A stretch of 64,000 nt of DNA, taken from NCBI GenBank assembly GCA_011033025.1, contig WFMF01000199.1, forward strand, positions 1-64,000. Reading direction: 5' to 3'. The stretch comes from Beroe forskalii (lineage: Eukaryota; Ctenophora; Nuda; Beroida; Beroidae). The notes beneath the pieces were generated by a model. The model was not told where the DNA came from. It was given only the letters and a program-made list of their open reading frames with translations, and did no database searches. This document shows, one piece after another, positions 1 to 64,000 of this stretch. Positions within the stretch are counted from its first letter, which is position 1. Each line of letters starts with the position of its first letter. The position numbers were made by a program, and so were the translations under genes.

Positions 1-3000
1 AAATCATAAAAAGGGGTTCCTGTTCTTCTTGACTTGAGTGATAATTTTTGTTTTTTTTGGATAATCGATTTGGGGAAAACCTTTGGTTTTGTATATGGCA
101 TTTTTAGATCTTTCCATTGCTGAAAAAATTTTCCCCTTATTTCTTTTGCTTTTTTTGGAAAAATGTTTGTGCAGCCCACCCATTTGGCAGGCAGGGCAAA
201 TTTTTTCCCTTAACCCGGGCCATGCATTTTTAAAGGATAACTGGAATAAAACCATCGAGCCTAAAATTTAAACCAAAATTCTGACTTTTCCGGGTTTGGG
301 TTCTTGCAAAAAAATTTCCACCGTGCCCCATACACCCCCCGGCATTTTGAAAGCTGGGGTTTCCCTGGGGCTATTTCTGCTGGCCCAGTAATGTCTTTGA
401 CCCATTCATCAACCTCCTTATTAAAAAAATTTGATTTTCCTCTCAAAACAATAAAATGAGCCAAAGTACCTTTCCTTCAGCAGTAACATTTTTTTAAAAA
501 GGAAACATATTTAAGGCAGTATCATAAAATTTTCTGGTTTTAAAATTTAAACCCATTTTTTTGGGGGTTTTTGGAATGAAGCCATATTTTGGGCCCACCC
601 TTTTGGGGCTAGCCACCATTTCTTGTGTTTTCAAATTTTGGCTGAGGCTGCATCATCAGCATAGAAAATCCTTGAGTCTTTGCCTACATGTGACTTGAGT
701 CCTTCCTTAAAGAGGGATCAGACTTTCAACATACATAAATTTTTTTTTAATGCCTTTGGGTTTTGCCCCCTTAGAAAAGGGGATTCTTCCCCAAAAAAAA
801 AACAGCTGGCCGGCGAAAGTGTTTACTTTTATCTGAACAGGTTTGGGCCCGGGGTACTTCATTTGTGTAAAACTCCATGGGTTAAAGAATTTAACCCTTT
901 TTGCCCTCCCAAAATAAACTGCTTGGGTCTGGATCATTTAAAAGCCCTCTCTGGGATGTAAACCTTCCTTTTTTTCCGAAGGGCACACACTTGGGTTTTG
1001 GGGCTTTTGCTTTTTTTGGGCGGCCCCAAAACAGTGGTGATAGCCCCTTTTCAAGCCCCTCACCTTGCATTATAAAATTTCATTATTCACAAAAAAAAAA
1101 TATTTTTAAAAAACTTTTTAAAAAAAAAATTTTTTACTCTCTTTGCATGGAAAATGAAATTGTAATAAAATAAATAAAAATTTCCCCAACCAGGCCCTTT
1201 GGCGGGAAAAGAAAAATTAACACAGAAGGCATTGGCATGTTTTTTTGACGTTTAAACCCGCTTGTGCGCGCGGCCCCTCCCCCGGGAAACCCCCCAAGCA
1301 AACGGGATATAGGGTTTAAAAATCGAAGAAATATTGTTTGGCGGACAGACATTGGGGTCGCCAGGCCCCCCGGGGCCTAGGGGCCTTTAAAAATGTTTTT
1401 TGGGGATTTTCCCCTCCCCTCCCCCCGGGCCAACGTTCCCTTTTGGGACGTCCCCTTTCCCCCCTTCCTTGCCCAACAACAAGTCAGAAAGGGACGGACA
1501 CCCCCTTTCCCCCCGTTTTGAAAACCAGCCCCTAGTTTTGCCCCCCCCCAACCAGGGCTTTTTTGGCAATTGGAAGGGGGGAACGCTGGTGAAAATGTCC
1601 CCCCCGCAGTCCATTCGAAAACCCCTGCAAACCCCCAATTCTTGGGCCGGGAAAAGCGGTGTAACTGTGGGGGGTGTGCATTATTTGTAGTCCCAGTCCT
1701 TGTCGCTTCGAGCCATGTTTCATTGCTTTTGTTTCACTATTTATCGTTTTTTTTAAAACCTGCCTTAATCGGGGAAAATTTTGTGGCAAACCCCCATTTT
1801 GAATCACTGAATTTAAGCCCCATTCAATTTGGGGAATCTAATTGCGGCGGGGTTCCCAAAATTTTTTGGGGACTTTCCCCGGGGCCCCAATTCCCGGGGG
1901 GCCGGGGGTTCCTAATTAAAATTGCCCCCCGGGGGATTGGGGCCGATTTAGCACCCAGGGGAACAGGGCCCCCCAATTGGCGACTGTGAGAAAAGGTGTT
2001 GGAACTTTGGAAATGGGGGGTTGCGGGTTTGTTTGAAGACTTTTTTGGTTGGGATTTGGGCTGCCCCCCCTTCTTGCTGGTGACAGGGGGGTTTTTTCGT
2101 CACCGCGGGGGGGGGTTTTCAAATGGACAGGGGTGACGGGGGGGAGGGGGTTTTTGGCCCCTCGCTTTGAATTTTCAAATTTCATATCAAACTTTTCGTT
2201 CTAATATTTTGTTTTTTGTCCCCTTTCTTTTTGATATCTATTTTCCCAAATAATTTTTGTTCGTCTTGAAATTAGAATTTTTTTTAAACAATTTAAAATA
2301 TGAATCCCCCCGTACATGTTGTCTGTGGGGTTTTTTTTGTTAAAAATCAAAATTTTTTTGAAAAAGGGGGGGTTTTAATGCTGACGTCATCATGGGGGGG
2401 GGGGTCAGTGATAAAGTGATGGGGCGGGGGGGAGGGTTAAAAATGGGCAAAAGGATGACATTAGGCTCCCTTTTGGGGTTGGGGTTTTGATTAGGACAAA
2501 AAAAAATTGACATCAAGATCTGGCGTAATCTCTGAGGGGGCCCCCCCCCAAATTTTCCCACCCCCTGTCAATTATCAGCCCCATGTCCCACTTCCGGCCA
2601 GCCTCCACCCCCATTAAATCCTGATTGCTGAGGAAAAAAACCGTATCGGCGCAATAGGCGTAAATGGAAAGTCCTTGTGGGTGGGGAGAATGCAGACGTA
2701 GGGGGGCCCAGGATCTGTCTTCTGTGAGGGATGAGGCTCCGCATGGATGAAAAGGATCGGGGGTTTGGGGACTTAAATTATCGAGGAAAGCAGGATTTTC
2801 CTTGGGGGATGGTGAGGTTGTCACGGTCCCCCGGATGATCCCCCAGCGTTGTCGTAGGGGGCATATCAGCTTGTCTGAGGCCCGGCAGTCTGCGGGGGGT
2901 TTCGCAGGGGGGTTGAGGTTAGACACTAGCAGCTGCCAGCTCCCGACCCACCCCCCCTTTTTCTCCCTTTGTGTGTCAAGGGTTTAGATTCTGGACCTCT

Positions 3001-3850
3001 TACCTATGGGGATACCCTGACGAATTACATGGGGTTGTCCCCATGAACCCCCATCACTTCCCCTGTGACAGGGCCCAACAAGGGAAAGGGATAGTTAAAT
3101 TTTGGCGGATCACATGCTGACCCCTGTATGGGACCCCCCAGTTTTCCCCACAATGATACATCGGATCACTTATTGTACCCCCAACGGGCTTTTTAACGGA
3201 TTAACCGAGATTTTGGATAAATCGATCCGGGTTTGGTAGTTTATTAAAGTGAAGACCCCAACAGGTCCACCCGGGGGACGACCCAATTCCACCCTGGTTT
3301 TTCCCCCCGCCGACCCAGAGTCCCCCGACCAGGTCCCCGACCTAAATCCTTCCCCTTTGCTTTTTTCAACCGGGGTATGGTAAGAGCAAAGCCCGGCCCA
3401 AAAAACCTGTATAAGAAGAGCCTTTAATTGCAATAACGCAATTTTTTCCCTTTATCGCCGATCGAATTTGTTAAATTTGTACTGATTTGGGCTTTTTGGG
3501 GACGTTTCCCCCCGGGGAACCCCAGGGGACTCCGGCGAACTAGGCGGGCTCGGCATCGTTTGGCGAACTGTTCGCCGCGAATTGCCCGGGAAATGGCGTT
3601 CACCGGGGAACGGAAAATTTGGGGAACTAGTACACCGAAACCGGATTGGGGAATTGGGAATTAGGGGAATTGCCAGAGTCCCGGGGGAAACCGGGGATCG
3701 GGGAGTCCGCCAAAATTTTTTTTGGGGAACTCCGCCGCGAATTTTAATTCACCTAATTTCCGTTTGCGGGAATTGCGGCGAATTCAGGGTACTTTCAAAA
3801 ATCGTGATTATGCCCTTTGATCATGTCATTTTGAGTGGTCGGTAGTGTTA
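1..3850. other. No supportable gene; probable low-quality consensus
   Basis: This stretch has far more long G, C, A and T runs than the rest of the window, often paired (long G run next to long C run), and no reading frame stays coherent. That pattern fits uncorrected homopolymer errors or a collapsed repeat better than real low-complexity DNA. One minus-strand frame near 2.5-2.9 kb faintly resembles a LINE reverse transcriptase and is listed separately. I see no exon of a cellular gene here. Confidence 0.55.
2513..2926 (-). pseudogene. Possible degraded LINE reverse-transcriptase fragment
   Basis: A 137-codon minus-strand frame contains AYCADTVFFLSNQDL, which resembles the catalytic YADDT.vFlS region of non-LTR retrotransposon reverse transcriptases with the central Asp-Asp damaged. 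A Pro/Ser-rich stretch upstream could be the preceding loop. The frame lies in the poorly determined first 4 kb, so the damage may be sequencing error. The call rests on one short motif and remains weak. Confidence 0.25.
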
Positions 3851-3959
3851 AATTAACTCTTATTTTATTCGACAGTTCTATCCCCAATTTTTTGTGATAA
3901 AAATCTTTTATGTTGATCCCAACCCCAAAATTTTAATGCTTCCTTGTCGAGCCATATTT

Positions 3960-5900
3960 ACAGTGTTTTAATATTCAACTTAAAACATTAAATTGCTTTA
4001 AAACCTTTATTTTGACTTTGATAAATAGTTTATGTTTTTATGCTATCAATATCAGCTTGTTTTCCTTTGTACTGTCATCAATCGAGACATCATTTGTTTC
4101 ATGATCAGCTAACTGGCATGAAGTTTCCCTAACTTTCATTCCCCGGGCAGTTTTTTGCTGTGTTTGTAAATTTCTTGTCCCTTTCAGTTAACCCAAATTA
4201 TTCACTCTCTGTCGGATGTTAAAAACTTTTAAACATTAAATTGTTAATGTTCATTTCAGTTTCTTTTTCCCTTTTAATCATTCAATGAAATTTTTTCTGC
4301 CTTGTGAGGAGAGCTTTGTTTAAATTCAAATGACTTTCATTTCCTTTATTTTATCCTATTTATTATTTGTATTATCTTATGCCAGCTTAAATGTTTAAGC
4401 AATAAGTATATTAAATGAATTTGCTAGGGCCCTTATTTGTGATAAGTAACATGTTTTCTTGCTGCTTGCTGTATATGTGTTGCCTCACCATCAGTGAGGT
4501 ATCATTTTTATCGCCTTGGTGTGCTGGGTGCTCCTTTGTTTGTTGTTTCTTGTGCCTTGTAGGCATAACAATTGATTATTTTCTGTTTCACTTCCTCTGT
4601 TTGAGGCCATTTGCTTTGTATTATTGGTATTGTTATGTGATAAATAATGTGCATTGTGCATTCATGCTATCCATATCAATAACAGTTTGCTTTCTTTCTT
4701 TACCCATCCATCAATCGGATCAGATATCATTTTATATGCCTTGTGGGCAACTAAGATTAATTCAACCTTTCTTCCAGTTTCATTTATTTTTGATGCCTTG
4801 TATGCATAAGTATAACCTTCCTCTGATAGAGCTGTGTTTAAAACTTTTAAACATTTAATTGCTTTGTATTGTGATGAATAAGTAATAACTTGTTTTCATG
4901 CTATCAATATCAGTTTGTCTTCGGAGATGTAATTTTATCTGCCATGTGAGTAGCTGGATTAATTCAACCTCATGAGCTCATGAATTTCATTCAACTATTT
5001 TATTCTGTTTTTTACCTTAAATTTTTTATAGGCATTTGTATTTTTGTTTGCACGACCCAAATTATGTTTGGTAAAACATTACGGTTTGTTATATTGTGAT
5101 GGTTAGTGTTTTCAAGCGGCTTGCTAACATATCAGTTTTCTCTCCTACCTTGCCATCCCAGTAAAGAGATATTTTGTCATATAACCCAATTGTTGGGTGC
5201 AGGATTTACTACAACTCTTTCTTTGATCGGATAATTTTATTGCTGAAATGTATTCTTTCTTGCCTGTAATTTGTCGTATGGCATGGCCTCTTTTTTATTT
5301 CCTCTGTCGAGCCATTGCTTTGATGTAGATAAATATCGTTATCCATTATATACTATCGCCTTAATTTTATATAAATATATGAATAAGCCTTATAAGTAGC
5401 AGTGCTCTTTCCTTTATACCAGCAATGTCAATCAATCGAATATCATTTTATCATGCCTGTAGGTAGCTGAAATTAGAGATTGTCCTTCCTCCTTTCAGAT
5501 TTCATTGAATATTTTGTATTTGGTGGCTGCTTGTGCCGTATGCTGCTTAGAGTAGCCCTTTTGCGTGCAATAAAGCCATGTTTAAGCATTTAAGCTTGGT
5601 ACTGCTAATGTGATATTTGTGATGGATAGCATTGTTTGCAAGTTTCTGTGTGTCAATGTCAGTTTGCTCTTTCTTACAAACCATCATTCGTGTGAGTTTT
5701 TGTCTTGCCATGTCTTGGCTAGGATTATGGTATGCTGACTTTCATTGTTTGACTCGTAGCATTATTTCGTGTCTTTGTACATATTGCTGTACATGCCTTT
5801 GTCCAAATATCACTCGAGCCATGTTTTTGTGGTAGCATGTGATCATATTGCGATAGTATCATATCAATTTTCTTTCTTTTATACCATCAACCTTATCATG
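3960..5900. repeat. Degenerate tandem repeat, period about 200-300 bp
   Basis: The same landmarks recur in the same order: GAGCCATGTTTAAA, GCTATCAATATCAGTTTGCT, a cytosine-rich link, ATCATTTTAT, then GCCTTGT and a TTTCATTT block. The GCTATCAATATCAG landmark or a variant lies near 4041, 4667, 4900, 5123, 5418, 5653 and 5856. Units are strongly diverged and unequal in length. Open frames inside it (for example 4415-4858) are rich in Cys, Phe and Leu and look like chance products of T-rich DNA. Confidence 0.6.
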
Positions 5901-8900
5901 TCGGCATCATTTGCATGCCATGTGCAGTAACAGTTATAGTAGCCTGACTTTCATTTAACACTCAACAATTTTGTCACATCATTTGGTAACATGGTATAAC
6001 AACTTTTATGTCACGCCATGCGACAGCACCTTTGAGACATGACCGTAATTCATCGTGCACTTGGCTTTTCTAAACTCGCTGCAGTAGGGTTGAGCGTGCA
6101 AATATTGCCCTTTTTGACTTTGTTTAACCGGCCCAGGACAAATGACTTTGGTTTTGTCAAAGGGCCGGTTAAACTTTCGGCCAAGTGGGGGCCGGTCAGG
6201 TGAGGCCAGTGGTGGGTCAAAATGAGGCACATGACTTGCAGTGTTAAATTGTCTTGTATGGCATTATAGCAACACCTAAAGCATCATATCAGGCCGGAAT
6301 TTGGGTCTTTTGAAACATTTGTTAGAAGTATAAATGGGTTTTGTGACCATTTTAAGCATAAATCCTTGATCTGGTGACCTTTATAAAAATTTGTCCCGAG
6401 GGCCAGCTAAAACAGTTTCAAAATGATTTCAGTACGTGGGCCGGTTAAGGGCCGGTTAAGGCCGGCTAGCCAAAGGCAATAGGTATGGCCAAACGGACCA
6501 GAAAAACTTAAACAGCTTTTGGTGTCTTTGTTTTGCGGCCAAAAATTTTCATGACCAAAACTGTTTTGGTCATTATACTTCTGGGCTCAGATCTAAACTT
6601 CGCCTTGAGATGTTGCTTTCATTAGCTCTAAATGTCTGGTACCTACTGAAACATTATCTGCCTTGGGAGGTGTTTATATGGGATAAAATGTGAGTTTTCT
6701 CCAATCATTACTCTTGGCAGCATATGATAATGACGTCATTTGAAATGCCATGGTGTTTGAAAGAATGGGGATTTTATGAAAATGCCAAGTACAACCTTTA
6801 TAAATGTTACTCCTAAATTTTCCACATAATACCTACACAGTCTGTGGAATTTTGCTGTTGTAACCCTTTCATTTTGTGACAGTGTCGAAAGTATATGTCT
6901 TGTAATATCGAGAAATATAGCGAATATAAGTGTGAATTTATTACATACCTACCTAACGAAAAAGTGAAGTGAATAGAATTGGGAATATTTCACCTTTGTC
7001 AATCAATGTCATATATATTTTAAACATTTTTTCATGAAGAAACCGTCTTGTTGTGCTAGGGAATAGCACTTAGCTTAATCATGAAGACTGTTGGCAAGGC
7101 CAAGGCCACCCACTTAAGCACTTAAGGGAATAAAATATATGAAAATGGAACAATGGGCTCCAAAAGTGAATGCAGACTGGGGACAATTGGGACAATGAGG
7201 GCAGAGAAGAAAAGGACTTTAAAATTGGGTGGGACAGGGAAAATGGAACATTTGGAAAATTAATAAAAGTGACAGAGCTGGGGCCAAAATTATTGTTTCT
7301 GAGCGGCAGTTATCTTAGTGTTTTTTGTTCAATAGCCTGTTATATTTGCCAAAACAAATTATAAACAAATGTACTTTAGTATAGTAGTATGAATAGAACT
7401 TGGATCATCAAATGATAGTACTGATTTTTCGACTTTATGTTTGTCCCCAGTGACAAAGTAAATTTTGGTAATACAGGGCAGTCGTAGGCAGGACAGGATG
7501 CGGTAGGGGCATTGGCCTTCCACTCATTATTTTGAGAGTGCAACATGATATAAACAAGTTTTGGCTATTTGCTGTATTCTTGATAGGAGCAGGGAGAAGC
7601 TTTATCATTTCAAGGGCATGAGCATGTCAGGGCCGAGGTAACTCGGCAGGCCATGGAGTTGAACACACTGGTAGCTTTTGTGTTAGTGACATCGTATGCA
7701 AAATTTTTGAGCAAAAGGGTTTCGGTATTAAATCAGACCTTGAATATTTTCATTTAACTTTCTGTGAACTGTGAACATTTTGGCTATTTTGTGTCTTCAT
7801 GGATCTTCCAATTTGGCAAAATCTGAATTTTTTCAGTAGGTTTTATGTGTGGCCTTGGGCCTCATAAAGGACCCATTTCATTAAGCTTGTAGGCAACTTA
7901 CAGAAGTACGTTCGCTTCAAAGAGGCAGGAGGGTATGTGCATTATAGGTGCATGTGATTCGTGGTTTTGGTTCAGAGAATCATGTAGCATTACTTTTTTC
8001 TACCAAGTATAGAGACATGGATTGATTTAAAGTACCTTGTTTTTCTTGTTGGTTTTGTTGATAAATACAGACTGTGATACTGTCTCTGTTTCTTGGTTAC
8101 GTTTGGTGTGCTCTTGTCTGTGGCTGGTGAACACCTTGATATGCTAAAATTCAATGTCAGTCTTTTATTTAAGATTGTTCGTTTCAGGTGAGATTAGAAG
8201 TGATTTTCATGTGCCTACTTTCTGGACACTTGGGCATGACTCTGTAGTTCACAAAATTAACTTGAGAACACCCATCCCGTGGCTCAGTTTTGAGGCTTAT
8301 ACGTGCATGTCTTCCTTGAAATAACTTTCCTGAAAGTGTATCACTACAGGTTTGCTTAATTCATTTGCATATCTGGTATCTTACATTAGGTTTTGTTGAA
8401 TCTCATATATTCCAAATTTACAAGCCATCTTATAATTTTTATTATGATTTGCCTTCATTTCTTTCTAAATTACATAGCACAACAGCCAGGAGCATTAAAC
8501 GATTCATTTGCATTTGCTGAAACATTTCTTCTTTCAGAAGCCTTACTGTACGCCTTGGTGAGGTGGATCAAAACTTTTCTGCGAACTTAAGCACTGTGCA
8601 CGGCTTTTGGCTGATTGACTGTATAGATGACAGCAAGTACCGTTCTTTCGGAGTTTCAGAACATGGGCTATTTGAGGATTGCGGACATAAAGTATCTTTG
8701 AGGCCAAACCGTGTCTTGGGCCTCAGTAGCTATCACACTCATCGTCCAGGCAGGCAGTTTCTTGCCCCCGATATTTTGCCAGCAACGTATCTCTCTTTGA
8801 CCTAATCATATAACATTATCTATGTAAACCCGCGTGACATGACCTAGCCGTACCAGCCTTTGCTTCTAACCATTCGAGTAACTGTATGAATTTGGAATAT

Positions 8901-11140
8901 CATGTGGTAGTGTCGTGGTAAATGTCGTGAGGCCAGAGTATGTCGCTACACAGTAACTGTACTGTATAGGTTTTAAGGCCACTCGGCCGCATTCATATTG
9001 ACTAGTAGTTCTGTTGGACTCTGGTAGTTTCGGACAAAAACTCGGATTGGTTGGGACTTAGGTGCAGTATTATTAACTGTGTACCTTGTCGAAGTTTGAG
9101 GCACTCCAAGCACATGTACTTTAGAAACGGTGGTATGTGAGAAAAGGTGTATCAGTATGGCTTTATGTTAGGGGAGGCAGCATGTTTTTATTTGCATTTT
9201 GTGTACATTAAGGCTTTGAATATGTGCAAAAGTATTAACTTACTGCAAATGTACCATCTTCAAACCCGGTACTTTCTGCTTGCCTATGGTACTGCCTGCA
9301 GTGATAGTACTGGTATGTTCAAAAGGACAGAAGTCATGTCTTTTGTTTGGCCGGAGAGGATCGGGCTTGGCCAACACCTGTAGGTTTAGTACTTTCATTG
9401 TCAACAGGTCCAGAATGCAGACTTTTTGAGTTTTGAGATGAGTGAGAGCACGAAAATTTAATTCCATGTTCGCCTTTCATGTCTAAAATTAAATGTAAAA
9501 AGTGTAAAAATGATCATTGTGAAATGTTTTAAGTTGAAAAGTCTTTTCTGGTGTATTAGGTTTTGAACATTTTTTAGGAATCTGAAGTGGATAAAATGTG
9601 TACGTTGGTAAGTAATGAAAATTTAAAAATTGCATTTGCCCCCAGCAGTTATTGTCGAAGTGGTGACCGTATGCAACCTGCAGTCGAGGCAGGCCGAGAC
9701 TGTTTCGAATGAAATATGGACGGGCACTTTCGAGTTCATTGATTTATTTCATTTTTATATGGTATGCAGTGCAGCTTAGATCATCGGGCAGATTTACTGG
9801 CAAAGCAGAGCAATTCGCTCCGACCAGCTACAGTATTTTCTTCCATTCTGATCTGACCTCGCTTGCAGTGGCTGTGCTCATTGGCAAAAATTTCATTTGG
9901 AGCCATTTTTAATAAAATTTCTTGGCGACCATCAAGGGTCGACTGGGATACAGTGACGGCTAGCATTCGCATTTTCTCCCCAGCCTCGATTAATTTGCTT
10001 TAAAATTTGGCCCCGGCCCCTGCTTGATGAATGAATCACAATCCCTGCCCCAGATTTTTGGGCATTTCATCCTATGTTTCCTAAAAATTCTTTGTCATTC
10101 AACTTGAAGTGTCATCTTCAGCTCATCTAAGACTCTGCTTGGTTGATTTCTGCCCTGGCCTATATATACAAAATCATCCCAGTGGACCACTGGTGACCAA
10201 GGACCGTATGCCAATCTCAAATGGTCGCTTAAATGAGCTTGGGATAGATTTAATAACCTATATATCGGAATCTCGAATTCGATCAACAGAAAGTTTCCTT
10301 TCGCTGGACAGAAATTACTTTTATGTGTTATTCTTATTGTTAAAACTTAAAAGCTTTAACCCTTTAATCACTAATCAGCCTGTGATGTACCAGTCTCGAA
10401 ACTGTGCAAGGCTTCTTGAAAACTAGTGGCCACATTTAGGCCTCCTGACTTCCTGACAGGCGGTACCCCGTCCACTTTTTGTTGACAAGCTCTAAACAGG
10501 TTTAGAAGATTTCGAAAAGAATTTTCATCTTTTTTACCAACTCTGTGACAGGTTTTGGACGGATTTTCCAGTTTCCACATTTCAAAACTAACTTTGCGGC
10601 CGGTTGGGGACACGTTTTCGACAAGTTTGTGACCCTGTGACAGGTTTTACTCACATTCTATGCTCTTTTGGACAGGATTTGAGCGGGTACCGCCTTTCAG
10701 GAGAGCTTGATTTTGAGAGGTCTTCGCCGATAAATGTTGGGTTATTGACGATATTAATGATATGTTTAAATTGTTTCACTGTCAGCAAACTTTTTCTCAA
10801 TCGAAGCGACACCTGTTTACAGTTGGATAAGTTTGGATTGCCAATTGTCACAAATTTTTCCCAATTTATACAAGTCTGGAAAGCGCCATGAAAATAGCCT
10901 TGAATAAAGCACATTATTTTAGCAGTTAAGAAGAAGACCTAATCTATTTTAAGTAACAGCCTTGCAGGTGCAGTATTTGCTACCGACCTCCACCGATGAG
11001 CTTCTTAATCTTAGTGTTTTAAATTCAGTTGAAACTATTTTTCTCTACGAGTATAAATCGAATTGATTGTACATTTGATCATTCAAACAAATTGTTGAAT
11101 TACACTGATTTGGTTGTTTACATTTAGTCCTTCATAATTA
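5901..11140. other. Intergenic or intronic DNA, no gene seen
   Basis: No conserved protein, tRNA or other RNA gene was recognised on either strand. A GGCCGGTTAA motif recurs between 6126 and 6470 as a small dispersed repeat. Short open frames (for example 8563-8805 and 10109-10426) have no recognisable domain. The 3' part could hold 5' untranslated exons of the endophilin gene, which cannot be identified without transcripts. Confidence 0.5.
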
Positions 11141-11149
11141 ACATGAGTC

Positions 11150-11615
11150 GGCTATATAAATGCGATGACGTCATGCAATCACGTAGCAGGAAACCGCGCC
11201 ACCTAAAAAACTGTGTCGTTCGCGCGGAAATGGTCGCGAGCGCACGTACAGTAAAAAGCTTCGCCAGAAATAGGGGTGTCGTTTCGCGACACCCCTGGTT
11301 AGGGGAAGTCCCCTGTTATCGTCGCGTGGCGCGTACACACATCTATGCGGGCTTAGGAAGGGAGCGCTGTGCTTATATACGCATTACGTGCACGTCGCAC
11401 ACCTATGTTGCGCCCATTTGGTAAAAGTCTTTTGTTTCATTTTAAACCAATGATATCTGTGATGAGGTGAAACAAAAATTAATTGAAAATCTGATCTACC
11501 TATTGAAGTTGCTCTAACCAGATCCCTAGTTTTACGCGCGCGCGCCGCGCCTTGCTCCATTCGTTTCGCGACACCCCTGGTTAGGGGAACTATTGAAGGC
11601 CTCTGTATAATCAAA
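11150..11615. repeat. Dispersed GC-rich repeat with duplicated hairpin end
   Basis: A 27-bp segment beginning GTTTCGCGACACCCCTGG occurs at about 11280-11306 and again at about 11561-11588, and the first copy forms a hairpin (AGGGGTGTCG, TTTCG, CGACACCCCT). The internal GGCGCGTACACACATCTATG followed by CGGGCTTAGG recurs near 57236-57265, so this is a dispersed family and not unique DNA. No transposase is encoded. Confidence 0.5.
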
Positions 11616-13020
11616 ATTAAAGCCCTAAATAATTGTAAAATTCAACAAGAAATGAAATTTATAAACCCTTCAAAGCAGCAAAAGACAATGAATAAGAAAA
11701 GTCACAATGAACAACAACAATATGGATGTCATTGGCTTTCATGTTTTAATGAGAGTATACACATGACGCATCAGGTCTTCCTGATAATCAATTGTTACAA
11801 TGCTATACAAGCAACTCTTCATACTAATACATATTAGTGTAACACAATTTGAAAAAGCATGTAACGTTTAAATACTTAGGAAGTTAAAATGAATTTAGTC
11901 CCATCTTGACCTTGTTTTTTACCTAGGTATACGACCCTGAGTGGTAGACCAGGTGGTCCCCAAGGGGCACTATGAAGCAAACCGCCACTGTGCTCCTTTC
12001 TCCAGCCGCATTTCTGCTCTGCCATTCTTGATCGTTATTTATTTAAATTGGCCGATCTCTACCTTAGGCTTCTCAAACAGTGCAGTTTGACCATGGGTGT
12101 GCTAGAGGTTCGGACCAGTTTATGAGGCCTGAATTGCTTCAAACTGGTCAATATAGTTTATAGAAAGCTCTCAATTTGTGCAGTCCAAACTTTATACAGG
12201 ATGATTCATCATCCTGTATAGTCAGATTTTGGGTGTGAATGTATAACACACACACCCACACTGCACATTGGTATAAGAGTGCCCTATACCATTTATTAAC
12301 TGTCTAGTTTGCTTTTCTAACCCAGAGACATGGGTTCTACAAATGTGGACATGTTAGGATTGTTTTCAAATTTAGATATCATCAAATTGTATCTAAGCTC
12401 AACCATGAAGAATGCAAGTAAAATATCTAATTTTTATAGAAATACTGTATTCATTGATAATTAATAAGTAAAACGCACCAATTTCCTTCATTTAACTTGT
12501 TATGCCCAAGACATTCTATTATAGAGCTTGTATTTAAATAATTAAATAAGTACCTTTCAAGCTTACTTTGACTTATTCTAGGCTTGCAGAAATAATTATC
12601 CTAACAGCAAGACCTCATTTGTATTTTGTGTGTGTGTTTTGAATTGTATATTGTGGAGATGAATAAAAATCATTCTTTTTACTAAATCATTCTTTTTACT
12701 ACTGGATCCTTAGGTCCTGTTTTTGTATTCAAAATTTGTTTCATTCAGGCAGGTGGTTGCTGCACTCAATGGTGTTATACCCTGGTACCAGAGGGTGACT
12801 GCTGGGGGCCTGACTCATAAAAAGCTCTCACAATTTAAACACACCAAACTGAGGTGGGTATTGGACTGATGATTCCTGCACACCGCTGACCATGGTCCAA
12901 CCCACTTGGATCCTACTGCTCTCAACATTGCATTACCTAAAATGTTGTTGTTCAAGTATTGAATTGGAGAAAAGTCTTGCAGATTGACATCTTGAAGAAA
13001 GTTTTTCTTTATGATTTGAA
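11616..13020. other. No gene seen
   Basis: AT-rich sequence with a short CACACACACCCACAC microsatellite near 12247 and a duplicated CATTCTTTTTACTA near 12672. No coding potential was recognised. Confidence 0.45.
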
Positions 13021-13026
13021 TATGAT

Positions 13027-13376
13027 TATTGGGTGGGTGGACAAAACACCACACAGACAAAACGCCACCCAGAAAAACATTACCTTGGAGCACAAATTTC
13101 GCCCAAGGGATGCTCGTGCACAATCCTGTGTCGACAGACGTTGCCCCGTCTATTTCTTCTGACTGGATGGCGAGGTTGCAAAGTGACGTCCAAATGTGGA
13201 ATGTTGCGCCGTGCGCGAGGGTAGGGTAACATCCTACGAAATCCTGTGACACAATTCTATGGTTAGGGATAGGATGTATGGTCTACATGAGCCTTCCCAA
13301 GGCACAATTTGCTACTCTAAGGTGGTGTTATGTCTGGGTGGCATTTTGTCTGGGTGGTGTTTTGTCCTACCATCCT
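13027..13376. mobile_element. MITE-like element with about 50-bp terminal inverted repeats
   Basis: The left end (GGTGGGTGGACAAAACACCA, then CAGACAAAACGCCACCCAG) is repeated inverted at the right end around 13321-13374. The interior carries a CCGTCTATTTCTTCTGACTGG segment that also occurs at 56890-56912, and a GTTGCGCC-GCGCGAGG segment that also occurs near 57505. It has no coding capacity. The 145-codon minus frame crossing it (12815-13252) is therefore not taken as a gene. Confidence 0.6.
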
Positions 13377-13379
13377 TTA

Positions 13380-14371
13380 TAGAATTTATTTAAATCATAA
13401 TCTCTGTATTTGAACACCAACATGATCCTTCTTTCTTCTTCTTTGTAGAAAAAATATGACATGATCCTTTTAGATAATGGAGAGCAGTTCTTCACTTTAA
13501 ATGAAAGGCATTCAGTCCAAAGAATTTTATATAGAATTTGTTTCTTAAAATTTGTTTTCTTCTTTGAAAAGTCTTCTTAGAAAAGTATTGCAGATTGATG
13601 TGTTTTAAGAGACTGATTCTTCACTTCTTTAAAGAAATTAAAGAATTTTATAATTGATATATGTGTTTGAAGTGATTGATCATTTCAGTGAAACACAAAA
13701 ATTTCTAACATTTGAAATTATCAGTCATACAGTAGATTTTCACTGACACTCAAAAAAGATCATACTTTTAACTAGGCAGAAACATTATTAATATCCTTGA
13801 AGCAGGTATGTCAGACGATGTCTCCAGGCCCCATACTTCAGGTAACTTTGCAACTATGGCAAAAGGCATGCATGACATTATATTTTCGAATATACTAGGA
13901 TATAAAGTGAATGATGCGTAGTGATATTGACATGATTTGAACAGTTTCATATTGATGTAGATCATTCTTTGATTGCATTATTTTAGCCAGATCATATTTT
14001 TCATGTTTGGTAGAGTTAATTTGCTTCATTTTGCTACCCAGTGATGGCATTAACATACATTGAATCAGGTGATTTATAGACTGCATATATGTCTAAATAG
14101 TGATTCCATTGTCCTGTTCTGTAGAATGTAATTAATGACATATGATCATTTTATTTTTAGGCAGCTTTTAGCTTATCTTATATTGTTGCTAATTCAAAAT
14201 GTCAATTCATTGAAACTTTAAGCTTGCCTCTGAGACATAAAATGTTATGGAACACAATCTTTTCAATTGCTGCCCAATTATTATAGATATACAGATTGAT
14301 TTTATTACTAATTTTCCTTAGTTATCAGCTGGATAATATTTTTTCATTTAACTGACCCCTACGCTGTCTAG
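13380..14371. other. Probable 5' region or first intron of endophilin, no coding exon seen
   Basis: AT-rich DNA with no recognisable coding segment. The sequence just before 14372 is a pyrimidine-rich tract ending in CTGTCTAG, a splice acceptor, so at least one upstream non-coding exon is expected here or further left. Confidence 0.45.
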
Positions 14372-14382
14372 GTTTATGGAAA

Positions 14383-15767
14383 ATGGCTTTCTCTGGATTC
14401 AAGAAACAGATGGGAAAGACCACACAGGTAAATAGTTATCATTATAGTGGCAATTTCCTAAATACATCATGGCTTTACCATGTACAGTGTGATCATGCCT
14501 GTCTCACTAGCTGTTAATGACAGGCAATGAGCCACACATGATTATGCCATGTGCATGTAGGAGTTTGACTCATCCCCATAGGAATTTGAAAGTCCATATT
14601 TTATTTAGCAGTTTGATATAGCCCCTGTTAGCCTGTGAATCTATGTAGTAAAAGCAGCTTTGGAAGTTTGGACTTCATTTCCTGTTTTTTCCTAACTGTA
14701 GAGTGTAGATACTTTGTGTTGTACAAATTCATGATGAGATATCTCAACTTTCATTTCCTGGATATCTAAACTTTAAGTGAATTGTTTCATTATCCAAACA
14801 ACTATTATGATAGTAACATTTCAATACGTTCTATGTACCATGTTCACTTACACATTTGGTATTTAATTCTAAACAATGATATCACTTTTTCAGTTCCTTA
14901 GTGAGAAGATTGGAAATAAAGAGGGTTCTAAAGTTGACGATCATTTTGTAGAGTTAGAAAGGGTAGGTATTAATCTGTAATTATTAATAGAGCATTTAAC
15001 ATGTTACATGAATTCAATTATTTGTTGAGTGAGCTGTTAATGACACTTGATTATAGAATGTGTAGCTGTGCCCAAAACATGCCCTTTGTCTCATGTTTCC
15101 ATAATGCTATTAATGTTGGAGTTAATGTCATAAATACATGTGTATATGTGAATTCCATTAGCAACTGGTATCCAAACTGCTAGCAGCTCTGTCCTCCTTT
15201 GACCTTATTACAAACATAGATTTCTCTTCAGAATTTGGTGTACTGGGATGTTATTTAGATTTGTTGAAAGAGGATCAAATTCCATGAACTGGGATTGAAA
15301 TAAAGAAATAAGAATAATTGTGTTGCACGATGTTCAACTGTTTCCAAGAATCAATTCCCTAAAATAATCAACAACGACTTTCAACTTTACAACTACTTAA
15401 AATTCCATTAACTGAAGATAAAATAGCATTGTTTTCCTGCAGGTTACAGATAACACTGCAAGATGCATGGAAAACATCAACAACAAAATCATGGATTTCT
15501 TGCAGCCAAATCCTGGTAAGAACTATTTCCACTGATATGACGGTTCAACTTTTTGAAATGTGGAGTAACAGTTTTAACCTCAGATTTCGATGAGAATGAG
15601 AAATGACTTGTTTCTGATTTCAGTAACCCGAGCAAAGCTGGCAACACAAGCTCAGTACGCCAGAGCTCGAGGTACTGCTGCAGAGATGCAGTACCCTCAG
15701 ACTGAGAGACAAGTGGGGGAGATCGTGACGAAAAGTGCTCTGGAGATAGGGGAATACTCCAGCTATG
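14383..15767 (+). CDS. SH3GL: Endophilin-A (N-BAR protein), first four coding exons only
   Basis: Endophilins bind and bend membranes through an N-BAR domain and recruit dynamin and synaptojanin through a C-terminal SH3 domain in endocytosis. Exons: 14372-14427 (ATG at 14383), 14894-14962, 15443-15515 and 15624-15767. All have GT/AG borders and joining phases agree. The product begins MAFSGFKKQMGKTTQ, the family's amphipathic helix H0. It continues FLSEKIGNKEGSKVDDHF and ELER, then MDFLQPNP, TRAKL and a QYPQTE segment that align with the endophilin BAR helix 1. The first junction, after KTTQ, is where I recall vertebrate SH3GL genes having one. About 97 residues are present against roughly 350 usual. 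The rest of BAR and the SH3 domain are missing: no later plus-strand exon was found before the gap or beyond it. The gene is either truncated, mis-scaffolded or continues elsewhere. Confidence 0.88.
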
Positions 15768-16937
15768 GTAAGTGAGCTGTTGGAGGGTGTCTTGCTCGTA
15801 TCTGTCATGCCTTTGATTATTATAATGCTTTAATGTTGAGTGCAGTCTTCGTTACTTAGAAAGTTAGAAGGTTACAAAATATAATGGTTTGCTCAAGGAA
15901 TCAGGGTCGTGCAGCAGCCAGTTTAATTTAAACTTTTAAAGTATCATCCAGCATACTTATTACTTAGCAGGTTTTGCGATAGAATATATTTTATTTATAT
16001 TATATATTATATCTCCTGCCAATGTTGGGCCACGCCCTTTTTAGCTAAAATTATTAAAAAAAACTTTCGAGTTTTATATATAAAAAAAACAAAAAAAAAA
16101 CAAAACAAAAAACTTTCGAGTTTTTTCAAAATTCCTTCGCCATCGAGTAGCTCATGATGAATAAAAATTTTGAGAATTTTGTCCGCAATATCGGGTCACC
16201 CTGAGGGGAGTAGGTACACATCTAGTCTATTTAATGTCAATATTCATCAAGAAGGCCTTCATATTGAATGCTATTTTCATTCTGAAGAACAAAAGAATTT
16301 CAAAAAGCCAACAACTTGCCGAGAACAAAAATTGTCATAACTTTTTCTCTCCCTTTCAATTAAGTACGTACAAACGTACAAATTGACCCAGCGTCCCTCT
16401 CCCTAGTCCATCTGTTAGTTTCATTTGTCTACTTAATCAAGCAATAAATTTGATGTGATTTAAATTTATTTACCAATACCCAAAGTGTAATAATAATATA
16501 GATTTTACTGACCGCTATCAAAGTGACAAACGTAACTTCAAATAAATTGTCGTCTTTGCAGTTCTAATAATACCTTTAGTGAAACGCTAAAAATCTTCCG
16601 TACGTAAAGAAGCAGGTATCTTTGAACAAAAGTCTCAATTTAAGTTCAATCATAATTACAGTTGGAGAGCGTTGTGGCAAAAAGGCGGGTAATACAAAGA
16701 AGAAGGAAAAGGATATGCTGTCTCATTGTGTATCCAACCCAATCAAAAAAGGATACTGTAGTATTTGCTGCATATTATGCATAGCATAGTATGCGTATTT
16801 AGCAAAGAATGCGTAGCGTAATACCGTCAAAAATCGCACGTTCGTGTCGGAAAGGTCCATTATTCGAAACTACAAGCTTACAAGCTCCAGTGAGCTTTTT
16901 TTAATTGTCCCACGAGCAATTCTTGGTTTTCTCCGCG
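15768..16937 (+). promoter_or_regulatory. 5' flank of the receptor-like repeat unit (left copy)
   Basis: From 15879 the sequence (beginning ATATAATGGTTTGCTC) is repeated in inverted orientation ending at 35530, next to intact copy C. The inner part, from about 16440 to the start codon, is conserved in all four gene copies, as expected for a promoter. It contains ATGC-rich, octamer-like motifs (ATTATGCATAGCATAGTATG) about 160 bp before the ATG. The outer part contains (ACTTTCGAGTTTT) repeats and an A-rich microsatellite. The first 111 bp are endophilin intron. Confidence 0.5.
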
Positions 16938-18334
16938 ATGTTTCGTTACTTTGCATGGTCATGCACGATGCTTTTAGTCAACATTTTAGTTGTGCCACTA
17001 GATGCCGATGAAGAACAAGGTACAGCTGGGCCAGCTTCTACTAGGTCTGGAACGACTGACTTTTTTTCACTTATGAAAATTTGGATGATGACGATTTAGA
17101 GTCAAACCAATTATTGGGACTGAAAGAAGGAACCCGTGTCAGGGGAGCACTCGAAAGATATCTTCTACCAAGGCAATTGTATTGACACGTCAGGCTCCTA
17201 CGTACCTGTGACAGATCGAACATGCTTATTCGGAGTGCAGAACATGGCAGAGTGCTGGAAATATTGGCTACTGTCGGAGGCTTGCAGCATCTTCGTCTTC
17301 CAATTCATGAGTTTCACTTGTGCTCTCCACCGCAGTCCTTTAATTATAGAACCAAAGACATCATCCCAGATTTCTGAATCAAGCAACCGGATATATGGAT
17401 TGCTTGACATGTATGGAAACGATAAGTGATGTTTTGGCAACGCAAATCTTCAAAATTAGACGAGATAGATGGTGTCTATCTAAAACTACCAAAGGAGCCG
17501 TAAACGCACAAAACATCACCGTGGGCTACAAATTGAAGTCACTTCCCTGTTCCAAAGCCGATCTCTGGAATGTCACTCTTTTCGACAATGCCACAAAGCA
17601 TTCCGGAGGAAGAGATCAAGCAGTAGTTAGGATTTCCCTCCACGGCAATCCACAATGGAGCATAGAGCACGGTGTTTATAATACCTCTTACGAGCATTCC
17701 GTGCAAGTGGCTTATTTGTCAAAGACAAAGAATGTGCCCGGTCAGAGAATAGTAATGTCTAGAGATAATAATGCGAATGGTTGCTCGTATTCACTGATAA
17801 CTGAAGGCCCTCCAGTTCTCCTCCTTTTCACGTCCTTGCAACAGCAGGCAATTGACGATCTTGGTAAAAGCACCTCGGGATTGAAATTCCATAAACCTGT
17901 CTCAGTACGGAAGTGTTTGCTCAGTGCAGAACGGCGAGATAGTTAATGAGGGAAATACCCCCTTCTTTTTGGAGGGCAGCATAGTGACCATCCTCTGTTA
18001 TCCCGGCTTCCGGGTCCAGGGAAGCAACTCCTCTACCCGCCAACTGGTGACATGTGACGAGAGTGTCAATCCGAAGAGTTGTCTCAAGGATAAGTCTTTT
18101 CCTGATGTCTCAATTTACCTGGGTGTGATCGGTGTGCTGGCAGTGGCTCTCATGATCTGCTGTTACAACCTACCGTGGTCGTCTCTGTGTCGGAAAAGAC
18201 AGCAAGTGAAGCCTCAAGTTGAAGCGCAAAGTGAAGAGCAAAGTGAAGAGCAAAGTGAAGCACCAATTGAAGCACCAATTGAAGCACCAATTGAAGCACC
18301 AATTGGAGCACCAATTGAAGCTCAAGAGATTTAA
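16938..18334 (+). pseudogene. Broken copy of the receptor-like membrane protein gene
   Basis: This copy matches the three intact minus-strand copies throughout but has five frame-changing indels. These are two extra T in the T run near 17081; one base lost in each of two places near 17101 and 17127 (together these three restore the frame); about 5 bp lost near 17371; and about 11 bp lost near 17920. A TAG falls in the shifted frame at 17097. The signal peptide, Cys-rich, sushi-like, membrane and EAPI-tail segments can all still be read, in three frames. The ATG is at 16938. The upstream in-frame TTG should not be used as the start. Only net consequences were judged by eye against the other copies. 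Confidence 0.8.
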
Positions 18335-18496
18335 AAGTAAAAAAGAAGCTTGTTATGGGCGACGAGGATGAATGACTCGTGTGTTTTACGTCAGAATGGC
18401 TGATATGGTAGATTCCTCGTTGAGGAAAACGGACCAATTACCCGAGTCTGCTTCAAAAAGTTGAAAGAAAGTCTGCTGAAATTGTTTGGAATTATT

Positions 18497-19024
18497 GAAC
18501 TGTTGATAACACCAATAAAAATGATAATGTTATTTCTATTTTTTCATTTGTGTTCTAACCCCAAAGTAACCAAGTTGCATGCCCGGCTAGCTGTAGAACT
18601 CACATTCACTGTGAATTCCTTGCGCGTGCGATGGGATGAAAACCTATGGGATCTTAAAATATATGAATGCAGGCGGCATTGATAACACCAATAAAAATTA
18701 TAATGTTATTTTTATTTTTTCATTCGTGTTCTAACCCCAAAGTAACCAAGTTGCATGCCCGGCTAGCTGTAGAACTCACATTCACTGTGAATTCCTTGCG
18801 CGTGCAATGGGATGAAAACCTACGGGATCTTAAAATATATGAATGCAGGCGGCATTGATAACACCAATAAAAATAATAATGTTATTTTTATTTCTTCATT
18901 TGTGTTCTAACCCCAAAGTAACCAAGTTGCATGCCCGGCTAGCTGCAGAACTCACATTCACTGCGAATTCCTTGCGCCTGCGATTGGATGAAAACCTACG
19001 GGATCTTAAAATATATGAATGCAG
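18497..19024 (+). repeat. Three ~176-bp tandem units in the 3' flank, each with AATAAA
   Basis: Units begin near 18497, 18673 and 18849 and differ by few bases. Each begins with ATAACACCAATAAAAAT, a canonical poly(A) signal, and ends in AAAATATATGAATGCAGGCG. A 63-codon frame (LITPIKIIMLFLFF...) runs through each unit, but its stop and start overlap unit borders and 176 is not divisible by three, so it is a by-product. The same triple array follows every intact copy on the minus strand (31.7-32.2, 26.8-27.3 and 23.7-24.2 kb), and one unit remains at 29.99-30.15 kb. Confidence 0.85.
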
Positions 19025-19430
19025 GCGGCCCAAAGTATGTTACATGTAATATTAGACTGATATTAGGAAGAGGCAAGATCTTATGCCTCATCAGTAATCA
19101 TTTATACCCCCCACCTCATACCCCATACCTCACGCTATCATAAGTAGGTCAATCAGTCTCACCACTGAGGTATTTCGCTGATTGAAAACACTGGGCATCA
19201 CGTCATGGTATCTCGTCACACTGCGGTAGAGTAATAATGAGAGTGATAATGAGATCCAGAGATATAATGGTATCTTGTCACACTGCGATATATCTCATGC
19301 TATCTCACAACATGGATAAGGTTCTCCCATAACCGCACTGGTCCAAACATCATGCAATAAGTTCTCACATAACTGCACTTTATCAGTCCATATCACCATA
19401 TCATGTTACGTATCTCGTTACTGCTAGTAT
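19025..19430 (+). repeat. Distal 3' part of the receptor-gene repeat unit
   Basis: This sequence recurs in inverted orientation at 26390-26770, 29507-29760, 30510-30727 and 31325-31720. It includes a doubled GGTATCTNGTCACACTGCG motif around a GAGATCCAGAGATATAATGG core. It marks the downstream end of each unit. The plus copy stops matching exactly after GCTAGTATATAT, where a hairpin element begins. Confidence 0.7.
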
Positions 19431-19583
19431 ATATCACCACCAAAACCGTTGGACGGTTGGTCTAGTAACCCCCCGCTGGTTTGGATGTGATCAGCCCATT
19501 TTGTCTCTTTTCAGGTTCCGTTGTCACATCCAAACCCGCGGGGGGTTACTAGACCAACCGTCCAACGGTTTTGGTGGTGATAT
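19431..19583. mobile_element. Foldback/MITE hairpin with 60-bp arms
   Basis: Left arm 19431-19490 and right arm 19524-19583 are reverse complements with a single mismatch, separated by 33 bp. It begins ATATCACCACCAAAACCG and ends with the complement. It has no coding capacity. It sits at the exact point where the plus-strand receptor-gene unit loses similarity to the others. Confidence 0.8.
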
Positions 19584-19589
19584 CTTGAC

Positions 19590-20100
19590 AGATGTATGTA
19601 GTTTGAACCCATGTAACTTGCCAAAATGCAGTTTGAACCCACGTAACTTGCCCTCACGTAGCCCAAACCCACGTTACTAGCCCACACGCAAGCCGAACCC
19701 ACGTAACTTACCCTGACAAAGTCCAAAACTACGTTATTCTAACTTGGAATTACTAGAATTGATATATTTCTTAATTTCTACAAATCGTCCACGTGAACTC
19801 ACGTGCTAAAATATAGCGACCAGATCTATTTTCACGTGCATTAGTCGTATTTGAACTCATTTCAACGTAACCAAGTCGAAAATCCCGTGTGAATATCAAT
19901 TTCTTCAAAACCCCTAATTTCTACAAAACGTCCGTGTACTCACGTGCTGAAATATAGCAACCAGATCTAATTTCACGTGCATCAGTCGTATTTAACCTCA
20001 TTTCGACGTGATCATGTCGAAAATCCCGTGTAAATATCAATTTCTTCAAATCCCCTAATTTCTACAAAACGTCCACGTGAACTCACGTGCTCTACTAGAC
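19590..20100. repeat. Two short tandem arrays rich in CACGTG
   Basis: 19590-19735 holds about five diverged ~31-bp units around GAACCCACGTAACTTGCC. 19757-20100 holds about two and a half ~145-bp units beginning TTAATTTCTACAAA, each with several ACGTGAACTCACGTGC boxes (E-box cores). No gene is apparent. Sequence from 20100 to the gap is featureless apart from one TGACGTCA. Confidence 0.65.
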
Positions 20101-20541
20101 CAGCGTATATTTCCATCCCTATTCACTGCGAGACATGGAGAAACCATTATCAGTTCACGAGCGTATCACAGAATAGGACTACAGTATAAATTTTCGTCAT
20201 AAACATAATTTCAATCAATTTGCAGTTCAATTTTTAGAAGCCTCCCACGACAACAATCCTCGACCGATCGCCCTGAAACTCGTTCTATAGCTAAATCTCA
20301 AAGTCTAAAAGCAGCAGATCAAAGTAAAACATAATCCGATGAAAACTCTCTGAGTTAGACTTGTCCAAAGTAGCGCAAAATAGCATTCTATCGCAAAATA
20401 CGCTATTTTAGTGGTTTTACGCGATTTTGATGACGTCATCACAGTACCCAAATAGGCTCAAACCAACTTCGCATATAGCCTAAAAGACAATTCCGCCTTA
20501 GTACAACATACTTTGACCGGTCTCATCTCAAGATAAGTCAC

Positions 20542-20641
20542 NNNNNNNNNNNNNNNNNNNNNNNNNNNNNNNNNNNNNNNNNNNNNNNNNNNNNNNNNNN
20601 NNNNNNNNNNNNNNNNNNNNNNNNNNNNNNNNNNNNNNNNN
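20542..20641. other. Assembly gap, exactly 100 N
   Basis: A run of 100 N is the conventional filler for a gap of unknown length. Order and orientation of the left part (endophilin, broken receptor copy) and the right part (RhoGEF, intact array) are therefore not proven by the sequence. Confidence 0.97.
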
Positions 20642-20758
20642 TTTTTATTTGCTGTTTCTACAATGAACAAGCAACATACGTTATTCTATTTCTATGTTAG
20701 GCATTTGATTTATTTAATGAATTTAATGCATGATTTTGCTAATGCAGTATGCATTCAG

Positions 20759-20969
20759 TCAATATAATTCATGAACTTGACTTCTTTTCACTCCAATACC
20801 ACCGGAAATTGCATAATGGAAAAGAGCCCGTGACGAGTAAATCTGTAGGTGAGATGTTAAATGAGGTTTCAAAAATGATTCAAATATAGCATCAATCAAC
20901 TCCATTAACTCCTCGAATTTATCGATGAATTTGCTTTGCAACTCTTTTTCATCCTCAAGTTCTTCAGAC
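20759..20969 (-). CDS. ARHGEF: RGS-RhoGEF exon: C-terminal helices of the RGS-like domain
   Basis: The acceptor (TATTTTTTCAG) lies just above 20969. The exon reads SEELEDEKELQSKFIDKFEE, then LMELIDAIFESF, then SRALFHYAISGGIGVK. In ARHGEF1/11/12 the RGS-like domain closes with a charged helix, a KiEEvL helix and a final segment ending in hYm.HlGvrvK. The order and spacing fit. The donor is uncertain: GGTGGTATT near 20808 or GTGAAAAG slightly further are candidates, and the frame is open to 20759. The first codon needs two bases from the previous exon, whereas the 39951-40048 exon supplies one, so at least one exon between them has not been found. Confidence 0.6.
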
Positions 20970-23900
20970 CTGAAAAAATAAGAAGAATCAATCAAAGGAA
21001 TATAAAAAAATAATGGAGAATAATGTGCATTGATAATGCACAATCTCCCATAGGGAGGGCAGGTTGCGAATTATTTATTTGATTTTCAGAATAGTTCAAA
21101 CTTGGGTTAGAAAATATGAATTCAACACGACATTTTGTTTTTCTCATTATAATCAATTTATTCGGTATCATAATTCACTGATTTAACCATCAATAAGACC
21201 GCCAATAATTGTGTATACATTCGAAAGCTTAGATCCTCTTGTTATGAAAGGCTATTATCATATAGCAATGTACACAACACCTACAATCACAGCCCCTAAC
21301 AATAATAAACTGCGTACACACATCGCGGACCCTCATTATTATGATAGCGTGAAACATGTTTTTATATGATGAGTACACGAAAATATGCAATGTTTTACGT
21401 AATTAAATCCCCATTCTAAACTCTGATAATGACGCAATTAATATAAATCCGCCGGTTCTATTATTCGGGGCTGATATATGTAATTTTATTATTATTACAC
21501 AGAGGGACTGAAAACTGATACTGTAAGTGAGAATGTGTGTGTAATCGGGGCGCAAGATACAAAAGGGCAGCTAAGATGACGTCATTATCAGAGCGAAAAT
21601 CATTAAGTTGTTTACGTTAAACAGCCTACTTTTTGTTCGTAAAGAAGTTCCTGGATTCTTGGAATAGCAGAGTATTTTTGTGCAGGATTTTCAGCTTCCT
21701 TTTTTGGCACGCTGCACAGAATGTATCAACATTCAGCCGCAAAAATCTTAAAGTATCATCAGAGATCGATCATCATTATACCAAGTTCTATAAGAACTAG
21801 AAACAAATGTAATTTTAATCTACAAAAGACAGTATACAAAGTTGCAGTGATCCTTTCTACTCATGTCTCTGTTTTTTGATTATAATTTCAAAGATATTAT
21901 TTTCAATTGAGCGAATTTGGTCAATGAGTAAATGGGTATTATTAGCTCCAAACATCAGCTCGTAGCAGCATTGTACGTTCACTGTAATGTTGATTGTACT
22001 TTTGGAATTGCGATTTTGGAAAAAGGTGATGAAAAAGCAGCATTTCGGTGTTCTGTGGATTCTAGATCAAGCTGAAAGGTACAGGAACACACTGACACAC
22101 AAATATCTGGCATGTTCTGTAGCATCTCTGTAACAGTATCCCACTACTCAAATCTCGGTTGTACCAGGATATTTCATGTATACTTGGAGACTTCATGGCT
22201 GTATCCGGAATGCCGGTACTATCATGGTTATTATGTAATGGTACTGTTTCTGTTATATTTACTGTACCAATGCTTCAGTAAGTATTATTATCTACATACA
22301 CAGTACGGAAGTGCTAATCATGATCAGCAATCATCCGTGTCTCAAAATTTCAGAAAATTTCACCAGAAAATTTTAACAGAAAATTTTAACAGAAAATTTC
22401 AACAGAAAATTTTAACAGAAAATTTCACCAGAAGAGCGGTTACAGTATTTCACAAAGACAAATTCCTGAAGACCTGAGACTTCAAACTAATGAAATAAAA
22501 TGGTGGTTGGGGAAAAATTTTCCATGGCAGATTGACGAATCAAATCTAAGTACTTGTGAGCTGAAATGTAGTGAAATAGCACATACACAGCGTGGCGATA
22601 GATGCAAAAATCATATTTTTTGTCGTGGAATTTGCTTTTGGCTTGAAATGTAGTGTTTTGAGGGTAACAGTACCATAATTTTACTGTAACCCTGAACCTT
22701 TAAAATGAAGAATTCTTTGACACCTTACGAGACAAATTTATAAGGTGCGAAATTTGGGGATTTTTCGAAAAAATCCCACTATTTTGTTATCCACAAAATT
22801 CCAAAATGACGTCATCATCATACGTTAACATGCATAATATTCCCAAAATATCTCCATATTTCGTACCCCCAAAATTTCGATCCCCGGAATTATTGTACCA
22901 TATCAAATTATTTCGTAAGGTAAACAAGAGTTGCTGTCTAACAATTCCGTTATACAAAAACATCTGTTGTACAAAATCCAAAAGTGTTGTTACAACTTGC
23001 GAATTCCTGAAGGTACTACAGTTTGCACACTGTCGTAAATATAACAGTAGTATGTCCATAATATAGCACATCATTATTATCACATCATTATTGACACACA
23101 CACACGCACACAAGTCTTTTGTCAAGTTGTTATAGTATCGCTCTCTCTCATGTGTCTTGGGCAAGCTGCCAAGTAAATATATACTTTAGTTTTACAACAC
23201 TACTTAATAATACAATCAAATTTGAGGATTTCTAAAGATGAATAAAATTTCGAAGATGCCACATTCCTGCTTTCCTGAATAAAACTTGTTGTGTCATTGC
23301 CTCTCCAACCAAAACAAAGATAAATAAATATATCGTGACAGATACACACATATCGTGCGTATATTTAAAGTGAGGGGTATGTATGATGTGAGGGGTATAA
23401 GTGAGGGGTATGTATGATGTGAGGGGTATAAGTGAGGGGTATGTATGATGTGAGGGGTATAAGTGAGGGGTATGTATGATGTGAGGGGTATAAGTGAGGG
23501 GTATGTATGATGTGAGGGGTATAAGTGAGGGGTATGTATGATGTGAGGGGTATAAGTGAGGGGGTATGATGTGAGGGGTATAAGTGAGGGGTATGAGGTG
23601 GGGGTATAAATGATTACTGATGAGGCATAAGATCTTGCCTCTTCCTAATATCAGTCTAATATTACATGTAACATACTTTGGGCCGCCTGCATTCATATAT
23701 TTTAAGATCCCGTAGGTTTTCATCCCATCGCACGCGCAAGGAATTCACAGTGAATGTGAGTTCTGCAGCTAGCCGGGCATGCAACTTGGTTACTTTGGGG
23801 TTAGAACACAAATGAAGAAATAAAGATAACATTATTATTTTTATTGGTGTTATCAATGCCGCCTGCATTCATATATTTTAAGATCCCGTAGGTTTTCATC

Positions 23901-26900
23901 CCATCGCACGCGCAAGGAATTCACAGTGAATGTGAGTTCTACATCTAGCCGGGCATGCAACTTGGTTACTTTGGGGTTAGAACACAAATGAAAAAATAAA
24001 AATAAAATTATCATTTTTATTGGTGTTATCAATGCCGCCTGCATTCATATATTTTAAGATCCCGTAGGTTTTCATCCCATCGCACGCGCAAGGAATTCAC
24101 AGTGAATGTGAGTTCTACAGCTAGCCGGGCATGCAACTTGGTTACTTTGGGGTTAGAACACAAATGAAAAAATAGAAATAACATTATCATTTTTATTGGT
24201 GTTATCAACAGTTCAATAATTCCAAACAATTTCAGCAGACTTTCTTTCAACTTTTTGAAGCAGACTCGGGTAAATTGGTCCGTTTTCCTCAACGAGGAAT
24301 CTACCATATCAGCCATTCTGACGTAAAACACACGAGTCATTCATCCTCGTCGCCCATAACAAACTTCTTTTTAATTTTAAATCTGTTGAGCTTCAATTGG
24401 TGCTCCAATTGGTGCTCCAATTGGTGCTTCAATTGGTGCTTCACTTTGCTCTTCACTTTGCTCTTCACTTTGCGCTTCACTTTGCTCTTCACTTTGCGCT
24501 TCAACTTGAGGCTTCACTTGCTGTCTTTTCCGACACAGAGACGACCACGGTAGGTTGTAACAGCAGATCATGAGAGCCACTGCCAGCACACCGATCACAC
24601 CCAGGTAAATTGAGACATCAGGAAAAGACTTATCCTTGAGACAACTCTTCGGATTGACACTCTCGTCACATGTCACCAGTTGGCGGGTAGAGGAGTTGCT
24701 TCCCTGGACCCGGAAGCCGGGATAACAGAGGATGGTCACTATGCTGCCCTCCAAAAAGAAGGGGGCATTTCCCTCATTAACTATCTCGCCGTTCTGCACT
24801 GAGAGGTCTTTGAGCAAACACTTCCGTACTGAGACAGGTTTATGGAATTTCAATCCCAAGGTGCTTTTACCAAGATCGTCAATTGCCTGCTGTTGCAAGG
24901 ACGTGAAAAGGAGGAGATCAGGAGGGCCTTCAGTACTCAGTGAATACGTGCAACCATTCGCATTATTATCTCTAAACATTACTATTCTCTGACCGGGCAC
25001 ATTCTTTGTCTTTGACAAATAAGCCACTTGCACGGAAAGCTCGTTAGAGGTATTATAAACACCGTGCTCCATGCTCCATTGTGGATTGCCGTGGAGGGAA
25101 ATCCTAACTACTGCTTGATCTCTTCCTCCGGAATGCTTTGTGGCATTGTCGAAAAGAGTGACATTCCAGAGATCGGCTTTGGAACAGGGAAGTGACTTCA
25201 ATTTGTAGCCCATGGTGATGTTTTGTGCGTTTACGGCTCCTTTGGTAGTTTTAGATAGACACCATCTATCTCGTCTAATTTTGAAGATTTGCGTTGCCAA
25301 AACATCACTTATCGTTTCCATACATGTCAAGCAATCCATATATCCGGTTGCTTGATTGAGACCAGAAATCTGGGATGATGTCTTTGGTTCTATAATTAAA
25401 GGACTGCGGTGGAGAGCACAAGTGAAACTCATGAATTGGAAGACGAAGATGCTGCAAGCCTCCGACAGTAGGCAATATTTCCAGCACTCTGCCATGTTCT
25501 GCACTCCGAATAAGCATGTTCGATCTGTCACAGGTACGTAGGAGCCTGACGTGTCAATACAATTGCCTTGGTAGAAGATATCGTTCGAGTGCTTCCCTGA
25601 CACGGGTTCCTTCTTTTCAGTCCCAATAATTGGTTTGATCTCTAAATCGTCATCATCCAAATTTTCATAAGTGAAAAAGTCAGTCGTTCCAAACCTAGTA
25701 GAAGCTGGCCCAGCTGTACCTTGTTCTTCATCGGCATCTAGTGGCACAACTAAAATATTGACTAAAAGCATCGTGCATGACCATGCAAAGTAACGAAACA
25801 TCACGGAGAAAACCAAGAATTGCTCGTGGGACAATTAAAAAAAGCTCACTGGAGCTTGTAAGCTTGTAGTTTCGAATAATGGACCTTTCCGACACGAACG
25901 TGCGATTTTTGACGGTATTACGCTACGCATTCTTTGCTAAATACGCATACTATGCTATGCATACTATGCAGCAAATACTACAGTATCCTTTTTTGATTGG
26001 GTTGGATACACAATGAGACAGCATATCCTTTTCCTTCTTCTTTGTATTACCCGCCTTTGCCACAACGCTCTCCAACTGTAATTATGATTGAATTTAAATT
26101 GAGACTTTTGTTCAAAGATACCTGTTTCTTTACGTACGGAAGATTTTTAGCGTTTCACTAAAGGTATTATTAGAACTGCAAAGACGACAATTTATTTGAA
26201 GTTACGTTTGTCACTTTGATAGCGGTCAGTAAAATCTATATTATTATTACACTTTGTGTATTGGTAAATAAATTTAAATCACATCAAATTTATTGATGTA
26301 GGTATTCAGTCTGTAGAAGGTGCGTAGGTATTCCGTCTGAAGTAAACATATTGCGAATGAGATACTTTGTCTGGGTGAACCCCCCATATATACTAGCAGT
26401 AACGAGATACGTAACATGATATGGACTGATAAAGTGCAGTTATGTGAGAACTTATTGCATGATGTTTGGACCAGTGCGGTTATGGGAGAACCTTATCCAT
26501 GTTGTGAGATAGCATGAGAAATATCGCAGTGTGACGAGATACCATTATATCTCTGGATCTCATTATCACTCTCATTATTACTCTACCGCAGTGTGACGAG
26601 ATACCATGACGTGATGCTCAGTGTTTTCAATCAGCGAAATACCTCAGTGGTGAGACTGATTGACCTACTATGATAGCGTGAGGTATGGGGTATGAGGTGG
26701 GGGTATAAATGATTACTGATGAGGCATAAGATCTTGCCTCTTCCTAATATCAGTCTAATATTACATGTAACATACTTTGGGCCGCCTGCATTCATATATT
26801 TTAAGATCCCGTAGGTTTTCATCCCATCGCACGCACAAGGAATTCACAGTGAATGTGAGTTCTGCAGCTAGCCGGGCATGCAACTTGGTTACTTTGGGGT

Positions 26901-29900
26901 TAGAACACAAATGAAGAAATAAAAATAACATTATTATTTTTATTGGTGTTATCAATGCCGCCTGCATTCATATATTTTAAGATCCCGTAGGTTTTCATCC
27001 CATCGCACGCGCAAGGAATTCACAGTGAATGTGAGTTCTACAGCTAGCCGGGCATGCAACTTGGTTACTTTGGGGTTAGAACACAAATGAAAAAATAAAA
27101 ATAACATTATCATTTTTATTGGTGTTATCAATGCCGCCTGCATTCATATATTTTAAGATCCCGTAGGTTTTCATCCCATCGCACGCGCAAGGAATTCACA
27201 GTGAATGTGAGTTCTACAGCTAGCCGGGCATGCAACTTGGTTACTTTGGGGTTAGAACACAAATGAAAAAATAGAAATAACATTATCATTTTTATTGGTG
27301 TTATCAACAGTTCAATAATTCCAAACAATTTCAGCAGACTTTCTTTCAACTTTTTGAAGCAGACTCGGGTAAATTGGTCCGTTTTCCTCAACGAGGAATC
27401 TACCATATCAGCCATTCTGACGTAAAACACACGAGTCATTCATCCTCGTCGCCCATAACAAACTTCTTTTTACTTTTAAATCTGTTGAGCTTCAATTGGT
27501 GCTCCAATTGGTGCTTCAATTGGTGCTCCAATTGGTGCTTCAATTGGTGCTTCACTTTGATCTTCACTTAGCTCTTCACTTTGCTCTTCACTTTGCGCTT
27601 CACTTTGCGCTTCAACTTGAGGCTTCACTTGCTGTCTTTTCCGACACAGAGACGACCACGGTAGGTTGTAACAGCAGATCATGAGAGCCACTGCCAGCAC
27701 ACCGATCACACCCAGGTAAATTGAGACATCAGGAAAAGACTTATCCTTGAGACAACTCTTCGGATTGACACTCTCGTCACATGTCACCAGTTGGCGGGTA
27801 GAGGAGTTGCTTCCCTGGACCCGGAAGCCGGGATAACAGAGGATGGTCACTATGCTGCCCTCCAAAAAGAAGGGGACATTTCCCTCATTAACTATCTCGC
27901 CGTTCTGCACTGAGAGGTCTTTGAGCAAACACTTCCGTACTGAGACAGGTTTATGGAATTTCAATCCCCATGTGCTTTTACCAAGATCGTCAAATGCCTG
28001 CTGTTGCAAGGACGTGAAAAGGAGGAGAACTGGAGGGCCTTCAGTTATCAGTGAATACGAGCAACCATTCGCATTATTATCTCTAGACATTACTATTCTC
28101 TGACCGGGCACATTCTTTGTCTTTGACAAATAAGCCACTTGCACGGAATGCTCGTAAGAGGTATTATAAACACCGTGCTCCATGCTCCATTGTGGATTGC
28201 CGTGGAGGGAAATCCTAACTACTGCTTGATCTCTTCCTCCGGAATGCTTTGTGGCATTGTCGAAAAGAGTGACATTCCAGAGATCGGCTTTGGAACAGGG
28301 AAGTGACTTCAATTTGTAGCCCATGGTGATGTTTTGTGCGTTTACGGCTCCTTTGGTAGTTTTAGATAGACACCATCTATCTCGTCTAATTTTGAAGATT
28401 TGCGTTGCCAAAACATCACTTATCGTTTCCATACATGTCAAGCAATCCATATATCCGGTTGCTTGATTGAGACCAGAAATCTGGGATGATGTCTTTGGTT
28501 CTATAATTAAAGGACTGCGGTGGAGAGCACAAGTGAAACTCATGAATTGGAAGACGAAGATGCTGCAAGCCTCCGACAGTAGGCAATATTTCCAGCACTC
28601 TGCCATGTTCTGCACTCCGAATAAGCATGTTCGATCTGTCACAGGTACGTAGGAGCCTGACGTGTCAATACAATTGCCTTGGTAGAAGATACATCTCGAG
28701 TGCTTCCCTGACACGGGTTCCTTCTTTTCAGTCCCAATAATTGGTTTGATCTCTAAATCGTCATCATCCAAATTTTCATAAGTGAAAAAGTCAGTCGTTC
28801 CAGACCTAGTAGAAGCTGGCCCAGCTGTACCTTGTTCTTCATCGGCATCTAGTGGCACAACTAAAATATTGACTAAAAGCATCGTGCATGACCATGCAAA
28901 GTAACGAAACATCGCGGAGAAAACCAAGAATTGCTCGTGGGACAATTAAAAAAAGCTCACTGGAGCTTGTAAGCTTGTAGTTTCGAATAATGGACCTTTC
29001 CGACACGAACGTGCGATTTTTGACGGTATTACGCTACGCATTCTTTGCTAAATACGCATACTATGCTATGCATAATATGCAGCAAATACTACAGTATCCT
29101 TTTTTGATTGGGTTGGATACACAATGAGACAGCATATCCTTTTCCTTCTTCTTTGTATTACCCGCCTTTGCCACAACGCTCTCCAACTGTAATTATGATT
29201 GAACTTAAATTGAGACTTTTGTTCAAAGATACCTGCTTCTTTACGTACGGAAGATTTTTAGCGTTTCACTAAAGGTATTATTAGAACTGCAAAGACGACA
29301 ATTTATTTGAAGTTACGTTTGTCACTTTGATAGCGGTCAGTAAAATCTATATTATTATTACACTTTGGGTATTGGTAAATAAATTTAAATCACATCAAAT
29401 TTATTGATGTAGGTATTCAGTCTGTAGAAGGTGCGTAGGTATTCCGTCTGAAGTAAACATATTGCGAATGAGATACTTTGTCTGGGTGAACCCCCCATAT
29501 ATACTAGCAGTAACGAGATACGTAACATGATATGGACTGATAAAGTGCAGTTATGTGAGAACTTATTGCATGATGTTTGGACCAGTGCGGTTATGGGAGA
29601 ACCTTATCCATGTTGTGAGATAGCATGAGATATATCGCAGTGTGACGAGATACCATTATATCTCTGGATCTCATTATCACTCTGATTATTACTCTACCGC
29701 AGTGTGACGAGATACCATGACGTGATGCCCAGTGTTTTCAATCAGCGAAATACCTCAGTTAATTCTTACTTTTGAATGAAATAGAAATAGAAATAGAAAT
29801 GTACATACAAAGCTAAGTTACAGAGCAGTAACGTCAGACTTATAAACATAGGATATTCATAAAAATATATATTAAGATCTAAACTAACTAACAAGAAATG

Positions 29901-32900
29901 AAAAATACAAGACCTGTCTAAGATAAATTGTTCCCATTCAATGAGCGATTCAAAGAAAAACTAGTGACTAAATTCCAAGTGACATACTTGGGCCGCCTGC
30001 ATTCATATATTTTAAGATCCCGTAGGTTTTCATCCCATCGCACGCGCAAGGAATTCACAGTGAATGTGAGTTCTGCAGCTAGCCGGGCATGCAACTTGGT
30101 TACTTTGGGGTTAGAACACAAATGAAGAAATAAAAATAACATTATCATTTTTATTGGTGTTATCAACAGCTCAATAATTCCAAACAATTTCACCAGACTT
30201 TCTTTCAACTTTTTGAAGCAGACTCGGGTAAATTGATCCGTTTTCCTCAACGAGGAATCTACCATATCAGCCATTCTGGAGTAAAACACACGAGTCATTC
30301 ATCCTCGTCGCCCATAACAAGCTTCTTTTTACTTTTAAATCAGCTAGCCGGGCAAGCAACTTGGTTACTTTGGGGTTACAAATGGAGAAATAAAAATAAC
30401 ATTATCATTTTTATTGGTGTTATCAACAGTTCAATAATTCCAAACAATTTCAGCAGACTTTCTTTCAACTTTTTGAAGCAGACTCGGGTAAATTGGTCCG
30501 TTTTCCTCATATATACTAGCAGTAACGAGATACGTAACATGATATGGACTGATAAAGTGCAGTTATGAACTTATTGCATGATGTTTGGACCAGTGCGGTT
30601 ATGGGAGAACCTTATACATGTTGTGAGATAGCATGAGATATATCGCAGTGTGACGAGATACCATTATATCTCTGGATCTCATTATCACTCTCATTATTAC
30701 TCTACCGCAGTGTGACGAGATACCATATTAAATTATTTCGTAAGCTGCCAAGTAAATATACTTAAGCTTCACAACACTACTTAATACAATCAAATTTGAG
30801 GATTTCTAAAGATGAATAAAAGTTCGAAGATGCCACATTCCTTAATAAAACTTGTTATGTCATTGTAGTTGGGTTTTCGCGCGTGGGAAACATACTTTTA
30901 AGGGGTACAAAAAAATTAATAAAAAAATAGCCTTCCGGACTCCGGACCCCTCCACTAAGGGAGGAGGGCCACCCTTACATCTTGCCTATTTAAAGTCCAC
31001 GTTCTGACCGCATGTTAACCACGGAAAACCACCTCAACTCGCCACAAGGACGAGGAGCGCATGGCTATTTTATATCAAAAATCAAAACATGAAATTTTAC
31101 GATGAAGTTTTACGATGAAATTTTACGACGAAATTTTACGTGAAATTTTACGTGCGATGGAACGTGAAATTTTACTGCTGTAGGAAGATTCTGTCTGCAT
31201 AGGTATTCCATCTGAAGGTGCCGGAAGGTTGTCCGTAGAGTAGGTATTCAGTCTGTAGAAGGTGCGTAGGTATTCCGTCTGAAGTAAACATATTGCGAAT
31301 GAGATACTTTGTCTGGGTGAACCCCCCATATATACTAGCAGTAACGAGATACGTAACATGATATGGACTGATAAAGTGCAGTTATGTGAGAACTTATAGC
31401 ATGATGTTTGGACCAGTGCGGTTATGGGAGAACCTTATCCATGTTGTGAGATAGCATGAGATATATCGCAGTGTGACGAGATACCATTATATCTCTGGAT
31501 CTCATTATCACTCTCATTATTACTCTACCGCAGTGTGACGAGATACCATGACGTGATGCCCAGTGTTTTCAATCAGCGAAATACCTCAGTGGTGAGACTG
31601 ATTGACCTACTTATGATAGCGTGAGGAATGGGGTATGAGGTGGGGGGTATAAATGATTACTGATGAGGCATAAGATCTTGCCTCTTCCTAATATCAGTCT
31701 AATATTACATGTAACATACTTTGGGCCGCCTGCATTCATATATTTTAAGATCCCGTAGGTTTTCATCCCATCGCACGCGCAAGGAATTCGCAGTGAATGT
31801 GAGTTCTGCAGCTAGCCGGGCATGCAACTTGGTTACTTTGGGGTTAGAACACAAATGAAGAAATAAAAATAACATTATTATTTTTATTGGTGTTATCAAT
31901 GCCGCCTGCATTCATATATTTTAAGATCCCGTAGGTTTTCATCCCATCGCACGCGCAAGGAATTCACAGTGAATGTGAGTTCTACAGCTAGCCGGGCATG
32001 CAACTTGGTTACTTTGGGGTTAGAACACGAATGAAAAAATAAAAATAACATGATAATTTTTATTGGTGTTATCAATGCCGCCTGCATTCATATATTTTAA
32101 GATCCCATAGGTTTTCATCCCATCGCACGCGCAAGGAATTCACAGTGAATGTGAGTTCTACAGCTAGCCGGGCATGCAACTTGGTTACTTTGGGGTTAGA
32201 ACACAAATGAAAAAATAGAAATAACATTATCATTTTTATTGGTGTTATCAACAGTTCAATAATTCCAAACAATTTCAGCAGACTTTCTTTCAACTTTTTG
32301 AAGCAGACTCGGGTAAATTGGTCCGTTTTCCTCAACGAGGAATCTACCATATCAGCCATTCTGACGTAAAACACACGAGTCATTCATCCTCGTCGCCCAT
32401 AACAAGCTTCTTTTTACTTTTAAATCTCTTGAGCTTCAATTGGTGCTCCAATTGGTGCTTCAATTGGTGCTCCAATTGGTGCTTCAATTGGTGCTTCACT
32501 TTGCTCTTCACTTTGCTCTTCACTTTGCTCTTCACTTTGCGCTTCAACTTGAGGCTTCACTTGCTGTCTTTTCCGACACAGAGACGACCACGGTAGGTTG
32601 TAACAGCAGATCATGAGAGCCACTGCCAGCACACCGATCACACCCAGGTAAATTGAGACATCAGGAAAAGACTTATCCTTGAGACAACTCTTCGGATTGA
32701 CACTCTCGTCACATGTCACCAGTTGGCGGGTAGAGGAGTTGCTTCCCTGGACCCGGAAGCCGGGATAACAGAGGATGGTCACTATGCTGCCCTCCAAAAA
32801 GAAGGGGACATTTCCCTCATTAACTATCTCGCCGTTCTGCACTGAGAGGTCTTTGAGCAAACACTTCCGTACTGAGACAGGTTTATGGAATTTCAATCTC

Positions 32901-35900
32901 GAGGTGCTTTTACCAAGATCGTCAATTGCCTGCTGTTGCAAGGACGTGAAAAGGAGGAGAACTGGAGGGCCTTCAGTTATCAGTGAATACGAGCAACCAT
33001 TCGCATCATTATCTCTAGACATTACTATTCTCTGACCGGGCACATTCTTTGTCTTTGACAAATAAGCCACTTGCACGGAAAGCTCGTTAGAGGTATTATA
33101 AACACCGTGCTCCATGCTCCATTGTGGATTGCCGTGGAGGGAAATCCTAACTACTGCTTGATCTCTTCCTCCGGAATGCTTTGTGGCATTGTCGAAAAGA
33201 GTGACATTCCAGAGATCGGCTTTGGAACAGGGAAGTGACTTCAATTTGTAGCCCATGGTGATGTTTTGTGCGTTTACGGCTCCTTTGGTAGTTTTAGATA
33301 GACACCATCTATCTCGTCTAATTTTGAAGATTTGCGTTGCCAAAACATCACTTATCGTTTCCATACATGTCAAGCAATCCATATATCCGGTTGCTTGATT
33401 CAGACCAGAAATCTGGGATGATGTCTTTGGTTCTATAATTAAAGGACTGCGGTGGAGAGCACAAGTGAAACTCATGAATTGGAAGACGAAGATGCTGCAA
33501 GCCTCCGACAGTAGGCAATATTTCCAGCACTCTGCCATGTTCTGCACTCCGAATAAGCATGTTCGATCTGTCACAGGTACGTAGGAGCCTGACGTGTCAA
33601 TACAATTGCCTTGGTAGAAGATATATTTCGAGTGCTCCCCTGACACGGGTTCCTTCTTTTCAGTCCCAATAATTGGTTTGATCTCTAAATCGTCATCATC
33701 CAAATTTTCATAAGTGAAAAAGTCAGTCGTTCCAGACCTAGTAGAAGCTGGCCCAGCTGTACCTTGTTCTTCATCGGCATCTAGTGGCACAACTAAAATA
33801 TTGACTAAAAGCATCGTGCATGACCATGCAAAGTAACGAAACATCGCGGAGAAAACCAAGAATTGCTCGTGGGACAATTAAAAAAGCTCACTGGAGCTTG
33901 TAAGCTTGTAGTTTCGAATAATGGACCTTTCCGACACGAACGTGCGATTTTTGACGGTATTACGCTACGCATTCTTTGCTAAATACGCATACTATGCTAT
34001 GCATAATATGCAGCAAATACTACAGTATCCTTTTTTGATTGGGTTGGATACACAATGAGACAGCATATCCTTTTCCTTCTTCTTTGTATTACCCGCCTTT
34101 GCCACAACGCTCTCCAACTGTAATTATGATTGAACTTAAATTGAGACTTTTGTTCAAAGATACCTGCTTCTTTACGTACGGAAGATTTTTAGCGTTTCAC
34201 TAAAGGTATTATTAGAACTGCAAAGACGACAATTTATTTGGCTGAGCATTAAGAAACGAGTGATTTTCAAGCTGGCACTTTTATCTTACAAGTCAATCAT
34301 TGGACAGTCACCTCAATATCTGCAAGAACTGTTTGTTTACTCTCATCACGGTCATTCGATTAAACTCATTGTACCCACTTCCCAATCATTGTATGGAAGT
34401 AGGAGCTTCAGTGTCATAGGCCCTAAGTTAATGAATAGACTCCCAAATCATGTAGTGTCAGCCAGTGATGTTGAATCATTTAAATCTTTACTCAAAACTC
34501 ATTTGTTCAATGCTTCTGACTTTGAAATTAAAAAGCTGATAGCTTAGATTTAAAATCATAAATTTGTTCAATGCTTCTGACTTTGAAATTAAAAAGCTGA
34601 TAGCTTAGATTTAAAATCATAAATAAAGGATAAACTTTATGGCTTTAAAAATATCTTATAACCTTTCGCTTTTATGGTAATATGTATTGGGATAAGTAAT
34701 TTATTGGTGTTTCCCCTTTAGATTTCAAGGATTTTTCATCTTGAGATTTCCCCTTTTAGATTTTTTAGGATTTTCAACTTTTGATTTAATCTATTTTGAC
34801 TGATATGGTTCAAGCACTTCTGTGTGAAAGCTTGCTTAAAAGAAGTGCTTTATAATTGCCAATATTTATTTATTTATTTATTTGAAGTTACGTTTGTCAC
34901 TTTGATAGCGGTCAGTAAAATCTATATTATTATTACACTTTGGGTATTGGTAAATAAATTTAAATCACATCAAATTTATTGCTTGATTAAGTAGACAAAT
35001 GAAACTAACAGATGGACTAGGGAGAGGGACGCTGGGTCAATTTGTACGTTTGTACGTACTTAATTGAAAGGGAGAGAAAAAGTTATGACAATTTTTGTTC
35101 TCGGCAAGTTGTTGGCTTTTTGAAATTCTTTTGTTCTTCAGAATGAAAATAGCATTCAATATGAAGGCCTTCTTGATGGATATTGACATTAAATAGACTA
35201 GATGTGTACCTACTCCCCTCAGGGTGACCCGATATTGCGGACAAAATTCTCAAAATTTTTATTCATCATGAGCTACTCGATGGCGAAGGAATTTTGAAAA
35301 AACTCGAAAGTTTTTTCTTTGTTTTTTTTATATAAAACTCGAAAGTTTTTTTTAATAATTTTAGCTAAAAAGGGCGTGGCCCCACATTGGCAGGAGATAT
35401 AATATATAATATAAATAAAATATATTCTATCGCAAAACCTGCTAAGTAATAAGTATGCTGGATGATACTTTAAAAGTTTAAATTAAACTGGCTGCTGCAC
35501 GACCCTGATTCCTTGAGCAAACCATTATATTATGAATTTATACAAGGTTTATTTATATAAATTTGACAGTTTTGAAATTTAAGACCTCTATTTGCGGTAT
35601 AATTTGTTAATTGTTGTTGTGCGCATATAGAATGTATATATAACACAGCTCAGAAAGTTGGTGGTAGAGAAAGACGTCATTATCAGGGTTTATAATGGTG
35701 AATTGATGACGTCACACCGCCTATTCTCCGCTGGCGGCACACTTAAACTGTTTGATATAATGAAGTGTCAAGGTGTGCAGCGTATAGTTAATATGTTTGC
35801 AAGTTTAGAGATATTTGCGCAGATTTAGCTGTTCCGGCTGGTGGCATACTAAGGAGAACTTGGAAAATTCTAATATATTTCAGCAAATTTGCAAATCGCA

Positions 35901-38900
35901 GGGTTAATACTATCGAGACAGCAATATCTAGTATCCAAATATGGTTGGATTTTTTGCAGATAAGAAGCATTTTCAATTTTCATAGCCCTACCGCTTAATC
36001 CCATGTGAAATCAATTTAAGGTTGCACCATATATAGAGTATTTTTGACTTCTTTCCCAAGTCAGTTCACGTGACCAAGCTGGCAATACTCAAATCCGTTC
36101 AGTTTAAACGCCGCGCACGAGAAATAGGCGGTCCAATGTCATCAACTCACTACATCATGATAATATGATAATGACGTCATCCTACCCGCCTATTTCTCGT
36201 GCGTGGCGTATAGTTCTTCTTGCCACTGAATCGCACTGCAATAATTAGTATCCCAGGAATATTTCTCACAATGTCAGTACAATATTTAAGGGAGTAAGGG
36301 TGACAGTTTGCGTGAAATGTCGAAACAATTTGCTGCAAGGGGTGTCAGAGTGCTGAATGTGACAAGTAACTAAACATTTAATTACCCTTAATTACACGTA
36401 ATTAATTACATTCTAAGCACTTAATTACTCTGTAGAAGTACAAACTGTATGTAGATTGAGTCTTTGTCATGTGTATACTGTATAGCAACAAGAGGAAACA
36501 TTAGGTGTATAAAATTGAACACTGAAATTGGATGGGTATATTATTGGCTCCGATAGAGGAGAAGCCTTTGCCTTTTTCATCGCCTTAAAAAGAAATTGAG
36601 CGTAGTTAGGCAGATAACTTCTTGAGTTGAGGCCATTGGGGTTTATTACCCAACTGGTACTTATAGTTAAGCGTTCAATAGTTTGCATAGTTACCTGCCC
36701 TCTGCTATTTAGACTACTTGGCACGCCAACATATCAGCCTCGCCGCTCGCGGCACGACCGTTACTCCTCAGACTTAATTGTTAAATGTGAGGAGTCCTGG
36801 CGTTTGGCACAGTGCATCTTCGGAAGCGCATCTACATACATATTGGCTCCCATTCAGCACAGTGTTTTATTTAAAACTAAAAGCTTTATAACTCGTGAAA
36901 TTATTTATAATTCAAACTAAGTAGCATAATTTTTGATAGATCTTAATTCCAAGAAAATGAATCTGAGCCCTTAACAATGAATATTCCTAACTTACTAGGT
37001 ATAGATAAACGAGACTCTTGCACTTAAAGATTTTAAATCCAGGAGTCACGACTTACATCAATTATCGGTGTTCAAAGCGCACTTATTCTTCACTCGACTA
37101 ATTTGTCTTTGTTCGATCTTTGTTCGATCATGCTGGCAGTAGTATAATGTACAAAGTACAATGTACATAGACACGCTCCTATTGGGTATATTTTTTGATA
37201 CCTCCCGAGGATTTAGAACCTCGGCCCGGTAAATTTGGCCCGAGCCCGTAGGGTCTTAATCACATACGGACCCAATCAGACCCAAGTTTCTATCTATTAT
37301 AGACCTTCATGAAATTGTCAGATGGTTATATAATAGTACATGCAGTCCGCAGTATAGTACATACACATTACACGTTTAAAGTCGTCAGTCGCCTTATGTC
37401 TGGAGTATTGAGTAACAGTTACTCAGCACTGTCGTCTGGCGAAACAGTTAACACCAAACTGTTATATAATATATTGACACAGACAGTTCGATGATGCACA
37501 TACTCAAAACCCGGCAGATTTTAACACGGAGATAACACCACGTCATATTGGTAGAAAGTTCTGGATTTTTCAGCACAGTACAGACTCTGCAGTGCGCTCG
37601 CCAATGGCTCTTTTCAAAAAGTTAAAAACAAGTAATTTTAAACCTACTTATTACGGTTAAACAGCATATTACGGTTATTGGAATTACAATCACAGTCATC
37701 ATCGCTGCTTCATTTTGCCTTCTTTTTACCCAGAAAGTGCGAGAAATGGGGATAAGAATATTCTGAACATAAACCAGACGTTTACTCTTTTACTCAGTTT
37801 ACGAATGGCACGTGCTCAATCACGCTGCGATATAGATGATAATGATTTGGGTGATTAGCTCATACTTTGCTCTCTCGTTTTGTAGCCTTCTTTTGTAGCC
37901 TAGAAAATACTGCAACCTAACATTGTAACCTAACTAACGAAACCTAATAATAAGAGCGATGTGCGGTCTAATTATGCGAAGAGTAATTATAATATGTGCA
38001 TAAATTAATGTGTACACTGCTGGATATCGGAAAGGTTGAAATGACGTCATTATCATAGCTGAAAGTGGAGAGTTGATGAGGCAGAAGCGCCTTTTTTCAT
38101 GCACGGATATCGAAATGTAGATTGTTGGTAAGTGTGATCCTATTTTCTTTGTACTTTATAATTATTACTTTGGCGGAACCTCAGGGGATCCAGAGTGAAG
38201 AGTCCTTTAGTCTAAAGTCGAGGAAAATTAAAAGAAATCAAAAATTTCTTGAGAAATTAAGAATTTTAGGGATCACATTGTGTTATCATTTATCACACCT
38301 CTAAGAATATGATATAAGAAATTACCTATATCACATGTGTGGCACAGTTATGGCATATCGAATTGCAACTTAAACTGTTGGACCAAATGCAATGTGGTTT
38401 TGTCCTGGAATGAAAATTTTGGATGTACTTACAATTTTGCATTAATTGTTTGAAGTGTCTAGCTCAAAACATGCCCGCTTCTGGAGCTCAAAAATAAATT
38501 TAAAACACAGATCGCTGATAGCCTGATAATCATCAGCTCACCACATGAGACCCTGATAATGACATCATCAACTCACCACATGAGACCCTGATAATTACAT
38601 CATCAACTCACCACATGAGACCCTGATAATGACATCATCAACTCACCACATGAGACCCTGATAATTACATCATCAACTCACCACATTAACCCCTGATAAT
38701 GACGTCATCAACTCACCACATGAGACCCTGATAATGACATCATCAACTCACCACATGAGACCCTGATAATTACATCATCAACTCACCACATGAGACCCTG
38801 ATAATGACATCATCAACTCACCACATGAGACCCTGATAATTACATCATCAACTCACCACATTAACCCCTGATAATGACGTCATCAACTCACCACATGAGA

Positions 38901-41900
38901 CCCTGATAATGACGTCATCAACTCACTACATTAACCCCTGATAATGACATCATCAACTCACCACATTAACCCCTGATAATGACATCATCAACTCACCACA
39001 TTAACCCCTGATAATGACGTCATCAACTCACCACATTAACCCCTGACAATGACGTCATCAACTCACCACATTAACCCCTGATAATGACGTCATCAACTCA
39101 CCACATTAACCCCTGATAATGAAGTCATCACTCACCACATTAACCCCTGATGATGACGTCATCAACTCACCACATTAAACCCTGATAATGACGTCATCAA
39201 CTCACCACATTAACCCCTGATAATCATCAACTCACCACATTAACCCCTGATAATGACGTCATCAACTCACCACATTAACCCCTGATAATGACATCATCAA
39301 CTCACCACATTAACCCCTGATAATGACGTCATCAACTCACCACATTAACCCCTGATAATGAAGTCATCACTCACCACATTAACCCCTGATAATGACGTCA
39401 TCAACTCACCACATTAACCCCTGATAATCATCAACTCACCACATTAACCCCTGATAATGACATCATCAACACACCACATTAACCCCTGATAATCATCAAC
39501 TCACCACATTAACCCCTGATAATGACGTCATCAACTCACCACATTAACCCCTGATAATGACATCATCAACTCACCACATTAACCCCTGATAATGACGTCA
39601 TCAACTCACCACATTAACCCCTGATAATGAAGTCATCACTCACCACATTAACCCCTGATAATGACGTCATCAACTCACCACATTAACCCCTGATGATGAC
39701 GTCACCAACTCACCACATTAAACCCTGATAATGACGTCATCAACTCACCACATTAACCCCTGATAACGATGCCATCAACACACCATATGAAAATGACGTC
39801 ATCAACTCACCACATTAACCCCTGATAATGACGTCATCAACTCACCACATTAACCCCTGATAATGACGTCATCAACTCACCACATTACCCCCTGATAATG
39901 ACGTCATCAACTCACCACATTAACCCCTGATAATGACGTCATCAACTCACCGTAGAGCGCTTGAACGTTGTAGGCATCCCCAAGACCCATGTCCAGCTTA
40001 TTCTTGAACTCCTTTATCATCACATTCACTATCTTGGTAGATGCTTGCCTGAAATCATAGCGGCATGTTATTTCAGTGGCATTTCTGATAAACTTTATCA
40101 TGATTTGATTTATCACAAGGGCAACAAACAAGTTTGATATCCGATGGCTTTCGGAACCCCAGATTTGATTCATCTATGAAGCTATGACTAGCGGTGATTC
40201 TGGACACAATTCTAAACTCAAATCTGAGTTTACTAACCTAAATTGGGATATAATGACAACAATTAAAACATAAAACGAAACTGTCTCTTTCCTTAGTCTG
40301 AAAATTGTGGTTATTCAAAATTTGGACACGAGTCTTGAAACACCCTGTATATGGGCTATTGGGCTAACCTTATTGAACCTTATTGCTTTATTGAACCTAA
40401 TTCCTGATTCCGTGGGTAATTCACACCACAGAATCAAATGATTACATACACAGTCACAACGTGACAAGTTACAAGAAATAGGAGGTTCAGAATCTGAACC
40501 TCCTATTTCTTGTAACTTGTAGTTGTGCTATATGATATTTATGGTAGTTTGCGCCGCGCATACGAAAAATAGGGTCGATTCAATACCTAAGCAACTCATA
40601 AATCATAATATGATACTGACGTTTATCTGATAAACGTCAGTATCATATGATTTATGAGTTGCTAAGGTATTGAATCGACCCTATTTTTCGTATGCGCGGC
40701 GCAAACTACCGTAAATATCATATACTCATATAGCGCAACTATATAGTTTAGGTACTTCATTATGTAATTTATTTAAGATATTATGTAAATCTTCCTACGT
40801 AGTGCTATATGCTAAGTTTTACTACGTAAGTGAGCCTTACAGTTACCAGCAATTCAGTGGTTTAAGTTGCAGTATATTTTTTCCGTCTAGATTATATATA
40901 CTGGTATTTTCTACAGTGTAAAAGTGTTGTAAAAGATCTTACTGTTTTATTTTACAGTGCTATGACGTCAAGTAATATTATCATATTGATGTCATCGATT
41001 TGATTCACAAATGTATGGAGCACAATGTATGAAAAATCACGCTAAATAACGAAAATGAATAGAAACTTCTAGGCCCAAAATCGCAGAAAATTAAGAAACT
41101 TTTGCCCAACAATTTCAATCAGTTTCTTAGAGTTGAAATTATAAAACTGAGTGTAACTGTAATTTCAATTTAAAATCAGAATTGTTATAAATTGTTTTCT
41201 ATCACAAAACTGGGTTTATTTAAGAAAATCACGAAACTTTGGGCTAACAATCCACTGAGTTTCTAAGAAAACTGAGTGTATTAATTGTACAGTGTACAAT
41301 TCTAAGTAAACTGAGTGTATAATGTATTTGTGCAGTGTATACTGTATATATTTTTAATTCACCCTGCCTGTAGTCACACATACAAACTCGGTGATCTGAA
41401 AATGAGCGGGGCATTGGCATGTAATTTGCATAGGTATCATTAGTTAATAGTGTAGTACACTCTACATGGAGGTTATCTCGTTGAACGAGAAAGGTATATG
41501 TACCAAGAGTGCCATATATAGAATTAAACCGTATACTGTATATACTCACAATGCTCTGCTGTAAACTGTCTGTATCTGCCTTGGATCTTTGTTACAGTGG
41601 AGTCCTGAGGCAGAGAATCAGATTACTTGGAAATGACATGAAGAATTTGCCGAAAATGACAAGAAGAATTTGCCGAATATCCCAAATATAATATGACCAA
41701 AATATGCGTATGGAACTAAAGATGACGGCGTTTTATTTTGTTTTGAAGATTATACTACTACTTCGTTTCCCACCAAATCAGATTAGTAAATTTCTTGTAA
41801 AATAATAAAGTGACTATAAATAATGATGCTGTAATGATAGAAAGTTAGGTGATTTTATATGAAGAGTTAGGTGATTAATGAAGAGTTACAAAGAAGGTTG

Positions 41901-44900
41901 CTAACTGATTGCTGATGGAAATATTATGCAAACAAGTACAGTCGCATATAATCATTCATATAATATTTCTTGTCCTAGGGAAGACTAAAATTGGTAAAGC
42001 CTGAAGTCATTAACTAACTCCATATCACTCACAGTGAAACCCCATTTCCATCAACTAAATCTACCAAGAATGTGCATTGTATGTGTTCCAAACATGCGGA
42101 AATATTACATTCTGGCAATTATAATTTATAATGAATCCGGCAGAGTAAATAAAATATTACAGGATTTAATATTAATATGCGTTTCATTAGCACTATCATG
42201 ACGCAGTTAGCTTCATATTCGAGACATAATAGAACCGACCAAATTTATGGAATCATGGAGTTTAATATAATTTTAATTTTAGTTGAATATATGAAATATG
42301 CTGAATATGAAATATTCCCAAAAAAGTTTCGGACAAACAAATAAAATATTATAAATACCGGTTTTAGAAAGATTTTTGGAAAGATTTTATTCGACGCAAT
42401 GCTGGCTACAGAGCACTATTGTACGTAGCTCATGCCCCATTGGCCATACTTTATAAGTTTATACAGGATTAAAGAATAAAAGTACACTCTTGGACAGCGT
42501 GTTCCATGGTAGTATAACGTGTGGTAAGATTAAGTGTGGTAAGATAAAGTGTGGTAAGATAAAGTGTGGTAAGATAAAGTGTGGTAAGATAAAGTGTGGT
42601 AAGATAAAGTGTGGTAAGCTAACGTGTGGTAGGATAAAGTGTGGTAAGATAACGTGTGGTAGCTTGGTTGGGAATATTCACCATTTGCGAATAGACTGCA
42701 ATGAGAAAATGACGTTTTCCTCTGTCAATTTACATGAGTACTTTCGTACACTTTTCATTGATTTTGTGGAAGAAAAACATACAAATGTCTACTGTCTAGA
42801 CTTGAATGTCTAGATCTGAGAAGGAACATATTGAGAGGTTTTGTAACTAGCAAAAATTGCAAACCGCGATATTATGCACCGAGCGCGAAGCGCGAGGGCA
42901 TAATAACACATTAAGACCGAGGCCGAAGGCCGAGGTTTTAATGGAAGGTTTGCAGTTTTTGCGAGTTACAAAACCGAATTATGCAACGACAATACATCTA
43001 GGTATATATTTCGGTTCAATTATGTATAATTCAAGCAAGAATATGAGAATATTTAGTGTTATTGGCTTGTCCAGTATTTGAGATATTATGATAAGTGCAG
43101 CTACTGTATCCTTCAGAGTTCAGTGTGAAATCTGCGGTCTGTCACCCCAGTGTTCATTTTTAACACCTCTCCCTCCTATAGTAAGGTCACGTTTTGAAAA
43201 ACACTAGAGCTTAGAATGCCAAAATGGTTTTATTATCAACTGTAGTTCCATTTTTTGGCACTGTAGTTCCACTTTTTTAAAAGTGTAACTGTTTTAGCGT
43301 ACATAACGGGTATAAAGGAGCACTGCGTAAACCTCCTTAGAAGTTGCATAATGTCATATAATGTGTCGACAGCAGACTTCCAGACCCTATTAGTGTTTCA
43401 TCCAACATACACATTACACATGTCTAAACTAAAATAAAAGTGGTGAAACTTCGAAGTTAGAAGATTCTCGAAATTTCGTCGGCGTATAAGTTTTCCCGTG
43501 GGATCCTGACATTGACCAATCAGCATGCGACTTTACGATCAACCCACGCGATGATTGGTCTAACTTACACTAGACACAAATCTGGACATTTACCAGACGC
43601 AAGTCTAAACTTTCGTCTAAAATTAATCAATGGGGAGGTTTTCACAGCACGAACTTACAGTTTGCTCTATTTTTGTTCTATTTTTGTATTTTTGCCCGTT
43701 TGTTCCACGGAGCAACTGGCACCAACTTGGCACTAACTGGCACCAACTTGATGTGAGTGGGTGTGTGTATATTTTGTTCTATTTTTGTTCTTGCGTGTGA
43801 CACACACAAAACAGCCGGCTGTGAACAAAAACACAGTATTATATCCCTGCACTAAACCCCGCGCGCGAAACTGGCGGGTAGGATGATGTCATTATCATAG
43901 CTCAAAGTAGTGAGATGATGACGTTCAACTGCCTATTTCTCTTACGCGTCGTTTAAATGTCAAAATGAAGAACGGTAGGCGGCATGAGACGCAGTACACG
44001 AGTATACCCCAATGGATTAAAGTGATGTAATAAAGTGTCAAATTATAGCATGTCAGAAAGTCTGACACTGAGTTAAACCAGACTTAGGTAACCAACTAAA
44101 GTCTTAAATATTAAAAACCTGAATAAGTTAATAATACTAAATGATATCAGACACTCAGATATATGATACTGTATGTATACTGTAATATATACCAAAATTT
44201 ATCGCGGTTGCATCTCAATTAATAACTTGAATTTCACGAAGTTTCACTTCGCTGAGCCAAGAAGAGAATACAGAAAATAATTCATTTTATTGCATCTCGA
44301 TTCCTTTCATGAACTGGATCTGACAGACGAGAATATTATATTTTCCTCTGAACCACAGACCAGATTCCGAGTCGAATTCCACGATCTTCAACATCCCTTT
44401 TCCACGAGAACATGACGACTGAGACCGATATCACTTCCAGGGATTAGAATGGCCAAGTATCGACCTTGAACCGCCTATAATACAGTCCAGTGCGTGCGAC
44501 ATACAGAATGCCAAATCACCACCTAAACCCCGCTCGCTAAAAATAGGCGGTTCAATACGTCATCAACTTGCTACATCGCGCTATGATAGTGACGTCATCC
44601 TACCCGCCTATATTTCTTGTGCGCGGGGTTTATATATGGCGGACGCTGCGATGACAGGCTTTTAATAGCGGTTTTATATATGGGATATATTATATGTAAT
44701 TCACTACTGACACATGTGTTTTGTTGGAGTTCAGTGACAGCATATTATGTTGTATGTGTGGTGTTATGAAAACACTGGCGGCGTTTTATAGCTCAATATA
44801 TCAAACCGTATTCAGAGCTTCAAATCTTCTGAAATATCTGCTGACCAATCAGAGCGCAAGTTCACGGATACCTCGTGCAGTGATTGGTCCATGTCAAGTG

Positions 44901-47900
44901 TGCAGTGGGTAATACACCGCCAAGTGTACGAGTGGTGCAGCCAAACTAATTCAAGCTTTCAAGCCTGCTCTTCCTTTATCATGTTTATAGTGGTCACAGC
45001 AACTTAGTTCTTTTAATACGGTTCGTAATAAAAAAGCTCTTCGGGCTCGAATTATTAGTTCGTGACCGAATAATTACTTATATGATGCCTGAATTATTGC
45101 TAATCTTTTCAACGTCATCCCTATTAACCCAGATTGGACAGCTTTTTTGTTTCTCGATGAAAATCGATGAAATTTTAGTCAGTAGGTGCCATTGGTCTAA
45201 CTTAAAAAATAAATCAGTATTTTTGAGTATATGTTTTACCGTTCTCGAGAAATCGATGGGGTGGAAATCCACCCCTTTGTCCAATTAGCCAGAGGTCGTT
45301 CGAAAAAAAAGTTTCATAAAATTTCAATCTGAATGATTTATTTCACTATTTATATGGTTTGGTACGGTGAACAAAACTCCTTTTTCGAAAATATTTGTCC
45401 GTTCAGGATTTTGGGGTGGAAAATCACCCCTTTGTCCAATATGAAGTATGAAATTTCAGATGATTAACAAATATGTTTCCATTGAAAGAGTAACGTGCCA
45501 AGCTGATTTTTGGCGATTTCTGTGACGAAATATTCACGCTAGAACTGGTTTTACCTACGAAAATGGTATATTTTCGGGATTTGGGGTGGAAAATCACCCC
45601 TTTGTCCAATATGTGGGTACAGGTCGAAATGACGAAAATCGATCTGAGGGCCATAAAACTGAATTGTACGTAATTTTTTCATTATTTCGGTATTGTATAG
45701 ACGCCTTTGAACAGAATTTACAAGTTTGGAAAGGTTTGGGGTGATTTTCCACCCCTTTGGCACCCGAGACCCTGGTTTTTGAAGGCTAAAATCTTGAATA
45801 TCAGAATTCAATAAAAACACTTCGGTTACTGACATTAAGTTTTTGTGCACAAAAATTATAGTTTTGGTGTCGTATTTACGTTGTTGCCATTGCTCTTATT
45901 CTGCGAATAAGAGCATTTGAGGCGTTTGAGGATACAAAAAATGAAATGAGAAGGATTTCCGAACCTCTGGGATGAATCAGACCAAAAACTCTAGAAGGTA
46001 AGCTGTTTTGGTTCTCTTCTAGGTTATTGCTCTGGCAGACTTACAGTAGCGGCTTCCCAGATGTCAGAGCACTCCGGTCATCTCTTTGGTACTAAGCAGT
46101 ACCACAGCAGTTCTGTGGCATAGCCATAGTGCTGTTGGAACCTATCCAAACTACTATTTGATATGACAGAAGATGTACATAGTGCTGTAAAACGGCAGCT
46201 TCATGATAGTCTTACAGCAGTGTCACGGCAGTTTGATGTAGTATCAGAGCAACACCATAGTAATCTTATGGGCCAGGGCAGTTCCATATGGCCGTGCTAC
46301 TGCCATTTTCATGATACAGCAGTAATAAGATAGAGGGTACAACGGCAGTTTCAACTTTCAAGTAAGCCCCAGCAATACTATAAGAATACTAACATACTGG
46401 AGATTGGATGTGCTACGGCAGTAAAACGGCAGTCTGGTCGTTTTTCAGCTTTGCTGCACATACTAATATGCAGCTTCACAGACGTTTAATGGCAGTGCTC
46501 ATGAAAGACCATGGCATTCTTATTTGAAAGTAATAACAGTATCACTGAAGAGCCCCTCTGAAGTACCAGGACTACAACAGCATTGCCGCGGTAGCGGCAG
46601 TGACATAGCACAACGGCTGTGTCACGGAGGTTAAGTACTGCATGCAAGGGCAGCACCACTTCTCCGTTGCAGCTACTACTTTTTTATAGCAGTGCCAGTA
46701 TGACGTCGGAACAGGTGAATTGCTAATCCAATAGATTTATAGAATTACTGAGGTATACGATATACAGTCGACAATAAAACTATTGCCGCTTTACTACCAG
46801 ACCAGCTTTGCAGTGATATAACAGTTAGGTGCCCTGTTTCTAAAGTGTTTTTAAGTGCCTTATTGTCAATTGAATTGTCATGATATAACATCGATGATGC
46901 AGTTGCATTATTGAAATAAAGCTATAGCACTGCTTAAACACCACCGTAGCCCTCTGGCAGTGACTGGTTCTTCCCAAGATCTGCCTGCTGAATTATTAAC
47001 CCAGTGGTTCTCAGTGACACGATATGTGATTTTGCTACTAGCGTTTGAATACTATCAGACAACCATAAAGACTGAAGCTTGAATCTGCCATTGTAGATTC
47101 TGTCATATCGCGGTGCTGTGGTGAGTACTAAGTACCAGCAGTTAATTGTACCATGCTACCATAGCATAACTGGGTTGGCCTGCCACATGACTGCTGTGGT
47201 ACTGCTAAAGTGCCAAAGTGATGTCGGGGTACCGCATTGGAATGTATCAGGGAGGGCAAAACTAACAGTCTGCGACTATCACTACTTTGATGACCAAAAC
47301 AGCTAACCTCCAAGAATTCTTGGGCCGACTCTCCCCAGAGGTTCGAAAATCCTTCTCATTACCTTTTTTGTTCCACAAATATCCTCAAATGCTCTCATTC
47401 GCAGAATAAAAGCAATAACAATGACGTAAATGACACCAAAACTTTAAATTTTGAGCACATAAACGTATCTTCCATTTAATTGTCGGTAACCGAAGTGTTT
47501 TTTGATGAATTCTGATATTCAAGATTTCAGCCTTCAAAAACCAGGGTCTCGGGTGCCAAAGGGGTGGAAAATCACCCCAAACCTTTCCAAACTTGTAAAT
47601 TCTGTTCAAAGGCGTCTATACAATACCGAAATAATGAAAAAATTACGTACAATTCAGTTTTATGGCCCTCAGATCGATTTTCGTCATTTCGACCTGTACC
47701 CACATATTGGACAAAGGGGTGATTTTCCACCCCAAATCCCGAAAATATACCATTTTCGTAGGTAAAACCAGTTCTAGCGTGAATATTTCGTCACAGAAAT
47801 CGCTAAAAATCAGCTTGGCACGTTACTCTTTCAATGGAAACATATTTGTTAATCATCTGAAATTTCATACTTCATATTGGACAAAGGGGTGATTTTCCAC

Positions 47901-50900
47901 CCCAAAATCCTGAACGGACAAATATTTTCGAAAAAGGAGTTTTGTTCACCGTACCAAACCATATAAATAGTGAAATAAATCATTCAGATTGAAATTTTAT
48001 GAAACTTTTTTTTCGAACGACCTCTGGCTAATTGGACAAAGGGGTGGATTTCCACCCCACCATATTGCCCAGGTTATAGGTCTCAAATTTGAGCTCCACA
48101 TGAAGTGAAAATTGGTACTATGAAAATTTAATCATTCTGCTACAAAAAGCAACCATTTTGACGTCATATAAGTCGAAATTATGAGTACAGTGGCACGTCA
48201 AAGTGATCGAATTGAAATTTCGGATTTTCACCATTTTTGGGGCCACCGTGCAGCAAAACTATTTTATAAAATCCTAAATTTTTTTCTATTCTGAAAAATT
48301 CGATCATAAGCATAAAAATAGTTTCCAGCACTAGAGAAGTTACCAGCTCAACAGAATAGCGCCATACTCTGAGGGTCTATTTTCCACCCCTTTGGCATAT
48401 CTGGGTTAACTTACAGCTTGATGAGTGCAATTAATGAAAACAAATGAAAACAACTTTTAATATATTTTGTGAGTTAGCCAGCACATGTTAGACGCTTAAA
48501 ATGGCGCCAATCAATAAAGTATACGCCAAACGGTTCACAGCCTCAATAAGATGGACGGATATTTTAAATCAAGGTGGTGATTAGGGAATTAAATCATTTG
48601 ATCAACTGCACTCTCAATAACTTATCATTATACATTATCACAACTTTGATTGTATGAAGTAGTGCAGTTGTAAAGTTTAAACGTCATTCCCAATTATTGA
48701 ATAGGCGTCAGTTATATAAGAGTTGAAGATATGAAAAGAATGCCGCGTGGATGTCATCGGAAAATAAATGTTAAAAACCGCACCCAAGTGCTGTTCAGTC
48801 TCCACAACAGATTATTTTCTAAAACTCGAAATGATAATTGTATATTTGTATGTTTTCACCAATCTATCATCATTCATCAAAATAGATCTGTGTATTGGAC
48901 GACATTTGAAACAGCTGAGAAACGAAAGTCAAAAGTTTGTCTTGGTTGATGGAATTACTCCATTGTGTTCATGAGTTTTAGGTAGTTGAACAAACGAACA
49001 TAATTAATTCATCAAACCTATTCATGCTATTGGCGAATAGTCCAAGAGAATATCATGGAAGATTAGGTATGAAAGTTTATAGGGCGGGGACAAGTCTAAT
49101 TTTGTCTAATTTTGTCCAATTTTATCCAACGATTTTTTGTCCAATTCTCAAATATGAGGTTAACCTTGCACAAAATTTAACTTGACCCCGCGGACATATG
49201 TGAAACAGCTGAGAGACGGCGAATGATCGACATACCTTGAGTTATTTCATTCATGATGTCTTGACTGAACGTAACTCTGAGAACCTGATGAGATGTCAAT
49301 CATCTTAAAATTAGCTAATTAATAATCTAATTATCAATTAATTATCAAGAGTTACATAGCCGCTTTGCATGGGCTTAAAATTGCGAAAAGCAATCAATTA
49401 AAAACTACACAGTACACAATACTCTGTTGATAAAAGAACAAAGTGTAAACTCACTGCACTGAACTACAGTGAAACTACAGTGTCAACCCACTGCAGTGAA
49501 ACTACAGTGAAACTACAGTGTAAACTCACTGCACTGAACTACAGTGAAACTACAGTGTAAACTCACTGCACTGAACTACAGTGAAACTACAGTGTAAACT
49601 CACTGCACTGAACTACAGTGAAACTACAGTGTAAACTCACTGCACTGAACTACAGTGAAACTACAGTGTCAACTCACTGCACTAAACTACAGTGTAAACT
49701 CACTGCACTGGACTACAGTGAAACTACAGTGTAAACTCACTGCACTGGACTACAGTGAAACTACAGTGTAAACTCACTGCACTGAACTACAGTGAAACTA
49801 CAGTGTCAACTCACTGCACTGATCTACAGTGAAACTACAGTGTCAACTCACTGCACTGTACTACAGTGAAACTACAGTGTAAACTCACTGCACTGTACTA
49901 CAGTGAAACTACAGTGTCAACTCACTGCACTGTACTACAGTGAAACTACAGTGTAAACTCACTGCACTGAAGTGCAGTGAACTACAGTGTAAACTCACTG
50001 CACTGAACTACAGTGAAACTACAGTGTAAACTCACTGCACTGAACTGCACTGAAACAACAGTGTAAACTCACTGCACTGCACTACAGTGAAACTACAGTG
50101 AAACTCACTACAGTGAAACTACAGTGTCAACTCACTGCACTAGGGTTGAGGAAGTCTGTGAATATCTCGTTGGCTGCTTTCCTGATGTCTTTAGTCAGCT
50201 TCTCCTGGCGTTGGTAGTGGTGGACGCACAGTGCAAACAGCTGAAACGAGCACGGTGCAGAAAGGGGAAATGTTGAAAAAAAGGGGAAATGTTGAAAAAA
50301 AAGGGGAATAGGGTCGAGAAGGGAGAGGGTATAAAAAAGGGTACGGTGCAAAAAGGGGAGGGTGCAAAAAGGGGAGGGTGCAAAAAGAGGAGGGTGCAAA
50401 AAAGTAAGATTGGGTGCAAAAAGGGGCAACAAGGGCGGTGCAAAAGGGGAGGGTGCAAAAGGGAGGTGCAAAAAGGGAGAGGATGCAAAAGAATGAGGGT
50501 GAAAAAATTTTGCAGTGCAAAGGGAGGTGCAAAAAAGGGAGGTGCAAAAAAAGTGAAAAGGGACAAGGGTGTAATAAGGGGAAGAGTTAAGATTATAGGG
50601 TGCACAAAAGGAGAGGGTTCAAAGAGAGGGAGCTAGGGTGCAAAAACAGCTGTGAGCGCAAAAACAGCTTGGTATTGGTCATTGGATTCATCTTCGTAAT
50701 GGAACAAAACTAAGGGCGTTGGTACTGCAGTCAAGGGCATGTAGTTTGTATGTTTCCAGGCACAAAAGCATGGAGTTTTCAAAGCTTTTGGAAGAGGGAT
50801 GAAAAATAGAGGCTTCAATACGTGGCAAGTTGACGCAGTGAATGACAAAGTTAGCTTACATTTTATGGTGCCTGGAGGTTGCACTAAAATAGCAATAGCT

Positions 50901-52543
50901 TATTTCATTAAAATATTATGATGCTTTAAGGGGCACTTCAACCTTATTGTTCTTCTTGGTTTTTAATGCTCGACGTTATATACGAAATGTCAGGGATAGG
51001 TATAATTCTATCATAAGTTTTATCTGAAATAGTCTGAAATTATGAACTAAAAAATCAAAATAATAAAGTAATGAGACTGAATTCAAAAAATTCAAGAACA
51101 AAACATGCTTTGAAATCACCAGTAACCCTCTCTTTCATTTCTCCACTCACCAGATTATTTGGTTTGTTCTGCATGATCGCATAGTTAAGGAAGATGCTCA
51201 AATGGGCTGGACGGTTCAGCAGGGTCTGGAGGTCTTTGAAAGGGGCGTATTCCTCTGAATTGAGGGGCTGAAAGTCCTCATCATCGGAGGCATCGGGAGA
51301 GATGTCGTAGACATTGGTCATGCTCAGAGGAAATACGAGTTTTTCCTTAATAGGTAGTGATAGTGAAAAAGAAAAATTAAGTTGAAAATGGGTTAAAATT
51401 CCAGATATATCCAAAACAAAGGAACTTTACCATCAACCCTTAAATCATGAAACTATACAAATCAGCAGTGTCCCAGGCCATGCAATTGTAGTAAAATTTC
51501 TAGAATTCCAACTGGGGCTTCTTCACCTTGATAGAAACCCATACAGCGTATTTTACATCTAACAATAAAAACATGGTTGCGAGTTACGTCACAGACATAG
51601 TTTAGAACAGCACATTGATGACGTTTACCTGCCTATTTTTGCATTGCATTTATTTGGTTTATTAACGTTAACACCACAGACGATTAACAATAAACTGCAT
51701 ACTCCATTCTTCCATTGCAAATTCCAGAAAGTTTAGCAAAACTACCATAACTTATTAATCATCGGTAAAAATAAAAGCAGCAATTTTCTAGAAGCTTAAT
51801 AAAACAGGACTGAGCTATTGTATTTGCAAAATACCTAATCTGTAGCATGTTGCAGTCAGGTGCTTAGAGTTATATAAACGCTATTTTCTTGCTAAAAATG
51901 CCAGCTTGGTATTTTCATATATTTCAAGTGACTTGCAACAAGTTGCCAAGTTTGTATATTAAGCTGTCATCACAATTTACGCCAAATTAACACGGAAAAA
52001 AGATATCAGACAAAATACAAAATGTACAAAATGTACAAAATGTACATAACGTACACATAAATGCAAGCAAAAGGAGCTGACATAGTCCCACAAAGTCTGT
52101 CACAATATTATGTTATGTAGGTATTATATTGCATAACTATGACAAAATTGTGATCCAAGTTTAATATAATATGAAGGCAGGGCAATATTATAGCACATAC
52201 TGGTCTGTAATTTAAAATCCACCTGTCATAATCTCAGGAACTACATCCTATTCCTAACATCTGGCAGTTCCTAACTTCTGTTAGGAACTACAAACTAACA
52301 GATATTTTAATTACATACTTACATAGCTCTTTCTGTGATTTTTTATCAGCTCCTTATTAACTTGTAGTTTCCATGAATAGCTCCTTTAAACAAAAAAATT
52401 CCATATTTCAAAGAGTCCTGATTTATTATAAATGTTATTAAAGGTGCTGCAATCGGAAACCTTAGCTGACTTCGCCCTACTAGGATGCACCTTGATTTAT
52501 GATTTAATATATCTTGTATTTTATATGATTCGCTCTCTGCCAT
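20759..52543 (-). CDS. ARHGEF: RGS-domain Rho guanine nucleotide exchange factor (partial gene model)
   Basis: Family members couple Galpha12/13 to RhoA: the RGS-like domain binds the Galpha subunit and a later DH-PH pair activates Rho. Exons supported: 52491-52543 (possible first coding exon), 51151-51322, 50136-50240, 39951-40048 and 20759-20969. Together they cover the RGS-like domain, including the hallmark RPAHLSIFLNYA and FALCVHHYQRQEK segments. The start resembles ARHGEF1 in having only a short acidic leader (DISPDASDDEDF) before the domain and no PDZ domain. Phases do not close between 50136 and 40048, nor between 39951 and 20969, so short exons are missing from the model. DH and PH exons would lie left of 20759, across the gap or outside this scaffold order. 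The last large intron contains the whole intact receptor-like gene array, on the same strand. Confidence 0.7.
20970..23360 (-). other. RhoGEF intron sequence
   Basis: No exon was recognised. It contains a TGACGTCATTATCA motif of the hairpin-element family near 21575, and a 14-bp repeat (CAGAAAATTTTAA) about six times at 22355-22430. Segments at 22902-22918 and 23164-23300 are duplicated, joined together, at 30722-30860, so the array's expansion also copied intron flank. Confidence 0.5.
23370..23608. repeat. 31-bp minisatellite beyond receptor copy A
   Basis: About eight head-to-tail units of GTGAGGGGTATGTATGATGT plus GAGGGGTATAA, nearly identical. The other copies of this repeat unit have only one GTATGAGGTGGGGGTATAA at the equivalent place (26690, 31630), so this is a local expansion within one unit. 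Confidence 0.9.
23690..24205 (-). repeat. Triple ~176-bp 3' repeat of receptor copy A
   Basis: Three tandem units on the minus strand, each with AATAAA, following copy A. They are equivalent to 18497-19024 and provide three or four alternative poly(A) signals for the transcript. Confidence 0.8.
24377..25801 (-). CDS. Receptor-like type I membrane protein, copy A
   Basis: An intronless frame; I take the ATG at 25801 (474 residues) and reject an in-frame TTG 33 bp upstream. Seen in the protein: a signal peptide (MFRYFAWSCTMLLVNILVV), an acidic linker (DDDDLE), a Cys-rich region at about 80-128 with spacing like PAN/apple domains (CLFG, ECWKYC, C..F.F, FTC) and a region at 180-328 of unknown fold. 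A sushi/CCP-like domain at about 328-387 has four Cys around NGE, EGS, CYPGFRVQGS and C. One membrane helix lies at about 395-415 (YLGVIGVLAVALMICC). The cytosolic tail is built of EEQS/EAQS then EAPI/GAPI repeats. There are five N-glycosylation sequons. The protein is probably a surface receptor or adhesion molecule; I recognise no named family. The PAN and sushi calls are inferred from Cys pattern only. Confidence 0.8.
   Translation of the reverse strand: MFRYFAWSCTMLLVNILVVPLDADEEQGTAGPASTRFGTTDFFTYENLDDDDLEIKPIIGTEKKEPVSGKHSNDIFYQGNCIDTSGSYVPVTDRTCLFGVQNMAECWKYCLLSEACSIFVFQFMSFTCALHRSPLIIEPKTSSQISGLNQATGYMDCLTCMETISDVLATQIFKIRRDRWCLSKTTKGAVNAQNITMGYKLKSLPCSKADLWNVTLFDNATKHSGGRDQAVVRISLHGNPQWSMEHGVYNTSNELSVQVAYLSKTKNVPGQRIVMFRDNNANGCTYSLSTEGPPDLLLFTSLQQQAIDDLGKSTLGLKFHKPVSVRKCLLKDLSVQNGEIVNEGNAPFFLEGSIVTILCYPGFRVQGSNSSTRQLVTCDESVNPKSCLKDKSFPDVSIYLGVIGVLAVALMICCYNLPWSSLCRKRQQVKPQVEAQSEEQSEAQSEEQSEEQSEAPIEAPIGAPIGAPIEAQQI
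25802..26298 (-). promoter_or_regulatory. Conserved 5' flank of receptor copy A
   Basis: About 490 bp directly upstream are almost identical to the upstream regions of copy B (28913-29407) and copy C (33845-34240 continuing at 34885), and of the broken copy. Conservation stops abruptly after AAATTTATT in A and B, where array-specific DNA begins, but continues about 560 bp further in copy C and the broken copy. No clear TATA box was seen. ATGC-rich octamer-like repeats lie 150-190 bp before the ATG. Confidence 0.5.
26299..26770. repeat. Spacer between array units A and B
   Basis: It begins with a doubled GTAGGTATTCNGTCTG motif and continues into the shared distal 3' sequence of the next unit, with GGTATCTCGTCACACTGCGG motifs. 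The same spacer is present at 29408-29760 and 31240-31720. Confidence 0.6.
26780..27305 (-). repeat. Triple ~176-bp 3' repeat of receptor copy B
   Basis: Three units on the minus strand, each with AATAAA, nearly identical to those of copies A and C. Confidence 0.8.
27476..28912 (-). CDS. Receptor-like type I membrane protein, copy B
   Basis: An intronless gene of 478 codons counted from the ATG at 28912, with the same layout as copy A: signal peptide, PAN-like Cys cluster, sushi-like domain, membrane helix, repeat tail. All Cys positions and sequons agree with copy A. Differences include Arg-Cys in place of Asn-Asp after HS near residue 73, which adds an unpaired Cys, and Trp in place of Leu at about residue 314. 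The tail carries one more EAPI unit and the variant units EELS and EDQS. The copy starts about 3.1 kb from copy A in the same orientation, so the two are a direct tandem duplication. High identity in both coding and flanking DNA implies recent duplication or gene conversion. Confidence 0.8.
   Translation of the reverse strand: MFRYFAWSCTMLLVNILVVPLDADEEQGTAGPASTRSGTTDFFTYENLDDDDLEIKPIIGTEKKEPVSGKHSRCIFYQGNCIDTSGSYVPVTDRTCLFGVQNMAECWKYCLLSEACSIFVFQFMSFTCALHRSPLIIEPKTSSQISGLNQATGYMDCLTCMETISDVLATQIFKIRRDRWCLSKTTKGAVNAQNITMGYKLKSLPCSKADLWNVTLFDNATKHSGGRDQAVVRISLHGNPQWSMEHGVYNTSYEHSVQVAYLSKTKNVPGQRIVMSRDNNANGCSYSLITEGPPVLLLFTSLQQQAFDDLGKSTWGLKFHKPVSVRKCLLKDLSVQNGEIVNEGNVPFFLEGSIVTILCYPGFRVQGSNSSTRQLVTCDESVNPKSCLKDKSFPDVSIYLGVIGVLAVALMICCYNLPWSSLCRKRQQVKPQVEAQSEAQSEEQSEELSEDQSEAPIEAPIGAPIEAPIGAPIEAQQI
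29761..30727 (-). pseudogene. Gene-less fragments of receptor array units
   Basis: Only 3' material is present: one ~176-bp unit (29990-30150), the following unique 3' flank to about 30340, then a second partial 3' flank (30345-30508) fused to the shared distal sequence. The coding region is absent. A GAAATA microsatellite and unrelated DNA (29761-29985) separate it from copy B. The joints look like unequal-exchange or deletion products. Confidence 0.65.
30728..31330. other. Inter-unit DNA with duplicated RhoGEF-intron segment
   Basis: 30722-30860 repeats intron sequence from 22902-22918 joined to 23164-23300. 31086-31170 is a short tandem repeat of GAAATTTTACGAT. 31195-31290 carries three GTAGGTATTC-TCTG motifs. 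No gene was seen. Confidence 0.55.
31723..32245 (-). repeat. Triple ~176-bp 3' repeat of receptor copy C
   Basis: Three units with AATAAA on the minus strand, equivalent to those after copies A and B. Confidence 0.8.
32420..33844 (-). CDS. Receptor-like type I membrane protein, copy C
   Basis: An intronless gene of 474 codons from the ATG at 33844, colinear with copies A and B and with all structural Cys kept. It carries Lys-Tyr at the variable dipeptide near residue 73, Ser-Arg instead of Leu-Gly near residue 314, and ends EAQEI like the broken copy rather than EAQQI. Its upstream flank is the only one of the intact copies that extends to the outer boundary at 35530, and it is interrupted by a LINE fragment at 34241-34884 about 400 bp before the ATG, which may alter its expression. 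Confidence 0.8.
   Translation of the reverse strand: MFRYFAWSCTMLLVNILVVPLDADEEQGTAGPASTRSGTTDFFTYENLDDDDLEIKPIIGTEKKEPVSGEHSKYIFYQGNCIDTSGSYVPVTDRTCLFGVQNMAECWKYCLLSEACSIFVFQFMSFTCALHRSPLIIEPKTSSQISGLNQATGYMDCLTCMETISDVLATQIFKIRRDRWCLSKTTKGAVNAQNITMGYKLKSLPCSKADLWNVTLFDNATKHSGGRDQAVVRISLHGNPQWSMEHGVYNTSNELSVQVAYLSKTKNVPGQRIVMSRDNDANGCSYSLITEGPPVLLLFTSLQQQAIDDLGKSTSRLKFHKPVSVRKCLLKDLSVQNGEIVNEGNVPFFLEGSIVTILCYPGFRVQGSNSSTRQLVTCDESVNPKSCLKDKSFPDVSIYLGVIGVLAVALMICCYNLPWSSLCRKRQQVKPQVEAQSEEQSEEQSEEQSEAPIEAPIGAPIEAPIGAPIEAQEI
34241..34884 (+). mobile_element. 5'-truncated LINE (non-LTR retrotransposon) 3' end
   Basis: The frame from about 34251 reads KRVIFKLALLSYKSIIGQSP, QYLQEL, then SRSFSVIGPKLMNRLP and SFKSLLKTHLF. 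This is the typical C-terminus of LINE ORF2 after the reverse transcriptase (P.YL.dL, rsFs...P.lWN.LP, FK..LKthLF). A 63-bp segment at the end is duplicated in tandem, and the insert ends in (ATTT)n. The target ATTTATTTG appears on both sides, and the empty site is visible in copies A and B, so this is an insertion into the copy C promoter region. Confidence 0.8.
34885..35530 (-). repeat. Outer 5' flank of receptor copy C, inverted match to 15879-16530
   Basis: This is the reverse complement of the left flank of the broken copy, including the (AACTCGAAAGTTTTTT) repeat and the CAGGAGATATAATATATAAT stretch. The match ends sharply at 35530, just as the plus copy starts at 15879. The sequences beyond are unrelated, which gives the unit a defined 5' end. 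Confidence 0.75.
35531..38510. other. RhoGEF intron with hairpin elements
   Basis: No exon was recognised. It includes TGACGTCA/CGCCTATT-type element remains at 35665-35750 and 38040-38090 and a complete element at 36109-36208. A CTCGGCCCGGTAAATTTGGC segment at 37220 has no partner in the window. Short frames such as 36627-36920 carry no recognisable domain. Confidence 0.45.
36109..36208. mobile_element. TAGGCGG-family hairpin element (MITE)
   Basis: The outer arms CGCCGCGCACGAGAAATAGG and CCTATTTCTCGTGCGTGGCG are near-perfect inverted repeats around a core with ATCAACTCACTACATCATGA and TAATGACGTCATCC. Related copies lie at 43855-43953 and 44525-44630, with fragments at 21575, 35665, 38040 and 51580. 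It is non-coding. Confidence 0.75.
38520..39950. repeat. 35-bp minisatellite, about 40 units, with TGACGTCA and GTGAGT in units
   Basis: Consensus unit on the plus strand: CTGATAATGACGTCATCA, then ACTCACCACATTAACCC. The left third uses the variant CACATGAGACC, with alternating GACATC and TACATC giving a 70-bp higher-order unit. The right part uses ATTAACC units, many with the full CRE palindrome TGACGTCA. Read on the minus strand, each unit contains G|GTGAGT, and the array starts at the splice donor of the RhoGEF exon at 39951. The unit core is also present in the hairpin element at 36109-36208, a likely source. Confidence 0.95.
39951..40048 (-). CDS. ARHGEF: RGS-RhoGEF exon: middle helix of the RGS-like domain
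   Basis: The exon lies between the acceptor TATGATTTCAG and the donor TACG|GTGAGT. It reads QASTKIVNVMIKEFKNKLDM then GLGDAYNVQALYG. This matches the conserved stretch of ARHGEF1/11/12 that ends in DFR.KR.MGL. It starts and ends in phases needing one exon on either side that I could not find. The donor is the first unit of the 38520-39950 minisatellite. If the first donor is missed, translation runs into the repeat and stops within about 15 codons. Confidence 0.68.
40476..40532. repeat. Perfect 57-bp palindrome
   Basis: ACAAGTTACAAGAAATAGG, then AGGTTCAGA, is followed after one base by its exact reverse complement: 28-bp arms with a 1-nt centre. It shares the AGAAATAGG motif with the TAGGCGG-family elements and abuts the larger palindrome that follows. 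Confidence 0.8.
40521..40740. mobile_element. Near-perfect ~200-bp palindrome (foldback element)
   Basis: Arms of about 96 bp centre on GTTTATC-T-GATAAAC near 40628. The arms include GTTTGCGCCGCGCATACG, AAAAATAGGGTCGATTCAAT and ACTCATAAATCAT, with only a handful of differences. The outer GCGCCGCGCA and AAATAGG places it in a wider family with the hairpin elements of this intron. Confidence 0.85.
42515..42665. repeat. 15-bp tandem repeat GTGTGGTAAGATAAA
   Basis: About ten units, the last few with AACGTGTGGT variants. Each unit contains TG|GTAAGAT, a good plus-strand splice-donor match. A 107-codon frame through it (KCGKI repeats) is a repeat artefact. No plus-strand gene is known here. Confidence 0.85.
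43855..43953. mobile_element. TAGGCGG-family hairpin element, diverged
   Basis: Begins AACCCCGCGCGCGAAACTGG and ends CCTATTTCTCTTACGCGTCG, with GATGATGTCATTATCATAGC and GATGATGACGTTCAAC inside. The inverted ends are imperfect. Same family as 36109-36208 and 44525-44630. Confidence 0.6.
44525..44630. mobile_element. TAGGCGG-family hairpin element
   Basis: AACCCCGCTCGCTAAAAATA to TATTTCTTGTGCGCGGGGTT, with a TAGGCGG...CCCGCCTA inner pair and TGACGTCATCC in the core. The flanks (CTAAA / TTTATAT) suggest a short TA-rich target duplication. Confidence 0.7.
45128..48405. mobile_element. Non-autonomous piggyBac-like (TTAA) element with long inner inverted repeats
   Basis: TTAA stands at 45124-45127 and 48406-48409, and the insert begins CCCAGAT and ends ATCTGGG: the piggyBac arrangement of TTAA target duplications and CCC/GGG termini. 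Inside, 45256-46014 and 47293-48060 are about 760-bp inverted repeats, mostly identical. Each arm has four self-complementary GGGGTGGA-TCCACCCC-type hairpins about 155-180 bp apart. The centre (46015-47290) has no coding frame but many GGCAGT/AGCAGT motifs. No transposase is present. Frames in the arms (for example 45551-45850) are repeat by-products. Confidence 0.6.
48410..49430. other. RhoGEF intron, no exon seen
   Basis: AT-rich. A repeated TCTAATTTTGTC / TCCAATTTTATCC lies near 49095-49150. The overlapping frames at 48731-48974 show no known domain. Confidence 0.4.
49436..50135. repeat. 37-bp minisatellite, about 18 units, adjoining a splice donor
   Basis: Plus-strand consensus: ACTGCACTGAACTACAGTG, then AAACTACAGTGTAAACTC. 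On the minus strand each unit reads GTGCA|GTGAGTT..., the same junction as the donor of the RhoGEF exon ending at 50136. Units differ at a few positions (TAAA/TCAA, GAA/GTA/GGA). The ACTACAGT/ACTGTAGT parts are self-complementary. Confidence 0.95.
50136..50240 (-). CDS. ARHGEF: RGS-RhoGEF exon: RGS-like domain helices
   Basis: 35 codons between the acceptor CTCGTTTCAG and the donor AGTGCA|GTGAGT, phase 0 at both ends: LFALCVHHYQRQEKLTKDIR, then KAANEIFTDFLNPSA. It continues the preceding exon's NNL and aligns with the family's LL.yLy.d.Y...... .fleFh.fFLdr.a segment. The exon is bordered on the acceptor side by a (GGTGCAAAAAGGGGA)n tract, pyrimidine-rich on the coding strand, and on the donor side by the 37-bp minisatellite. 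Confidence 0.72.
50263..50645. repeat. Purine-rich tandem repeat (GGTGCAAAAAGGGGA)n
   Basis: About 25 imperfect units of purine-only blocks joined by GTGC. On the minus (gene) strand this is a long CCCCTTTTTGCACC pyrimidine tract ending 20 bp before the acceptor at 50241. Its mirror symmetry could allow triplex structure. Frames on both strands through it are artefacts. Confidence 0.9.
51151..51322 (-). CDS. ARHGEF: RGS-RhoGEF exon: start of the RGS-like domain
   Basis: Reads MTNVYDISPDASDDEDF, then FKDLQTLLNRPAHLSIFLNY, then AIMQNKPNNL. The RPAHL.vFL..v.sq..p..LL pattern is the signature of the ARHGEF1/11/12 RGS-like domain, and an acidic leader before it is usual. The donor is AATCTG|GTGAGT. 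The acceptor CCTCTGAG precedes 51322. One leading C completes a codon with the AG at the end of the proposed first exon. If that exon is wrong, the ATG at 51321 would be the start. Confidence 0.75.
51323..52490 (-). other. RhoGEF intron 1 (proposed)
   Basis: AT-rich DNA with an ACAAAATGTACAAAATGTAC repeat at 52014-52050 and a hairpin-family remnant (TTACGTCAC...TGATGACGTTTACCTGCC) at 51570-51640. No exon was seen. Confidence 0.4.
52491..52543 (-). CDS. ARHGEF: Possible first coding exon of the RGS-RhoGEF
   Basis: ATG at 52543 opens MAESESYKIQDILNHKS and meets a fair donor, TCAAG|GTGCAT. Splicing to 51322 keeps the frame (AG+C = Ser, then MTNVYDISP). No homology supports it on its own; the argument is position, a real ATG, a donor and phase agreement. 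About 1.1 kb separates it from the COASY stop, on the same strand. Confidence 0.35.
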
Positions 52544-53681
52544 TTTACCAGCAGACTATATTACATTGCTAATACACACTGTCTGACATCATCAAACCAC
52601 TAGTATACACTATGAGCATGACATATCATTCAGCTGATAATTAATTTTGTGTGACCTGCATTCAATTCCTAGGTAACATGAGCCACATCTTATTTGGAGC
52701 AGCATATTAAATTCCATGTTACATATAATTTTGAAGGGCGATAATTGCAGAAATGTATGTAAGAACGTATTATAATGTAAGGCCAAAGAATGTTAAATAT
52801 CATGAACGTTCACTGCAACTGTTTCATGTACAGCAATGAATTAATCAAAAATTCGCCTCTATAAGTCTATACACCATTGGAATCGTCCAGTGTTCCTCCA
52901 GCATAGATCACGATTTTGGTAAAGTATCAGAAAGCAATTATACACAGCAATTATTAAATGTCATCATTTTATCTTTTAAATATACCTAATACATACATCA
53001 GTATAAACATCATCCGCTGCAAACATAATCATCAGCCTATCACAGTACTGTGCACCGAGAAACAACACGAAAGCCCAGAAAATAATGGTTATAATGGTAT
53101 TGAAAGGAAACACTATCTTTCTGAGATTTTTAGAGCACACACAAATTGAATTATAATTCGAGGTTATTTACAAACATGGAGAAGAACAGTGATGCAGTGA
53201 CAGGATCTAATTATCGCTATTCATTTCTCTTCAAACAGAAATTAATTCAATGGTTGATTATGTTCTTTTATCTTCACTAATAAATCTATTTGGTATATCA
53301 AGTTGCCAAGCATTATATATTGAAGAAATCTGTGATTTGGGATACATAGAATTAATGTTCAAAAGAAATACAATGAAATGGTATTATCCTTTGTCTGAAC
53401 AATCATTTATCTAACAATTATCAATTACTTATTATACTCAAAGTAATTTGGGGATCACCATCAGTAATTATTAAACAATTTCCAACACTGAATAACTGAA
53501 TTAAGTTTCAATAAATATTTCAAAAATTGAACACTATTTACCATATAATAAACATTTCCACTTTCTCTGCATTAACAAAAATATACATACACAATTTAAT
53601 GTAAGATTATGAAATAAATAAATCACTTTTTGAATCAATCATTTCCATTTATGAATTTCACCTATATTCAAATTTGGGCAA
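52544..53681. other. Intergenic region between COASY and RhoGEF
   Basis: Very AT-rich. It should contain the COASY 3' UTR and the RhoGEF promoter. No gene or clear CpG-rich promoter was seen. The small frame at 52958-53149 has no support. Confidence 0.4.
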
Positions 53682-55850
53682 TCAGTATTCCTGAAGATTG
53701 TATCCCATGGATTTTCGAACATTGCTTAATAGTTTTCCACTTTTTTCCTGAGACATCACATCTAACTCTGATCTCATTTTATCACGTGCCTTGTCTTCAA
53801 AGTTCTTTTTGAAGTAGTCAGTTTTAAAGATGTGCCTGTTTCCCTCAAGAAGCCTTAACATGAGCTCACATTTTGTTGTCTTCTGCTCATCTACAATTTT
53901 CTCAGTTGTGAAAATTGAAGGTAAAATCCTTTGATCACCTTCATCAGAACAGAAAATAGCTGCTCTCATCCAAATATCTTTGAACAATAAATTAAATTCT
54001 GAACAAGAGACAGCCTTCTTTAACAAATTTGAGGATATTTTGATATTATCCATCACTTCATCAGCAATGACTTTGTCAACACAATTACTTTCACAGAACA
54101 TTTTAAACATAGCTTCAAATGCTCTGATACTAGAATTCTGAACATGGAGAGTAGTAGCTAAGAAGAATGCTGCAGTGTACAAGACCAAATGTTTATCCTC
54201 AGAGAGGTCCAATGTTTCATCAATTGCCCTCAATGCTATTTCTAAGAATGATTTGCTCCTTTCAGTCCTTAGTATATCCTCAAGCCATTTATATTCCATA
54301 TCACCTGTACAAACACTGCCTCTGATATATTTCCACTTTTCTTCAATAGAGTGATGATCATGGCAAAGTTTATTATATCTAATCCTAGCCTCCAATTTGT
54401 CCCAAGCTGCATCTATATATGCCTGAGTAACCTCGTACTCCCAATCTGAACATAAGATAAGGTCAGCATGTGAACACCTTTCAATATTAGATAATTGAGA
54501 AGCAATACGCTTTTCAGCATCTTCAGGAGTCAAATTATTTCGTTCTATCAACCTGTCTTTGGCAAGCTCTGGTGATGTTTTTGCAACCCAAATTTCATCC
54601 ACAAGATTTTGCCACCCTGCTTCTATTAAAACTGCAGCTTCAACAACAACTACATCAGAAGTGTTAGATTCTATGACTTTTGAAAGTTTTTCAGCTATAC
54701 ATGGCCAAACAATGTCAGTTAAACATTTCATTTGGTTGGGATCATTGAAAACAATTTGTCCCAGTACTTTTCTATTGATTGTTTTGTCAGCAGCTACTAT
54801 AGAATCTCCAAATTGTTCGATCAATTGCACATATGCTGACTCTCCAGGCTTATATACATCATGACCAATTTTATCACAGTCAATGGTTTCTATCCCTTTA
54901 CTTCTCATGTAAGCAGACATAGTACTTTTTCCTGAACAAATACCACCTGTCAAACCAATAACATATGGTATCTTTTGTTCTGAATATCTTCTTAGCCATG
55001 GAATATCATTTCGAGTTATCAATTTCCCCAGCATACATTTCCTACTATCTGATGAACTAATTTTTTCACTATTTTCATCAGGATATATAAGATCAATGCT
55101 ATAAGAGTCTAGTTTGTTTAATCCTCTCTCTGTTCTAAATTTGTTTATACTATGAATGCTGTTTGCTGTTTCTTGAGATGTTACTAGCAAGTCTAAGTCA
55201 GGCTCAGTTCCAGATGGACCAATGGGGTCTGAAATAGGAACTATCTTAACATCAAGTGTGGGATTTATGACCTTGAGGAAGTGTGAAACATTATCCACCC
55301 TTTCATCAAATGATTGAAGCAACACAGCAAATTTCTTATTTTTCAGTAGCTCCTCTTGAGTGACACCAATTAATAATTTTTCTGAGCACAAGATAGATGC
55401 TGATGACAACAATAGTTTGTGACCAATGTGTAAGTCATCAAATGTACCACCTAAAACCCCAAATCTATGACTCTTCCTATAACTACCGGAATCTGTTTCA
55501 TCTTTGGTTGATACATCACACATATTAAGATGCATGAATTTTGTTCTTTTCCAATGCATAATTTTACTCTGTAAAAGATTCAAATGGTCTACATCCTTAT
55601 CAAAAGGAGATATATACAAATCAATGTCATCCAAGTGTGTATATTCATCCAGTGGTATGCCACAGCAAAGAAAGTATAAATCTATTGGATGTCTCCTTTG
55701 GTATATTTTAGATATCATTTCAGGACTTAGATTTTCTTCAGAAAAGATATAAAGTTTCTTTTTGGTGATTTCTGCTGATTTAGTGACAACTTTATCCATA
55801 AAACTCAACGAAAAAGAGGGCATGACTCTGATCAAGTTTGACTTAAACAT
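53682..55850 (-). CDS. COASY: Bifunctional CoA synthase (PPAT + dephospho-CoA kinase) with C-terminal HD-like extension
   Basis: Catalyses the last two steps of CoA synthesis: adenylyl transfer to 4'-phosphopantetheine, then phosphorylation of dephospho-CoA. It is a single 722-codon exon. PPAT domain at about 130-285: GGTFDDLHIGHK (nucleotidyl-transferase HxGH at 141-144) and ISSSDSRK (264-271). DPCK domain at about 296-490: P-loop GLTGGICSGKST (299-310), DCDKIGHDVY, VVVEAAVLIEAGW and a RI.sQ lid segment. The human protein ends soon after this domain (564 residues). Here about 230 residues follow. They include LCHDHHSIEEKWKYI, an FATT-like helix where HD proteins have HD, and a closing HIFKTDYFKKNFEDKARD segment typical of COG4339 HD phosphohydrolases, so I infer a degenerate HD domain. 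The start is the first ATG after an acceptor (TTTGTTCCAG, ending at 55862), implying a 5' UTR intron. Confidence 0.92.
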   Translation of the reverse strand: MFKSNLIRVMPSFSLSFMDKVVTKSAEITKKKLYIFSEENLSPEMISKIYQRRHPIDLYFLCCGIPLDEYTHLDDIDLYISPFDKDVDHLNLLQSKIMHWKRTKFMHLNMCDVSTKDETDSGSYRKSHRFGVLGGTFDDLHIGHKLLLSSASILCSEKLLIGVTQEELLKNKKFAVLLQSFDERVDNVSHFLKVINPTLDVKIVPISDPIGPSGTEPDLDLLVTSQETANSIHSINKFRTERGLNKLDSYSIDLIYPDENSEKISSSDSRKCMLGKLITRNDIPWLRRYSEQKIPYVIGLTGGICSGKSTMSAYMRSKGIETIDCDKIGHDVYKPGESAYVQLIEQFGDSIVAADKTINRKVLGQIVFNDPNQMKCLTDIVWPCIAEKLSKVIESNTSDVVVVEAAVLIEAGWQNLVDEIWVAKTSPELAKDRLIERNNLTPEDAEKRIASQLSNIERCSHADLILCSDWEYEVTQAYIDAAWDKLEARIRYNKLCHDHHSIEEKWKYIRGSVCTGDMEYKWLEDILRTERSKSFLEIALRAIDETLDLSEDKHLVLYTAAFFLATTLHVQNSSIRAFEAMFKMFCESNCVDKVIADEVMDNIKISSNLLKKAVSCSEFNLLFKDIWMRAAIFCSDEGDQRILPSIFTTEKIVDEQKTTKCELMLRLLEGNRHIFKTDYFKKNFEDKARDKMRSELDVMSQEKSGKLLSNVRKSMGYNLQEY

Positions 55851-56799
55851 ATTTTCAGACCTGGAACAAAGAAGGTTAAAATTTTAAGAACCATGGCTCT
55901 GAAAATATTAATAACAGGTAGTCCACCATAACATTAGAAAACCATACCAAACACTAAAAGAACAGTAAAAGCAGCAATTCAAAGAATTGATATTAATGTT
56001 TGCATGATATGAAGCAGTTAGATTGGCATAGAAAACTTACATGTTAGGCTATGACAAGAACCAAGGATATGGAAGGGTCTATGTAACACTGTCATGTTAC
56101 AGCAAGAGTACATAGATTTGGGGTTAAAGTGGATGCATTTCATGATTTACTCATTAGAAATAAACATAGCTTCTTCAGATTACTGTATAACCATCTGAGT
56201 TGATACCAATGCATAGCAAATGAATCAATGGTAAAATGTTGTTAATTCATCAAATTTGTTCTGCTTTATCCAGCACAATCCTCATATAATTACAAAACGC
56301 TCTCACAACGGAGGGCAAGAGACTGTTTTGAGGGCTTCATTTATCAAAACACCAGGTTAACTTTGTACTGACTACTGCCATAAAGGACTAAGATCACTGA
56401 AATAACTTTAATCACACTGTGTACAACATAGAACAACATAAAACAGTTTCTGAAGCTGAAAATTCAGTGCACAAATTTTGACCATTCAACTCATGAAACC
56501 ATCTGTGAACCCGAATGTCCAATTGATACCAAAAGACAGCGACTGTGCACAGCGTGCATGTGCGTACGCATACTTAGCATGCTTTGAAATTGCAAGATAC
56601 ATGTTAGTGTTACAGAGCCTAATTTTGGCAATTTCACAAGTCACCAGTACGAACAAACAGGGGCACATAGCATGTGATAGGTATATTTTGTGTAGCTCTC
56701 AGGCAGCGTGTTGTTTCTCGTTGATATTTGCTTTAACCAGATCCTGGTTTTATGCGCACCACGCGGTTCCTAAGCCTGCATAAGTAAGTGTCGTGTACG

Positions 56800-58060
56800 C
56801 GCCGCGCGAGCCATACAGGGTTTAGCAAACCGCGCGGCGCTGCAGCTCCTTGCTCATGACATCCTTCCTTGTTCCTTCGACGGACGTTGCCCGTCTATTT
56901 CTTCTGACTGGAGACAGCGGGTAGGTCTCCCATATAAACGGGAGCCTTCATTATCTATGACAATGACGTCACTCAGAAAAATATAATTAAGCGCACCTAG
57001 CGCTTTAAGGACTAAAGTTAGGGTCAGGATTAGGGTCAAGATTTGTTAGGGTTAAGGTTAGGATTAAGGTTAGGGTTTTGGTTAGGGTTATGGTTAGGTT
57101 TAGGATACAGAAAAATTGACGTTTAGATCTGTGACGTCACTCAGAGCCGTTTATTTGGGAGAGATACCAACCAGCGTTGCTAAACGCGTATATCCCTGTT
57201 ATCGTCGCGCAGCGCGCTTCCGTAGGGAAGCGCACGGCGCGTACACACACCTATGCGGGCTTAGGTAGCCAGACGTTGCCTGCGAGTCGGGGCGCGCGCG
57301 CTTCGCGCGCGCGAGGGGGCCAGGCAACGACTGGCAAGGCTTAGGAAGAGACAGCGCAAAGTTTGTGTGACGTTGACAGACCCTCTCGACGATCAGCGCG
57401 GCGCTGTTTCTCATGATCGAGCTGACGCCAGCCGCTTCGCGGCTGGCGCGGCGTCAGCGGGTCATACATCGTACGACAACGCAAAGTGACGTGGCCAGAT
57501 GTTGAACGTTGCGCCGCGCGCGAGGACAGGGTAACATCTTATGAGCAAGATACGTATTTCCCTGTTCGCGACCTATTGCGCGGCGCGTTTACCCTTAGGG
57601 AAGCTCTATATAGCTCTACGCGCTCACTTGTCCTACGTTAATAGGACCTATTTTGCGCGCGCAAGCGCGCGTGTTCGAAGCGGAGCAAGGAAAGGCGCGT
57701 GCGCGCGCGAACAATCAGGGACACGGCATGTTGCAAGCGCTTATTCAGAATTCACACTTATACGGGCTTAGGAGGCACGACGCGACGGCGCGCGCGCGCG
57801 CTTTTTCGAAACAAAAACATGAAGCGCACACTTTACTTTTCCAAAAAACAAAATTGTACGGTGTCGTACGCACGCGCTTGCGCTGTGCACGCCGTTGTTC
57901 GGCGGACGCGCGCGCTTCGCGCGCGCGCCCGTCGAAGGCGAAGGAGTCAGACAACGTTTGACAGGCACGCCGCGCTGCGTAGCTAACGCAAGCCACTGCG
58001 CGGTTCGATTGTTCCAATCAGCGTGCCACACCGTGCTACAACATACAAGAGTCAGCTTCC
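56800..58060. repeat. GC-rich patchwork of dispersed repeats and CG hairpins
   Basis: Contains the CCGTCTATTTCTTCTGACTGG segment (also at 13138), CGTACACACACCTATGCGGG (also at 11333) and GTTGCGCCGCGCGCGAGG (also near 13204). Hairpins occur at 57290-57320 and 57900-57930 (CGCGCGCGCTTCGCGCGCGCG) and at 57421-57458 (GCTGACGCCAGCCGC with TTC loop). The alternating CG is Z-DNA-prone. Long overlapping frames here (57653-58109) are Arg/Ala-rich products of CG content. Confidence 0.65.
57015..57105. repeat. Interstitial degenerate telomere-like repeat (TTAGGG)n
   Basis: About a dozen TTAGGG or near variants (GTTAGGGTTAAGGTTAGG, GGTTAGGGTTATGGTTAGG) in about 90 bp, plus-strand G-rich. It is too short and degenerate for a telomere. 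Confidence 0.75.
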
Positions 58061-59339
58061 ACGCAGTGTCCTGTGCCTCCGAAGTCCGAACGGCCGACAA
58101 CAATGACAAGCATCCTTTTTGCTATCCTAATGATTTCATTTTGCAGTTGTTTTACATTAATTGTGTCGAACATACAACAAATTAAGCTCTAAATGATGAA
58201 TTTGATGCAATTGAATTTAAAGTGCAAGGTAATATTATGAAAATGCATTGAAAATCTTTCATGATCGCGCACGCGCGCTTCGTCACTTACTCATTACTGC
58301 CGATGCTGCATTGTTGTGCTTTAATGGAATCCTCCGCAGGGATTCCTCACGCGTCGCTTCTCGAAATGTCAGGAAGCTAAGAGGGAAGAGAGTCATGATA
58401 TATCATAGTCATGTATCACAGTCATGTCTCAGGCAATTGGCTTGTTTTGGTCACGTGTTCTGCTGTGACTCTTGCTTTGGTTCTCTATCCGTTAAGAGTT
58501 TCCCGTACCACTCCCGTAGAATTCCCGTAGGACTCCTGCAGGACTCGTAGTATACTCCCGTAGGACTCTTAGTACTTGTAGTACACAGGATGCAGTGAAG
58601 AAATGACTTATCGTCCGAGTGTTTCGCTTGCGAGATAAAGAGTTCTAAGCAGGAATCTATCTTATAGAAGTGATTTGTCATGGATTTGGTGATGTTTGTA
58701 GTGCAATCGTTGCTGGATTATATCCATCTTTGTAAAAGACTGCTATTTCTCTCAACTTACCGAGCCTTTTTGGATGGATATTGTCGTGAAAGCCGGTTGA
58801 TATTGCTTTGAAAAGTTTGTAGGCTATCTCAAGAAACAAAGAAGTGAATGTGAACGTTGCCTTGTTCATTAAATGGAGGGTCAGATCAATCATATCAGTT
58901 TAAACCGGACTCTTGACTCACCAGACTCCGGCACAAGGCCCTTCGTTGGAGATCATTTAAATTCATTTTATCCTGATTAAATACTTGATTGGGTAGTAGT
59001 ACTCCATCAGACGGACACAGACGCATGCAGAGGCACTGTTACACCGATAGAAAGACAACACAACCACACATGATCACAAAATCTCATTCATTATACCCTT
59101 ATTTTCAAGACGTTTGATTTGTCTTTAAATAGCTTCACATTCATACTCCGATATATAATTTTGTAGAGACCCACTTTTACGCCCCATATCTCTCCTTTAG
59201 TGTAGTGCCCCATGGATTATTTAAGTTAGAAATAATTAAATCAATCAATTAATTAGTGTAGTGCCCCATGGTGAACCCCTGGTGAAGAGCAAAACATACC
59301 TCCCTCGACGGTCTATGGATAGTTTGATGAGTAATTTGA

Positions 59340-62300
59340 ATGAGTAAACAAGACTCCACCGTGGCGGACGTTCCACCTCAGAAGCGACAGAAACTAGAGC
59401 CCCCCGAAAATGGAGGTATTGTATACGATGTTAATGATTCATAAAATGTAATAAGTTTCATGTATTTTATCCCCCCTCTCTCCACCAAATGGAGGTATGC
59501 AATCTATTTTCTACACTATAGATTGTATAGAATGTATTCAATGTACTTTACACGATTGTATAAGATGAATCCAATGCATATATATACAACATATCATGTA
59601 ATTCATCGTGAGTTATACAACAAATATATGAAATATTATTTGTGCTATGGTATTGTATGAAATGTTTTTGTACCATGTGAATTTTGTGCTAATGTGAAAG
59701 TTTTATGAAATGTTTATTGAACATTGTTTCAGGGGTCGTTTCGGTAATTACAATGTTTATTTGCGAAAATTTTGCTAATTAAAACGTCGCTTTGGTATCT
59801 TAATTCTTTAGGCATGCAATACCAAATTTGCTACATACATTCATCATGAGATTAACTGCCAAATCAAGAAATTTATATTGCTCAACCCGTAAATCCACGT
59901 TTAAGCCATTGTACCCCTCACAGTGAATGCCACAAGATAGCAATGTGGAGAACAGTTATCAAGTACTTATTTCAGGAGGGGATATGTACGGGGGTTTGGG
60001 GGCATGGACCCCCACAACTTTATCAAGTACCTATTTCAGGAGGGGATATGTACGGAGGTTTGGGGGGCATGGACCCCCACAACTTTAATCAAGGATTTAT
60101 TTCAGGAGGGGATATGTACGGGGGTTTGGGGGGCATGGACCCCCACACGAACGGCGAGCAGTTCAACGGCATGATGCAGCAGCCCCCAAACATCACCTAC
60201 AACCAGTCCATGATGGCTCCCCGCTTTGCTCCAGTTGACCGGGTGAGCAGTCCAGATACTTTTAAAAATGCGGATTTTAATAATTCTTGTTCTTTAATTG
60301 TTCTTGTTCTTTAATTGTTCTTGTTCTTTAATTATTCTTGTTCTTAAATATTTCTTTATTTCCTTATTTCTTTATTTCTTTATTTCTTTATTTCTTTATT
60401 TCTTTATTTCTTTATTTCTTTATTTCTTTATTTCTTTATTTCTTTATTTCTTTATTTCTTTGTTTCTTTATTTCTTTATTTCTTCATTTCTTTATTTCTT
60501 TATTTCTTTATTTCTTTATTTCTTCATTTCTTCATTTCTTCATTTCTTTATTCCTTCATTTCTTTATTCCTTCATTTCTTTATTCCTTTATTTCTTCCTC
60601 TCCCAGGCGATGTACCACCCGGGCCCCGGAGGAGCCCCCACCAGCTCCGCAGCCTCCTCGCAGCCCATTTACCAGAACCAGCCCGTGATGACCACCGCCC
60701 AACCCACGCCCACCCAGCCCATGATCGGGGGCGGGCCCCAGTTCTCCGGACCCCAATACCAGCCCCACATGATAGCCCCTCCCAACTACAACCCCAACCA
60801 CTTCTCACACAGAGTCCAGACTATGAGGACCTACCCGCCCTACCCGGGCAACATGATGCCTCATCAAGGTGAGTTAGCGTGGTGCCTTAGCAAGGTGAGT
60901 TAACAGGATGCCTCATCAAGGTGAGTTAACGTTAAGGTGAGTTAATATGATGTATCATTAAGGTGAGTTAACGTGGTGCCTTAGCAAGGTGAGTTAACGT
61001 GGTGCCTTAGCAAGGTGAGTTAACATGATGCCTCATCAAGGTGAGTTGGCATGATGCCTCATCAAGTTATTTAAAGGTAAGTTCAAACGTTATGCCTCAT
61101 TATGGTTAGTTAACATGATGCCTCATCAAGGTGAGTTAACGTGGTGCTTATCAAGGTGAATTTACATGATGCCTCATCAAGGTACTCTTGTGTGGGCGTG
61201 TAGTATAAATTTGTGACCGATTTCGTATCAAAACTTTTTTCTAACTTTCTCATGTTTCTAACGGATTTTAACGTAATTCTCATCTTCTCATTTCTCCAGC
61301 GAACCAGCCGATGGTGATGAACCAGAGACAGATTGGTGGTCCTCACCCTGGACCAGCCCCCGATCAGATGGGTAACATCATGATGCCAGCACAGATTACT
61401 AACTTCCAACCGGTAATGATTCATTACAGCGGAGAGGGGCAGGTCAAATTTTGCCTGATCATGTTTTGGGGCAAGATTCTATATTGGAAAGAATTGAATT
61501 TTGCCTCCCTCCGGAATTTGTCACGGAAATATCATCAATTTATCTTTCTAAGCCATTATTACCAAAGCCGAAATTACAAGATATACGTACTTATTCTTAA
61601 AAACATGCCGGGCTCTGTATATCTGGGCCCCTTGAGCAACTGTTGACTCCGTTGCTTTCTCCCCAACAGATTTTCCATTTCATTTTGATCGACTTGGTAA
61701 TCTTTTGTCATCCCCTTCTTAGTTCTGACCCTTTATCGCTCCTTATAGAACCAGCAGATGTTCCCGCTCAACTCGGGCAACAACTCGGACCACTGCCGCC
61801 TGATCCAGTCACAGCTGGTCCTCCTGCTCCACGCCCACAAGTGCCAGCAGAAGGAGCAGACCAGCGAGTGTCAGATCCAGGTATTTAAAATAAGTCAAAA
61901 AAATCACATAACTTGAACAGTAATTATGGCATGACTGATCAGGCTAATCCAATTGAAATATTTAAGTATATCAGAGCACAATCTCGGAAGAGCAGCAAGT
62001 TTTTGCCAGGTCAATCCAGTCAAAATATATTTAAATATGAGTTCCCCACAATCACAGAAGGGCAGCTTCAGTATTCTTCAGATATTAATATTATCACTAT
62101 GAATTGATTGTTATGCGCACCATAAAACTGATTATCGATTGTTTCACAGAACTGCGGTACGATGAAGGAGGTTCTGGCCCACATGATGCAGTGCAACCGC
62201 GGCAGAGCCTGCAACGTAAGTTTAAAACATCGGGTACCTCTTCTTTACTCCTCCGAACCCCTCTTATCATTTTTACCCCCCCCCCCCTTTTTTATTTCTT

Positions 62301-63488
62301 CTTATCCCTTACTTTCAACCACTTACTCTTTTTAACACTTTTTAGCCGATTTTTCCAAACTTTCTATACTATCCTCTGCTCTTTCCCCTCCAATTCCCAT
62401 CCTAGATCGTTTCATCACATTGAGTCCTTCTTAACGTTAAATAACGAACTTTCTTTCCTCTCCGTTTTGTCCTTCCACTACGTCTAGAACTTCTGACCTT
62501 CTAGTCCTTTCCCCAATTCTTTTTCGAATTCTTTTCGCCAATCCTCTCCTTACTCCCCCTAACCCTTCCTCCCTCCCAGGTAAGCCACTGCGCCTCCTCT
62601 CGTCAGATCATCATGCATTGGCGGCACTGTCCCCGGCAGGACTGTCCTGTCTGCCACCCGCTCCGGCAGTCCAACAGCCGCTCCCTCACCGACGGCAGTA
62701 TCCCGCGGATGCCGCCCGCGGGCGGGCAACAGAACCACCTGCACCCCGGTGCGGGCGGCGGAGGAGGGCCCGGGTTTGGGGACGGGGGTCCCCCGGGAGG
62801 CGCCGGCAACTCGCAAAACCCTGGGTTAGTTCAGAGGGAGAGAATTTGTTTTCTCAGATCTGAAATTAGTTCGGAGGGAGAATCAGATCTAATATCGGTG
62901 GGATGTTAACAGCTTAACTATGTAACGTTGAACGATCAGCGTGCGAGTTTTGTCATATCCAGTATCCACAACTTGCTTTGAAAATCAAATTACTCTGAAG
63001 ATCACCTCTCGAATTAACTCCATTTCAGAGTTGCGCACCCCGGTCATCCCTCGCAACAACATCCCCACCAATCGCAAGCTCCGTCCTCGCAACCTCCCTG
63101 GGGTGTCCAACTTGCCGACAATAACCGGAAAAACGTGGTCCTGAAGCTGTAAGTCTTGAGAATACAGTGGGCGAAGAAGAAATCAGCTTTTCATTTCATG
63201 ATTATCATTGCCTATAGCATAAGGGTTTAGTTTCTAACGTAGTCAAATCACTACTGTCTGATTGAGGTTTGAGGAAATTCCCCTCAATGAAAATCCCCTG
63301 TTATATTGATTAATGAGTACCTTCGGTTTTGTCTCCCTCAGATGAATTTTACAAATTTTCGATCGTTTCTGTGTCAGGTCACTTTAGTCATTTTAATTTT
63401 CAGGGTTCATGTCATTTGTCCTTCCGCCAAAAACGAGAAGAATGCCGTCAGGGACAAGAGATTCCATCCTCTCTACCAATACGCTGAG
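59340..63488 (+). CDS. CREBBP: CBP/p300 histone acetyltransferase, N-terminal part (start codon to KIX)
   Basis: A transcriptional co-activator that binds activators through TAZ and KIX domains and acetylates histones. Exons in phase: 59340-59415, 60106-60242, 60607-60868, 61300-61412, 61749-61880, 62150-62215, 62580-62824, 63029-63148 and 63404-63488 (continues). The start [20 protein letters not shown] has the family's N-terminal PP.KR.K signal. TAZ1 spans exons 5-7: [62 protein letters not shown], with all three HCCC zinc sites kept. KIX is split over exons 8-9: [18 protein letters not shown] and [14 protein letters not shown], diverged from the usual PDP.AlkD.Rm. TAZ1 starts near residue 208, earlier than in vertebrates. 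The LPDEL and LxxLL leader motifs of other CBPs were not found. The linkers are Pro/Met/Gln-rich, as usual. HAT, bromo and TAZ2 lie beyond the window. Confidence 0.93.
59965..60135 (+). repeat. Triplicated acceptor and start of CBP exon 2
   Basis: Three copies of TATTTCAG|GAGGGGATATG and the following GG-rich coding stretch, with exon starts at 59976, 60040 and 60106. The spacings are 64 and 66 bp. From exon 1, acceptors 2 and 3 keep the frame ([11 protein letters not shown] once or twice); acceptor 1 leads to a stop after about 37 codons. Confidence 0.85.
60275..60600 (+). repeat. TTTCTTTA/TTGTTCTT microsatellite forming the pyrimidine tract of CBP exon 3
   Basis: Four TTCTTGTTCTTTAAT units, then about 60 TTTCTTTAT-type units running straight into the CTCTCCCAG acceptor at 60606. 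Its long plus-strand frames (Phe/Leu/Ile/Ser) are not coding. Confidence 0.92.
60853..61185 (+). repeat. Tandem array of CBP exon 3 end plus donor
   Basis: The exon's last bases and donor, ATGATGCCTCATCAAG|GTGAGTTAAC, are repeated about 12 times into the intron. About nine units keep GGTGAGTT, and several have the variant GTGGTGCCTTAGCAAG. The true exon end at 60868 is set by homology and by phase with the next exon. Confidence 0.88.
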
Positions 63489-64000
63489 GTAAGAACAATC
63501 TATTGTTAAAGATATAAACTCACTAGCTTGTGAGTCACTACCTAGTGAGTGACTTACATTGCATACGGGCCACTATAATTTAAACCCTAATTACACAAGA
63601 GAAATGAGTTTCACACTAATTTACAGTACTTTATACTTTGCATGCTATTCATCTGGGGGTCCTTTCCGAAACAGACTTAAGTCAAAAAACTTTACACTAC
63701 AATTTTGACTTAAGTCCGTTTTTTGACTGAAGTCTGTTTCGCAAAGGACCTCCTTGATACTCTGAAAGCTCAATTTAGGGTTCACCTTGGGTCCCTATGG
63801 CTCATGTCGCCATTAGATGCCGTAACAACCCTCTAACCATTCCACTTTTTGTCACATTCCACTGTCCACTACACAGTATCCCTCTGAGTGGCATACCTCT
63901 CCATCACAGGGCCATGGCAAGCCATACCATGTAACTATTTCCCTCTAAGATTCAAACATAGACCATTCACTGCGCCATACCCAGCTATACCACAACCATT

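Follow-up and report, generated by a model that had tools for sequence, protein, structure and literature searches.

The tandem arrays at splice junctions in the RhoGEF and CBP genes of Beroe forskalii are best explained, with a probability of about 0.6, as mirages, that is, as tandem duplications of short segments including or abutting an exon-intron junction in a ctenophore genome rich in tandem repeats. They match a phenomenon already named in amphioxus and would place it in a very distant animal phylum. The arrays sit at the junctions themselves, and in the clear cases their units mostly carry the exon end with the donor or the acceptor with the exon start.

The window analyzed is a stretch of 64,000 nt of contig WFMF01000199.1, and all positions refer to it. 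The features of the RhoGEF gene and its neighbour are:

39951-40048, minus strand: RhoGEF exon (RGS-like domain) with array 1 at its donor, junctions unique
38530-39951, minus strand: array 1, 35-bp unit, 41 copies (41.4), from TRF and GTGAGT counts
50136-50240, minus strand: RhoGEF exon (RGS-like domain) with array 2 at its donor, first intron base 50135, unique
49442-50126, minus strand: array 2 at the donor of exon 50136-50240, 37-bp unit, 18.8 copies (TRF)
50261-50551, minus strand: 16-bp array on the acceptor side of exon 50136-50240, pyrimidine-rich on the gene strand (TRF)
53682-55883, minus strand: Coenzyme A synthase open frame, 733 aa stop to stop, between the RhoGEF and CBP genes (context only)

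Adding the peptide of exon 39951-40048 to two upstream exons raised the RGS-like score from 55.9 to 61.0 bits; judged by reading phase, one exon is probably missing between them. Exon 50136-50240 and the exon ending at 51151 together gave an RGS-like domain with E 6.4e-15. Array 1 starts at the donor of exon 39951-40048, where the first intron base (39950, minus strand) is uniquely located, and contains 39 GTGAGT on the gene strand. Array 2 contains 19. Its last unit match (50107-50141) enters the exon and spans only about 6 exon nt. A 15-bp GGTAAG array at 42514-42661 is antisense to the RhoGEF gene, has no known adjoining exon and was left uncounted.

The CBP gene lies on the plus strand:

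59340-59415, plus strand: CBP exon 1 (junctions, open frame)
59956-60147, plus strand: 66-bp array of three copies over the acceptor of exon 2, reading TTTCAG/GAGGGG (junction at the slash) three times (TRF)
60106-60242, plus strand: CBP exon 2 (junctions, open frame)
60276-60596, plus strand: expanded pyrimidine tract, 17 bp in 4.4 copies and then 8 bp, TATTTCTT, in 31 copies (TRF)
60607-60868, plus strand: CBP exon 3 (junctions, open frame), first intron base 60869, unique
60850-61183, plus strand: array 3, unit of about 26 bp, degenerate, in several TRF rows

The joined CBP exons 1-30 formed a frame of 1473 aa with 0 stops, the core of which matched solved CREB-binding protein chains. The first donor would be the one used, in agreement with this open frame. 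The unit of array 3 takes in the end of exon 3, with GATGCCTCATCAAG followed by the junction and GTGAGTT, and the array holds 9 GTGAGT on the gene strand. The pyrimidine tract ends 10 nt before the exon 3 acceptor. A second copy of the CBP stretch, looked for in the genome for allelic comparison, was not found. The original prediction had given about 40, 18 and 12 units for arrays 1, 2 and 3; TRF, the GTGAGT counts and the uniquely located junctions agreed with it on exon limits, array places and approximate copy numbers. TRF and the sequence likewise bore out the pyrimidine tracts on the acceptor side and the triplicated acceptor of CBP exon 2.

Junction arrays were not confined to these exons and recurred on several contigs in later CBP exons, PRPF8, spectrin, RFC and other genes. 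Arrays 1-3 and those of the other genes lie at an exon-intron boundary, and units with both exon and intron parts were found at CBP exon 3, at the CBP exon 2 acceptor and in most other clear cases. At least 8 exon nt were also inside the unit at CBP exons 3, 20 and 34, in spectrin and RFC, and at two donors of locus L043 that had not been picked for an array. Exon sequence was present in the unit at one picked aminopeptidase donor too, and on the acceptor side at CBP exons 2 and 17 and one PRPF8 exon. Units with at least 8 exon nt indicate that a junction-spanning segment was copied and not the splice motif. Local birth of the units is suggested by CBP exon 3 (array 3), RhoGEF array 2 and CBP exon 34, the units of which matched only their own place in the genome.

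Array 1 has a different source. Its unit begins at GT, does not span the boundary and corresponds to the core of a MITE-like element that is dispersed as a 35-bp family with matches on 34 contigs. Two single-copy cores lie in the window:

44559-44599, plus strand: MITE-like element, single-copy core with two GTCATC 35 nt apart
36138-36181: a further single-copy core, GTCATC spacing 38 nt

Outside the window, upstream of CBP exon 19, there is another single-copy core with the 35-nt GTCATC spacing. The element core, bounded by GTCATC direct repeats, makes up the 35-bp units and brings in the GTGAGT that follows the exon; it is a second source of junction arrays, in one case. The original prediction had called the units of the three arrays unrelated; they are unrelated to each other, but the array 1 unit is not private to RhoGEF. 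The family also occurs in CBP, where it ends 5 nt from the acceptor of the ZZ exon.

Introners are dispersed element families in which the intron ends coincide with both ends of the element. The 35-bp family resembles them in being dispersed and in meeting splice junctions in two genes, at one RhoGEF donor and one CBP acceptor, and on the minus strand its single copies at 36138 and 73458 (the latter outside the window) read GTAGTGAGTTGATGAC. One reading is that mobile elements bringing their own splice signals insert and create or re-end introns. However, the element was seen at one intron end only, as the CBP intron has no such array at its other end and the RhoGEF intron is known from one end. 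With three other array units matching nowhere else, we consider such a supply improbable.

Whether the arrays are placed at junctions more often than expected was analyzed mainly on junctions not picked for an array. Of these, 9 of the 61 donors and 5 of the 60 acceptors had a TRF array at most 10 nt away, and 24 nt across the junction were copied nearby at 6/61 and 3/60, respectively. Inside the exons, windows with centres at 36, 48 or 60 nt were copied in 0/61 and 0/60. The counts leave out junctions that could not be placed, namely the CBP donors of exons 31 and 32, the CBP exon 35 acceptor and some of those in spectrin, RhoGEF and L043. PRPF8 on C802 beyond the fourth exon contributes one acceptor only, because the frame looks broken there; loci L002, L017, L018, L036-L038, L040, L044 and L045, without junction annotation, are outside them.

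Array edges were in excess near donors. Between -45 and +20 of the 61 donors there were 13 edges, and an interior zone 2.7 times as large held 10 (ratio 3.5, p 0.003); with a score of at least 80 there were 12 against 4 (ratio 8, p 1e-4). Nineteen of these donors belong to loci retrieved through a pattern match at another place in the locus; their removal left 7 against 6 edges at 42 donors (p 0.039). The strict set outside the window gave 7 edges near donors against 4 in the interior (ratio 4.8, p 0.011). The acceptor excess was weaker, with p from 0.016 to 0.27 over nine tests. A comparison with shuffled positions, of the kind proposed genome-wide together with the original prediction, depended on the tolerance: shuffling arrays inside 52 introns gave joint p of 0.54, 0.017 and 0.001 at 5, 10 and 20 nt, and 0.81, 0.073 and 0.0005 in 46 introns without the picked junctions. 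Arrays therefore meet junctions more often than by chance, moderately at donors and weakly at acceptors, depending on the tolerance.

A rather unlikely alternative is that dense tandem repeats and short introns make such contacts expected, with the edges trimmed by selection on exons. Array coverage was 14-20% at 100-300 nt into introns (score of at least 50), the median intron length was 395 nt (35 introns), and at 5 nt the within-intron shuffle left no excess (7 observed, 6.8 expected). Deep intron windows were copied in 1063 of 6832 cases (15.6%; mean of per-intron fractions 11.9%), and a separate count of interior windows gave 554 and 538 of 3922, about 14%. Interior windows are thus copied as often as or more often than junction windows, and part of the pattern is background. 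The earlier statement that chance placement is unlikely was too strong in the light of these windows and of the shuffle at 5 nt, but the donor-edge excess (p 0.003 to 0.0001, and 0.011 in the strict set outside the window) argues against chance.

The same excess bears on the idea that repeat expansion is seeded by the splice-site sequence or by R-loops or structures that form there. A density of edges near donors 3.5-8 times that of intron interiors, and an excess clearer at donors than at acceptors, would fit it. However, the 35-nt period of array 1 equals the spacing of the GTCATC direct repeats in the MITE-like element, the other units (24-66 bp) span exon and intron sequence, and the copying of junction windows does not exceed that of interior ones. 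Seeding by the splice motif itself, as originally proposed, is therefore unlikely. Tandem AGGTRAGT matches genome-wide (640+700, against 2100+2311 for the reversed pattern) ran in their raw direction against that proposal; this count was given no weight, since the matches listed fall largely on top of one another in a few long arrays.

Under the mirage reading, the arrays may originate by ordinary local slippage or by repair-coupled duplication between short direct repeats, and may be tolerated where the intact splice site stays outermost. The mRNA would stay the same if splicing takes the first donor or the last acceptor, and extra copies would then be intronic from birth and free to multiply. 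The donor excess might then reflect this tolerance and the barring of arrays from spreading into coding sequence, perhaps with some true duplication bias. That donor arrays are selected for splice robustness or regulation is very unlikely. Many near-identical donors are kept, such as the 39 and 19 GTGAGT of arrays 1 and 2, but several donor units have lengths (26, 29, 32, 35, 37, 38, 46 and 52 bp) that cannot be divided by 3, and splicing at a later donor would then change the reading frame; others, e.g., 24 bp, can be. Some units have also lost the donor, as in the second copy at CBP exon 20, CAGGAACG.

In amphioxus, mirages are tandem repeats of minisatellite type that cover the 5' or 3' exon-intron boundaries of several genes, including BflGb6 and BflGb9 (PMC3087553), PGBD5 and TnC (PMC3902484) and, as cited in PMC3087553, Adh3 (Canestro 2002). 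Their units of 10-160 bp have exon and intron parts (PMC3087553, PMC3902484), with 3-6 units in the globin genes (PMC3087553), and RNA and length polymorphism were tested (PMC3087553, PMC3902484). The comb-jelly arrays share the boundary position, the exon and intron units and the presence in several genes per genome. They differ in phylum, in reaching 75 copies of 10 bp, in the derivation of one array from a dispersed MITE-like core, and in being known from DNA alone.

Tandem duplication at (proto-)splice sites also links them to intron gain by tandem genomic duplication, a process that Rogers 1989 (as cited in PMC3087553) described for exon sequence with AGGT and that is reported for the potato RdRp (PMC4974935). 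In contrast to intron gain, the comb-jelly junctions mostly pre-exist and the copies add intron length, with no new intron proven. Donor and acceptor shared runs of at least 9 nt in 2 of 52 introns (9 and 12 nt), where 0.24 were expected from mispaired ends, and of at least 6 nt in 7 of 52 (4.0 expected).

We tentatively raise a further possibility, less probable than mirages in a repeat-rich genome: ctenophore DNA around 5' splice sites may be a true tandem-duplication hotspot, several-fold over the rest of the intron and independent of amphioxus. Fed by junction-spanning duplication and amplified MITE cores, it would continually lengthen introns, offer competing series of donors and now and then create new introns. 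If the donor excess holds genome-wide, minisatellite birth would be linked to gene structure, the amphioxus phenomenon would be present in a very distant phylum, and the growth and gain of introns would have a route open to testing. Near-identical donor arrays beside one exon are natural experiments in 5' splice site choice and in the tolerance of copies by the spliceosome, and, judging from the MITE-derived array, the core of a mobile element may turn into both a minisatellite and a donor site.

An assembly artefact is hardly probable. The assembly is a draft of 1134 contigs, and PRPF8 is present on two of them with differing copy numbers (5.1 and 5.4 for a 27-bp array, 4.9 and 3.7 for a 30-bp array), possibly as alleles or paralogs. 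However, copies within arrays differ by point changes, and arrays occur on several contigs and genes. Amphioxus as the host was considered and rejected. A search for the GFP family gave no match, although its control matched nothing either. In the same assembly, the first 10 kb of the mitochondrial contig contained 0 tRNAs, and after nad5 the contig had unidentified ORFs as described for Beroe forskalii; TGA encodes Trp on this contig, and AGR is found at two Arg positions of cox1.

Minisatellites beginning at splice junctions of the RhoGEF and CBP genes had been put forward in the original prediction, and all of the arrays listed there were recovered by Tandem Repeats Finder (TRF):

38530-39951 (gene on - strand): array 1, 35 bp x 41.4, at the donor of RhoGEF exon 39951-40048
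49442-50126 (gene on - strand): array 2, 37 bp x 18.8, at the donor of RhoGEF exon 50136-50240
50261-50551: acceptor-side array, 16 bp, purine, pyrimidine on the gene strand
60349-60596: acceptor-side array, TATTTCTT x 31, with a 17-bp array before it
60850-61183 (gene on + strand): array 3, about 26 bp, degenerate, at the donor of CBP exon 3 (60607-60868)
CBP exon 2 acceptor: array over the junction, 66 bp x 3

On the gene strand, GTGAGT occurs 39, 19 and 9 times in arrays 1, 2 and 3, respectively. Eighty junctions of CBP, RhoGEF and PRPF8 were each placed uniquely. CBP exons 1-30 joined into a 1473-aa frame with 0 stops, the CBP core matched CREB-binding protein chains (best E 1.3e-172), and two joined RhoGEF exons yielded an RGS-like domain (E 6.4e-15). 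The junctions of these three genes are sound. A 15-bp x 9.9 array at 42514-42661 carries GGTAAG opposite to the RhoGEF gene strand, with no exon recognised beside it.

Beyond the window, the sample comprised 30 kb further along the same contig and PRPF8, which was picked by name; exon numbers are our own labels. Further arrays were detected there:

CBP exon 20 donor: 38 bp x 3.2
CBP exon 34 donor: 29 bp x 22.7
CBP exon 33 acceptor side: 20 bp x 14, ending 20 nt away
CBP ZZ exon acceptor side: 35 bp x 5.1, ending 5 nt away
PRPF8, 8 nt into an intron: 10 bp x 74.6, many units reading CAGGTAG
PRPF8 acceptor side: 27 bp x 5.1
PRPF8 duplicated acceptor: 57 bp x 3.8

The arrays of CBP exons 12 and 16 begin 10 nt into the intron, and on the acceptor side of exon 17 lies a 57-bp repeat of which the junction itself is a diverged copy. 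Among loci fetched for other reasons, donor arrays were found in spectrin (32 bp x 4.8), RFC (52 bp x 2.1) and locus L043, and a domain search identified a GPS-motif exon among the donor-array exons. The alpha-tubulin-like exons of another locus displayed no arrays at any of four junctions. Two contigs, C1080 and C802, carry PRPF8 sequences whose array copy numbers are unequal, and the frame of the C802 copy appears broken past the fourth exon seen.

A total of 131 junctions were fixed. Ten of them were excluded, as the junction or its exon had already been chosen by the original prediction or by a pattern search: Dr1, Dr2, Ar1, Ar2, D3, A2 and A3, and one each in loci L014, L039 and L043. The resulting test set held 61 donors and 60 acceptors, of which pattern-fetched loci supplied 19 and 18. 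TRF arrays (score >=50) lay within 10 nt of 9/61 donors and 5/60 acceptors. Array start edges at -45 to +20 of the junction were compared with those at +40 to +300, p values being uncorrected and several cut-offs tried: donors gave 13 vs 10 (ratio 3.5, p 0.003), 12 vs 4 at score >=80 (ratio 8, p 1e-4) and 9 vs 3 at score >=120 (p 8e-4), and acceptors gave 6 vs 11 (ratio 1.5, p 0.27), or 5 vs 11 for 0 to 20 nt alone (p 0.016). In the strict set without pattern-fetched loci, the values were 7 vs 6 for 42 donors (p 0.039), 7 vs 4 for its 34 donors outside the window (p 0.011) and 4 vs 6 for acceptors (p 0.26). When arrays were shuffled inside introns, the joint p at 5, 10 and 20 nt was 0.27, 0.0016 and 0.0022 for 35 CBP and PRPF8 introns, 0.54, 0.017 and 0.001 for 52 introns, and 0.81, 0.073 and 0.0005 for the 46 introns left without picked junctions. 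The edge and shuffle tests therefore indicate a donor-proximal excess of array edges, modest in statistical weight and mostly within 20 nt of the junction, not exactly at it.

Copies of the junctions were scored as 24-nt segments centred on the junction and at least 18/24 identical to a segment no more than 150 nt away. Six of the 61 donors and three of the 60 acceptors were copied, and none of the segments centred 36, 48 or 60 nt inside exons. With picked introns counted as well, 1063/6832 interior intron segments, from 25/52 introns, were copied; the copied fraction per intron averaged 11.9%. An earlier, smaller set, in which picked junctions were retained, had 4/40 donors and 3/40 acceptors copied vs about 14% of interior segments.

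A genome search with the units of CBP exon 3, RhoGEF array 2 and CBP exon 34 found no match elsewhere, very common words being skipped; these units therefore most likely arose in place. For the array-1 unit, 40 of 373 first-look candidates were scored, which gave at least 145 matches spread over 34 contigs. In this contig its single copies form, by eye, the core of a hairpin element about 100-110 bp long, whose ends resemble GCCGCGCACGAGAAATAGGCGG and its near complement. Three MITE-like hairpin copies lie in the window, two of them with a GTCATC-bounded core:

36138-36181: MITE-like hairpin copy
43882-43921: MITE-like hairpin copy
44559-44599: MITE-like hairpin copy

The GTCATC direct repeats are 35 nt apart in two element copies and 38 in one; the two repeats were not found in three other copies examined. 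The 35-nt spacing makes amplification between these repeats the simplest account of the 35-bp period, and the MITE-like element is the likely source of this minisatellite family. Array 1 supplies the GTGAGT at its exon end, and the array before the CBP ZZ exon acceptor is a diverged member of the family. At 40540-40710, some 500 bp away from the exon of array 1, a long, nearly perfect hairpin seen by eye (GCGCCGCGCATACGAAAAATAGGGTCGATTCAATACC and complement) is apparently another foldback element.

The place, anatomy and recurrence of the arrays, and two sources of their units, are established by these observations. The copies may have arisen by local duplication, via slippage or repair between short direct repeats, and would survive because the outermost intact splice site leaves the mRNA as before. 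Selection on coding sequence would trim arrays at the exon edge. The length of several donor units (26, 29, 32, 35, 37, 38, 46 and 52 bp) is not divisible by three; that of others (24 bp) is.

Tandem repeats across exon-intron boundaries of the same kind are known in amphioxus as mirages, in Adh3, globins, PGBD5 and troponin C, with splicing apparently undisturbed (PMC3087553; PMC3902484). The Adh3 mirage displays length and somatic instability, and mirages were proposed as a route of intron gain in the globin paper (PMC3087553). No report of junction arrays in a ctenophore was found in the titles and abstracts of one literature collection; the Hormiphora genome is described as 13% tandem repeats by TRF (PMC8527503). 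In our sample, the two ends of 2/52 introns have 9 and 12 nt in common (expected 0.24 at >=9, from mispaired ends). One intron lies in PRPF8 and is 177 nt long; the other, of 124 nt, belongs to a DEAD-box-type gene (L041:6856-6979) and has AAAAGGTGGAGA across both splice sites. Tandem duplication is a candidate origin for both introns. The 124-nt intron also contains an (ATAACA) x 7.3 array.

The assembly spans 216 Mb, and that of B. ovata 91.6 Mb (PMC11184263). In cox1 of the 13,339-bp mitochondrial contig of the present assembly, TGA is read as Trp, and AGR stands at two positions where animals are expected to have Arg. Gene names besides cox1 were assigned by eye. Two long URFs follow nad5, and the first of them opens by repeating the putative nad3 start; ARAGORN (bacterial code) found 0 tRNAs over the initial 10 kb. 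The mitochondrial genome of Beroe forskalii is likewise described as lacking tRNAs and as having URF1 and URF2, in that order, after ND5 (PMC6991124). The genome is therefore that of a ctenophore, probably a Beroe-like one.

Other features of the window were as follows:

24380-25834, 27479-28945 and 32423-33877 (-): three long, near-identical open frames (about 485 aa); 12-bp repeats and an array of 3 x 176 bp come after each
18503-19029: fourth 176-bp array, in opposite orientation
45424-45895 (-) and 47490-47892 (+): nearly identical inverted stretches about 2 kb apart, from the ORF list
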